A stretch of DNA of 45,179 nt from Rhodocyclaceae bacterium (GTDB lineage Bacteria > Pseudomonadota > Gammaproteobacteria > Burkholderiales > Rhodocyclaceae), in NCBI GenBank assembly GCA_025353195.1, contig JANXRC010000097.1:1-45179 (forward strand). The letters run 5' to 3'. Below, in pieces: positions 1-45,179 of the stretch (the first letter of the stretch is position 1; the number at the start of each line of letters is the position of its first letter). The notes under the pieces were generated by a model. That model did no database searches. It was not told the origin of the DNA and was given only the letters and a program-made list of their open reading frames with translations. Both the position numbers and the translations under genes were made by a program.

Positions 1-555
1 GTTGGCGCTGATCAGCAGATCGTCGTCGGAAGCATCGCCCTGAAGGTAGAGCATGCCCGGCTTCTTCTCGGCATGCGATTCCAGCAGTTCCATGTTTTCG
101 TCGATGGCGACGTAGTGATGGTTGGTGGCTTCCAGTTCGGCGGCCACGTTGCGTCCGACACGGCCGAAGCCGCACAGGATGTAGTGGCCTTTAACCTTTT
201 TCATCATCTTGTCCATGCGTCGTCTCCGCATTGATTTGTCAAAGTCACTGGCCAGCACCAGCGCCGTTACGCTTGAAAAGAAATAGGTCATGATGCCGAT
301 GCCGGAAAAGGCCACCGCCATAGTGAATAGCTCGCGTTCAGGGTGATGATAGATGTCCACTCCGGCGCCGTAGCCGATGGTGGCAACCATCAGGAATGTC
401 ATGTAAATGGCATCCATCCAGTTCGACTCGGCGCCGGCGAACTGCTTGTAGCCGAAAGTGCCCGCCACCATGACGATGGAAAATGAAGTCAGGGCGACGA
501 CAATCGAATGCCTTGCGCGGCGCAGGACATCATCGGTATTTCTTTCGTAGTTCAT
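1..555 (-). CDS. Voltage-gated-type potassium channel with RCK/TrkA-N domain, C-terminus cut by window edge
   Basis: The reading frame starts with ATG at 555 and runs off the window at position 1 after 185 codons. The N-terminal half contains hydrophobic segments around a K+ selectivity filter, ATIGYG near residue 58. Behind it comes a dinucleotide-binding RCK/TrkA-N start with the glycine motif GFGRVGRNVA, which gates such channels in response to ligands. The layout (two membrane helices, pore loop, cytosolic RCK) is that of prokaryotic MthK/Kch-type channels. Its ATG overlaps the TGA of the upstream DUF2062 gene by four bases, so the two are probably translated together. There is an internal Met (MDKMMKKVKGHYILCGFG) that could give a separate RCK-only product, as known in MthK; this is inference. 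The missing C-terminus prevents a check of the RCK_C domain. Confidence 0.85.
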   Translation of the reverse strand, partial: MNYERNTDDVLRRARHSIVVALTSFSIVMVAGTFGYKQFAGAESNWMDAIYMTFLMVATIGYGAGVDIYHHPERELFTMAVAFSGIGIMTYFFSSVTALVLASDFDKSMRRRRMDKMMKKVKGHYILCGFGRVGRNVAAELEATNHHYVAIDENMELLESHAEKKPGMLYLQGDASDDDLLISAN

Positions 556-1094
556 GAGGCAAGCCGCTGTCTGCGATGATGCCAGGCACGTATCAGATAG
601 ATCCGCCAGACCACCCTGACCGCAAAATAACTTGCAACGGCAAGACCCGAGGCGAGCAGCACCAGGCCCAGGGCCAGCGGCGTACCGAGGCCGACCATCC
701 AGTCGATCAGCGCGTGCAGCCAGGCGATCAGGCCGCTTTCGCCGGGTTCGGGAGGGGCGACAAATTCATGGTGGTCGCCAGGCAGCGCCCACTGTCCGAT
801 GGCGTAGGCAACAATGTAGAGCGGCACGATGGTGAAAGGGTTGGTATACAGCGTGACCGCCATGGCCAGCGGCAGATTGACGCGGAAGATCACGGCGCAG
901 ACCGCGGCGCCCAGCATCTGGAACGGTCCCGGAATCAGCCCGCAAAACATGCCGGCCGCCACTGCGCCCGCTGCCGAACGGCGGTTGAGATGCCACAGGC
1001 GCGGGTGCAGCAGGGTGTTCTCGAACGGCGCCAGCCAGCGGTTGTTTCGAATCGCCTCATGGTCGGGAAGGATCTTGCGGAGCTTGCGGCGCAT
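552..1094 (-). CDS. DUF2062 family membrane protein
   Basis: A 180-aa protein with a basic N-terminus and two or three hydrophobic segments (about residues 44-110 and 140-165). The family signature is visible: a glycine/alanine-rich first helix (AAGAVAAGMFCGLIPGPFQM) followed by NLPLAMAVTLYTNPFTIVPLYIVAY. These TNP and FxIVPLY elements are typical of DUF2062 inner-membrane proteins, whose function is not established. Its stop codon overlaps the start of the potassium channel gene (ATGA), suggesting an operon and perhaps a shared membrane role. No good Shine-Dalgarno precedes the ATG at 1094. I choose this start because the family begins shortly before the conserved RRSAAGAVA segment. Confidence 0.8.
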   Translation of the reverse strand: MRRKLRKILPDHEAIRNNRWLAPFENTLLHPRLWHLNRRSAAGAVAAGMFCGLIPGPFQMLGAAVCAVIFRVNLPLAMAVTLYTNPFTIVPLYIVAYAIGQWALPGDHHEFVAPPEPGESGLIAWLHALIDWMVGLGTPLALGLVLLASGLAVASYFAVRVVWRIYLIRAWHHRRQRLAS

Positions 1095-1141
1095 GCCGTC
1101 ATTCTAACGGATGCGCGGGCCTGGGCGATCTCCGTGCGGCC

Positions 1142-1840
1142 TTAGACAATGCGGATCGACAACTCGCCCAGGCCATCGATGCCGCCAGCGAGCAAGTCGC
1201 CCCTGACCACCGGGCCGACGCCCTCCGGCGTGCCGGTAAAAATCAGGTCGCCAGGAAGGAGTTCAAAGTACGTCGACAGGTGGGCAATGGTCTCCGGCAC
1301 CGACCAGATGAGGTCAGACAGATCGCCTTGCTGCTTCAACTTGCCGTTCACCGTGAGCCAGATCTTCCCGGCCGTCGGGTGCCCGCTGCGGCTGGCCGGA
1401 ACAATCGGCGCGATCGGCGCCGACTGGTCGAAGGCCTTGCCCAGTTCCCATGGCCGGCCCTTGTCGCGCAGGGCGAACTGCAGGTCGCGCCGGGTCATGT
1501 CGAAGCCGACGGCATAGCCCCAGACATGGCTGCAGGCCTCGCTGCCGGCGATGTTCCTGCCGCGCTTGCCGATGGCGACCACCAGTTCGACCTCATGGTG
1601 ATAGTTGGCCGTCTCCGGCGGATAGGCGACGTCCGTCGCGCTGCCCTGCGTCGCCGGCACGATGGCATCGGCCGGCTTGCAGAAAAAGAACGGTGGCTCG
1701 CGGTCCGGGTCGGAACCCATTTCGCGCGCATGCGCCGCGTAGTTGCGGCCGACGCAGTAGATGCGGCGGACGGGGAAACTGTCAGTGCTGCCAGCGACCG
1801 GCACGGCGGGAATCGGGGCGGGCGAAATCACGTAGCTCAT
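1142..1840 (-). CDS. Fumarylacetoacetate hydrolase family protein (fumarylpyruvate hydrolase-like)
   Basis: A 232-aa protein of the FAH fold, which hydrolyses C-C bonds of acylpyruvates or decarboxylates oxaloacetate using a divalent metal. Visible signatures are VRRIYCVGRNYAAHAREMG at the start of the domain, the metal-ligand segment YHHEVELVVAIG, GFDMTRRDLQ, KAFDQSAPIAP and the terminal FTGTPEGVGPV. The architecture and length resemble fumarylpyruvate hydrolases of the gentisate pathway and YcgM/FAHD1 proteins; substrate cannot be decided here. The frame is open for eight more codons upstream, but the ATG at 1840 is preceded by AGGAG at the right spacing, so I use it. There are no other aromatic-degradation genes next to it. 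Confidence 0.85.
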   Translation of the reverse strand: MSYVISPAPIPAVPVAGSTDSFPVRRIYCVGRNYAAHAREMGSDPDREPPFFFCKPADAIVPATQGSATDVAYPPETANYHHEVELVVAIGKRGRNIAGSEACSHVWGYAVGFDMTRRDLQFALRDKGRPWELGKAFDQSAPIAPIVPASRSGHPTAGKIWLTVNGKLKQQGDLSDLIWSVPETIAHLSTYFELLPGDLIFTGTPEGVGPVVRGDLLAGGIDGLGELSIRIV

Positions 1841-1930
1841 GGCGGCTCCTGTTGGTATCGACAAGATTATCGCCTATCACCGCTGACTGGCGATGAATTC
1901 GCGGTGAGCGTCTTTCGCGCGGCCTGAACT

Positions 1931-2107
1931 GGGAACATATCCCACCATGGGATACCGTCCCCGGCAAGAGCCAGGGACATACCCCACCATGGGATACCGT
2001 CCCCGGCAAGAGCCAGGGACATACCCCACAAGGGGATACCGTCCCCGGCAAGAGCCAGGGACATACCCCACAAGGGGATACCGTCCCCGGCAAGAGCCAG
2101 GGACATA
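1931..2107. repeat. 42-bp tandem repeat, four copies plus a partial fifth, abutting comEC
   Basis: The element GGGACATA recurs at 1974, 2016, 2058 and 2100 (a degenerate GGGAACATA at 1931), an exact period of 42 bases. Each unit contains GGGATACCGTCCCC and GGCAAGAGCCAGGGACATA. Two unit variants occur: the first two copies read CCACCATGGGATA and the last two CCACAAGGGGATA. The period is a multiple of three, which opens long repetitive frames on both strands; I treat these as artefacts. The final partial copy supplies the AGGGA placed just before the comEC start codon. Confidence 0.95.
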
Positions 2108-4498
2108 ATGCCGGCCATGCGCCTTTTCGTCCTCGCCTTCGCTTGCGGTGTCTGGCTGTTGCAGCAGCACGCGGCACTGCCCGCCACGCCCTGGCTTGCG
2201 GGCTTCGCCTTCGGCGCTCTGCTGGTGCTGGCGCTGCGAAGCCGGTTACGGGAGTCGGCGCTCGCGGTACGCCGCTTCATTGCACCGGCAATGCTTGTCG
2301 CCGCAGGCGCCGCGCTGGGTTTCGCCTGGGCGGCGAGCTTCGCCCATCTGCGTCTGGCGGACGAACTGCCGGCGGCCATCGAAGGGCGCGACATCGAGTT
2401 GAGCGGCGTCGTAGCCGGCTTGCCGCAGGCGCTGGAGCGCGGCGTGCGCTTCGAGTTCGATGTGGAACAGGCAGTGTTCGGCGTGCCGCCGCATATCTCG
2501 CTGGCCTGGTATCGCGGCCGCGATGATGCGGATGACGAAGCGTCGTCGCAGGTCCCGGTCCGTGCCGGCGAACGCTGGCGCTTCACGGTGCGGCTGAAGC
2601 GCCCGCATGGCAATTTCAATCCGCACGGCTTCGACTACGAAGCATGGCTGTTCGAGCGCAACATCCGCGCCACCGGCTATGTCCGGCCGCGCAGCGCGGA
2701 ACGCCTCGACGCCAATGTGTGGCGGCCGGCCTACATGGTCGAAATGCTGCGCGAGACCATTCGCGATCGCTTTCGCGCTGCGCTGCCCGATGCGCCCTAC
2801 GCGGGGATTCTGATAGCGCTGGCGGTAGGCGACCAGCAGGCGATCGATGCCGATCTGTGGCAGACCTTCGCCCGCACCGGAATCACGCACCTGATGAGCA
2901 TCTCCGGGCTGCACATCACCATGTTCGCCGGCCTGGCCTATGCACTGACCAACTGGCTGTGGCGGCGTTCGGCGAAGTTGCCCTTGCTGCTTCCGGCGCA
3001 GCATGCGGCGGCGGCCGGCGGCTTCCTCGCGGCGTTCTGCTATTGCCTGCTGGCCGGCTTCGCAGTGCCGGCCCAGCGCACCCTCTACATGCTCGGAGTG
3101 GTGGCTGCCGCTCGTCTGTGGGGACGCGAACTGGCGGCCTCGCGCGTGCTGCTGCTGGCACTGCTGCTGGTGTTGTTGCTCGATCCGTGGGCAGTGCTGG
3201 CGGCCGGCTTCTGGCTGTCCTTCGGCGCGGTGGCGCTGCTGTTTCACATTGGCAGCGGGCGGTTGGGGCCGGCGCACTGGCTGGTCGAATGGGGGCGTGC
3301 GCAGTGGGCCGTTACGCTGGGCATGTTGCCGGCGTTGCTGGCCCTGTTCCAGCAGTTCTCGCTGGTCTCGCCGCTGGCCAACGCGGTAGCGATTCCCGTC
3401 GTCAGTTTCGTCATCACGCCGCTGGTACTGGCCGGCGCCTTGCCCTTTCTCGATCCGCTGTTGATCCTCGCGCATCTCATCACGGCTTGGCTGATGGCGT
3501 TTATTGATTGGCTCGCCGGGCTGCCGCTGGCCATGTGGCAGCAAGCCGCGCCGCCGCCGTGGGCGGTACTGCTGGCGCTGGCCGGCGGGGTCTGGCTGCT
3601 GCTGCCGCGCGGCTTTCCGGCGCGGTGGCTGGGGCTGCTGGCATTTCTGCCGCTATTGACGGTGGTGCCGCCGCGTCCGGCGTCCGGTGGGGCCGAAGTC
3701 ACCGTGCTCGATGTCGGTCAGGGTCTGGCGGTTCATGTCCAGACCGCGACGCACGATCTGCTGTTCGACGCGGGGCCGGCCTTTTCGGCGGACGCCGACA
3801 GCGGCAACCGCATCATCGCACCCTATCTGCGGGCGATGGGCGTGCGCGGACTGGATGCGCTGGTGATCAGCCATGCCGACAAGGATCACGAGGGCGGTGC
3901 GGCGTCGGTGCTGGCGGCGCTGCCGGTGGATATCCTGAAGAGTTCGCTGCCTTTCGAGCACGTCCTGTCGGCCCAACCGGTGCCGCAGGAGCCATGCCGC
4001 GACGGGGATGGCTGGAACTGGGACGGCGTGCGCTTCGACATGCTGCATCCTGGAGCCGAGCCGCTTTCGCGCAAGACCAACGACGTGAGTTGCGTGCTGC
4101 ACGTGACGGCGGGAGGCAGGTCGATACTGCTGACGTCGGACATCGAGGCCATTTCGGAAAGAGATATGCTCGAACGCTATCCGGTCACTCTGGCCGCGGA
4201 CGTGATGACGGTACCGCATCACGGCAGCCGGACTTCGTCGACGCCCGGGTTCATCGCCGCCGTCGCGGCGCGCGATGTGATCTTCCCGGTCGGCTACCGC
4301 AACCATTACGGACATCCGAAGGAAGACGTCGTTGCACGTTATGTGCAAAGCGGCGCGCGCCTGCATCGCACGGATGTCGACGGCGCGGTTCGGGTCGGCT
4401 TGGGCAGCGCAGGCGTCACCTTCAGTCATGAACGCGAGGTGCGGCGGCGCTACTGGCACGCTCGGGCGCTTGAAATCGGCGCACAATCGGCGCCATGA
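2108..4498 (+). CDS. comEC: ComEC/Rec2 family DNA-uptake channel protein
   Basis: A 796-aa inner-membrane protein predicted to pass single-stranded DNA into the cytoplasm during natural transformation. Domain order: N-terminal helices and a soluble DUF4131 region (about 30-200); the Competence core (about 220-500) with the hallmark HLMSISGLHITMFAGL near residue 261; then a metallo-beta-lactamase-like domain (about 525-780) with VLDVGQG, FDAG, HADKDHEGG (H589, D591, D593, H594) and VPHHGSRTS. The second lactamase histidine is Asp here, as is common in ComEC. I choose ATG 2108 rather than ATG 2117 because AGGGA at 2099-2103 fits it; that site lies in the preceding tandem repeat. The last bases overlap the srkA start (ATGA). 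A copy of the dispersed 22-bp motif lies inside at 2253. Confidence 0.95.
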   Translation: MPAMRLFVLAFACGVWLLQQHAALPATPWLAGFAFGALLVLALRSRLRESALAVRRFIAPAMLVAAGAALGFAWAASFAHLRLADELPAAIEGRDIELSGVVAGLPQALERGVRFEFDVEQAVFGVPPHISLAWYRGRDDADDEASSQVPVRAGERWRFTVRLKRPHGNFNPHGFDYEAWLFERNIRATGYVRPRSAERLDANVWRPAYMVEMLRETIRDRFRAALPDAPYAGILIALAVGDQQAIDADLWQTFARTGITHLMSISGLHITMFAGLAYALTNWLWRRSAKLPLLLPAQHAAAAGGFLAAFCYCLLAGFAVPAQRTLYMLGVVAAARLWGRELAASRVLLLALLLVLLLDPWAVLAAGFWLSFGAVALLFHIGSGRLGPAHWLVEWGRAQWAVTLGMLPALLALFQQFSLVSPLANAVAIPVVSFVITPLVLAGALPFLDPLLILAHLITAWLMAFIDWLAGLPLAMWQQAAPPPWAVLLALAGGVWLLLPRGFPARWLGLLAFLPLLTVVPPRPASGGAEVTVLDVGQGLAVHVQTATHDLLFDAGPAFSADADSGNRIIAPYLRAMGVRGLDALVISHADKDHEGGAASVLAALPVDILKSSLPFEHVLSAQPVPQEPCRDGDGWNWDGVRFDMLHPGAEPLSRKTNDVSCVLHVTAGGRSILLTSDIEAISERDMLERYPVTLAADVMTVPHHGSRTSSTPGFIAAVAARDVIFPVGYRNHYGHPKEDVVARYVQSGARLHRTDVDGAVRVGLGSAGVTFSHEREVRRRYWHARALEIGAQSAP
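2253..2274 (+). repeat. Dispersed 22-bp motif, copy in comEC
   Basis: Core AGTCGGCGCT followed by CGCGGTACGCCG. It lies in the variable N-terminal part of comEC. Confidence 0.6.
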
Positions 4499-5484
4499 CT
4501 TCAAGCGATGCGGTTCCTTTTGCCGGACTGACTCCGGAGCGTATTCTCGATGCCGTGGAAAGCGTCGGCTTCCGCTGCGACGGCGCCCTGATGGCGCTCA
4601 ACAGTTACGAAAACCGCGTCTGGCAGATCGGCATCGAGGACAGCGCTCCGGTGATTGCCAAGTTCTATCGCCCGGGGCGCTGGAGCGATGCGCAGATCGG
4701 CGAGGAGCACGCCTTTACCGCGGCCATGGTGGCGGATGAACTGCCCGTGGTGGCACCACTGGTCATTGGGGGGAAGACCTTGTCGGCGCACGGCGGATTC
4801 CGTTTTTCGGTTTTTCCGAAACAGGGCGGGCGCGCGCCGGAATTCGGCGAACCGCAGATCCTGGAATGGATGGGGCGGCTGATGGCTCGCATACATTTGG
4901 TGGGCGCGCGCGCTCCGTTCGCGGTGCGCGAAACGCTGGACATACATCGTTTTGGCGTCGATTCGCGCGACTGGCTGCTGGCCAACCGCGTGATCCCGGA
5001 GGAACTGGAACCGGTCTGGCAGGGCGTTGCCGATCAGGCGCTGGAAGGCGTGCGTAACTGCTACGCACGCGCCGGGAAAGTCGAGCACCTGCGTCTGCAC
5101 GGCGACTGCCACGCCGGCAACGTGCTGTGGACGCAGGATGGCCCGCACTTTGTCGACTTCGATGATGCCCGCATGGGGCCGGCGATCCAGGATTTGTGGA
5201 TGCTGCTTTCCGGTGATGCGGAGGAAATGGGGAGGCAGTTCGGGCATGTACTGGCCGGCTACGAAACCTTCCGTGAATTCGATGACCGCGAGTTGCAGTT
5301 GGTCGAAGCCCTGCGCACGCTGCGCCTGATGCATCATTCGGCCTGGCTGGCGCGGCGCTGGCATGATCCGGCGTTCCCGGCGGCGTTTCCGTGGTTCGCG
5401 ACGAATCGCTATTGGGAAGAGCGCATTCTCGAACTGCGCGAGCAGATCGCGGTGATGCAGGAGTCGGCGCTGGTGCCACGGTGA
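4495..5484 (+). CDS. srkA: Stress response kinase A, SrkA/RdoA (YihE) type
   Basis: A 329-aa protein of the APH/choline-kinase-like fold. The family phosphorylates serine/threonine and protects cells in envelope and oxidative stress. Visible features are LMALNSYENRVWQIG with the following IAKFYRPGRWS (nucleotide-binding lysine), the catalytic loop LHGDCHAGNVLW, and the metal-binding VDFDDARMGPAIQDLWML. Length matches the E. coli protein (328 aa). It is translationally coupled to comEC through a four-base overlap, a pairing I cannot explain functionally. The 3' end (ESALVPR) is made from a copy of the dispersed AGTCGGCGCT motif that extends over the stop codon. Confidence 0.9.
   Translation: MTSSDAVPFAGLTPERILDAVESVGFRCDGALMALNSYENRVWQIGIEDSAPVIAKFYRPGRWSDAQIGEEHAFTAAMVADELPVVAPLVIGGKTLSAHGGFRFSVFPKQGGRAPEFGEPQILEWMGRLMARIHLVGARAPFAVRETLDIHRFGVDSRDWLLANRVIPEELEPVWQGVADQALEGVRNCYARAGKVEHLRLHGDCHAGNVLWTQDGPHFVDFDDARMGPAIQDLWMLLSGDAEEMGRQFGHVLAGYETFREFDDRELQLVEALRTLRLMHHSAWLARRWHDPAFPAAFPWFATNRYWEERILELREQIAVMQESALVPR
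5462..5483 (+). repeat. Dispersed 22-bp motif, copy at end of srkA
   Basis: Core AGTCGGCGCT followed by GGTGCCACGGTG. It ends within the srkA stop codon region. See the finding on the dispersed motif. Confidence 0.7.
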
Positions 5485-5485
5485 G

Positions 5486-5503
5486 GGGGGCGCAAGCGCC
5501 CCC
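5486..5503 (+). terminator. Hairpin directly after srkA
   Basis: GGGGGCG and CGCCCCC pair around CAAG two bases after the stop codon. There is no U-tract behind it, so it may be only a weak terminator or an mRNA 3'-end stabiliser. Confidence 0.4.
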
Positions 5504-5518
5504 GTCGGGGAATTGCAG

Positions 5519-5632
5519 GCCATCCCCCCAACCCCCTTCCCGGGGAAGGGGGTGACTGTAGGTTTGCCGCCCCTTGCCGTGGCTCTGTTGAGCCATCCCC
5601 CCGCCCCCTTCCCGGGGAAGGGGGTGACTGTA
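5519..5632. repeat. Two copies of a GC-rich palindromic intergenic repeat
   Basis: Copies at 5519-5560 and 5592-5632 share GCCATCCCCCC, then the palindrome CCCCCTTCCCGGGGAAGGGGG split by its own centre, then TGACTGTA. Both are in the same orientation. This resembles short REP-like intergenic palindromes; no transposase gene is nearby. Confidence 0.85.
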
Positions 5633-5636
5633 TTGG

Positions 5637-5660
5637 GCGGGCTTTGCCCGCATTTGTTTT
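5637..5660 (+). terminator. Rho-independent terminator ahead of the hydrolase gene
   Basis: The stem GCGGGC/GCCCGC with loop TTT is followed by ATTTGTTTT. It ends the srkA transcript 12 bases upstream of the next start codon, so the hydrolase would need readthrough or a promoter inside the repeat region. Confidence 0.55.
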
Positions 5661-5671
5661 GAGAGGGAAAC

Positions 5672-6532
5672 ATGGAAATGCGTGAAGGAAAGGTGAAGTG
5701 TCTCAGCGCTGCGGGGTTCCATCACATGGCTTATGTGGAGTGGGGCGATGCCGCCAATCCGAAGGTACTGGTCTGCGTGCACGGGCTGACGCGCTGCGCG
5801 CGAGATTTCGACTTTCTGGCGCAGGCGCTGGCCGACGATTACCGGGTGGTCTGCCCGGACGTGGTGGGGCGCGGACGCAGCGACTGGCTGCGCAACAAGT
5901 CGCTGTACGGACTGGAACAATACTGTGCCGACATGACGACCCTGCTGGCGCGGCTCAATGTGGAGACCGTGCATTGGGTCGGCACCTCGATGGGTGGCTT
6001 GATCGGCATGGTAATGGCATCCCAGCCGGAAAGCCCGATCACGCGGCTCGTGCTGAATGATGTCGGCCCGATGATTACTGTTGCTTCACTGGTCCGTATT
6101 GGGGAGTATCTGGGCAATGCGCCGCGCTTCGACAGCATCGAACAGGCAGAGGCTTTCGTGCGGGTCGTTTCAGCGCCCTTCGGCCGCTTTTCCGATGCGC
6201 AGTGGCGGCACCTGACAGTGCATGTGACGCGAACCGCAGCCGACGGCAAGGTGGAGTTCGCCTACGACCCGGGCATAGTTGTGCATTTTCGCGAACTGCA
6301 GGAATCGGGCGGCGGCAAGGACATCGAACTATGGCCGTTTTACGACGGCATTGGCTGTCCGACGCTGTTGCTGCGCGGCGAGACATCCGACTTGCTGACG
6401 CATGATGCGGCTTTGCAAATGAGTCGGCGCGGACCGCGTGCGACGCTGGTCGAAGTACCCGGCGTCGGCCACGCGCCAATGCTGATGGATGACTCGCAAG
6501 TTGCACCGGTGCGCGGCTTTCTCCTCGCATGA
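5672..6532 (+). CDS. Alpha/beta hydrolase
   Basis: A 286-aa alpha/beta-hydrolase-fold enzyme. The oxyanion-hole strand is VCVHGLTRCARDFDFLA, the nucleophile elbow is GTSMGG (near residue 110), a catalytic acid is likely in RGETSDLL and the histidine is in VPGVGHAPML. No N-terminal signal is visible, so it is probably cytosolic. The substrate is unknown; the family includes esterases, C-C hydrolases and haloperoxidase-like proteins. ATG 5672 follows GAGAGGG at a suitable distance. It stands alone between a terminator-like hairpin and the AOR operon 120 bases downstream. Confidence 0.8.
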   Translation: MEMREGKVKCLSAAGFHHMAYVEWGDAANPKVLVCVHGLTRCARDFDFLAQALADDYRVVCPDVVGRGRSDWLRNKSLYGLEQYCADMTTLLARLNVETVHWVGTSMGGLIGMVMASQPESPITRLVLNDVGPMITVASLVRIGEYLGNAPRFDSIEQAEAFVRVVSAPFGRFSDAQWRHLTVHVTRTAADGKVEFAYDPGIVVHFRELQESGGGKDIELWPFYDGIGCPTLLLRGETSDLLTHDAALQMSRRGPRATLVEVPGVGHAPMLMDDSQVAPVRGFLLA

Positions 6533-6598
6533 TATAGGGGTATTGTCGGGTGTCGCAGTGCAGCATCAAAAATTTCGATAGCAATATTTTCTGCGGCA

Positions 6599-6604
6599 TA
6601 CAAT
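6599..6604 (+). promoter_or_regulatory. Possible -10 box for the AOR operon
   Basis: TACAAT lies 48 bases upstream of the aorA start in an AT-rich stretch (6563-6605) unlike its GC-rich surroundings. No convincing -35 was found, so an activator may be needed. The aorA ribosome site GAGGAGG is at 6641-6647. Confidence 0.35.
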
Positions 6605-6651
6605 AGGCAGGTTTTCGCATATCCCGGAAATAGCCAAAAAGAGGAGGCATC

Positions 6652-7131
6652 ATGCAGAAATCGTTGCACATCGACCCCAGTAAATGCACGGGCTGTCTGC
6701 AGTGCGAGATGGCCTGTTCCTACGAGAACTACGGAGTGTTCAACATCTCTAGGTCGCGCATCAAGGTGTTCAACTTCGAGCACGAAGGGCGCAAGGTTCC
6801 CTACACCTGCACCCAGTGTGCCGAAGCCTGGTGCATGAATGCCTGTCCGGTCGATGCCATTCGCATTGATGCCGCCACCGGCGCCAAGGTGGTGCACGAG
6901 GATGCTTGCGTAGGCTGCAAGGTCTGCACCATCGCCTGCCCGTTTGGCACGGTCAACTACGTGGCCGACACCGGAAAGGTGCAGAAGTGCGACCTCTGCG
7001 GCGGCGATCCCGCCTGCGCCACGGCCTGTCCCACTGCTGCCATCACCTACGTCGATGCCGACTGGACTGGCCTCGACAAGATGCGCCAGTGGGCCGGCAA
7101 GACCGACACTCAACCGCGCGCCAGCGCCTAA
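6652..7131 (+). CDS. aorA: AOR electron-transfer subunit with four [4Fe-4S] clusters
   Basis: A 159-aa polyferredoxin. Sixteen cysteines form four binding motifs: C12-C15-C18-C22, C53-C56-C61-C65-P, C86-C89-C92-C96-P and C113-C116-C122-C126-P, the arrangement of the HycB/DmsB-type four-cluster electron carriers. In AorABC enzymes of Aromatoleum the AorA subunit of this size carries electrons between the tungsten subunit AorB and the FAD subunit AorC, and stacks into filaments. A strong GAGGAGG precedes the ATG. The catalytic gene begins 10 bases after its stop. There is no signal peptide, so the complex is cytoplasmic. Confidence 0.9.
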   Translation: MQKSLHIDPSKCTGCLQCEMACSYENYGVFNISRSRIKVFNFEHEGRKVPYTCTQCAEAWCMNACPVDAIRIDAATGAKVVHEDACVGCKVCTIACPFGTVNYVADTGKVQKCDLCGGDPACATACPTAAITYVDADWTGLDKMRQWAGKTDTQPRASA

Positions 7132-7141
7132 GGAGACAGAC

Positions 7142-8989
7142 ATGGGATGGACACGGAAAATCCTGCGCGTTGACCTGAGCAAAGGCACGTGCAAATCAGA
7201 GCCTCTCAACATGGAGTGGGCGCAGCAGTACCTGGGCCAGCGCGGACTGGCCACCAAGTATTTCGTCGAGGAGGTCGACCCCAAGGTAGATCCCCTGGCG
7301 CCAGCCAACAAACTGATCATGGCCACCGGACCACTCACCGGCACGATGGCGTCGACCGGCGGCCGCTATTCGGTGATCACCAAGGGGGCGCTGACCGGCG
7401 CCATCGCCTGCTCGAATTCCGGCGGCTACATCGGCGCCGAACTCAAGATGGCCGGCTGGGACATGATCATCTTCGAGGGCAAGTCGCCCAAGCCGGTGTA
7501 TCTCTGGATCCAGGACGACGTCGCGGAATTGCGCGACGCCGCGCACCTGTGGGGCAAGACGACATGGGACACCGAAGAGATCATCAAGTCCAGCCACCAC
7601 GATCCGCAGGTCCGCGTTTGTTCGATCGGTCGCGCCGGCGAGAACGGCGTCCTCTATGCCTGCATCGTCAATGACCTGCACCGAGCTGCCGGCAGGTCCG
7701 GCGTGGGTGCCGTGATGGGCTCGAAGAACCTCAAGGCGGTGGCGGTACGCGGCACGGTCGGCGTTTCCGGCATTCGCGACTTCAAGGCCTTCATGACGGC
7801 GACCACCGCCGCGAAGAAGGTGCTGGCCGACAATGCCGTCACGGGGCAGGGACTGCCCAAGTTCGGCACCCAGGTGTTGATGAACGTCATCAACGAAATG
7901 GGCGCACTGCCTACTCGCAACGCCAAGGACGTGCAATTCGAGGGCGCACGCAAGATTTCCGGCGAGGCGATGCACGAGAAGCGGCTTTCCGACGGCAAGG
8001 CCAACCTGATCACCAATGCCGCGTGCTTTGGCTGCACCATCGCCTGCGGACGCATTTCGCAGGTGGACAAGAACCACTGGAGCGTGGTCAACAACCCGAA
8101 ATACTGGGGCGCCACGGGCGGACTGGAATATGAAGCGGCGTGGTCGCTCGGTGCCGCCGATGGCGTCGATGACCTCGATGCGTTGACCGTCGCCAACATG
8201 ATCTGCAACGAGGACGGCTTCGATCCGATCACTTTCGGGGCTACCGTCGGTGCGGTGATGGAACTGTACTCGATGGGTGTGCTGACCAAGGAGCAGATCG
8301 GCATCGAATCGCCCTTTGGCTCGGCCCAGGCCTTGCTCGAGATTACGCGCATGACGGCGGAGGGACGCGGCTTCGGCAAGGAAATGGGCCTCGGTTCGGC
8401 CCGCCTGACCGCCAAGTACGGCCATCCGGAATTGTCGATGTCGGTCAAGGGCCAGGAGTTCCCGGCCTACGATCCGCGCGGCATACAGGGCATGGGGCTG
8501 ACCTACGCCACGTCCAACCGTGGTGCCTGCCATCTGCGCTCCTACACCGTGGCTTCGGAAGTTCTCGGCATTCCGGTCAAGACCGATCCGCTGGTGACGG
8601 AAGGAAAGCCGGCGCTGGTCATGGCTTTCCAGGACGCGACGGCGGCCTTCGATTCTTCGGGCACCTGCATCTTCACCACGTTTGCCTGGTCGCTGGTCGA
8701 CCTGGCGCCGCAGATCGATGCCGCCTGTGACGGCGGCTGGTCGGTCGAGCGTCTGGCCGAGCTTGGCGAGCGCATCTGGAACATGGAGCGGGTATTCAAC
8801 AATGCTGCCGGCTTCACCGCCAAGGACGACGATCTGCCGGCGCGGCTGAAGACCGAGCCGGCCAAGACCGGCCCGGCCAAGGGGCTGGTCAGCGGCATCG
8901 ACAAGATGGTGCCGGAGTACTACCAGCTGCGCGGCTGGAACAAGGCCGGCGTGCCCGACAAGGAAACCCTGGCGCGCCTGGGGCTCTAG
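7142..8989 (+). CDS. aorB: Aldehyde:ferredoxin oxidoreductase, tungsten catalytic subunit
   Basis: A 615-aa protein of the AOR family, which oxidises aldehydes to acids with a tungsten bis-pterin cofactor and one [4Fe-4S] cluster. The N-terminal AOR_N domain is clear (MGWTRKILRVDLSKG, ATGPLTGTMASTGGRYSVITKG, GRSGVGAVMGSKNLKAV). The cluster cysteines are C295, C298 and C302 (ACFGCTIACG) plus C509 near SSGTCIFTTF. The frame is open upstream into aorA, but the ATG at 7142 follows AGGAGACAG and matches the family N-terminus. By context with AorA/AorC it is the bacterial NAD-linked, AorABC-like form rather than the archaeal homodimer. Substrate range in the relatives is broad (aromatic and aliphatic aldehydes); which one matters here is not shown. 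Confidence 0.93.
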   Translation: MGWTRKILRVDLSKGTCKSEPLNMEWAQQYLGQRGLATKYFVEEVDPKVDPLAPANKLIMATGPLTGTMASTGGRYSVITKGALTGAIACSNSGGYIGAELKMAGWDMIIFEGKSPKPVYLWIQDDVAELRDAAHLWGKTTWDTEEIIKSSHHDPQVRVCSIGRAGENGVLYACIVNDLHRAAGRSGVGAVMGSKNLKAVAVRGTVGVSGIRDFKAFMTATTAAKKVLADNAVTGQGLPKFGTQVLMNVINEMGALPTRNAKDVQFEGARKISGEAMHEKRLSDGKANLITNAACFGCTIACGRISQVDKNHWSVVNNPKYWGATGGLEYEAAWSLGAADGVDDLDALTVANMICNEDGFDPITFGATVGAVMELYSMGVLTKEQIGIESPFGSAQALLEITRMTAEGRGFGKEMGLGSARLTAKYGHPELSMSVKGQEFPAYDPRGIQGMGLTYATSNRGACHLRSYTVASEVLGIPVKTDPLVTEGKPALVMAFQDATAAFDSSGTCIFTTFAWSLVDLAPQIDAACDGGWSVERLAELGERIWNMERVFNNAAGFTAKDDDLPARLKTEPAKTGPAKGLVSGIDKMVPEYYQLRGWNKAGVPDKETLARLGL

Positions 8990-9002
8990 ACGCGGCACTG
9001 CA

Positions 9003-9041
9003 CGCCAAGGCGGCCGAGCGGCTGCCTTGGCGTTTTCGTTT
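9003..9041 (+). terminator. Strong hairpin with T-tract between aorB and the first FAD-subunit gene
   Basis: CGCCAAGGC and GCCTTGGCG form a 9-bp perfect stem, extendable by GGCC/GGCT-type pairs, followed by TTTTCGTTT. It has the form of an intrinsic terminator lying inside the operon, which could lower expression of the downstream genes relative to aorAB. Confidence 0.75.
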
Positions 9042-9121
9042 CGGCCGCTGCATTGCACCTCCATGCAGGCGCCGCTGCATGAGCCTTTACTGAAGCTTCG
9101 CTGTCATTCGAGGAGTCCGCT

Positions 9122-10366
9122 ATGAAACACGTCATCATCGGCAACGGCCCGGCGGGTGTGGTCGCCGCCGAGACATTGCGCCGCAATGATCCGCAGGCCG
9201 ACATCACGCTCATCGGGGACGAGGCCGAGGCCCCCTATTCGCGCATGGCGATTCCCTATTTCCTGAACGGCAGCATTCCGGATCAGGGCACGCACCTGCG
9301 CAAGGCGGGTGATCATTACGAGCGACACGGCATCCACCTGCACCAGGGTCGCGTGGTACGCGTCGAGCCGGAAAGCCAGACCGTGGTTTTCGAGGACGAC
9401 AGCGAACTCGGCTACGACCGCTTGCTGGTGGCCAGCGGTTGCTACCCGGTGCATCCGTCGCTGCCGGGCATAGAACTGCCTGGCGTGCATACGTGCTGGA
9501 CCTTGGCCGATGCCCGCGCCATTGCCGCGCGCGCATTGCCGGGCAGCCGCGTGCTGCAGATCGGTGCCGGCTTCATCGGCTGCATCATCATGGAGGCGCT
9601 TTGTGCCCGCGGCGTCAAGTTGACCGTGGTCGAGATGGGCGACCGCATGGTGCCGCGCATGATGACGCCCAAGGCCGGCACGATGATTCGGCACTGGGTG
9701 GAAAAGAAGGGCGTGACGGTGCATGTGAATGCAGGCGTGACGCAAATCGTTGCCAAGGGTGAGGCACTGGTGGCGACGCTCTCCGACGGCGCCAAGGTCG
9801 AGGCCGATGTGGTCATCTGTGCGGCCGGCGTCAGGCCCAATGTCGCGTTCCTCGCCGGCAGCGGCATCGCGGTCGGCCACGGCGTTCATGTCGATGAACG
9901 CATGCGCACCGACGTGCGCAACATCTTCGCGGCGGGTGATGTCACCGAGGCTTCCGGCTTCCATACCGGGGAGCGCGAACTCAACGCCATCCAGCCGAAT
10001 GCTGCGGACCAGGCGCGTGTTGCCGCGATCAACATGGCCGGTGGTGAAGCGCACTTCCAGGGTGCGCTGGCGATCAACGTACTGGACACGCTGGGCATGA
10101 TCTCGACTTCCTTCGGCCAGTGGTGGGGCATGGAAGGCGGGGAGAGCGTCGAGAAGGTGGACGAGAAGAACTTCCGCTACCTGTCCCTGCAGTTCAAGGA
10201 CGATGTGCTGGTGGGTGCCACCAGCATCGGACGGACCGACCATGTTGGCGCGTTGCGCGGCCTGGTCCAGGGCCGCCTGCGTTTGGGGTCCTGGAAGGAC
10301 AGATTGCTGAAGGATCCGACCCAGTTCATGACGGCGTATATTTCGCAGACGCAGAAGACTTCCTGA
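9122..10366 (+). CDS. aorC: FAD-dependent NAD(P)H oxidoreductase subunit of AOR, first copy
   Basis: A 414-aa pyridine-nucleotide-disulfide-oxidoreductase-fold flavoprotein. It has an N-terminal FAD-binding GNGPAG (residues 7-12), a second dinucleotide site around QIGAGFIGCIIMEAL, and the late FAD motif NIFAAGDVTE. In AorABC it passes electrons between the iron-sulfur subunit and NAD. ATG 9122 is preceded by AGGAG at 9111-9115. It lies 132 bases behind aorB, with a terminator-like hairpin between. A second, same-length homologue follows 39 bases downstream. The C-terminal stretch (about 320-414) is shared between both copies and should carry the interaction surface. Confidence 0.85.
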   Translation: MKHVIIGNGPAGVVAAETLRRNDPQADITLIGDEAEAPYSRMAIPYFLNGSIPDQGTHLRKAGDHYERHGIHLHQGRVVRVEPESQTVVFEDDSELGYDRLLVASGCYPVHPSLPGIELPGVHTCWTLADARAIAARALPGSRVLQIGAGFIGCIIMEALCARGVKLTVVEMGDRMVPRMMTPKAGTMIRHWVEKKGVTVHVNAGVTQIVAKGEALVATLSDGAKVEADVVICAAGVRPNVAFLAGSGIAVGHGVHVDERMRTDVRNIFAAGDVTEASGFHTGERELNAIQPNAADQARVAAINMAGGEAHFQGALAINVLDTLGMISTSFGQWWGMEGGESVEKVDEKNFRYLSLQFKDDVLVGATSIGRTDHVGALRGLVQGRLRLGSWKDRLLKDPTQFMTAYISQTQKTS

Positions 10367-10405
10367 GCGGGTGATACCAGTCCCGCAGACCGCAGCGGAG
10401 AGCAT

Positions 10406-11650
10406 ATGAGACATGTCATCATCGGTGCCGGCCCGGCCGGCATCACCGCCGCAGAGGCGCTGCGAAAGCTGGATGCGGACGCCGCCATTACCGTGCTCGA
10501 TGGCGAGGGCGAGGTGCCTTACGCGCGCATGGCGATCCCTTACCTGCTGTCGGACCAGATAGGCGAAGACGGCGCGCACCTGAGGCACGATGCGGACCAC
10601 TACAGCGCGTTGCGCATCGACATTCAAAAGGCGCGTGCTGCGGGGGTAGACACCGCAACCGGTGCCGTGCGGCTAACCGACGGTCGCGTCATCCCCTACG
10701 ATCGCCTGCTGATAGCCACCGGATCGGTGCCGAGCCGGGAGAACATCGAGGGTATCGACCTGCCGGGTGTCCACACCTGCTGGACGATCGGCGATGCGCG
10801 CGCGATCATGGACGAGATTCGTCCGGGCGCTCGCATCGTGCAGATGGGCGCCGGCTTCGTCGGCTGCATCATCATGCATGGCCTGGTGTCACGCGGCGCC
10901 CAACTGACCGTCCTCGTACGCAGCGGTCGCATGGTGTCGCGCATGATGCCGCCCAAAGCCAGCGAGATGATCGCGCGCTGGTGCCAGGCCCAGGGCGTTC
11001 GCGTCATGGGCAAGACCCAGGCGGCGCGGGTCGAGCGCGATGGCGATGCCCTCAAGGTGACGCTGACCACGGGCGAAATCTTGCCGGCAGATATTTATCT
11101 GAGCGTCGTCGGCGTCAAGCCGGGCATCGATTTCCTGACCGGCAGCGGCATCGCCATCGACACCGGCATCGTCGTGGACGAACACCTGCGCACCAATGTA
11201 CCCGGTGTCTATGCGGTCGGCGATGCGGCGGAGTCGCGCGACCGTCTCTACGGCAAGCTGCAGATGAACGCCATCCAGCCCAACGCCGTGGAACAGGCGC
11301 GCATCGCGGCGACGAACATGGCGGGGGGCGATACCGAATTCCTCGGCAGCCTCGCCATCAACGTGCTCGATACCATGGGCCTGATCTCCTGCTCTTTCGG
11401 GCAGTGGCAGGGCGAGCCCGGCGGCGAGAGCGTCGAACAGGCGGATGAGGCCAACTACCGTTACCTGTCGCTGCAATTCGGCGGCGACTGCCTGGTCGGC
11501 GCAACGACCGTCGGTTTCACTGATCATATCGGTGCGCTGCGCGGCCTGATCCAGGGCAAGGTGAAACTCGGTGCATGGCGCGAGCGCCTGTTGGCCGATC
11601 CGTCGCTGTTCATGTCGGCGCACCTGGCAATGGCCGAAAAGCTGGTATGA
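10406..11650 (+). CDS. FAD-dependent NAD(P)H oxidoreductase subunit of AOR, second copy
   Basis: A 414-aa homologue of the preceding gene, identical in length and aligning without evident gaps: MRHVIIGAGPAGITAAEALRK against MKHVIIGNGPAGVVAAETLRR, and both have ...NAIQPNA..QAR.AA.NMAGG... in the C-terminal half. FAD and NAD motifs are intact (GAGPAG, QMGAGFVGCIIMHGL, GVYAVGDAAE). The pair looks like a tandem duplication that has diverged throughout. Possible meanings are a heteromeric electron-transfer head or alternative partners (NADH against another acceptor); this is inference. The stop codon overlaps the MoaD-like start by four bases. Confidence 0.85.
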   Translation: MRHVIIGAGPAGITAAEALRKLDADAAITVLDGEGEVPYARMAIPYLLSDQIGEDGAHLRHDADHYSALRIDIQKARAAGVDTATGAVRLTDGRVIPYDRLLIATGSVPSRENIEGIDLPGVHTCWTIGDARAIMDEIRPGARIVQMGAGFVGCIIMHGLVSRGAQLTVLVRSGRMVSRMMPPKASEMIARWCQAQGVRVMGKTQAARVERDGDALKVTLTTGEILPADIYLSVVGVKPGIDFLTGSGIAIDTGIVVDEHLRTNVPGVYAVGDAAESRDRLYGKLQMNAIQPNAVEQARIAATNMAGGDTEFLGSLAINVLDTMGLISCSFGQWQGEPGGESVEQADEANYRYLSLQFGGDCLVGATTVGFTDHIGALRGLIQGKVKLGAWRERLLADPSLFMSAHLAMAEKLV

Positions 11651-11901
11651 AAATCACGTTCAAGCTTTTCGCCAGCTTGCAGGACTATCTCCCGGTCGAG
11701 GCGACCAGGACCAACGCCCTCAGTCTTGAAGTCGCCGAGAAGACCACCGTGGCGCAGATCGTCGAACGCTTCGCCCTGCCGCAGAAACTGGTTCATCTCG
11801 TGCTGATCGACGGCACCTTCGTGCCACCCGCCGAGCGGGCCGGCCGCACGCTCCGTGACGGGGAAACGCTGGCAATCTGGCCGCCTGTCGCCGGCGGATG
11901 A
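11647..11901 (+). CDS. MoaD/ThiS family sulfur-carrier protein of the AOR operon
   Basis: An 84-aa ubiquitin-like protein, MKITFKLFASLQDYLP at the start and the diagnostic C-terminal Gly-Gly (PPVAGG) at the end, which is thiocarboxylated by MoeB-type enzymes and supplies sulfur to the pterin dithiolene. Its ATG overlaps the stop of the FAD subunit gene (ATGA) and its own stop overlaps the start of the next gene (ATGA), so it is tightly coupled within the AOR operon. Dedicated MoaD-like genes beside AOR genes are known and are thought to serve tungsten-pterin cofactor assembly. The frame is open upstream, but only this ATG gives the usual MoaD N-terminus. Confidence 0.85.
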   Translation: MKITFKLFASLQDYLPVEATRTNALSLEVAEKTTVAQIVERFALPQKLVHLVLIDGTFVPPAERAGRTLRDGETLAIWPPVAGG

Positions 11902-12173
11902 TATTCCCGCTCGTCTACGAAGCGACGACCACGCGTGAAGATTTTGTTCGACTGCTGCCGCTGGCGACCGGCGAGGCGGAGTTTCGCGATGTTGACGGCC
12001 GGTGGCGCGGGCAGGGCTGGTCGGTTCGCCTGACAAGGATTTCGCCACTGGAGATTGGGCTGGTGCGGCTTGAACGCCATCGCGTCGAGATCGAGTTTGA
12101 CGGATTGACGGCAGAACAGCAGGATCGTTTCATGCAGCGATTTGCGCTGTATTACCAGCGTGGCGGCGGCTGA
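11898..12173 (+). CDS. Unknown 91-aa protein closing the AOR operon
   Basis: I do not recognise a family. The protein is soluble, without Cys, and starts MIFPLVYEATTTREDFVRLL. It reads as mixed alpha/beta: alternating strands in the middle (WSVRLTRISPLEIGLVRLER, HRVEIEFDG) and a C-terminal helix (EQQDRFMQRFALYYQ). It ends in three glycines (QRGGG), reminiscent of the Gly-Gly tail of the MoaD-like protein that precedes it. The start overlaps the MoaD stop by four bases. This tight coupling makes a role in AOR maturation or cofactor handling plausible but unproven. Confidence 0.75.
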   Translation: MIFPLVYEATTTREDFVRLLPLATGEAEFRDVDGRWRGQGWSVRLTRISPLEIGLVRLERHRVEIEFDGLTAEQQDRFMQRFALYYQRGGG

Positions 12174-12191
12174 TGGCTGGTGATGAACAGG

Positions 12192-12213
12192 AGTCGGCGC
12201 TGCCGCGCTCTGC
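12192..12213 (+). repeat. Dispersed 22-bp motif, most degenerate copy
   Basis: Core AGTCGGCGCT intact, but the following 12 bases (GCCGCGCTCTGC) do not match the consensus. It is intergenic, upstream of the SRP RNA. Confidence 0.5.
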
Positions 12214-12268
12214 GTGCCTGGGATTCCGCTTCGCGGGCAGGCAACGGCGGCCCGGTGGCGAAAGCTGC

Positions 12269-12274
12269 TAAAAT
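12269..12274 (+). promoter_or_regulatory. -10 box of the SRP RNA gene
   Basis: TAAAAT ends seven bases before the deduced first nucleotide of the RNA at 12281. No clear -35 hexamer at 17 bases. Confidence 0.6.
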
Positions 12275-12280
12275 TCTTTT

Positions 12281-12380
12281 GCGGCGGGTCTCCCCGCATT
12301 GCGGGGTGGTGAATCTGGTCAGGTCCGGAAGGAAGCAGCCACAGCCGTTTTCCGCAAGTGCCGGGGGTCAGGCTCGCCGC
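12281..12380 (+). ncRNA. ffs: Bacterial small signal recognition particle RNA (4.5S RNA)
   Basis: The universally conserved SRP apical domain is present at about 12313-12345: GGTCAGGTCCGGAAGGAAGC followed by AGCC. The ends pair: GCGGCGGG at 12281-12288 with CTCGCCGC at 12373-12380. A second internal pairing (CCCCGC/GCGGGG) occurs near the 5' end. About 100 nt in length, it is the single-hairpin form that binds Ffh for co-translational membrane targeting. The boundaries come from the terminal pairing and the -10 box and could be off by a few bases. Confidence 0.95.
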
Positions 12381-12504
12381 ACCTTTTCTCCGCTTGCGGG
12401 TTCTTGTAATCTTCCCTTACAAACTCCTTGCCTCTGTCACATCCGGCTTACAGCGATCGGATGAAATGCAGTCTGCCATGAGGCATTCACGACAGGAGCA
12501 GACC

Positions 12505-13047
12505 ATGAATCGTAAACACACAATCGTTGCGGGCTTTCTTGCCGCCAGCGCCGTCTTCTTTGGCATTGCCTACGCGCAGGGTCCGGGTTGCGACCATGAC
12601 GGCAAGCCGGGCATGCAGCGCAGTTCGATGCAGCGGGGCGGCATGATGGACCCGAGTGCCCGTGTCGAGCAGCGCCTGACCCGGTTCAAGAGCGAACTCA
12701 AGCTCACTGCCCAGCAGGAACCGCTCTGGCAGGCTTTCGCCGAGAAGTCGAAGGCAGAGGCCGGCAAGGGTTTTCAGGCCATGCGCGAGCGCATGAATGA
12801 CGCCAAGCCGGCAACCGCTCCGGAGCGGATGGCGCAGATGCAGGACATCATGAAACAACGCGTCGCCGCGATGGAATCGGTCAATGAATCCTTCAACCGG
12901 CTCTACGCCGCACTCACGCCCGAGCAGAAATCCGCGGCAGACAAGCATTTCAGCAACGCCGGTCGCCATCAGCATGGCCCTGCCGGCGGCGCACCGCGCC
13001 GCGAAGGGCAGGGCGCTCCCGGAGCTCCAGAGCCGCGCAAGGGCTAA
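12505..13047 (+). CDS. Spy/CpxP-like periplasmic LTxxQ protein
   Basis: A 180-aa exported protein. A Sec signal (residues 1-24, cleavage after AYA) is followed by a Gly/Met/His-rich stretch (GCDHDGKPGMQRSSMQRGGMMD) and helices with two LTxxQ-type motifs, LTAQQ and LTPEQ, the mark of the Spy/CpxP/CnrX-type superfamily. Such proteins act as periplasmic chaperones or metal sensors. The C-terminal tail is His/Gly/Pro-rich (HQHGPAGGAP). The frame is open upstream as far as the SRP RNA, but ATG 12505 follows CAGGAG and gives a proper signal peptide. Metal binding by the Met/His-rich head is inference. Confidence 0.8.
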   Translation: MNRKHTIVAGFLAASAVFFGIAYAQGPGCDHDGKPGMQRSSMQRGGMMDPSARVEQRLTRFKSELKLTAQQEPLWQAFAEKSKAEAGKGFQAMRERMNDAKPATAPERMAQMQDIMKQRVAAMESVNESFNRLYAALTPEQKSAADKHFSNAGRHQHGPAGGAPRREGQGAPGAPEPRKG

Positions 13048-13096
13048 CGCCGACCCGCGGGTCTGGCTGAGGCCATCACGTTTGTGGTGGCGGGCC

Positions 13097-13105
13097 TGAT
13101 AAAAT
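13097..13105 (+). promoter_or_regulatory. Extended -10 promoter (TGATAAAAT) immediately upstream of dnaX
   Basis: TG-A-TAAAAT ends at 13105, seven bases before the A of the dnaX ATG at 13112. The same -10-to-start distance holds for the SRP RNA above, so transcription would begin at or next to the start codon. Confidence 0.5.
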
Positions 13106-13111
13106 CGTGGC

Positions 13112-14752
13112 ATGAGTTATCAGGTCCTTGCCCGCAAGTGGCGCCCCAAGTCCTTCGCTACCCTGGTGGGGCAGGAGCACGTCGTGCGGGCGCTGACCCA
13201 CGCGCTGGATCAGAACCGGCTGCACCACGCCTACCTTTTCACCGGTACTCGCGGGGTGGGCAAGACTACGCTGGCCCGCATCATGGCCAAGGCCCTGAAT
13301 TGCGAAGCCGGCGTCAGTTCAACGCCCTGCGGCATCTGTTCGGCCTGCATGGAGATCGATAGCGGTCGCTTCATCGATTACATAGAACTTGATGCGGCGT
13401 CGAATCGCGGCGTCGACGACATGACCGCTTTGCTGGAGCGCGCCACCTACGCGCCGACCATGGGGCGCTACAAGGTCTATGTCATCGACGAAGTTCACCA
13501 GCTTTCCGGGCATGCCTTCAATGCGATGTTGAAGACGCTGGAAGAGCCGCCGGAGCACGTCAAGTTTATTTTGGCAACTACCGATCCGCAAAAGATTCCC
13601 GTTACCGTGCTGTCGCGTTGCCTGCAGTTCAACCTGAAGCAGATGCCGCCGACGCTCATCGTCGATCATCTGTCGCACGTGCTGGAGGCCGAGGGCGTTG
13701 CGTTCCAACCTGGCGCCCTGCGTCATCTGGCAAAGGGTGCGGCGGGAAGCATGCGCGATGCGCTTTCGCTGCTCGACCAGGCCATCGCCCACGGTGCCGG
13801 CAAGGTGGAAGACGAGGGCGTGCGTGCCATGCTCGGTACGGTGGGCGACGAACACCTGTTTGCGTTGCTCGACGGCCTGGTCGCACAGGACGTGCAGGCC
13901 ATGCTCGAAGTGGCCAAGCTGATGGACGTGCGCAGCCTGTCGTTTGATGGTGGCCTGCAGGAACTGTCCACGCTGTTCCATCGCATTGCGCTGGCTCAAT
14001 TCGCCCCCGAGGCGCTGCTCGACGAAGCCGAGCGCAGTCGATTGGCGCCCTACGCGCAGGCGTTGGATGCCGAGTACCTGCAACTGGCCTACCAGATTGC
14101 CATTCACGGACGGGATGAACTCTCGTTGGCACCGGATGACTATGCCGGCTTCGTAATGACATTGCTGCGGCTGCATGCATTTCGGCCGGAGCGTGCCGGT
14201 GCGGTCAAAGTGGCAGCCAAAGCGACGACCAAGGGGGCGGCTGCGCCGGCGCCAGTGCGCACGGCACCGCCTGCCATGCCGACTCCGGCACCAGCCCCGT
14301 CCAGCGCCGTCCCGTCAGCGCCGACTCCCGCGGTACCGGTAGCGCCTGTCCCGGCAACCGCAGGTGCAGCACCGGCGGAAGAGGACTGGCATGCGCTGGT
14401 GGCGCGCCTGCCTCTGAGCGGCATGTCCAGGCAACTGGCCCAGCACTGCGAATTGTCGGAGCGCACCGAGTCGGCGATCCGCTTGCGCTTGTCGCCGGTG
14501 CATAAGCATCTGCTCGGCAAGCCCCAGCAGGACAAGCTGCAAAGCGAATTGCAGGCATTTTACGGACGCCCGCTGCGTCTCGAAATCGATGTGGCGGAAC
14601 TCGAGACCGAAACGCCGGCCGAACGCAGCCGCAATCAGCAGCGCGAACGCCAGGAACGCGCCATTGCCTCGATCGAGCAAGACCCCTTCGTGCGCGATGT
14701 GGTGGACTTGTTCGATGCGAGCATCGACGAATCAACGATCAAACCCGTTTAA
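13112..14752 (+). CDS. dnaX: DNA polymerase III subunit tau/gamma
   Basis: A 546-aa clamp-loader ATPase. Walker A is GTRGVGKT (45-52), the zinc cysteines are C64, C73, C76 and C79, the DEAD-like box is VIDEVH near 126, and the sensor-1 segment is [20 protein letters not shown]. An Ala/Pro-rich linker (about 365-425) is followed by the C-terminal tau domain that contacts the polymerase alpha subunit and DnaB. I found no A-AAA-AAG slippery site, so a separate gamma product is not indicated by the E. coli mechanism. No Shine-Dalgarno precedes the ATG. The order dnaX-ybaB-recR is conserved in proteobacteria. A reverse copy of the dispersed 22-bp motif codes for part of the linker. Confidence 0.97.
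14305..14326 (-). repeat. Dispersed 22-bp motif, copy in the dnaX linker
   Basis: On the minus strand: core AGTCGGCGCT followed by GACGGGACGGCG. Within the Ala/Pro-rich linker of DnaX. Confidence 0.65.
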
Positions 14753-14766
14753 GGAGTGCAGGAAAA

Positions 14767-15090
14767 ATGATGAAGGGCGGCATAGCCGGATTGATGAAGC
14801 AGGCGCAGCAGATGCAGGCCAATATGGAAAAGGCCCAGGCACAGTTGGCGGAGATCGAAGTGGAAGGTCAGTCGGGCGCCGGCGCGGTGAAGGTGGTGAT
14901 GACCTGCAAGCATGACGTCAAGCGCGTCACCATCGATCCCTCGGTGATGGATGACAAGGAAATGCTGGAAGACCTGATTGCGGCCGCGCTCAACGACGCC
15001 AACCGGCGTGTGGAGACGACCACCGCCGAAAAGATGGGCGGCTTTGCCGCCGGCCTCAACCTTCCGCCCGGAATGAAGCTGCCGTTCTGA
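14767..15090 (+). CDS. ybaB: YbaB/EbfC family nucleoid-associated protein
   Basis: A 107-aa protein matching the YbaB/EbfC family in length and features: [33 protein letters not shown] at the N-terminus, a middle strand [21 protein letters not shown], and a C-terminal helix ending in [17 protein letters not shown]. These small dimers bind DNA and are nearly always encoded between dnaX and recR. Two ATG codons stand in tandem (14767, 14770). The stop and the recR start share one base (TGATG), implying coupled translation. Confidence 0.95.
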
Positions 15091-15689
15091 TGACGCCTTC
15101 GTCGAGTCTCGATGAGCTAATCGAGGCATTGCGTTGCCTTCCCGGCGTAGGCCCCAAGTCGGCGCAGCGCATGGCCTATCACCTGTTGCAACGCGATCGG
15201 CGCGGGGCGGAGCGCCTCGCGCGGGGGCTCGATAACGCGTTGCAGTTGCTGCACCACTGTGCGCGCTGCAACAACTTTACCGAAGCCGAAATCTGCGAGC
15301 GCTGCCTGTCGACGCGCCGTGACGCCTCGCAGTTGTGCATCGTCGAAATGCCGGTCGATGCAAATAGCATGGAGCAGACGCACGCCTACAACGGACTCTA
15401 CTACGTGCTGATGGGCAGGCTGAGTCCTCTGGACGGCGTCGGGCCGAAGGAGCTGATGTTCGAGCGGCTGTTTGCACGCGCTACGGACGGAGTCGTCAAG
15501 GAAGTGATTCTGGCCACCAATTTCACCAACGAGGGCGAGGCGACCGCGCATTACCTTTCCGAATTGCTTCATGCGCGTGGTCTCAAGGTCAGCCGCATCG
15601 CGCGCGGCCTGCCGGTGGGCGGCGAACTTGAATTTTCCGACGCAGCGACGGTCGCCCAGGCGCTGCGCGAGCGGCGCGATTTTGTTTGA
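15090..15689 (+). CDS. recR: Recombination protein RecR
   Basis: A 199-aa RecR, which works with RecF and RecO to load RecA at gaps. An N-terminal helix-hairpin-helix ([19 protein letters not shown]), a four-Cys zinc finger ([16 protein letters not shown]) and the TOPRIM domain ([19 protein letters not shown], then [18 protein letters not shown]) are all present, followed by the conserved [16 protein letters not shown]. Length is standard. It starts one base inside the ybaB stop codon. Confidence 0.97.
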
Positions 15690-15751
15690 GTGAAAGAGAC
15701 CAGCTTCGGCTTTCCGCCGGAGACCGATTCGCGCCTCCCGCATTGACCCTG

Positions 15752-15757
15752 TAAAAT
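15752..15757 (+). promoter_or_regulatory. -10 box six bases before the cimA start
   Basis: TAAAAT ends at 15757 and the ATG begins at 15764, the same spacing as at dnaX and at the SRP RNA. There is no Shine-Dalgarno, so a leaderless mRNA is suggested. TTGACC at 15743 is too close to be its -35. Confidence 0.45.
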
Positions 15758-15763
15758 TCCAGC

Positions 15764-17338
<1,575 letters not shown>

Positions 17339-17383
17339 CCGGACCGAATATCTTTTGCAACGGTAGTCAAAGAAGGAGCCCTC

Positions 17384-18793
17384 ATGGCTGGCAAGACGCT
17401 TTACGATAAATTATGGGAATCGCACGTGGTCCGCGAGGAGAGCGATGGCACCTGCCTGCTCTACATCGACCGCCATCTGATTCACGAGGTCACCAGTGCG
17501 CAGGCTTTCGAAGGCATGCGCCTGGCCGGGCGCAAGGCGTGGCGCGCCGCCAGCATCGTCGCCAACCCGGACCACAATACGCCGACTGACCACTGGGACG
17601 AGGGCATCAAGGATCCGATCTCGCGCCTGCAGGTGGAAACCCTCGATGCCAACATCAGGGATTTCGGCGCGCTGGTCTATTTTCCGTTCAAGCACGCCAA
17701 CCAGGGCATCATCCACGTCATCGGACCGGAGAACGGCACGACGCTGCCGGGCACGACCGTGGTTTGCGGCGACAGTCACACCTCGACGCACGGCGCCTTC
17801 GGGGCGCTGGCGCACGGCATCGGCACTTCCGAGGTGGAGCATGTGCTGGCAACGCAAACGCTGGTGGCCAAGCGCTCGCAGCGCATGCTGGTCAAGGTCG
17901 AAGGGCAACTCGGCAAGGAAATCACCGCCAAGGACGTGGCGCTGGCGATTATCGGCAAGATCGGCACCGCCGGCGGCAACGGCTACGCCATCGAATTCGG
18001 CGGCTCGGCAATCCGCGGCCTGTCGATCGAAGGGCGCATGACCTTGTGCAACATGACGATCGAGGCGGGCGCGCGCGCCGGGCTGGTGGCGCCCGATGAA
18101 AAAACCATCGAGTACCTCAAGGGGCGCAAGTACGCACCCAAGGGCGCCGACTGGGACAAGGCGGTGGCCTGCTGGGCGACATTGAAGTCCGATCCGGACG
18201 CGAAGTTCGACGCCGTGGTCGAACTCGATGCGGCCCGGATCGAGCCGCAGGTGACCTGGGGCACTTCACCGGAGCAGGTACTGCCGGTCGGGGCGCGCGT
18301 GCCCAATCCGGCCAACGAACCCGATTCGCAGAAGCGCACCGGGATCGAGCGCGCCCTGCAGTACATGGGGCTTGCCGCCGATACGCCGATTTCCGAAATC
18401 AAGGTCGACAAGGTGTTCATCGGCTCCTGCACCAACTCGCGCATCGAGGACCTGCGGGCCGCCGCGAAAGTCGTCAAGGGAAGGAAGAAGGCGGCCGGCG
18501 TCAAGCTGGTTCTGGTCGTTCCGGGCTCCGGCATCGTCAAGCGCCAGGCCGAGGACGAGGGACTGGACAAGGTGTTCCTCGACGCCGGCTTCGAGTGGCG
18601 CGAGCCGGGCTGTTCGATGTGCCTGGCGATGAATGCCGACCGCCTCGAACCGGGGGAACGCTGCGCCTCCACCTCCAACCGCAACTTTGAAGGGCGCCAG
18701 GGCGCCGGCGGGCGCACCCACCTGGTCAGCCCGGCTATGGCTGCGGCTGCAGCGATAGCCGGGCATTTCGTCGATATCCGCAAACCGCTCTGA
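17384..18793 (+). CDS. leuC: 3-isopropylmalate dehydratase large subunit
   Basis: A 469-aa aconitase-family subunit. The [4Fe-4S] ligands are C349 (FIGSCTNSR), C410 and C413 (EPGCSMC). Also conserved are [33 protein letters not shown] and the near-terminal [17 protein letters not shown]. With LeuD it isomerises 2-isopropylmalate for leucine and, in citramalate-pathway organisms, citramalate for isoleucine. AAGGAG precedes the ATG. It lies 45 bases behind cimA and 15 before leuD, so it is most likely one transcript. Confidence 0.97.
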
Positions 18794-18808
18794 GCGAAAG
18801 AATCCGAC

Positions 18809-19456
18809 ATGAAAGCATTCAAGCAAATCAACGGGCTGGTGTGCCCGCTGGACCGGGCCAACGTCGATACCGACGCCATCATTCCCAAGCAGTTTCTCAA
18901 GTCGATCAAGCGCACCGGCTTCGGCCCGTACCTGTTTGACGAGTGGCGCTATGCCGATCATGGCGAGCCGGGGATGGACTGCACCCGCAGGCCGCTGCGC
19001 AAGGAGTTCATCCTCAACCTGCCGCGCTACAAGGGCGCCCAGATCCTTCTCGCGCGTGACAACTTCGGTTGCGGTTCGAGCCGGGAGCATGCGCCATGGG
19101 CGATCGAGGACTACGGCTTTCAGGTCATCATCGCGCCGTCCTTCGCCGACATCTTCTTCAACAACTGCTACAAGAACGGCATCCTGCCGATCGTGCTGCC
19201 CGCCGCCACCGTCGACAAGCTGTTCGCCGACTGCGCTGCGAACGAAGGCTACCGCCTCAGCGTCGACCTCGAATCGCAGAAGATCATCCTTCCCTCGGGC
19301 GAACCCCTGGGCTTCGACATCCAGCCGCACCGAAAGCATTGCCTGCTCAACGGTCTCGACGAAATCGGCCTGACCCTTCAGCATGCCGACGAAATCAAGG
19401 CTTTCGAAAGCAAGCACAAGGCGGCACAGCCCTGGCTGTTTGCCCAGCAGGCTTAG
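18809..19456 (+). CDS. leuD: 3-isopropylmalate dehydratase small subunit
   Basis: A 215-aa swivelling-domain partner of LeuC. The motifs [19 protein letters not shown] at the N-terminus and [18 protein letters not shown] near 90 are diagnostic; length is standard for proteobacterial LeuD. It follows leuC by 15 bases. No leuB follows within the window, so the dehydrogenase step must be encoded elsewhere. Confidence 0.97.
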
Positions 19457-19815
19457 TCGGACCCTTGCCCGCTATTTCCCGGCAAGCAGGACGTCGATGC
19501 TTCATAACTAACTGATTGCAAACACCTTCGCGTCCTCGAGAGCTGTACCAGCTGTCCTTGGCGGCAGCGGACACCTTCCGGTCAGGGGCCGCCGGGGCCA
19601 AACCTGCGCAACGGGACCCGGCCTCCTCGGTTTCCTGCCCGAAGAGAGAGTTGTTTGCCCGGTAGGGGAGTTATACATCTGATTAATATAAGCTTTTAGC
19701 ATTGCGACGGTCAGTGCCCATAAGGCGGGTCAGTTCAGGGCTTTAATCGCGACGCGAGATTCGCTACAATTGCGGTCTTTCCGAATTCGCATTTCAGTAT
19801 TCAGGGACTATCACC
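19457..19815. other. Intergenic region between leuD and petA
   Basis: No gene found in 359 bases. The stretch 19660-19700 is unusually AT-rich (GGGAGTTATACATCTGATTA and what follows), and a promoter for petABC lies near the right end. A small palindrome AGCTGTACCAGCT is near 19540. No convincing terminator for leuD was seen. Confidence 0.6.
19765..19770 (+). promoter_or_regulatory. Probable -10 box of petABC
   Basis: TACAAT 46 bases before the petA start; a weak TTTAAT at 19742 stands at 17-base spacing. A ribosome site (CAGGGA) follows at 19801-19806. Confidence 0.45.
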
Positions 19816-20409
19816 ATGAGTTGTGACGATAAAGTCGATTGCGGCCGGCGACGTTTGCTGGTTGCCACGGCAGCCGCGGGCGGGGTGGCCGGGGTTGCGG
19901 TGGCGGTGCCGTTCGTGGCCAGCATGCTGCCTTCCGAGCGTGCCAAGGCCGCCGGTGCGCCTGTGGAAGTGGATATCAGCAAACTCGCTCCCGGTGAGAT
20001 GATGACCGTCGAGTGGCGCGGCAAGCCGGTCTGGGTCATCAACCGGACCAAGGAGCAGTTGGAGTCCCTGCCAAAGATTGATGGCCAGCTGGCCGATCCC
20101 AAGTCCGCGAAGAACATGCAGCCGGACTATGCGAGGAACGAAACCCGCTCGATCAAACCCAATATCCTGGTGGCTGTCGGCATCTGCACCCATCTCGGCT
20201 GCTCCCCTTCGGAGAAGTTCAAGACCGGCACGGAGTCCGGGATTGCCGCTGATTGGCCGGGCGGTTTTTTCTGTCCCTGCCATGGTTCCACGTTCGACCT
20301 TGCCGGTCGTGTCTACAAGGGCAAGCCGGCGCCGGACAACCTCGAAATCCCTCCCCACATGTATCTTGGCGACGCCAAGATTCTGATTGGCGAAGACAAG
20401 AAGGCCTGA
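19816..20409 (+). CDS. petA: Ubiquinol-cytochrome c reductase Rieske iron-sulfur subunit
   Basis: A 197-aa Rieske protein of the bc1 complex. A Tat-like GRRRLLV precedes a single hydrophobic anchor (about 13-36). The [2Fe-2S] ligands are C124 and H126 (CTHLGC) and C153 and H156 (CPCHGS), with C129 and C155 forming the disulfide. The segment between them contains the proteobacterial insertion SPSEKFKTGTESGIAADWPGGF. It heads the petABC operon; petB starts four bases after its stop. Confidence 0.96.
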   Translation: MSCDDKVDCGRRRLLVATAAAGGVAGVAVAVPFVASMLPSERAKAAGAPVEVDISKLAPGEMMTVEWRGKPVWVINRTKEQLESLPKIDGQLADPKSAKNMQPDYARNETRSIKPNILVAVGICTHLGCSPSEKFKTGTESGIAADWPGGFFCPCHGSTFDLAGRVYKGKPAPDNLEIPPHMYLGDAKILIGEDKKA

Positions 20410-20413
20410 TGCG

Positions 20414-21691
20414 ATGAGCAAGATGAACGCCATACTGCAGGGGACGCTGAGCTGGGTTGATGAGCGCTTTCCGCTCACTACCCTTTGGAAAGACCACCTC
20501 GCCGAATATTACGCACCGAAGAACTTCAACTTCTGGTACTTCTTTGGTTCGCTGGCGATGCTGGTGCTGGTGATCCAGATCGTTACCGGCATCCTTCTCA
20601 CCATGCACTTCAAGCCCGACGCTTCGCTGAATGCTTCCGGCGTGCCGGTGGCTTTTGCCAGCGTCGAGTACATCATGCGTGATGTACCCTGGGGCTGGCT
20701 GATTCGCTATATGCACTCGACCGGGGCTTCGGCCTTCTTTGCCGTCGTTTATCTGCACATGTTCCGCGGCATGCTCTACGGTTCCTACCGCAAGCCGCGC
20801 GAACTGATCTGGATCTTCGGCATGATCATCTTCCTGGCCCTGATGGCCGAGGCCTTCTTTGGCTATTTGTTGCCGTGGGGCCAGATGTCGTTCTGGGGCG
20901 CGCAGGTGATCGTTAACCTGTTCTCCGCGATTCCGTTTATCGGACCGGATCTCTCGCTCTGGCTGCGCGGTGACTACGTCGTCGGCGACGCAACGCTCAA
21001 TCGCTTCTTCGCCTTCCACGTCATCGCCGTGCCGATGGTGCTGCTGGGGCTGGTGGCGGCGCATCTCATCGCCTTGCACGAAGTCGGTTCCAACAATCCG
21101 GACGGCGTCGAGATCAAGAAGAAGAAAGATGCAAATGGCGTCCCGCTCGATGGCATTCCATTCCATCCCTATTACACGGTGAAGGATATCGTCGGCGTCG
21201 TAGTCTTCCTCATGGTGTTCTCGGTAATCCTGTTCTTCATGCCGGAGTTCGGCGGCTACTTCCTCGAGTACAACAACTTCTTCCCGGCCGATCCGCTGGT
21301 GACACCGCTGCACATCGCGCCGGTGTGGTACTTCACGCCGTATTACTCGATTCTGCGCGCGGTGACGTATCCGCTGTTCGGCATCGATGCGAAGTTCTGG
21401 GGCGTGGTGGCAATGGGCGCTTCTACGTTGATCATCGCCCTGCTGCCATGGCTGGACCGCAGCCCGGTGAAGTCGATTCGCTATCGCGGCCCGCTGTACA
21501 AGGGTTTTCTCACGGCATTCATCGCTTCCTTCCTTATCCTCGGCTATCTCGGCATGCTTGGCCCGACGCCGGTCCGCACCATCGTGGCGCAGATCTGCTC
21601 GGTGATCTATTTCGCCTTCTTCCTCTTGATGCCGATTTACAGCAGCCTCGACAAGTGCCAGCCGGAGCCGGACAGGGTGACCTCGAAATGA
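20414..21691 (+). CDS. petB: Cytochrome b subunit of the bc1 complex
   Basis: A 425-aa multi-pass membrane protein. Heme-ligand histidines are in helix B (MHSTGASAFFAVVYLHMFRG) and helix D (FFAFHVIAVPMVLLGLVAAH). The Qo-site loop reads HIAPVWYFTPYYSILRA, a PVWY motif in place of the more common PEWY; I recall PVWY as a known variant in beta- and gammaproteobacteria. The frame is open nine codons upstream into petA, but ATG 20414 gives the expected MSKMNAILQGTLSWVDERFPL. The stop overlaps the petC start by four bases. Confidence 0.95.
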   Translation: MSKMNAILQGTLSWVDERFPLTTLWKDHLAEYYAPKNFNFWYFFGSLAMLVLVIQIVTGILLTMHFKPDASLNASGVPVAFASVEYIMRDVPWGWLIRYMHSTGASAFFAVVYLHMFRGMLYGSYRKPRELIWIFGMIIFLALMAEAFFGYLLPWGQMSFWGAQVIVNLFSAIPFIGPDLSLWLRGDYVVGDATLNRFFAFHVIAVPMVLLGLVAAHLIALHEVGSNNPDGVEIKKKKDANGVPLDGIPFHPYYTVKDIVGVVVFLMVFSVILFFMPEFGGYFLEYNNFFPADPLVTPLHIAPVWYFTPYYSILRAVTYPLFGIDAKFWGVVAMGASTLIIALLPWLDRSPVKSIRYRGPLYKGFLTAFIASFLILGYLGMLGPTPVRTIVAQICSVIYFAFFLLMPIYSSLDKCQPEPDRVTSK

Positions 21692-22398
21692 AGAAATTCC
21701 TTACCGCAATCCTGTTTGCGCCGCTGCTGGCGTTTGCCGCGGGGGCCGAACTGCATCTCGACCGTGCGCCGGACAAGGCTAACGACATGGCCGCCCTGCA
21801 AAACGGCGCGAAGATTTTTGTCAATTACTGCCTGAACTGCCATTCGGCGTCCTACATGCGCTACAGCCGCCTCAAAGACATCGGCATAAGCGATGCGCAG
21901 ATCAGGGACAACCTCATGTTCACCGCCGAGAAAGTCGGCGAACCGATGAAGATCGCCATGCAGCGTGCCGAAGCGAAGGCCTGGTTTGGCGTTGCTCCGC
22001 CCGATCTGACCATCATCACGCGGGCCCGCGCTTCGGAGTTCGGCAGTGGCGCCGACTGGGTGTACACCTATCTGCGCACCTTCTATCGCGACGAGACTCG
22101 TCCGACCGGCTGGAACAACATGGTCTTCGCCAATGTCGGCATGCCGCATGTGTTTTGGGAACTGCAAGGCGAGCAGGCCATGGGCGAGGACCACAAGCTG
22201 ACCGTGGTCAAGCCGGGCAAGCTCAAGCCGCAGGAGTTCGATACCATGGTCGGAGATCTGGTTGCGTATCTCAAGTACATGGGCGAGCCGGTGGCGGAAT
22301 TCCGCAAGCAGCTTGGGGTGATTGTGCTGATTTTCCTGGCCGTGTTCTTCGTCTTTGCGTACGCGCTGAAACGCGAGTACTGGAAAGACATCCATTAA
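21688..22398 (+). CDS. petC: Cytochrome c1
   Basis: A 236-aa periplasm-facing subunit with a signal peptide (about 1-18), a single CxxCH heme site (C48, C51, H52: CLNCH), a likely Met ligand near MPHVFWELQG and a C-terminal anchor helix (LGVIVLIFLAVFFVFAYAL) followed by KREYWKDIH. The frame is open far upstream inside petB, but only ATG 21688 gives a signal sequence. It passes electrons from the Rieske protein to soluble c-type cytochromes. Confidence 0.95.
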   Translation: MKKFLTAILFAPLLAFAAGAELHLDRAPDKANDMAALQNGAKIFVNYCLNCHSASYMRYSRLKDIGISDAQIRDNLMFTAEKVGEPMKIAMQRAEAKAWFGVAPPDLTIITRARASEFGSGADWVYTYLRTFYRDETRPTGWNNMVFANVGMPHVFWELQGEQAMGEDHKLTVVKPGKLKPQEFDTMVGDLVAYLKYMGEPVAEFRKQLGVIVLIFLAVFFVFAYALKREYWKDIH

Positions 22399-22498
22399 CT
22401 CCACTAAGTGAATGCAAACTATGGGGCATCGAGAAATGAACGCGCCACCCGTGCGCAAAGTGGTACGTGATGCGGATTATTCCTGGGGCACCAGCGCC

Positions 22499-23095
22499 AT
22501 GATGAATCTGTACTCGGGCACCACGTGCCCCTTTAGCCATCGCTGCCGCATCGTCTTGTACGAAAAGCAGATGGACTTTCAGGTGATCGACGTCGATCTC
22601 TTCAACAAGCCTGAAGACATCGCCATCATCAATCCGTACAACCGTGTCCCGGTGCTGGTTGATCGCGACCTGGTGCTGTATGAGTCGAACATCATCAATG
22701 AATACATCGACGAGCGCTTTCCGCATCCGCAACTGATGCCGCCCGATCCGCAAACGCGGGCCAAGGCGCGCCAGCTGCTGTTTACCATGGAGCACGAGCT
22801 GTTCAGTTACATCGATGCGCTGGAGAAGAACCTAAAGTCGGCTGACAAGTCGCGCGGCCACATCCGCGATCGCCTGGTCGAACTGGCGCCGATGTTCAAC
22901 AAGCAGAAGTTCCTTCTCGGCGACGACTTTTCGATGCTCGACGTGGCGATCGCACCGCTCCTGTGGCGACTCGACCATTACGGGATCGACCTGCCGAAGA
23001 CCGCGGCGCCGCTGATGAAATTTGCCGAGCGCATCTTCTCGCGCCAGGGCTTCATCGATGCGTTGACGCCGACAGAAAAGATGATGCGCCGCTAA
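22499..23095 (+). CDS. sspA: Stringent starvation protein A (GST-fold)
   Basis: A 198-aa glutathione-S-transferase-fold protein that binds RNA polymerase rather than acting as an enzyme. MMNLYSGTTCPFSHRCRIVLYEK and NPYNRVPVLVDRDLVLYESNIINEYIDERFPHPQLMP are the family marks. The frame is open back to 22412, with ATG codons at 22412, 22421 and 22436, none with a good ribosome site. I choose 22499 because the family starts at this Met-Met and the length then fits. The true start could be the upstream 22436, which would add 21 residues. The order petABC-sspA-sspB is common in betaproteobacteria. Confidence 0.85.
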   Translation: MMNLYSGTTCPFSHRCRIVLYEKQMDFQVIDVDLFNKPEDIAIINPYNRVPVLVDRDLVLYESNIINEYIDERFPHPQLMPPDPQTRAKARQLLFTMEHELFSYIDALEKNLKSADKSRGHIRDRLVELAPMFNKQKFLLGDDFSMLDVAIAPLLWRLDHYGIDLPKTAAPLMKFAERIFSRQGFIDALTPTEKMMRR

Positions 23096-23143
23096 AGGCG
23101 CATCGTCCGCGTCTGCATTTTGGTTCACCTCGGCGCAACGCCA

Positions 23144-23575
23144 ATGAAGTCCACCAAGCCCTACCTGATCCGCGCCATTCATGAATGGTGCGCGGATCAG
23201 GGCTTTACGCCCTATCTGGCGGTCAAGGTGGATGCGACGACGCGGGTGCCTCGCGAATTCGTCAAGGATGGCGAGATCGTCCTCAATGTCGGCCTCGAAG
23301 CCACCCACCAGTTGCTGATGGGCAACGAGGAAATTACCTTTCAGGCGCGTTTCGGCGGACGCGCTTTCCCGGTTGTCGTGCCCATCGAGCGGGTTTCCGC
23401 GATCTACGCCAGCGAGAATGGCGAAGGCATGGCGTTTGAAGTCACCGAGAAGCCGGCAGTCGCCGCTGGCGAGTCGCCGAACGTGAGCAAGGAGGAGGAG
23501 GCATCTTCCACCGTATCACCAGCGCCGACTCCCGAGCGCTCTGCGGGGCGGCCTGTTCTTACCCGCGTCAAGTAG
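23144..23575 (+). CDS. sspB: ClpXP adaptor SspB
   Basis: A 143-aa adaptor that delivers ssrA-tagged proteins to ClpXP. The N-terminal domain (STKPYLIRAIHEWCADQGFTPYLAVKVD ... FGGRAFPVVVPIERVSAIYA) is followed by a flexible linker (about 100-133) and the ClpX-binding tail GRPVLTRVK. ATG 23144 is preferred to an upstream in-frame start since it begins at the family's usual KSTKPYLI. The reverse strand of the linker contains one copy of the dispersed 22-bp motif. Confidence 0.92.
   Translation: MKSTKPYLIRAIHEWCADQGFTPYLAVKVDATTRVPREFVKDGEIVLNVGLEATHQLLMGNEEITFQARFGGRAFPVVVPIERVSAIYASENGEGMAFEVTEKPAVAAGESPNVSKEEEASSTVSPAPTPERSAGRPVLTRVK
23509..23530 (-). repeat. Dispersed 22-bp motif, copy in the sspB linker
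   Basis: On the minus strand: core AGTCGGCGCT followed by GGTGATACGGTG. It codes for linker residues of SspB. Confidence 0.7.
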
Positions 23576-23591
23576 TCGCCGTAGAACGGCT

Positions 23592-23605
23592 CCCGCGCGC
23601 GCGGG
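23592..23605. terminator. Self-complementary CCCGCGCGCGCGGG between convergent genes
   Basis: A 14-base perfect palindrome in the 33-base gap between the sspB and cyclase stop codons. It lacks a T-tract, so a role as bidirectional terminator is uncertain. Confidence 0.3.
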
Positions 23606-23608
23606 CGG

Positions 23609-25906
23609 CTACTTCGATTGCATCACCCAGACCCCGTCCCAGGCGTCTCCGGGCGGATTGGCAAGGAAGTGGTCGCAGCGCTCGATGTACATCTTCGCCG
23701 CCTTGTCGTGGTCGTTCAGGGTCAGTACTTCGCCGAATTCGCGCTTGGCATCCTCCCATTTCTGCTGCCGGTATTTCACCAACCCGGACTTGAAATGGCG
23801 CAGGGCATCGATCATCTGCGGGTAGGTTTCTTCCGTGTGGTAGTCGAGAATTTCATAAATGGCAACCGGCTTGGTCTTGCCCTTGACCACCACCAGATCC
23901 AGCTCGCGGCTGAAGTAGGTCGCCTTCAGGGCCTTGTAGGTGAACTCGCTGATCAGGATGTGGGTGCCGTACTGCTTGCAGGCGGACTCGAGCCGGGCGG
24001 CGAGATTCACGCCGTCACCGATGATGGTGTAATCCATGCGCTTCTTCGAGCCGATGTTGCCCGACACCACGTTGTCGGTATTGAGGCCGATGCCGATGTC
24101 GACGGGCATCTTGCCTTCGTTGACGCGGCCCTTGTTCCAGCTGTTGAGTTCCTTCAGCATGGCGATCGCGGTGCGCACCGCGCGGTCGGCGTCGTCGTCA
24201 TGTCCGATCGGGATGCCGAAGGCGGCCATGACGGCGTCGCCGATAAACTTGTCCAGCATGCCTTCCTCGCGCTGGATGCAATCGACCATCAGCGTGAAGT
24301 ATTCGTTGAGCAGCGCCACGGTGCCCTGGGCGCCGAGCGTCTCGGTGATCGTGGTGAAGCCGCGCACATCGGAGAACAGGATGGTCGCCATCACGGCCTT
24401 GCCACCGAGGCTTTCGGCGCCGGAAGCCAGCATCTGGTCGGCGATGCCCGGATCCATGTAGCGCGACATGGTGGATTTCAGTCGCTTCTCGTTGGAGATG
24501 TCTTCCAGCATCAGCATCGAGCCGATGCGCTTCTTCTCCATCGACAGCAGCGGCAGCGCCGTAAGATTCACCGATAGTTTGTCCTCGCCGACCATCAGTT
24601 CGGCTTCCATGATCAGTTCGGCGGTCTGCGTCTCGGCCACGCGTTTCAGCTTTTCCGAAATCCACGCGTTGCTGCCGGAGAAGAACTCTGCTGCAGGCTG
24701 CTGCAAGATCTGTGGCAGGTGCACGCGCAAAATGCGCAGGCCGGCGGCATTGCAGGTGGCGATGCGCTCCGACTCGTCCAGCGTGATCACCGCATTCGAC
24801 ATCGACTCCAGCATCGCCTCGTTGTAGTTCTTCATGTTCTGCACGTCGGCAAACAGCTTGGCGTTTTCCAGTGCAATCGAAATCTGTGCGGTAAATGCAC
24901 GCAGGCGCGATTCATCGTCGCCGGTGAAGGGCCCACCGCGCTTGTTCAGCACCTGCGTGACGCCAATTACCTTGCCGCGCTTGTTGGTGATGGGTACGCA
25001 CAAAATCGAGCGCGTGAAGTAGCCGGTCTTCTTGTCGAAGGCCGGATTGAAGCGCAGATCGGCGTAGGCGTAAGGGATGTTGATCGCCTTGCCCGAGGTG
25101 AATACGGCGCCGGCAATTCCCAGATGATTGGGCAGGCGGATCTGGACTGATTCCAGGCCCTGACCCACCTCCGACCATAGCTCGCTGGTCTTCTCCTCGT
25201 TGAGGAACAGGGTCGAGCGCTCGGCATTCAGCAGGCGCGTTGCCTCGCCCATCACCTTCTGCAGCAGGGACCCCAGCTTGATATCGGCAGTGACTTCGGA
25301 GACGACATCGATGAATTCCATCTCCTGCCGGCGGATCGCCTGCATGCGTTCGATGAACTGCGCGCTTTGCAGTGCCAGCGTGCCTTGGCTGGTCATGGCT
25401 TCGAGCAGGTTCAGATCCTGCCGGGTGAACTTGCCGGAGCGCTTGTTGAGGGTCTGCGCGACCCCGATGATTTCGCCTTTCACCGTCTTGATCGGTACGC
25501 AGAGGATGTTGTGCGTGGTGAAGCCGGTCTGCTCGTCGATCGAGCGGTTGAAGCGGTCGTCGGCATAGGCGTCATGGATGATCAGCGCCTCGCCCGAGGT
25601 GTAAACGTAGCCTGCCACGCCGCTGGTATTGAGGATGCGTATTTCGCGCTGGATATTGCCCTGCGCGACGCGCGAATACAGTTCGTTGGTGTCGGAGTCG
25701 TTGAGAAACAGTGAGCCGCGTTCCGCATTCAGCTCGGCGGTGGTCATCTCCACCAGTGCCTGCAAGACTTCGTCGAGCGTTCCGTAACTCGCCATGCGGC
25801 GCGTCACTTCGAGCAGCAGTTCGAGATGACGCAGGCGGCGGCGCCCGTCCTGATCGCGTTCAGTCGGCTTTTTCTTCGGGCTGGCGGGTTCGGTAGTTTG
25901 GTCCAT
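23609..25906 (-). CDS. GAF-GAF-PAS class III adenylate cyclase
   Basis: A 765-aa cytosolic signalling enzyme. Domains in order: GAF 1 (about 45-190), GAF 2 (about 215-350), a PAS-like segment (about 355-465), the cyclase catalytic domain (about 490-670) and a C-terminal TPR-like tail. Catalytic residues are intact: metal aspartates D513 (FSDVRGF) and D557, substrate lysine K553 (LDKFIGD), N634 and R638 (VNLAARLE). The second substrate-specifying position is T627 (DYTIIGD), the Lys/Thr pair typical of class IIIb adenylate cyclases. Two GAF domains suggest a small-molecule or redox input. It is preceded 11 bases upstream by the coiled-coil gene on the same strand. Confidence 0.9.
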   Translation of the reverse strand: MDQTTEPASPKKKPTERDQDGRRRLRHLELLLEVTRRMASYGTLDEVLQALVEMTTAELNAERGSLFLNDSDTNELYSRVAQGNIQREIRILNTSGVAGYVYTSGEALIIHDAYADDRFNRSIDEQTGFTTHNILCVPIKTVKGEIIGVAQTLNKRSGKFTRQDLNLLEAMTSQGTLALQSAQFIERMQAIRRQEMEFIDVVSEVTADIKLGSLLQKVMGEATRLLNAERSTLFLNEEKTSELWSEVGQGLESVQIRLPNHLGIAGAVFTSGKAINIPYAYADLRFNPAFDKKTGYFTRSILCVPITNKRGKVIGVTQVLNKRGGPFTGDDESRLRAFTAQISIALENAKLFADVQNMKNYNEAMLESMSNAVITLDESERIATCNAAGLRILRVHLPQILQQPAAEFFSGSNAWISEKLKRVAETQTAELIMEAELMVGEDKLSVNLTALPLLSMEKKRIGSMLMLEDISNEKRLKSTMSRYMDPGIADQMLASGAESLGGKAVMATILFSDVRGFTTITETLGAQGTVALLNEYFTLMVDCIQREEGMLDKFIGDAVMAAFGIPIGHDDDADRAVRTAIAMLKELNSWNKGRVNEGKMPVDIGIGLNTDNVVSGNIGSKKRMDYTIIGDGVNLAARLESACKQYGTHILISEFTYKALKATYFSRELDLVVVKGKTKPVAIYEILDYHTEETYPQMIDALRHFKSGLVKYRQQKWEDAKREFGEVLTLNDHDKAAKMYIERCDHFLANPPGDAWDGVWVMQSK

Positions 25907-25917
25907 GGTGTTCCTGA

Positions 25918-26577
25918 TCAGGTGCGGCGCATGGCTTCAATCTGCTCGCGCAGAGCCTGGATGGTATTTTGCAACTGGCTGCCCTCGTCGGCGAACAGGG
26001 TGCGTTCGCGATTGACCGAATTCGTTTTGTCGATCTGTGCCAATTCCAGGCTTTCACGCAGGCCGCTGACCGTTTGCCGCAGTTGCGCAATTTCGCCTTG
26101 CGCGCTGACCACTGCCTGGCGCACCGCGTTGTCGGTGTCCGCGTGCGCGCGTTCAAGCGCATCGCGCAGGGCGGCCGAGGTGGCCTTCAGCTGCTGCATT
26201 TCGTTATGTCCGGCGACGCGCTCCAGTTGCACCGCGTGGTCACGCTCGGCGCGGGATTGCTCCAGTTCCTCGCGCAAGGCGGCCGCTGTTGCCTTGAGCA
26301 TTTGGGCCTCCTGGTTCGCCGCGACGCGTTCCTGCTGGATGGCCTTTTCGCGGTCGATGCGGGCGTGTTCAAGTGCCTCGCGCAGGGCGCCGACAGTTAT
26401 CTTCAGTTGGGATATTTCCGCCGCGCTGGCTTGGGTGGCGCGCAGCGTTGCGTCATGGATTTCCGCGTGTGCCGCTTCGAGTTCCGTGCGCAGGGCAATC
26501 ACCGTGCGCTTCATGTCACGGGAATCGGCCTGGGCCAGGGCAAGTTCGTCTTCGATGGTCGAGAGCTCGGCAGTCAT
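25918..26577 (-). CDS. Coiled-coil protein built of 36-residue repeats
   Basis: A 219-aa hydrophilic helical protein with no recognised family. Residues 22-201 consist of five tandem 36-residue repeats with the pattern [LM][KR]xTxxx-L-R-[EDT]-x-L-E, followed by a half repeat (202-219). Spacing is exact with no gaps. As 36 = 7+7+11+11, a mixed heptad/hendecad coiled coil is likely. There are no signal peptide, membrane segment or cysteines. It lies 11 bases upstream of the adenylate cyclase and is probably co-transcribed, which suggests a scaffold or regulator for it; this is inference. It begins 27 bases downstream of the tRNA-Arg gene, also on the minus strand. Confidence 0.8.
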   Translation of the reverse strand: MTAELSTIEDELALAQADSRDMKRTVIALRTELEAAHAEIHDATLRATQASAAEISQLKITVGALREALEHARIDREKAIQQERVAANQEAQMLKATAAALREELEQSRAERDHAVQLERVAGHNEMQQLKATSAALRDALERAHADTDNAVRQAVVSAQGEIAQLRQTVSGLRESLELAQIDKTNSVNRERTLFADEGSQLQNTIQALREQIEAMRRT

Positions 26578-26604
26578 CGTTTGAATAATACGCCTGACTA
26601 AACA

Positions 26605-26680
26605 TGGCGCCCAAGTCAGGAATCGAACCTGAGACCTACCGCTTAGGAGGCGGTCGCTCTATCCACTGAGCTACAAGGGC
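26605..26680 (-). tRNA. tRNA-Arg, anticodon CCT
   Basis: A 76-nt cloverleaf including encoded CCA. D stem GCTC/GAGC, anticodon stem ACCGC/GCGGT with loop CTCCTAA (anticodon CCT, reads AGG), T stem TCAGG/CCTGA with loop TTCGATT. The acceptor strands are GCCCTTG and CTTGGGC: four outer pairs and the innermost G-C form, but positions 5-68 and 6-67 are both U-U. The discriminator is G. Everything else is canonical. Confidence 0.92.
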
Positions 26681-26708
26681 GCAAGGCGCGAATTTTACCC
26701 TGCGCGCC

Positions 26709-26714
26709 TATAAT
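26709..26714 (+). promoter_or_regulatory. -10 box (TATAAT) upstream of uup
   Basis: A perfect TATAAT 41 bases before the uup ATG, diverging from the tRNA-Arg gene. No recognisable -35 at the expected spacing. Confidence 0.5.
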
Positions 26715-26754
26715 CCTGCACCCTTTCCCAGCCTCTTTGCCGACCCCTGCTTCC

Positions 26755-28734
26755 ATGCCTGTTATTTCAATTGATCGTGCCTGTCTTGCCTACGGGCATG
26801 TTGCTCTTCTTGATCACGCCGCCATGCAAATCGATGCCGGCGAGCGCATCGGGCTGATCGGCCGCAACGGCAGCGGCAAATCCAGCCTGCTGAAGGCTTT
26901 GGCCGGTCTCGGTTCGCTCGATGACGGCGAGGTATGGAGGGAACCCGGCCTCTCCATCGCCTACGTGCCGCAGGAACCGGAATTTGCTACTCACGACACG
27001 GTCTTCGAAGCCGTGGCTGCAGGATTGGGCGACGTGGCGCGAGTGCTCGCGGAATATCATGAGGTGACCCACACAGTCGGCGCTGGCGATACGGCGACCA
27101 TGGACCGCATGCAGGATCTCCAGGCGCAACTGGAGGCGAACGACGGCTGGCGGCTGAATTCGCGCATCGAGCAGGCCATTTCGCGCCTCGCGCTGGATGG
27201 CGACGCCCGAGTTGATGCGCTTTCCGGCGGCGGCAAGAAGCGCGTCGCCCTGGCCCGCGCGCTGGTGGCCGAGCCCGAACTGCTGCTGCTCGACGAACCG
27301 ACCAATCACCTCGACGTGGATGGCATCCTCTGGCTGGAGGACCTGTTGCGCGGCTATCAGGGGGCGATCATGGTCATCACCCACGACCGGGTTTTCCTCG
27401 ATGCCGTGGCGACGCGCATCATCGAACTGGATCGCGGCAAGCTGGTGAGTTTTAGTTCCGACATCACGCCCGCACGCGGGCATGAGTCTTCACTGAATCT
27501 GCGATTTCCCGGCCGCTTCGTCGAGTACCAGCAACGCAAGGAATTCATGCTCAACGAAGAGGCTCTGGCGAATGCTCGCGCCGACAAGATGCTGGCGCAG
27601 GAGGAAATCTGGATCCGCAAGGGTGTCGAAGCGAGGCGCACGCGCAGTGTCGGGCGCGTGCAGCGCCTCGAAGCTTTGCGTGCGGCACGGGCGGCGCGGC
27701 GCGAGCAGTTGGGCAAAGTCGATTTTCAGCTGGTGCGCGGCGATGCCTCCGGCAAGCTGGTGGCCGAACTCGAAAATGTCAGCAAGCGATTTGTGACAGC
27801 CGCGGGCGAAAAAATCGTGGTGCGCGATTTCTCCTGCCGCATCCTGCGCGGCGACAAGGTGGGCCTGATCGGCGCCAACGGCACGGGCAAGACCACGCTG
27901 CTGCGCCTGATCCTGGGTCAGCTATCGGCCGACTCCGGAGAACTGCGGTTGGGTAGCAAGATCGAGGTGGCCTACTTCGACCAGTTCCGCACCCAGCTCG
28001 ATCCCGAAGCGCCCTTGCGCGAAGTGATCAGCCCCGGCTCGGACTACGTCGAGATCGGCGGCGCGAAGAAGCACGTGATCGGCTATCTCGAGGATTTCCT
28101 GTTCGCCCCGGAACGCGCCCGTTCACCGGTGAAGTCGCTGTCCGGCGGCGAGCGCAACCGGCTGTTGCTGGCGCGCCTGTTCGCGCGACCGGCCAACGTG
28201 CTGGTGCTCGACGAGCCGACCAACGATCTCGACATCGAAACCCTGGAATTGCTCGAAGCCCTGCTGCAGGACTACTCGGGAACGGTGTTTCTGGTCAGCC
28301 ACGACCGGGCCTTTCTCGACAACGTGGTGACGCAGACCATTGCCAGCGAAGGCGACGGGCGCTGGAAGGAATATGTCGGCGGCTACAGCGACTGGTTGCG
28401 CCAGCGACCGGCAGGCGGCGCGGCGCGCTTCGATGCCACGGGTGGCGTGGACGCGAAGCCGGCCTCACGAGTCGGCGCTGGCGACACGGCGAAAGCCAAG
28501 CCCGCCGGGCGCAAGAAGCTCAGCTTCAAGGAGCAGCGCGAGCTGGAGCAGTTGCCCGATCGCATCGCCGCGCTGGAAGCCGAGCAGGCCGTCTTGCAGA
28601 ACCGCATGGCTGATCCGGCCTTCTATCAGGGGCCGCCAGATGCGGTGCGCGAGTTGCAAACCCGGCTGGCTGCCATCGATGCCGAAATCGATGCCGCCAT
28701 GATCCGCTGGGAGGCCCTGGAGGCCAAGGGCTGA
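26755..28734 (+). CDS. uup: ABC-F ATPase, Uup type
   Basis: A 659-aa protein with two ABC ATPase domains and no membrane segments, the hallmark of ribosome-acting ABC-F proteins. First domain: Walker A GRNGSGKSS, signature LSGGGKKRVALARAL, Walker B LLLLDEPTNHLD. Second domain: GANGTGKTT, LSGGERNRLLLARLF, VLVLDEPTNDLD. An inter-domain linker (about 245-325) and a C-terminal coiled-coil (LSFKEQRELEQLPDRIAAL onward) identify Uup rather than EttA. Uup binds DNA or ribosomes and affects transposon excision. An in-frame TTG lies 18 bases upstream, but ATG 26755 begins at the conserved VISIDRACLAYG. Two copies of the dispersed 22-bp motif code for the same peptide, VGAGDTA, in variable segments. Confidence 0.93.
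   Translation: MPVISIDRACLAYGHVALLDHAAMQIDAGERIGLIGRNGSGKSSLLKALAGLGSLDDGEVWREPGLSIAYVPQEPEFATHDTVFEAVAAGLGDVARVLAEYHEVTHTVGAGDTATMDRMQDLQAQLEANDGWRLNSRIEQAISRLALDGDARVDALSGGGKKRVALARALVAEPELLLLDEPTNHLDVDGILWLEDLLRGYQGAIMVITHDRVFLDAVATRIIELDRGKLVSFSSDITPARGHESSLNLRFPGRFVEYQQRKEFMLNEEALANARADKMLAQEEIWIRKGVEARRTRSVGRVQRLEALRAARAARREQLGKVDFQLVRGDASGKLVAELENVSKRFVTAAGEKIVVRDFSCRILRGDKVGLIGANGTGKTTLLRLILGQLSADSGELRLGSKIEVAYFDQFRTQLDPEAPLREVISPGSDYVEIGGAKKHVIGYLEDFLFAPERARSPVKSLSGGERNRLLLARLFARPANVLVLDEPTNDLDIETLELLEALLQDYSGTVFLVSHDRAFLDNVVTQTIASEGDGRWKEYVGGYSDWLRQRPAGGAARFDATGGVDAKPASRVGAGDTAKAKPAGRKKLSFKEQRELEQLPDRIAALEAEQAVLQNRMADPAFYQGPPDAVRELQTRLAAIDAEIDAAMIRWEALEAKG
27075..27096 (+). repeat. 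Dispersed 22-bp motif, first copy in uup
   Basis: Core AGTCGGCGCT followed by GGCGATACGGCG; encodes VGAGDTA. Confidence 0.75.
28470..28491 (+). repeat. Dispersed 22-bp motif, second copy in uup
   Basis: Core AGTCGGCGCT followed by GGCGACACGGCG; encodes VGAGDTA in the linker ahead of the C-terminal coiled coil. Confidence 0.75.
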
Positions 28735-28825
28735 AAGCTGGCGCCAAAAAGGACTGTTTTTCAAAGTCTCATTCAGCATGCGCCGGATTTAGTCTCTGCC
28801 TTGTCAGCCGGACAGGGAGACGCAT

Positions 28826-29101
28826 GTGGTCGTCATCAACGGGAACCGTACTACCGCCATCGTGATCCGCCATCGGGGCGACAGCGTCACCCTGGTGCCG
28901 ATGAAAAGCGGCAAGCTCTCGGCCAAGACGGTCGATTTTGAAGAGTTTCGCCGCGAGTGGAAGGAAACCGGCTACGCGCTGTCGCAGGGGCTGACGACCT
29001 TCCTGGCGCACATCATGAAATGGGGCGCCTCGCTGGAGGTCGTCAAGGGCATCGAAAAGCTCGCGGCACGGGACCGTTTCGTCGTCGCCAGTTTGTTTTG
29101 A
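28826..29101 (+). CDS. Unknown 91-aa protein, GTG start
   Basis: No family recognised. The start GTG 28826 is preceded by CAGGGAG at a suitable distance; an ATG at 28824 is in another frame. It begins VVINGNRTTAIVIRHRGDSVTLV, probably a small beta sheet, then FEEFRREWKETGYAL and a helical C-terminal half. The region is 92 bases downstream of uup. Its TGA stop (29099-29101) is in the same frame as the following RNase H coding region, which has no normal start codon of its own; readthrough would produce a 249-residue fusion. Confidence 0.65.
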   Translation: MVVINGNRTTAIVIRHRGDSVTLVPMKSGKLSAKTVDFEEFRREWKETGYALSQGLTTFLAHIMKWGASLEVVKGIEKLAARDRFVVASLF

Positions 29102-29122
29102 CGCCGCCGGCAAGGCGCGGTC

Positions 29123-29575
29123 ATCGGCACCGAAAACTACTGGCAGGCGTGGTTCGACGGCGCGGCGCTGCCCAATCCGGGAAAGATCGGCGTCGGCGTC
29201 ATTCTCATGTCGCCCGATGGCCTGCGTTCCGACAAATCGACGCTGATCGGCGGCTCCGGCTGCAACAACGAAGCCGAACTGCACGCGCTGATTACAGCAC
29301 TCGAAGTGGCGTGTAACGCCGGCGCACGGCGGCTGGTGCTGCGTGGCGACAGCGATATGGCGATCCGTTACGTACGGGGGGTGGACCGCACGCAGATCGC
29401 CCGCCTGGTGATACTGGTCGCCACGGCCCGCGAGTGGCTGGGGCGTTTCGAGGACGCGCAGCTGATCTGGGTTCCCCGTCATCGCAACGTCGAGGCCGAT
29501 CGTCTGTCGCGGCAGGCCCTGGGCTTGCTCGATATGCCGGTGCGCGCAGCAAAGGGCCGGCGACGACGGCGCTGA
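29123..29575 (+). CDS. RNase H (RNase HI-like), start codon uncertain
   Basis: A ribonuclease H fold: AWFDGAALPNPGKIGVGVIL (first strand with catalytic Asp), CNNEAELHALITAL (catalytic Glu), LRGDSDMAIRYVRG (Asp) and HRNVEADRLSRQAL (final Asp). The first ATG in frame is 29207, but starting there would lose the first strand and its Asp. Between the upstream in-frame TGA (29099) and that ATG there is no ATG, GTG or TTG. I place the start at the ATC of 29123 (preceded by AAGG), a rare but possible initiator; CTG 29168 or readthrough from the previous gene are alternatives. The C-terminus is basic (KGRRRRR). Confidence 0.7.
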   Translation: MGTENYWQAWFDGAALPNPGKIGVGVILMSPDGLRSDKSTLIGGSGCNNEAELHALITALEVACNAGARRLVLRGDSDMAIRYVRGVDRTQIARLVILVATAREWLGRFEDAQLIWVPRHRNVEADRLSRQALGLLDMPVRAAKGRRRRR

Positions 29576-29610
29576 TGTTCTGCCGGGCGTGTGTCGCGGG
29601 CAGTTTCCGC

Positions 29611-29616
29611 TATGAT
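29611..29616 (+). promoter_or_regulatory. Possible -10 box (TATGAT)
   Basis: TATGAT 30 bases before the TTG start of the next gene, within the gap after the RNase H gene. No -35 seen. Confidence 0.3.
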
Positions 29617-29645
29617 CGGCAGGCACCGCTTAAGGGAGTCATGGC

Positions 29646-30080
29646 TTGGGAATACTGACCAACATCGTTGCTGCCGAAGAAGATGAATTTGCCGCCATCG
29701 GCGAATCGCTGCGGCCGGTTGACGAATGGAGCGGCATCGAGCGCCGGGGCATTGATACGGCCAAGATCGCCACGCTGCATTGCCTGCTGACCGGCGATGA
29801 ATTCGAAGAGGCCGTCAGCGGCTACGAACCCGTCTACTTTGCAGAAGAGGGAGCCGTGGTGCTGCGCATTGCGGATGAGCTGATGGAACGCTTGGCTACT
29901 CTCGACGAAGACGCTCTTGAACTCGTCGCCGTGGAACTCGCGGCCACCGAAGAGTATGAAATGGAACAATGGGAGCCGGAGGAAGTCCAGGCCATGGTGA
30001 TGGATCTGGCGGATCTGGCGCGGCTCGCCGACTCCCAGGGCCAGACGCTGTTCGTCTGGATGCATCCGCTCCTCACCTGA
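29646..30080 (+). CDS. Small acidic protein, possibly DUF1877/YfbM-like
   Basis: A 144-aa acidic protein. TTG 29646 is used as start because AGGGAG at 29633-29638 is correctly spaced for it; ATG 29641 is in another frame and stops after five codons. MGILTNIVAAEEDEFAAIGESL, then GIDTAKIATLHCLLTG and VLRIADELMERLATLDEDALE show the order seen in YfbM-type DUF1877 proteins (an Ile-Asp-x-x-Trp/Ile-x-x-Leu-His segment followed by a helix with LxxLD). The assignment is tentative. The family has no established function. Confidence 0.7.
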   Translation: MGILTNIVAAEEDEFAAIGESLRPVDEWSGIERRGIDTAKIATLHCLLTGDEFEEAVSGYEPVYFAEEGAVVLRIADELMERLATLDEDALELVAVELAATEEYEMEQWEPEEVQAMVMDLADLARLADSQGQTLFVWMHPLLT

Positions 30081-30109
30081 GGGATTTGAGCGGGGCTGGC
30101 TGCGAACCG

Positions 30110-30397
30110 ATGTCATCGAACAAGACCTGGTTCGTCTATTTGATCGAATGCACCGACGGCAGCCTCTATACGGGGATCACCGTCGATCTGGCGGCGCGCT
30201 TCAAGGCCCATCTGGAGGGCAAGGGCGCGCGCTATATGCGCCTGAATCCTCCGCTGCGCATGTTGGCCGCGGAGGCGCATGCAGACCGCTCAGCGGCGTC
30301 GAAGGCCGAGTACCGCATCAAGCAGCTGACGGCGGCACAAAAGCGCACCTATGCGGCTCAAATGACCGTCAGCCCCCTTCCTTCCGCCACTCCTTAG
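30110..30397 (+). CDS. GIY-YIG domain protein, UPF0213/YhbQ type
   Basis: A 95-aa single-domain GIY-YIG protein: FVYLIECTDGSLYTGITVDLAARFKAHLEGKGARYMR contains the YLI...YTG core, the conserved Arg and the HxxGKGARY segment. Stand-alone proteins of this type (YhbQ, URI family) are putative endonucleases of unclear substrate. The frame is open upstream into the previous gene; ATG 30110 gives the typical short N-terminus. It lies 29 bases after the preceding stop and 13 before the next gene. Confidence 0.85.
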   Translation: MSSNKTWFVYLIECTDGSLYTGITVDLAARFKAHLEGKGARYMRLNPPLRMLAAEAHADRSAASKAEYRIKQLTAAQKRTYAAQMTVSPLPSATP

Positions 30398-30410
30398 GCT
30401 GCCTGCCGTA

Positions 30411-31232
30411 ATGATCGTCTTTTCCCACGCCAACAGCTACAGCGCCGCGACCTACCGCCAGCTATTTGACGGCTGGCGCGCCGCCGGTCATGAGGTGGCT
30501 GCCGTCGAGCACTTCGGCCATGACGCCCGTTTCCCCGTCGACCGCCGCTGGCGTGGAATGACGCAACAGCTCACGGCCCTGATCGATAGTCTGCCGCAGC
30601 CCCACCTCTGGCTGGTCGGGCATTCGATGGGAGGCTATCTGAGCCTGCTGGCGGCCGGCCAGCGTCCGGAGCGCGTGCGCGGCATCGTGTTGCTCGATTC
30701 GCCGATTGTGTACGGCTGGAAGTCCGGGCTGATCGGCGCGGTCAAGGCGACCGGCCAGATGTGGCGGATGTCGCCTGCAGCCGCGGCTGAAAAGCGCCGC
30801 GACCACTGGTCGAATCTCGGTGAGGCCCACCGGCATTTTGCGGCGAAGGCGATGTTCGCGCGCTGGCATCCGGATGTGCTCAACGACTACATCCGCTTCG
30901 GCACCGAAGAGGATCCCGCCGACATTGCAGGAGCCGGTCGCCGCCTGAGCTTTCGTCCGGCGATCGAAGCGGAAATCTACTCGACCGTGCCCCACCGTCT
31001 GGTGGAGTATCTGCGGCTGCATCCGCCGGGCGGGCCGGTGGCTTTCATCGGCGGCCGCCGCTCGCGCGAGGTGCGCCAGGTCGGGCTGGCCGCCACGCAG
31101 CGCATCACGCAAGGGCGCGTGAGCTGGCTCGAAGGCACGCATCTGTTTCCCTTCGAGCGGCCGCAGGAAACCGTGCGCGAGGTGCTCGACTGGATGCAGC
31201 GGCTGGATGCCACGGTCGCGGCGCACGCGTAG
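30411..31232 (+). CDS. Alpha/beta hydrolase
   Basis: A 273-aa hydrolase-fold protein. The first strand is MIVFSHANSYSAATYRQLFDGW (oxyanion region), the nucleophile elbow is GHSMGGYLSLLAA (near residue 72) and the likely histidine is in EGTHLFPFERP. These SHANSYxAxTY-starting hydrolases are common in betaproteobacteria; the substrate is unknown. No signal peptide. It ends before a bidirectional terminator and faces nrdJ. Confidence 0.85.
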   Translation: MIVFSHANSYSAATYRQLFDGWRAAGHEVAAVEHFGHDARFPVDRRWRGMTQQLTALIDSLPQPHLWLVGHSMGGYLSLLAAGQRPERVRGIVLLDSPIVYGWKSGLIGAVKATGQMWRMSPAAAAEKRRDHWSNLGEAHRHFAAKAMFARWHPDVLNDYIRFGTEEDPADIAGAGRRLSFRPAIEAEIYSTVPHRLVEYLRLHPPGGPVAFIGGRRSREVRQVGLAATQRITQGRVSWLEGTHLFPFERPQETVREVLDWMQRLDATVAAHA

Positions 31233-31254
31233 GCGAGACGCATCGCGCAGGACG

Positions 31255-31283
31255 AAAAAAAGCCCGGCTTGCACCCGGCTTTT
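31255..31283. terminator. Bidirectional terminator between convergent genes
   Basis: A run of A's, AAAAGCC, pairs with GGCTTTT across the centre CGGCTTGCACCC. It gives a T-tract on both strands, serving the hydrolase from the left and nrdJ from the right. Confidence 0.75.
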
Positions 31284-31304
31284 GCAGCTGCTAGCACAAC
31301 ACGC

Positions 31305-34199
31305 TCAGCCGCAGCTTCCCACCGCGCCGCAGGCCGAACAGAAGTCGCAGCCATCCTTGCGGATAACGGTGTAGTTGCCGCATTCGGCGCACAGCGAGCC
31401 CTGCATCACCTTGACCCCGCCGCTCTTCTGCTCGGGTACTTCGAGGATGCCCATTTCGCGGGTCGGATAGCCGTTCTCGTCGAGGATGCGCAGCATGGCA
31501 TAGCGATGCATGATCAAGCGGGCGATGTAGGCGACGGTGGAGGGCCAGTTCTGCTGCTTGTTGGAGCCGGGCACGCGGGCCATGAAGTCGCCCAGTGGTT
31601 CGGCATAATTGAGCAGCTTGCGCAACTTCATGCCGATCCAGGCCGGATCGAGTACGCGCATGTCGAGCGACAGCAGGCGCGTCAAGCCGTCCAGGGCGCG
31701 CGGATAGTGGCCGGAGAGCCACACCGAGTAGGGCCGCGTGACGCCGTCGGGCAGCGTGATTTCCTTCAGGCCCAGCACGAACTCTTCGCCGGAGGCCGGA
31801 TTGACCACATCGACCGTCCATGACAGCGTGCCGTCGGTGCCGGTCTTGGGTTCGTCGCGGCTGAACATGCAGTCGATCACCGGGGTGGCTTCGGAGCCTT
31901 CCAGCGCACCGAGCTTTTCGCAGCGGTAACGCACCACCTGGGCCAGCGCCGAGACGACGCCGGGGACCAGCTTGCGCTCGCCATTGGGCGGCAGGGGCAG
32001 TTCAAAGGCGTCATCGCCCTGCGTCCTGGCCAGCGCATCCAGCTTGAGCTTGAGCCAGGCCTTGTCGTTGGCTCGCATGTCCATCGACAGCGTCTTGGCG
32101 ACAGCGCCGATGCCGCGCGGTTGCTCGGCGCCGTTGACCCAAACTTCAAACGGAACCTCGCGTCCCAGATCGTTTGCGATCTGGCCGACGAAGAGGGCGA
32201 ACTCGCCAGCCGGCGCTTCGATCATGTAGGTCCATGCCGCATTGCCATCGGCCATGCGCGGACGTCCGGGCCAGCGCAGCGAGGCGAGCACCGGCGCGGG
32301 CAGGGCGCCGATCGAAAGCCGGCGATTGGCGTGGTCGATGGTGACGTCCTGCGGCTGCTTCTGGGCGCTTTCCGCCGGCGTGGCGGTGACCGAGAGCACG
32401 CTGCCCAGCACCGAGTTGGGCCGGTAGGTGGCGAGCCCCTTGAGGCCGGATTTCCAGGCCACCATGTAGAGGTCCTCGAACTCCGAGTACGGGTAGTCGG
32501 CGGGAACGTTTACCGTCTTCGAGATCGAGGTGTCGATGTAGGGCGCCACGGCGGCGACCATCTGTTCGTGAGCCTGTGCCGAAATTTCCAGCGCGGTGAC
32601 GAAGTAGGCCGGCAGTTTGGAAACGTCGCCGCCCTGGTGCTTGTAGAGGCGCCAGGCGTAATCCTCGACCGCGTACTCCTTGAACGTGCCATCGGCCATG
32701 CGCTTTTTGCGCGTGTAGACCCAGGAGAAGGGCGGCTCGATTCCGTTTGACGCATTGTCGGCGAAGGCCAGACTGATGGTGCCGGTGGGTGCGATCGACA
32801 GCAGGTGCGAGTTGCGCAGGCCGTGCTTGCGGATGGCGTCCTTGACGTCCTGCGGCAGGCGCGAGGCAAAATTGCCGCCCGAAAGATACATGTCGGCGTT
32901 GAACAGCGGAAACGCGCCGCGCTCCTTTGCCAACTCGACCGAATACATGTAGGAACGGTCGCGCATGAACTCGGAAATTCTGGTCGCCATGTCGCGCGCG
33001 GCGTCGGTGTCATAGCGCAACTTGAGCATGATCAGCGCGTCGCCCAGGCCGGTAAAGCCGAGGCCGACGCGGCGCTTGTTCTGCGCTTCCTTGAGTTGTT
33101 GTTCCAGCGGCCAGTGGGTGGCGTCGAGCACGTTGTCGAGCATCCGCACCGAGGCGTCGATGGTCTTGCCGAAAGCCGCGAAATCGAAGCTGGCCTTCTT
33201 GGTGAAGGCATCCGTGACGAACAGCGTCAGATTGATCGAGCCCAGGCAGCAGCAGCCGTAGGGCGGCAGCGGTTGTTCGGCACAGGGGTTGGTGGCTTCG
33301 ATGGTCTCGCAGTAGTAGAGGTTGTTATCCTTGTTCATGCGATCGAGGAACAGGATGCCCGGTTCAGCGTGATCGTATGTCGATCGCATGATCTGTTCCC
33401 ACAGATCGCGAGCGCGAATCTTGCGGTAGACCCACTGGCTGTCTCCGCGCTGATAGGCGCCGCCAGCCTTGATATCCGCCGACGGATTGGCGCGATGGGT
33501 CAGTTCGATTTCGCCATCGGCCTCCACGGCCTGCATGAAGGCATCGGTGACGCCGACCGAGATGTTGAAGTTGGTCAGATCGCCGGCATCCTTGGCATGG
33601 ATGAATTCTTCGATGTCCGGGTGGTCGCAACGGAGAACACCCATTTGCGCCCCCCGGCGCGAACCTGCGGATTCGACCGTCTCGCAGGAGCGGTCGAAGA
33701 CGCGCATGTAGGAAACCGGGCCGGAGGCACGCGACTGCGTGCCCTTGACATGCGCGCCGATCGGACGGATGGAAGAAAAATCATAGCCGACGCCGCCGCC
33801 GCGACGCATGGTCTCGGCAGCCTGCAGCAATGCGGTGTAAATGCCGGGGCGGCCGTCGACAATCTCGGAGATCGAGTCACCCACCGGTTGCACGAAGCAG
33901 TTGATCAGCGTGGCGCAAAGATCGGTGCCGGCAGCCGAGTTGATGCGGCCGGCGGGAACGAAGCCGTTTTCCTGGGCTTCGAGGAAGCGCGCTTCCCAAA
34001 AACTGCGTTTGTCCTCGACTTCTATTGAGGCCAGCGCACGGGCCACGCGGCTGCGCACGTCGCGCACGTCGCGTTCGGTGCCCTTGGCATATTTCTCAAG
34101 CAGTACTTCGCCCGAAATTTCCTGCGGTAGAGGCAGGCCCATTTGTCCTGTGTGTTCGTAGCTTGTTGATTCCTCAGTATTATTTTTTGTCGTATTCAT
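31305..34199 (-). CDS. nrdJ: Adenosylcobalamin-dependent (class II) ribonucleoside-diphosphate reductase
   Basis: A 964-aa NrdJ, which makes deoxynucleotides without needing oxygen or a diferric radical subunit. The catalytic barrel occupies about 20-620 with [33 protein letters not shown], the active-site [21 protein letters not shown] and [15 protein letters not shown]. Behind it are two copies of a TSCPD-type module (one near [24 protein letters not shown], one near [21 protein letters not shown]), then a terminal cysteine-rich tail ([28 protein letters not shown]) for thioredoxin-type re-reduction. ATG 34199 follows GGAAGAG. NrdR-box-like sites lie upstream. CobS/CobT genes in the same window could serve its cofactor. 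Confidence 0.95.
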
Positions 34200-34311
34200 G
34201 GTCTCTTCCGAAGAATAGGTCCGATTAAGGTTCTGTGGAGCGGGGAAGCATACCCCTGGCTTCTTGGCGTGAAAAGCAGAAAATTTTTACATCTAAAAAA
34301 ACAACAAGTTA

Positions 34312-34358
34312 CAAAAACCGCTAGTGCAGGAAGACGATGCGCGTACTAGATATAGTAT
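34312..34358 (-). promoter_or_regulatory. Candidate NrdR box pair upstream of nrdJ
   Basis: On the minus strand, ATACTATATCTAGTAC (34358-34343) matches the NrdR palindrome closely. A second, half-conserved site GCACTAGCGGTTTTTG (34327-34312) begins exactly 31 bases further on, the spacing described for paired NrdR boxes. The surrounding 34200-34564 holds no gene that I can support. Confidence 0.5.
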
Positions 34359-34564
34359 GTTTTCCCCGGCTGAAATGGGAAGAAAAACAGCAGGATGGCG
34401 CTTCTTTTCGAGAGTTGGCTTGAGGGCGCGTTTTTGCGTTTCGGGGCCGTTTTTTGCTAGGACGGTTCACGCCTGCCGGTCAAGGGGGTTGACAGGCCTG
34501 ATGCGACTGGAAAATATCGAAAGTGGTTGCTTTGCGCGTCGGGGATGCCGCTTCGGGGCCGGCG

Positions 34565-35764
34565 TCAGGTGGCGAGTTCGGCGACGTGCCGCGCGATTAT
34601 CCATTCTTCGTTGGTGGGTATGACACAGACGTCGACTTGGCTATCGGCCGCCGAAATTTTCGACGCGTTGGCTGCATTGGCGGCCGGATTCAACTTCAAT
34701 CCGAGCCAGCCGAGCCGGGCACAAACCTGTTCCCTGATCGGGGCGCCATGCTCGCCGATGCCGCCGGTGAATATCAGCGCATCGAGCCCCCCCAGCGCGG
34801 CCGTCAGCGAGCCGATTTCACGCACGATGCGGTAGCAGAACAGATCGATGGCTTCGCGCGCTTCGGGCGCCGCGGAATCGAGCAGTATGCGCATGTCCTG
34901 ACTGATACCGGACACGCCCAGCAGGCCTGATTCCTTGTAGAGCAGTCGCGTCAGGGCCTTTACATCCATCTGCTGATAGTCCATCAGATACAGCAGCACG
35001 CCGGGATCGAGATTGCCGGTGCGGGTACCCATCATCAGGCCATCGACCGCCGTGAAGCCCATGGTCGAGGCCTGACTCTTGAGATCCCGCATCGCGCACA
35101 TCGACGCGCCATTGCCCAGATGCGCGACGACGACGCGCCCCCGGGCGCGCTTGCTGTCAAGGTGCTGCGGCAAGACCTCGGCAATGTATTCGTAAGACAG
35201 GCCATGAAAACCATAGCGGCGCACGCCCTGCGCGGTGATGGCGCGGGGCAGGGCAAACAGTTGCGCCACCTCGGGCTGGCTGCGGTGAAACGCCGTGTCG
35301 AAGCAGGCGACCTGCGGGATGCCCGGCAATGCCGCAGTCAGGGTATCGATACCGGCAAGATTGTGCGGCTGGTGCAGGGGGGCCAGCGGAATGAAGCCAC
35401 GCAGCGCACCGACGATGTCGGGATTGAGCACGATCGGTTGCGAGAACTGTTGTGCTCCATGCACCACGCGATGGCCGACGCCGGATATGTGCCAGCCGGC
35501 CTCGCGTCGATGCAGCCAGTCGACCAGAAAGCTCAGCGCAGCCTGGTGCGGAGTAATGGCCGGGCCGTCGAGGTCGAGATCGAGATCATCGAGTACGCGG
35601 CCGCCTGCGTCCTTTGCCTTGAAGTGCGCAGGCTGACCGACGGCGCCTATGCCATCGATCAGGCCGACCAACTCGGGCTGCTGCGGTATGGTTGCCTTGC
35701 GCGCGAACAGCGCGAACTTGATCGAGGACGAGCCGGCATTGAGGGTGAGGATGGCATCGGCCAT
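34565..35764 (-). CDS. ackA: Acetate kinase
   Basis: A 399-aa enzyme converting acetyl phosphate and ADP to acetate and ATP. Signature 1 is ILTLNAGSSSIKFALF, signature 2 is RRYGFHGLSYEYIA; the catalytic AHLGNGASMCA, MGTRTGNLDPG and FTGGIGEHGAPIREQVC are all intact. The start at ATG 35764 gives the normal N-terminus; the frame remains open far upstream but reads through the neighbour in the wrong frame. It is 14 bases downstream of the MaoC-Pta gene and must be co-transcribed with it. Confidence 0.95.
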   Translation of the reverse strand: MADAILTLNAGSSSIKFALFARKATIPQQPELVGLIDGIGAVGQPAHFKAKDAGGRVLDDLDLDLDGPAITPHQAALSFLVDWLHRREAGWHISGVGHRVVHGAQQFSQPIVLNPDIVGALRGFIPLAPLHQPHNLAGIDTLTAALPGIPQVACFDTAFHRSQPEVAQLFALPRAITAQGVRRYGFHGLSYEYIAEVLPQHLDSKRARGRVVVAHLGNGASMCAMRDLKSQASTMGFTAVDGLMMGTRTGNLDPGVLLYLMDYQQMDVKALTRLLYKESGLLGVSGISQDMRILLDSAAPEAREAIDLFCYRIVREIGSLTAALGGLDALIFTGGIGEHGAPIREQVCARLGWLGLKLNPAANAANASKISAADSQVDVCVIPTNEEWIIARHVAELAT

Positions 35765-35778
35765 ATGCGAACTTCTGT

Positions 35779-37197
35779 TCAGATTTTTTTGCGCTTCGAA
35801 TGCGCCATGACCATCGCCACGGCGGTGGAGGCAGTGCGTGTTTCGGCCGAATCGGAGCGGCTGGTCAGCACGATCGGCACCCGGGCGCCGAGCACGATGC
35901 CCGAGGTCAGCGCGTCGGCCAGATATTCGAGCTGCTTGGCCAGCATGTTGCCGGATTCGATGTCGGGGACCAGCAGGATGTCGGCCTGACCGGCGACTGC
36001 CGACTTGATGCCCTTGGTTCGCGCGGCGACTACCGAGATGGCGTTGTCGAAGGCCAGCGGGCCATCCAGCAAGCCGCCGGTAATCTGGCCGCGGTCCGCC
36101 ATCTTGCACAGGGCTGCGGCGTCGAGCGTAGCCTGCATCTTGATATTGACGGTCTCCACCGCAGCGAGAATCGCCACCTTGGGGTCGGGAATCTTCAACA
36201 TGTGAGCCAGGTCGATCGCGTTCTGCACGATGTCGACCTTGTCTTCCAGATTGGGCGCGACATTCACCGCCGCATCGGTAATGAACAGCAGGCGCGGATA
36301 GGTCGGCACGTCCATCAGGAAAACGTGGCTGATGCGCCGCTCGGTGCGCAGACCGGTAATCTTGTCGATCACCTCGCTCATCAACTCGTCGGTATGCAGC
36401 GAACCTTTCATCAGCGCCTGGACCTGACCTTCGCGCGCCAGCGATACGGCGACCTCGGCAGCGGCGTGGCTGTGGGCAACATTTATCAGTGTGCAACCGT
36501 AGAGGTCCAGCTGGCTGGCTTCGGCCAACTGCCGAATCTTGTCTTCGGGGCCGACCAGGGTGGGGATGATCAGGCCGCGATCGCGTGCCAGCAGCGCGCC
36601 CTTGAGCGACTCGGTATCGCAGGGATGGACCACGGCCATCGATATCGGAGCGAGCCCCTTGGTGATTTCCAGCAGGTGTTCAAAGCGCGCCTTCCTGTTT
36701 TGCGACAGCCTGAACTCAGGCAAGCTGGCCTTCAGGCGCTTGATTTTTTCAGTCGGCGCCAGCACCTCGGCGGTACCGCTGATGACCTTCTGCCCGTCCT
36801 GGTTGGTGCACACGCAATCGAGCATCATGTGGTGGTTGCGGGGAAACTTCTTCTGGCAGGTGATGGTGACCGTCAGGGTGTCGCCGACCCGCACCGGCAG
36901 CGCGAAGTGCAGCGACTGGTCAAGGTATACGGTGCCCGGGCCGGGAAACTGGGTGCCGAGCACATTGGAAATGAGCGCGCCACCCCACATGCCATGCGCA
37001 ATCACCTCGCGCAGCAATGACGAATGCGCGTATTCGGGATCGACGTGCGATGGGTTGATGTCGCCCGACATGATGGCGTACATCTGGATATCTTCCTGAC
37101 GCAGCGTGCGAACCAGCGTTGCGCTGTCACCGATGGCGATTTCGTCGAAGGTGCGGTTTTCGATGTATTCGGAATTGAGGGCCTGAATCTGGGTCAT
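35779..37197 (-). CDS. MaoC hot-dog / phosphate acetyl(butyryl)transferase fusion
   Basis: A 472-aa two-domain protein. Residues about 15-140 form a MaoC-type (R)-enoyl-CoA hydratase domain (FDEIAIGDSATLVRTLRQEDIQMYAIMSGDINPSHVDPEYA, then HGMWGGALISNVLG). Residues about 165-465 form a PTA_PTB domain (LKGALLARDRGLIIPTLVGP, MKGSLHTDELM, FITDAAVNVAPN, GPLAFDNAIS, LLVPDIESGNMLAKQL). Pta-like transfer between acyl phosphate and acyl-CoA is expected, with acetyl- or butyryl-CoA both possible. AGGGAG precedes the ATG. With AckA it forms an acetyl-phosphate module next to the sulfoacetate-type cluster. Confidence 0.9.
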   Translation of the reverse strand: MTQIQALNSEYIENRTFDEIAIGDSATLVRTLRQEDIQMYAIMSGDINPSHVDPEYAHSSLLREVIAHGMWGGALISNVLGTQFPGPGTVYLDQSLHFALPVRVGDTLTVTITCQKKFPRNHHMMLDCVCTNQDGQKVISGTAEVLAPTEKIKRLKASLPEFRLSQNRKARFEHLLEITKGLAPISMAVVHPCDTESLKGALLARDRGLIIPTLVGPEDKIRQLAEASQLDLYGCTLINVAHSHAAAEVAVSLAREGQVQALMKGSLHTDELMSEVIDKITGLRTERRISHVFLMDVPTYPRLLFITDAAVNVAPNLEDKVDIVQNAIDLAHMLKIPDPKVAILAAVETVNIKMQATLDAAALCKMADRGQITGGLLDGPLAFDNAISVVAARTKGIKSAVAGQADILLVPDIESGNMLAKQLEYLADALTSGIVLGARVPIVLTSRSDSAETRTASTAVAMVMAHSKRKKI

Positions 37198-37218
37198 GAG
37201 CGCGCTCCCTGAGCTGAC

Positions 37219-37247
37219 ATTATGATCTTAGCGCGAAGTTGCTGCAA
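37219..37247 (-). promoter_or_regulatory. Candidate promoter of the MaoC-Pta/ackA operon
   Basis: On the minus strand TTGCAG, 17 bases, CATAAT, about 22 bases ahead of the start codon. The -10 matches five of six positions; the -35 only three. Confidence 0.4.
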
Positions 37248-37380
37248 TGCAATAAGTCATTTCAGATACTCAATTGTTCTTTGATCTGCGTCAGGAACTG
37301 CGCGCTGCACCCGGGTTTCCATACGCTCGCAATTACGTCCAGGACTTGCCTCCGGGCGACAGTGAATATCCCCTGGCCGG

Positions 37381-38919
37381 TCAGCGCTGAGTCGCGGCCG
37401 CATTGTGCGGTATCGGATCCAGCAGCTTGAGCCGTTGCACCTTGCCCGAGGGCCCGCGCGGCAGGTCGCTGACGAAACGGAACAGCTTGGGCGTCTTGTA
37501 GGCGCCGAGTTCGCGCCGGCAGTGTTCGCGCAGTTCCGCCTCGCTGCAGGCGGTGTCCGCTCGGAGCACGACGCAGGCCAGGATTTCTTGGCCGTACTGC
37601 GTGTCGGGAATGCCGACCGCGGCCGCCTCGGCGACGGCCGGGTGGGTGAGCAGCGCCTCGTCGATTTCGCGCGGGGCGATGTTCTCGCCGCCCTTAATGA
37701 TCAGCTCCTTGATGCGTCCGGTGACGAACAAGAATCCATCCGCGTCCATATAGCCCAGATCGCCGGTGTGCAGCCAGCCGTCCACTTCCAGGGTTCGCGC
37801 AGTCTCGACCGGATCCTTGTAGTAGCAGGTCATCACATTCGGCCCGCGCACCATGATCTCGCCGATTTCGCCGGCCGGAATCGCCGTACCGCCAGCGCCG
37901 ACTATCTTCGCTTCGTTGCCGAACGCCGGGCCGGGGCTGCCGACCTTGCGCTGCTGCGGTGCCAGCGGGTTGGAGAAGCAGGGTGCGGCGGTCTCGGTGA
38001 GCCCCATGGTCTCGATGATGCCGATGCCGAATTTCTTCTCGAAGGCCAGATGCTGTGCCGGTGGCAGCGGGGCCGAGGCCGAGCGGCAGAAGCGTAGTGC
38101 CGAGGCGTCCAGGTCCAGCGCCGCGAGGTCGGGCCCGTTGAGCAGGTAGGCAATGATGGTCGGCACGACATTGAGCCAGGTGCAGTGTTGTGCAATCGCC
38201 ACTTGCCAGAAGTTGTTACTGCTGAAGCGATGCGGCAGCACCAGGCTGCCGCCATGGATCAGCGGCGAGATTGCGGTGACTACCTGTGCGTTGATGTGAT
38301 AGAGCGGCAGTACGGCCATCACACGGTCGTCGGGGCCGAGCTGGTGGGCGTCGGAGACGAACTCGCCGCCCGACACCACGGCGCGCTGCGACAGCACGAC
38401 GCCCTTGGGTTTGCCGGTAGTGCCGGAGGTGTACATCATCAGCGCCGCATCGCCCGCTCCGGGTGCCTGCGGCATCGCGCCGTCGGCACTCGCTGCCGGC
38501 ACGAACTCTTCGGCGTCGACGTCGCAGACGATCATCTTCGGCGGCCGGGCGAGATTGGCGGCGGCCAGCTGCAGGCGCTCGAGCTGGTCCGGCGCGACGA
38601 ACACGATCTCGGCATCGCTGTGCTCGAGAACGTAACTGAGCTGCGAGGGCTGCGCCAGCATGTTGAGCGGGGTGATGCAGTAGCCGCCGTACATGGCGCC
38701 GATGAACAGGCGGCAGGTCTGGTAACCGTTGTGCATCAGCAGCGCCACCTTGGCGCCGGGCTGGATGCCCTGTTCCAGCAGATAGGCGGCCAGGTGCTGG
38801 GACGCCGCCTGCAGACCGAGGAAACTCATGGCGAGTCCGGTTTCAGGCGCGATCAGGTAGGTCGCGGTGGGACGCTGCGTCGCCTGCCGGTCGACGTGCG
38901 CGCGTATGGTGTGCAGCAT
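37381..38919 (-). CDS. sauT: Acyl-CoA ligase, probable sulfoacetate-CoA ligase
   Basis: A 512-aa AMP-forming ligase. The P-loop-like YTSGTTGKPKG, the A5 motif METMGLTETAAP-type (GIIETMGLTETAAPCFSNP), the hinge WLHTGDLGYMDADGFLFVTGRIKELIIKGGENIAPREID and the catalytic lysine at GPSGKVQR are all intact. Context gives the proposed substrate: it is four bases behind an acylating aldehyde dehydrogenase, in one strand with an MFS transporter and opposite an IclR regulator, the gene set of sauSTU/sauR in Cupriavidus necator. The assignment rests on context, not on substrate-pocket residues. A reverse copy of the dispersed 22-bp motif codes for VGAGGTA near residue 340. Confidence 0.75.
   Translation of the reverse strand: MLHTIRAHVDRQATQRPTATYLIAPETGLAMSFLGLQAASQHLAAYLLEQGIQPGAKVALLMHNGYQTCRLFIGAMYGGYCITPLNMLAQPSQLSYVLEHSDAEIVFVAPDQLERLQLAAANLARPPKMIVCDVDAEEFVPAASADGAMPQAPGAGDAALMMYTSGTTGKPKGVVLSQRAVVSGGEFVSDAHQLGPDDRVMAVLPLYHINAQVVTAISPLIHGGSLVLPHRFSSNNFWQVAIAQHCTWLNVVPTIIAYLLNGPDLAALDLDASALRFCRSASAPLPPAQHLAFEKKFGIGIIETMGLTETAAPCFSNPLAPQQRKVGSPGPAFGNEAKIVGAGGTAIPAGEIGEIMVRGPNVMTCYYKDPVETARTLEVDGWLHTGDLGYMDADGFLFVTGRIKELIIKGGENIAPREIDEALLTHPAVAEAAAVGIPDTQYGQEILACVVLRADTACSEAELREHCRRELGAYKTPKLFRFVSDLPRGPSGKVQRLKLLDPIPHNAAATQR
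37882..37903 (-). repeat. Dispersed 22-bp motif, copy in the CoA ligase gene
   Basis: On the minus strand, in the sense of the gene: core AGTCGGCGCT followed by GGCGGTACGGCG; encodes VGAGGTA. Confidence 0.75.
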
Positions 38920-38923
38920 GGAC

Positions 38924-40351
38924 CTATTTCCCGTACTTGCGGAAATGCTCGCCGAAGATGTCTTCCAGCGTCGGCACCTGCTGCGGAATCTTGCGCGAGA
39001 TGCGCGTGATGTTCAGATAGTGCCGGTAGTTCATGTTGTCGGAGAAGTTGTTGCGGCCCCAGGTGCCGCAGCCCATCGACAGGGAAAACGGCAGTCCGTT
39101 GTCGAAGCTGCCGCCGGTGGCGTAGCAGTGGATCTGGTTGACGATCACCCGCGACACGGGAAGTTCGAGTCCCAGGCGCAGGATGTGCTGGTCGTCGGCG
39201 CTGTGGATGCCGACCGAATGGCCGGCGCCCTGGTAGGCGTAGATGTCGGCGACGATCTGGCAGGCATGGTCGAAATCGCGCGCCCGATACACCGCCATCA
39301 CCGGCGCCAGCTTCTCGCCGGAGAATGGACAGTTCGGGCCGGTGCCGTCTTCGCGCACCATCAGGAATGCGGCGCGGGCGACTTCCGGCCGCACCAGCCC
39401 GGCGAGCCCGGCGATGGTGGCCGTGGATTGCGCCGTGGTCTGCGCGTTGAGCTTGCCGTGGGGCCACATCTCGGCCTGCAGGCGGGCCTTCTCCTCGCCG
39501 TCGAGCAGTACGCCGCCGGCCTTTTCAAGGGCGGCGAGGGCGGCATCGAACACGGCATCGAGAATCACCACGCTGTTTTCGGAGGAGCAACTGGTGGCGT
39601 TGTCGAAGGTTTTGGAAAGGGCGATCGATGCAGCGGCATCGACCAGGTTCGCCGACACGTCGATGATGGCCGCCACGTTGCCGGCGCCGACGCCGAAGGC
39701 CGGCGTACCGCTGGCATAGGCGGCACGCACGTTGGCCTGGGAACCGGTGGCGACCACCAGGTCGGCCTGGCGCATCAGGGCCTGCGTCGCATCCTTAGTT
39801 ATGGGCGCGGGCAGCATCTGCACCAAGTCCTGCGGGGCGCCCACCTTCGCCAGTTCGGCATTGACGTACCCGATCAGCGTGGCGCAGGTGCTCGCGCCCT
39901 TGGGCGAGGGGGCGACGATGACCGCATTGCGTCCCTTGAGCGCGTTGATGATCTTGTTGGCGGGTGTTGCCCCGGGATTGGTCGACGGCGTGATCGCCGC
40001 CACCACGCCTACCGGCCGCGCGATCTCGACGATGCCCCGTTCCGGATATTCGGCAATCACGCCGACGCTTCTGGCGCCCTTGAGGTCGCGCAGCAGGCCC
40101 AGCGTCTTGCGGTGGTTCTTGGTGAACTTGTCCGCGACCACGCCCAGCCCGGTGTCGCGCACGGCCATTTCCGCCAGCGCACGGTTGCGCTCTGGCTCCA
40201 TGATTGCCCAGCCGGCGGCTACAACGACTTCGTCAACTTGCTCCTGGTTCCATTGCTCAAACAGGCGTTGAGCCGAACGTGCGCGGGAGATCAATTGTTG
40301 GACTGCTGATCCTCCGGATTCAATTTGGTCATGTTGCGGGTTTAGGTCCAT
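38924..40351 (-). CDS. sauS: CoA-acylating aldehyde dehydrogenase, probable sulfoacetaldehyde dehydrogenase
   Basis: A 475-aa NAD(P)-dependent acylating dehydrogenase. The nucleophile is the Cys in NATSCSSENSVV; the cofactor region is VGVVAAITPSTNPGATPANKIINALKGRNAVIVAPSPKG; the C-terminal GCGTWGRNNFSDNMNYRHYLNITRIS is typical of the AdhE-N/EutE/SauS subgroup. In Cupriavidus SauS reduces sulfoacetyl-CoA to sulfoacetaldehyde. Other members act on acetyl-, propionyl- or succinyl-CoA, so the specificity here is inferred from the neighbours. AGGAG precedes the ATG. It starts 78 bases behind the transporter gene. Confidence 0.78.
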   Translation of the reverse strand: MDLNPQHDQIESGGSAVQQLISRARSAQRLFEQWNQEQVDEVVVAAGWAIMEPERNRALAEMAVRDTGLGVVADKFTKNHRKTLGLLRDLKGARSVGVIAEYPERGIVEIARPVGVVAAITPSTNPGATPANKIINALKGRNAVIVAPSPKGASTCATLIGYVNAELAKVGAPQDLVQMLPAPITKDATQALMRQADLVVATGSQANVRAAYASGTPAFGVGAGNVAAIIDVSANLVDAAASIALSKTFDNATSCSSENSVVILDAVFDAALAALEKAGGVLLDGEEKARLQAEMWPHGKLNAQTTAQSTATIAGLAGLVRPEVARAAFLMVREDGTGPNCPFSGEKLAPVMAVYRARDFDHACQIVADIYAYQGAGHSVGIHSADDQHILRLGLELPVSRVIVNQIHCYATGGSFDNGLPFSLSMGCGTWGRNNFSDNMNYRHYLNITRISRKIPQQVPTLEDIFGEHFRKYGK

Positions 40352-40429
40352 ATGCGGGAACTCCTCAATTCATTCGACATTCGATTGACCATGGTGGCCG
40401 TGGTGCGTGGCATCGTGGCCGAGGTATGG

Positions 40430-41683
40430 CTAATCGCAAGCTTTCCGTGTCGGATCGACGAACATGGCGCAGATCGCACCTATGCCCAGCAACCCGGCGG
40501 AAATCAGGAATGGCACTTCGTAACTTCCAGTGCGGTCGATCAGCACACCAAAAACTACAGGAGAAATCATCCCGGCAACGCCGAAACCGGTATTCATCAT
40601 GCCGCCGGCAGTACCCGCGAAACGTCCCGCGATGTCTATCGGCAAACTCCACAGAACGGCATTTGTCAGCTCAAGGAAAAAGAACGATGCCGAAAGCAGC
40701 AGAACCGCAGTGATGGGAGCAGTTGCATAGATCGCCGGCAGGATGAATGCTAGCGCACCACCGAGTCCCAGCACCAGCATGAACCGCCGAGCAAGCTTCA
40801 GGTTCCCGGTGCGCTTGTATATGGTGTCGGAGACGACCCCCCCAAGCGTATCGCCGATCACTCCCGCCATTAGCGGGAGTGTCGCAAACAAGGCCATTTG
40901 CTTGAGGTCAAAGCCGCGCGAATCCTTGAGGTAAGAAGGCAGCCAAGTCAGGAACACCCATAACGACCAGCCGTAGCAAAAATCTATGAAAGTTACGAGG
41001 CCCATGCAACGGATCATTCGTGCCCAGGGCGTCCGTTGTGATTCGACCTCTTTGGTTGCCTTCTCGTCAAAGCCGATTTCCTTCAGTTCTTCCGGCTTGA
41101 TCCACTTATGCTCCACAGGCGTGTTGCGGAACAGCCAGACATACAGCCCCGTCCAAAGCAAGCTGACCGCGCCGAGGATGAAGAACGATTCGCGCCAGCC
41201 GGACATGGCAACGATCGCCAGGACGATAGGCGGGGTGATGGCGCCGCCGAGGCGTGCGAAGCTGTGCGTAATACCCTGGGCAAAACCGCGTTCGCTTGGC
41301 GGGAACCAGTGGGTCATCGCACGGGTTGCCGAAGGGAAGGCACCACCTTCGCCGATGCCGAGAAGTACGCGAAAAACGATCAGGGATCCCAATCCCCATG
41401 CAAAGCCCGTGAGGATGGTGGCCACGGCCCAGATGATGCTGAGAATTGCGAGAACGAGACGCGGGCCGAACTTGTCGGAAAGCCAGCCACCAAAGATCTG
41501 CATCGCTGCGTACGGGTACGCGAACGCGGAGAAGATGAGGCCGAGTTCCGTGGCCGTGAGCCCCATTTCCTTTCTTAGCAGGGGTGCGGCAACCGAAATA
41601 TTTACACGATCGACGTAGGCGATGAAGTACATCAGGCACAGCACCGCGAGAATCGTATAACGAACCTTAAACATCTTCTTCAT
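40430..41683 (-). CDS. sauU: MFS transporter (ACS family), probable sulfoacetate importer
   Basis: A 417-aa, about 12-helix MFS protein of the anion:cation symporter type. The N-terminus FKVRYTILAVLCLMYFIAYVDRVNISVAAPLL is the ACS-family mark, with GWLSDKFGPR in the loop 2-3 motif and LLGIGEGGAFPSATRAMTHWFP in helices 4-5. The frame begins at an upstream TTG, but ATG 41683 is preceded by AGGAG and is the better start. It is the first gene of the minus-strand operon. Relatives carry sugar acids, aromatic acids and sulfonates; the sulfoacetate call comes from the operon. Confidence 0.78.
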   Translation of the reverse strand: MKKMFKVRYTILAVLCLMYFIAYVDRVNISVAAPLLRKEMGLTATELGLIFSAFAYPYAAMQIFGGWLSDKFGPRLVLAILSIIWAVATILTGFAWGLGSLIVFRVLLGIGEGGAFPSATRAMTHWFPPSERGFAQGITHSFARLGGAITPPIVLAIVAMSGWRESFFILGAVSLLWTGLYVWLFRNTPVEHKWIKPEELKEIGFDEKATKEVESQRTPWARMIRCMGLVTFIDFCYGWSLWVFLTWLPSYLKDSRGFDLKQMALFATLPLMAGVIGDTLGGVVSDTIYKRTGNLKLARRFMLVLGLGGALAFILPAIYATAPITAVLLLSASFFFLELTNAVLWSLPIDIAGRFAGTAGGMMNTGFGVAGMISPVVFGVLIDRTGSYEVPFLISAGLLGIGAICAMFVDPTRKACD

Positions 41684-41778
41684 GACTGGTCTCCTCAATT
41701 TGTTCTAACGTTGCTCCCATGCGTTCAGGGGCAGACGCTGTTTTTGTCTTGCGCGACAGCTTGGCTCATTGGATCAGA

Positions 41779-41805
41779 CTAAACGAGACCATGCGTCTCG
41801 TTTAG
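41779..41805. promoter_or_regulatory. Perfect 11-bp inverted repeat, candidate IclR operator
   Basis: CTAAACGAGAC (41779-41789), spacer CATGC, GTCTCGTTTAG (41795-41805). A further half-site GTCTCGTTT lies at 41857-41865 just ahead of the regulator gene. The position between divergent genes fits control of both the regulator and the transporter operon. Confidence 0.65.
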
Positions 41806-41856
41806 CTCCATAAGTGATGCATAAATCAATAAAACATCATCTTACTGATATTATTG

Positions 41857-41865
41857 GTCTCGTTT
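41857..41865 (+). promoter_or_regulatory. Third half-site GTCTCGTTT near the regulator promoter
   Basis: Same nonamer as the right arm of the palindrome at 41795, 62 bases (about six helical turns) downstream. A TATAAA follows at 41869-41874, just before the ribosome site and the ATG of the regulator. Confidence 0.45.
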
Positions 41866-41882
41866 CTTTATAAAGGTGATGC

Positions 41883-42674
41883 ATGCAAACCAGTCAGGAA
41901 AACTCCGCTGCGCTGCGTGCGTTTCGTGTACTCGAAACGCTTGCCGAATCATCGCGACCGCTGTCGCTGGCAGAGGTTGTCGATAAGATTGGGTTGCCCA
42001 AACAGACGATTCACCGCATTCTTAAACAAATGCAGGACAGCTGGCTGATAACGCGCAGCCCCGGTAGCCGCAACTACACTTGCTCGAGCCGGGTGAATCA
42101 CTTTGCGCTCAATGTCATGCTCAACTCGGGTGCCACGGCCGCGCGGCACGCAATTCTGAGCGACCTTGTCGAACAAATCGGCGAGACCTGCAACATAACC
42201 ATGTTGAGTGGAACCGATATCGTCTATATCGACCGGGTCGAGACCCAGTGGGCGCTGCGCGTGCATCTGCAGGCAGGATCGAGGGTGCCTCTGCACTGTA
42301 CCTCGTCGGGCAAACTGCTTCTGAGCCTGCTGCCCAAGGCCCAGCGAGAACGCTTGTTGCGGACTTTGCCGCTAGCCGCGATCTCGCAACAATCGATTAC
42401 CGATAGAACCGCATTACGCAAGGAACTGGAGCAGACACGACGTAGAAAGTTCGGCATCAACAATCAGGAAAACCTGCAGGGGATCATCGCCATCGCTGTC
42501 CCGATCATGCTTGACCGCAACCGTGCCTGCGCTGCGGTCGCGGTGCAAGCTCCGATCGCGCGCATGTCGCTCGAACAACTCCTTGCCCACTTGCCGGTGA
42601 TGAATGAGGCCGCCAGGCGGCTGAAGGAGACCTTCGTGGCCGATGCCAAGAGCCTGCGTGCCGGGTCTGAGTGA
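41883..42674 (+). CDS. sauR: IclR family transcriptional regulator
   Basis: A 263-aa regulator. The N-terminal winged helix (ALRAFRVLETLAESSRPLSLAEVVDKIGLPKQTIHRILKQMQ) is followed by the IclR effector domain (ISILGT-like stretch ETCNITMLSGTDIVYIDRVETQWALRVHL, then PLHCTSSGKLLLSLLP). It is divergent from the transporter-dehydrogenase-ligase operon with a perfect palindrome between. AAGGTG precedes the ATG. The divergent sauR of C. necator is the basis for the symbol; whether that protein is also of the IclR type I cannot check here. The gene ends 24 bases from the convergent cobT stop. Confidence 0.75.
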   Translation: MQTSQENSAALRAFRVLETLAESSRPLSLAEVVDKIGLPKQTIHRILKQMQDSWLITRSPGSRNYTCSSRVNHFALNVMLNSGATAARHAILSDLVEQIGETCNITMLSGTDIVYIDRVETQWALRVHLQAGSRVPLHCTSSGKLLLSLLPKAQRERLLRTLPLAAISQQSITDRTALRKELEQTRRRKFGINNQENLQGIIAIAVPIMLDRNRACAAVAVQAPIARMSLEQLLAHLPVMNEAARRLKETFVADAKSLRAGSE

Positions 42675-42698
42675 TGATCGACAGCCGGATACATGGAT

Positions 42699-44387
42699 CT
42701 AACGGTAGCCAATGAGTCGGGCAAGCTCGAAAAACACTGTGTTGTCGAGCCCACGTGAAAAGTCGGCGCTGACGGTACGGCGATAGAAGGGACTCAGGTC
42801 GACTCCTACGCTGAGGCCGATGATCTCAATGGCACCTTCGCGTTCGCGGCGGGCCACGATCTCCCGCAGATGCCGGTCCAGATAGAAGGTGTCGTTGGCG
42901 AGCGCGGTGGCGCTGTCCATCGGGCAGCCGTCGGAAATCACGATGAGGATGCGGCGGCCGGCGTCCTGCGCCAGCAGCCGGTCGCAGGCCCAGTCCACGG
43001 CCTCGCCGTCGATGCCCTCGCGGAACAGGTCGGCCTTGAACAGCGCGGCGATGTCGCCTCGCGAGCGCCGCCAGTTGCGCGTTGCATCCTTGAACACCAG
43101 GTGGCAGGTTTCGTTGAGGCGCCCCGGCCACGGCGGGCGGCCCTGGGCCAGCCATTCGCGATGGGGGCGGCCGCCGTTCCATGCGCCGGTGGTGAAACCC
43201 AGCAACTCGGTGTCGACGCCGACCATGTCGAGGCTGCGGACAAGGATGTCGGCCAGCGCCGCCACGGGCTCGATCACCCCCGTCATGGAGCCGGAACAAT
43301 CGATCAGCAGCGTGACCGCCGCATCCGCTGCGGGCTTTGCCCGCTCGCGCTTGAACACCCGGCTCTCGGCCGGCGAACTGACCAGTTGCGCCAGGCGGCG
43401 GCCATCGATGCGGCCGTCCTCCTCGCCGAACAGCCAGTCGTCGCGTAGCGGCTTGGCCAGGATGGCGCCGAACAGGCGGGCCAGACGCGGCACGTTGATG
43501 CCCTGCCGGGCGATGAAGGCATCGAGCCGCTCGCGGTACTCGCGCAGCAGCGCCTTGCGCACCAGCGTCGCGGCGGAGAGCTCGACGTCGTAGCGGGTGC
43601 TGTAGGCGCGATAGCCGTGACCGGATTCGCCCGGCGCCTTGCTCTCGCCGCCGGCCGCAAGCGGCATGGCGTGGACTTCCTCCTGGTCGAAGTCGAGCAG
43701 CAGGGCCAGGGCACGCGGGTTCTGCTCCGCAGCTTGCTCGCCGGCGGTGTCCTCCTGTTCCGCACGCACCATGGCGCCGACCCGGCGCGCGACGTCCAGC
43801 GCATGCGGCGCGAAGCGGGCCTGGTCGTGGCGCCAGCGGCGCATGCCCGCCAGCGCGGGACCGAGCGCGGGGGCGAGGCCGGCGCGCGTCGCCTCGATCA
43901 GGTCTTCGCTGTCTTCCGGCACCGGCAGGCCGTTCAGGCGCGACCAGCAGACCTGGGCCACGGTATGGAACAGGATGCCGATGCTGCTTTCGGTGACGCC
44001 CGACTCGTGGAACCGGCGCGACCAGGCCGCGAAACGCCGGTGCAGGTTGGCCGCCAGCCCCGGCATGGTTTCCGGCGCCAGGGTTTCCACGCGCAACTGT
44101 TCGAGCAGTTCGAAGACCAGGCGTTCGACCGGGTCGGGCGGGCAGTTCGCGCGGTGCAGCGCGGCATCGGAATGCATCAGGCGCAGCGCCATGCCGTCGG
44201 CACGGGCGCGCAGCGCCGGAAGGCTCTCCGCCTCGGTCTCGACGCGCAAGTGCGGCGCATACGTTCGCAACGGCCTTTCGCCGCGGTGCAGGAGGTGGCC
44301 GCTGTAGTGCAGTTCGCCGTCGCCGGTTAGCGCCCGCAGCGTGGCGGCGCAGGCCTCTTCCATCTTCTGCTGCCGGGGCAGGTTCAT
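42699..44387 (-). CDS. cobT: Cobaltochelatase CobT subunit
   Basis: A 562-aa protein with a C-terminal von Willebrand A domain: MIDAS residues D363, S365 and S367 (LLIDCSGSMTG) and later VISDGCPMDS. The N-terminal half (about 1-330) has the CobT-type helical region (HYSGHLLHRGERPLRTYAPHL) and an acidic middle (RAEQEDTAGEQAAEQ). With CobS it forms the AAA-type chaperone that drives CobN to insert Co2+ into hydrogenobyrinate diamide. The ATG overlaps the cobS stop (ATGA). The frame is open 32 codons upstream inside cobS, but this ATG is the coupled one. A copy of the dispersed 22-bp motif lies near the 3' end. No CobN is in the window. Confidence 0.85.
   Translation of the reverse strand: MNLPRQQKMEEACAATLRALTGDGELHYSGHLLHRGERPLRTYAPHLRVETEAESLPALRARADGMALRLMHSDAALHRANCPPDPVERLVFELLEQLRVETLAPETMPGLAANLHRRFAAWSRRFHESGVTESSIGILFHTVAQVCWSRLNGLPVPEDSEDLIEATRAGLAPALGPALAGMRRWRHDQARFAPHALDVARRVGAMVRAEQEDTAGEQAAEQNPRALALLLDFDQEEVHAMPLAAGGESKAPGESGHGYRAYSTRYDVELSAATLVRKALLREYRERLDAFIARQGINVPRLARLFGAILAKPLRDDWLFGEEDGRIDGRRLAQLVSSPAESRVFKRERAKPAADAAVTLLIDCSGSMTGVIEPVAALADILVRSLDMVGVDTELLGFTTGAWNGGRPHREWLAQGRPPWPGRLNETCHLVFKDATRNWRRSRGDIAALFKADLFREGIDGEAVDWACDRLLAQDAGRRILIVISDGCPMDSATALANDTFYLDRHLREIVARREREGAIEIIGLSVGVDLSPFYRRTVSADFSRGLDNTVFFELARLIGYR
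42761..42782 (+). repeat. Dispersed 22-bp motif, copy in cobT
   Basis: Core AGTCGGCGCT followed by GACGGTACGGCG; antisense to the cobT coding strand near its C-terminal codons. Confidence 0.75.
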
Positions 44388-45179
44388 TGCGGTGCCGGCG
44401 GGAGCATCCAGGATTCGTCGAGTTCGATGTCGAAACAGCGCTGGTAATACTCGGCGACGAGCGGGCGCTCGGCATCGTCGCACTTGTTGAGGAAGGACAG
44501 GCGGAAGGCCAGCACCGGGTCGCGGAAGATTTCGCAGTTCTCGGCCCAGGTGATCACGGTGCGCGGCGACATCAGGGTCGACAGGTCGCCGGTGGCGAAA
44601 CCCTTGCGCGTGAGGTTGGCCAGCGCCACCATGGAGTCGATCAGCTTGCGGCCCTGCTCGTTGTCCTTGCCCGGCACGCGGGCCAGCACGATCGCGCTTT
44701 CTTCCTGCGGCGAAAGATAGTTGAGCGTGGCGACGATGTTCCAGCGGTCGATCTGGGCGTGGTTGAGTAGTTGTGTGCCGTGGTACATGCCCGACAGGTT
44801 GCCCAGTCCCACCGTGTTCGAGGTGGCGAAGAGGCGGAAGCTCGGGTGGGGGCGGATCACGCGGTTCTGGTCGAGCAGGGTGAACTTGCCGTCGCGCTCG
44901 AGGATGCGCTGGATCACGAACATCACGTCGGGCCGGCCGGCATCGTACTCGTCGAAGATCAGCGCCACCGGGCGCTGCAGCGCCCAGGGCACGATGCCTT
45001 CCTGGAATTCCGTGACCTGCAGGCCGTCGCGCAGCACGATGGCATCCTTGCCGACCAGGTCGAGGCGGCTGATGTGGCCGTCGAGGTTCACCCGTACGCA
45101 GGGCCAGTTGAGCCGCGCCGCGACCTGTTCGATGTGGGTCGATTTGCCGGTGCCGTGCATGCCCTGCAGCATCACGCGG
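44384..45179 (-). CDS. cobS: Cobaltochelatase CobS subunit, N-terminus outside the window
   Basis: The C-terminal 264 residues of an AAA+ ATPase. Walker A is GMHGTGKST at about 45130-45160, then AARLNWPCVRVNLDGHISRLDLVGKDAIVLRDG, Walker B ALIFDEYDAGRPDVMFVIQRILE, and the sensor region FRLFATSNTVGLGNLSGMYHGTQ. These are very close to the known CobS sequence. The first in-window Met is internal (preceded by Arg-Val), so the gene continues past 45179. Stop overlaps cobT start by four bases. Confidence 0.9.
   Translation of the reverse strand, partial: RVMLQGMHGTGKSTHIEQVAARLNWPCVRVNLDGHISRLDLVGKDAIVLRDGLQVTEFQEGIVPWALQRPVALIFDEYDAGRPDVMFVIQRILERDGKFTLLDQNRVIRPHPSFRLFATSNTVGLGNLSGMYHGTQLLNHAQIDRWNIVATLNYLSPQEESAIVLARVPGKDNEQGRKLIDSMVALANLTRKGFATGDLSTLMSPRTVITWAENCEIFRDPVLAFRLSFLNKCDDAERPLVAEYYQRCFDIELDESWMLPPAPQ

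What the first reader, a model, noticed from the sequence alone, without database searches (positions are those of the whole stretch)
2253..42782. Dispersed 22-bp motif with core AGTCGGCGCT, nine copies on both strands
The decamer AGTCGGCGCT occurs at 2253, 5462, 12192, 27075, 28470 and 42761 (plus) and ends at 14326, 23530 and 37903 (minus). Assuming 60-65% GC, a hand estimate gives about 0.2 expected in 45 kb. Similarity continues: in eight of nine copies the next 12 bases follow GGYGRTACGGYG with a few changes, ACG being constant. Copies within genes fall mostly in variable places: the DnaX Ala/Pro linker, the SspB linker, two Uup linkers (both coding VGAGDTA), the end of srkA and the N-terminal region of comEC. 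Both strands and reading directions are used. This pattern suggests a DNA-level signal, such as an uptake sequence, a chromosome-organisation site or a miniature mobile repeat, rather than a protein motif.
Basis: partly seen in the sequence, partly recalled or inferred. Interest (0 to 1): 0.8.

Follow-up and report, generated by a model that had tools for sequence, protein, structure and literature searches.

The report
Putative DNA uptake sequence, Sulfuritalea-like bacteria
A 25-base DNA word is scattered hundreds of times through the genomes of some lake and groundwater bacteria, in slightly different spellings in different branches, and it looks like a password for taking up DNA from close relatives, a trick described so far from two other bacterial families.

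Summary
The nine decamers are there (expected 0.18); the genome holds 355 against 29 for the reversed control. They are the core of a sharply bounded, bipartite 25-bp motif, RRR-AGTCGGCGCT-GGCGNN-ACGGCG. It is enriched in 29 of 30 sampled congeners and abundant in six of 68 sampled genera of its family, with no reversed-control hit in 395 genomes. Named hits are metagenome genomes titled mostly Sulfuritalea, Rugosibacter, Rhodocyclaceae/Rhodocyclales or beta proteobacterium (80 titles shown of 119 stretches). Copies show no replication-strand bias, random spacing, a 2.4-fold intergenic excess, and change by substitution. Clades have dialects shifting one base at most copies: ACGGCG to ACGGCA, or CGGC to mainly CGGT. 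These are genomic hallmarks of DNA uptake sequences, known only from Neisseriaceae and Pasteurellaceae according to a 2025 paper (passage). I read the motif as a third such system. No uptake was measured, no receptor identified, and the uptake genes are equally present in motif-free relatives.

The parts
2250..2274 (+). motif copy near the start of comEC (gene 2108-4498 +), frame coding SAL; tail ...TACGCCG departs from the consensus
   Evidence: comEC by TIGR00361
5459..5483 (+). motif copy at the 3' end of the srkA gene (4495-5484 +); the TGA stop 5482-5484 overlaps its end
   Evidence: NF008738
12189..12213 (+). motif copy whose right half is another dispersed repeat (GCGCTCTGCGTGCCTGGGATTCCGCTTCGCGGGCAGG)
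14305..14329 (-). motif copy in the Ala/Pro-rich part of dnaX (13112-14752 +), antisense, coding SAPTP
   Evidence: dnaX by TIGR02397
23509..23533 (-). motif copy near the C-terminal end of sspB (23120-23575 +), antisense, coding PAPTP; two congeners carry the 21-bp-insert form here
27072..27096 (+). motif copy in uup (26737-28734 +), coding VGAGDTA
28467..28491 (+). second motif copy in uup, coding VGAGDTA; four congeners carry the 21-bp-insert form here
37882..37906 (-). motif copy inside an acyl-CoA ligase-like gene (37381-38919 -; best model below its cut-off), coding VGAGGTA
42758..42782 (+). motif copy outside genes called by my script (upstream of the ATG of ORF 42826-44475 -, which has no NCBIfam hit)

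Best explanation
The motif is a DNA uptake sequence: a genome-wide self-tag recognised outside the cell by the type IV pilus uptake machine during natural transformation. DNA that carries it is taken up preferentially and recombined into the chromosome. This biased transfer (molecular drive) turns tolerant places - intergenic DNA, protein linkers, gene ends - towards the consensus by substitution. When the recogniser's preference shifts in a lineage, the copies shift in concert, giving clade dialects; lineages without the recogniser lack the consensus, as genome G016 does. Shown here: abundance, shape, taxonomic limits, lack of strand bias, substitutional change at orthologous sites, dialects that follow the ComEC tree, presence of uptake genes. 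Inferred: that the recogniser is a minor pilin, that the motif raises uptake, that drive rather than selection spreads it, and whether G016 lost the motif or never gained it.
For: (1) 355 decamers vs 29 reversed control in the own genome; AGTCGGCGCT ranks first among over-represented decamers in samples of the complete congener G002. (2) Sharp 25-bp bipartite motif without conservation outside it (30 copies, 101 copies). (3) Steep mismatch spectrum of the 12-mer: 75, 2.9, 1.07, 0.99 times Markov-4 expectation at 0-3 mismatches. (4) No replication-strand bias (51 of the first 100 listed of 128 copies; 72 of 126, p 0.13); spacing exponential (CV 1.00). (5) 47 of 126 copies intergenic where 15.7% of the DNA is (2.4x, p 4e-9). 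(6) Orthologous sites: 205 ungapped alignments with 0-6 core substitutions, 53 gapped, 57 not spanning; measuring the distance between separately aligned flanks, 178 of 228 well-measured cells have exactly 25 bp and none lies between -5 and +5. Motif identity 0.90 vs flank 0.83 in the ungapped set. (7) Two perfect inverted pairs, arms agreeing at the variable positions too. (8) Dialects: in genus g43, G-tail/A-tail counts are 281/37, 252/45, 259/37, 238/27, 202/31 in five genomes and 2/228, 1/276, 7/257, 35/232, 1/99 in five others (the A-tail pattern is a little looser); the four of each kind put in the tree form two ComEC clades (100/100, 100/99). G061 (g32): 369 T-core (looser pattern) vs 131 strict C-core copies genome-wide, 10 vs 6 with equal patterns in 100 kb. 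G010: AGTAGACGCY at four distinct sites in about 45 kb. (9) Stray copies in several other genera are clustered, e.g. 4 of 7 within 20.3 kb of the single-contig genome G076. (10) ComEC in 46 of 46 genomes, PF16732 in 47 of 48.
Against: No uptake or binding data exist. The uptake genes do not discriminate: ComEC and PF16732 are equally present in motif-free genomes, and FimT lineages do not track dialect strictly. Core density (one per 6.8 kb in G002) is well below the thousands of DUS or USS per genome quoted for the known families (passage). Only 4 of 126 G002 copies are in inverted pairs, below the ~10% quoted. Some stray copies in other genera are single, not clustered, e.g. G071 and G180. 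Three of 276 flank-distance cells gave -1, 0 or 2 bp, i.e. possible clean absence, though with flank alignments ending far from the site; 312 of 588 cells could not be measured. Most genomes are metagenome-assembled; gene calls are from a simple caller of mine.
Confidence: 0.78

Rival explanations
1. Binding site of an intracellular nucleoid-associated, chromosome-organising or global regulatory protein, spread by selection on chromosome function.
For: Long asymmetric motif with two conserved blocks; hundreds of copies along the chromosome; co-evolution with a binding protein could also give dialects.
Against: No domain restriction over the 2.94 Mb listed, no strand bias, random spacing; many copies within coding sequence in both orientations; absent at high number from 62 of 68 sampled genera and from congener G016; clustered stray copies in other genera are not expected.
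Confidence: 0.13
2. Miniature mobile repeat that inserts as a unit.
For: Dispersed on both strands; a 21-bp-insert form exists; 3 of 276 flank-distance cells look like clean absence.
Against: 178 of 228 well-measured orthologous sites keep exactly 25 bp and none is near 0; 205 ungapped alignments differ by substitution only; dialects shift one base at hundreds of copies; no terminal repeats by eye.
Confidence: 0.03
3. Recombination hotspot (Chi-like) or replication-polar segregation signal (KOPS-like).
For: Over-represented oligomer across the chromosome.
Against: No leading/lagging bias; 25 bp is far longer than known Chi or KOPS (recalled); abundant in six of 68 genera only.
Confidence: 0.03
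4. Protein-level motif or codon-pair effect (VGAGDTA linker).
For: 34 of 79 genic copies share one frame; the 16 such copies listed in the smaller sample all code VGA, 12 of them VGAG; both uup copies code VGAGDTA.
Against: Copies use five frames, both orientations, and 47 of 126 are intergenic.
Confidence: 0.01

Closest known systems
DNA uptake sequence (DUS) of Neisseriaceae, AT-DUS 5'-AT-GCCGTCTGAA-3' with eight dialects, receptor ComP
   Same: Genome-wide, inverted pairs in intergenic DNA, dialects differing by few bases that follow phylogeny, some genomes of the family without an obvious repeat, stray dialect copies elsewhere (passages read).
   Different: Another, 25-bp bipartite sequence; lower density; found in Rhodocyclaceae; receptor and uptake not shown. 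Only the half ACGGC(A/G), reverse complement (T/C)GCCGT, resembles the DUS GCCGT; compared by eye, may be chance.
Uptake signal sequence (USS) of Pasteurellaceae (Hin-USS AAGTGCGGT, Apl-USS ACAAGCGGT)
   Same: Core with an extended region, two dialects; uptake sequences in general: no orientation bias, non-coding excess, change by point mutation (passages).
   Different: Core letters differ (by eye); Gammaproteobacteria; thousands of copies per genome (passage).
dRS3/REP-type dispersed repeats (recalled)
   Same: Dispersed and partly intergenic; another repeat can be fused to the motif.
   Different: Those are palindromic or inserted elements; the motif is not palindromic and changes by substitution.

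Membership tests
DNA uptake sequence (DUS/USS kind) | Short motif heavily over-represented genome-wide | tested here: met
   355 vs 29 control; 126 observed vs 7.1 expected
[quoted passage not shown]
   51:49 of the first 100 listed of 128; 72:54 of 126, p 0.13
DNA uptake sequence (DUS/USS kind) | Preference for non-coding and tolerant coding places | tested here: met
   2.4-fold intergenic excess; but no significant preference for gene ends in 75 complete genes (p 0.22)
DNA uptake sequence (DUS/USS kind) | Changes by substitution, not by insertion of a unit | tested here: met
   the 21-bp-insert form is a separate exception
DNA uptake sequence (DUS/USS kind) | Inverted pairs, often terminator-like | tested here: inconclusive
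   present but rare: 2 pairs, 4 of 126 copies; termination not tested
DNA uptake sequence (DUS/USS kind) | Dialects that follow phylogeny | tested here: met
   single-gene tree with 14 of the 19 g43 genomes
DNA uptake sequence (DUS/USS kind) | Host has type IV pilus/ComEC uptake genes | tested here: met
   ComEC 46 of 46, PF16732 47 of 48, GspH 29 of 30; equally present in motif-free genomes
DNA uptake sequence (DUS/USS kind) | Raises uptake or transformation of DNA that carries it | not testable with these tools
   needs an uptake assay
DNA uptake sequence (DUS/USS kind) | Sequence-specific surface receptor (ComP or other minor pilin) | tested here: inconclusive
   candidates exist, none seen to track motif or dialect
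Neisserial DUS (as homologue) | 10-12-mer with invariant CTG in GCCGTCTGAA | tested here: not met
   by eye: the positions next to ACGGC are variable (DUS letters)
Miniature mobile repeat | Clean presence/absence of the unit at orthologous sites | tested here: not met
   0 of 228 well-measured cells near 0 bp (3 of 276 if poorly measured ones count)

The most novel reading that the evidence does not exclude
A third bacterial family, Rhodocyclaceae, has its own self-DNA recognition code: a 25-bp bipartite uptake sequence with at least three, perhaps five, dialects that shifted genome-wide within single genera, missing from some members, and with a derived form that holds a 21-bp hairpin-bearing insert exactly inside the core and may spread as a passenger of biased uptake. 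The tail half ACGGCA (reverse complement TGCCGT) might even share ancestry with the neisserial DUS.
Probability: 0.7. Interest if true: 0.88.

Novelty: new member of a known kind. Interest (0 to 1): 0.82.

Why it matters
Uptake sequences are the clearest case of bacteria choosing kin DNA, but a 2025 paper names two families only (PMC12616744, passage read). A third case, in environmental Betaproteobacteria and with dialect shifts between sister clades, makes long-standing questions testable: how the recogniser and hundreds of genomic targets change together, whether molecular drive suffices, and which pilin reads DNA. It would also point to natural transformation as a route of gene flow in these lake and groundwater bacteria, and gives a sequence handle for genetic tools.

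Tried and rejected
Mobile repeat: rejected on orthologous alignments and flank distances (BLAST alone could have hidden 25-bp gaps among its 57 non-spanning hits, hence). Replication-polar signal: rejected. Protein motif: rejected. First reading of genus g43 as part motif-free: mostly wrong; several 'negatives' have the A-tail dialect, three (G293, G305, G370) remain nearly motif-free. PF16732, GspH and ComEC as discriminating genes: present nearly everywhere. FimT as the dialect determinant: no strict match; minor-pilin clusters were only read by eye. Alternative motif in G016 and in genera g3, g5, g6, g7: none evident in 178 kb and 180 kb samples; their top decamers were not followed up. Gene-end preference: seemed present in the first 36 genic copies, not significant in 75 complete genes (p 0.22). 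A possible AGTTGGCGCT dialect in G001, G015 and G027 rests on two orthologous uup sites per genome. Literature: 21 papers hold the ten letters, the 20 listed have unrelated titles (listing only); 0 papers of the held library have Sulfuritalea with 'uptake sequence', Rhodocyclaceae with 'uptake sequence' and 'natural transformation', or Sulfuritalea with overrepresented, motif and genome; searches listed no such report among the rows shown (the longer lists are capped).
Full report
Check of the observation. AGTCGGCGCT occurs nine times in the window at exactly the listed coordinates, against 0.18 expected, with 0 of 100 shuffles reaching nine. In the genome that holds the window (G000, 3,406,229 bases in 289 contigs, 99.5% complete) it occurs 355 times, 173 forward and 182 reverse, against 29 for the reversed control. 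Thirty of these copies aligned with flanks gave a sharply bounded motif from about -3 to +21, with background composition outside. With 101 copies from G000 and G002 the profile is R-A-R-AGTCGGCGCT-G-G(A)-C-G-R-N-ACGGCG-(A). Of 24 G002 sites with C in place of the decamer's last T, 14 carry the tail, so that position is relaxed.

What carries it. Of 30 other same-genus genomes, 29 are enriched (92 to 665 decamers against 19 to 48 reversed controls) and one is not (G016, 43 vs 45). None of 30 genomes of other genera and families is clearly enriched; the largest are 41 vs 45 and 28 vs 23 among the ones with many copies. The 80 titles shown are all metagenome-assembled: mostly Sulfuritalea, Rugosibacter, Rhodocyclaceae, Rhodocyclales or (uncultured) beta proteobacterium, plus one isolate titled Burkholderiaceae with several records and one record titled Gammaproteobacteria, L032. 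With the 22-mer AGTCGGCGCTGGCGNNACGGCG, 96 of 395 genomes of the family (30 of 68 genera) have at least one match and no genome has a reversed-control hit. High counts are confined to six genera, g1, g32, g43, g62, g70 and g88; elsewhere the highest count is 7 (G076).

Where copies lie. G002 is a single contig of 3,802,648 bases. In 43 stretches of it (860 kb, one 1-kb overlap without a site) there are 126 decamers, one per 6.8 kb. By my simple ORF caller 79 lie in genes and 47 outside, a 2.4-fold excess over the 15.7% non-coding share (p 4e-9). Genic copies are read in five frames (one of them once), 48 in gene sense and 31 antisense. GC skew of 20 samples changes sign between 1.73 and 1.90 Mb; I used 1.85 Mb as terminus. 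The first 100 listed of 128 copies of AGTCGGCGCTGGCGANACGGCG (0 to 2.94 Mb) split 51 leading to 49 lagging, with exponential spacing (CV 1.00, KS p 0.85) and even coverage (p 0.34). The 126 decamers split 72 to 54 (p 0.13). The mismatch spectrum is steep: for the 12-mer AGTCGGCGCTGG observed/expected is 75, 2.9, 1.07 and 0.99 at 0 to 3 mismatches; for the 10-mer 17.8, 1.07, 0.91, 0.97, against 1.93, 1.26, 1.03, 1.03 for the reversed control. Two inverted pairs 39-40 bp apart form perfect hairpins whose arms agree at the variable positions too.

How copies differ between species. At the first uup site 28 genomes (the own included) align without a gap; 16 have the exact core, 12 differ by substitutions. 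Over 13 genomes around uup, 205 pairwise alignments of motif sites are ungapped (143 exact, 62 with 1-6 core substitutions), 53 gapped and 57 do not span; motif identity is 0.90 against 0.83 for flanks in the ungapped set (pairs are not independent). Because BLAST may break at a long gap, I also measured the distance between separately aligned flanks: of 588 cells 312 had no two colinear flanks; of 276 measured, 179 are exactly 25 bp, 14 are 46 bp (the 21-bp insert below), 12 are 10 bp and 3 are -1, 0 or 2 bp. Of the 228 whose flank alignments end close to the site, 178 are 25 bp and none lies between -5 and +5. In G016, which lacks enrichment, the first uup site reads AAGGTCGGCGCCGGTGATGCGGCG, although its ComEC is full length; whether this is decay or a never-gained site is open.

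Dialects. In G061 (g32) the commoner form is AGTCGGTGCT: 369 T-core copies (looser pattern) against 131 strict C-core copies genome-wide, and 10 against 6 with equal patterns in 100 kb. The same two searches give 24 T vs 110 C in G000 and 9 vs 302 in G002. In g43 several apparently motif-free genomes have ACGGCA instead of ACGGCG at the end. Strict G-tail against A-tail (a little looser) counts are: G350 281/37, G360 252/45, G406 259/37, G389 238/27, G259 202/31; G132 2/228, G209 1/276, G329 7/257, G278 35/232, G072 1/99; intermediate G177 108/245, G236 145/171, G398 103/190, G380 105/108, G340 45/56, G318 14/67; nearly none G293 0/0, G305 3/0, G370 7/2. In a ComEC tree of 21 rows with 14 of these 19 genomes, the four G-tail genomes included form one clade (100/100) and the four A-tail genomes included another (100/99); g43 itself has 81/91 without G293, which sits on a long branch outside. 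G010 shows AGTAGACGC[CT] at four distinct sites in about 45 kb and in no other held locus. A target that shifts one base at hundreds of loci in a clade is the strongest argument for a recogniser acting on all copies.

Machinery. ComEC is in 46 of 46 genomes tested, the ComP_DUS domain PF16732 in 47 of 48, GspH in 29 of 30, motif-free genomes included. By coordinates many PF16732 and GspH hits sit side by side in a PilE-FimT-PilW type minor pilin cluster. These genes make uptake possible but do not identify the receptor; FimT lineages do not follow dialect strictly.

Comparison with what is known. [quoted passage not shown] From passages of PMC1939737: known uptake sequences show no orientation bias, are commoner in non-coding DNA than expected, about 10% occur as inverted repeats, and they were inferred to arise by point mutation. 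From passages of PMC3630211: eight DUS dialects follow phylogeny, inverted pairs associate with terminators, stray dialect copies point to interspecies transfer, and five Neisseriaceae genomes lack an obvious DUS. From passages of PMC2397512: many recent DUS look too diverged for point mutation and suggest recombination. The motif here meets most genomic features of that list that I could test, with rarer inverted pairs and lower density. It is not a DUS by sequence. The resemblance of its tail (reverse complement of ACGGCA, TGCCGT) to the GCCGT of the DUS was seen by eye and may be chance.

Horizontal traces. In several genera with few copies these are clustered: 3 of 3 within 4.1 kb in G183, 3 of 3 within 5.1 kb in G108, 4 of 7 within 20.3 kb in the single-contig genome G076; in others, such as G071 and G180, they are scattered (some sequences). 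This suggests tracts received from motif-rich donors; contamination cannot be excluded for the fragmented genomes.

Side finding. A longer form, AGT-TCCCGNAGGGACGCANNGCGCT-GGCGCTGGCGNNACGGCG, has 21 extra bases at a fixed place in the core. The pattern AGTTCCCNNAGGGACGCNNNGCGC is in 27 of 31 same-genus genomes, up to 23 copies (G028), with no control hits. Of 39 distinct contexts of GTTCCCNNAGGGA in held loci, all continue as this form, some with degenerate tails; but 30 of them come from loci that the pattern itself had fetched. At the second uup site four congeners have it, at the sspB site two. Its 21-bp length keeps the frame. It may be a passenger spreading within the motif; I did not resolve its mechanism.

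Verdict. A real, genome-wide, lineage-specific DNA signal, best explained as a DNA uptake sequence in a family for which my searches of the held library (the longer lists capped) showed no such report. Confidence 0.78; the decisive uptake assay is outside these tools.

Noticed in passing
uup and sspB orthologues (L272, L279, L287, L298; L324, L044) and 27 of 31 same-genus genomes: A 21-bp hairpin-bearing insert (TCCCGNAGGGACGCANNGCG) sits at one fixed place inside the motif core, length keeping the frame, up to 23 copies per genome; mechanism unknown.
   Followed up: partly
window about 12200-12240; L014, L112, L146, L300, L314, L324, L453: Another dispersed repeat, GCGCTCTGCGTRCCTGGGATTCCGCTTCGCGGGCAGGYAAC, with ACCTG..CAGGT-like ends, in several of 10 distinct contexts fused to the motif core.
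   Followed up: partly
window about 1930-2110: Tandem 42-bp repeat (GGGATACCGTCCCCGGCAAGAGCCAGGGACATACCCCACAA), four copies, just upstream of comEC.
   Followed up: no
G010 stretches L326, L327, L275: Variant AGTAGACGC[CT]GG at four distinct sites in about 45 kb, possibly a further dialect.
   Followed up: partly
   Followed up: partly
Host DNA, prophage and overlap of loci not separated.
   Followed up: partly
G293 ComEC (L509): Very long branch in the ComEC tree (1.1-1.2) in a genome without the motif.
   Followed up: no
L443 about 4600-7200 (G228:C1): CRISPR-like array: 39 copies of a repeat containing GTTGTAGCTCCCTCTCTCACCCCGGATAGCTACAAT at a period of mostly 67 bp (the repeat read from its first units); it dominates the over-represented decamers of the g88 sample.
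   Followed up: partly
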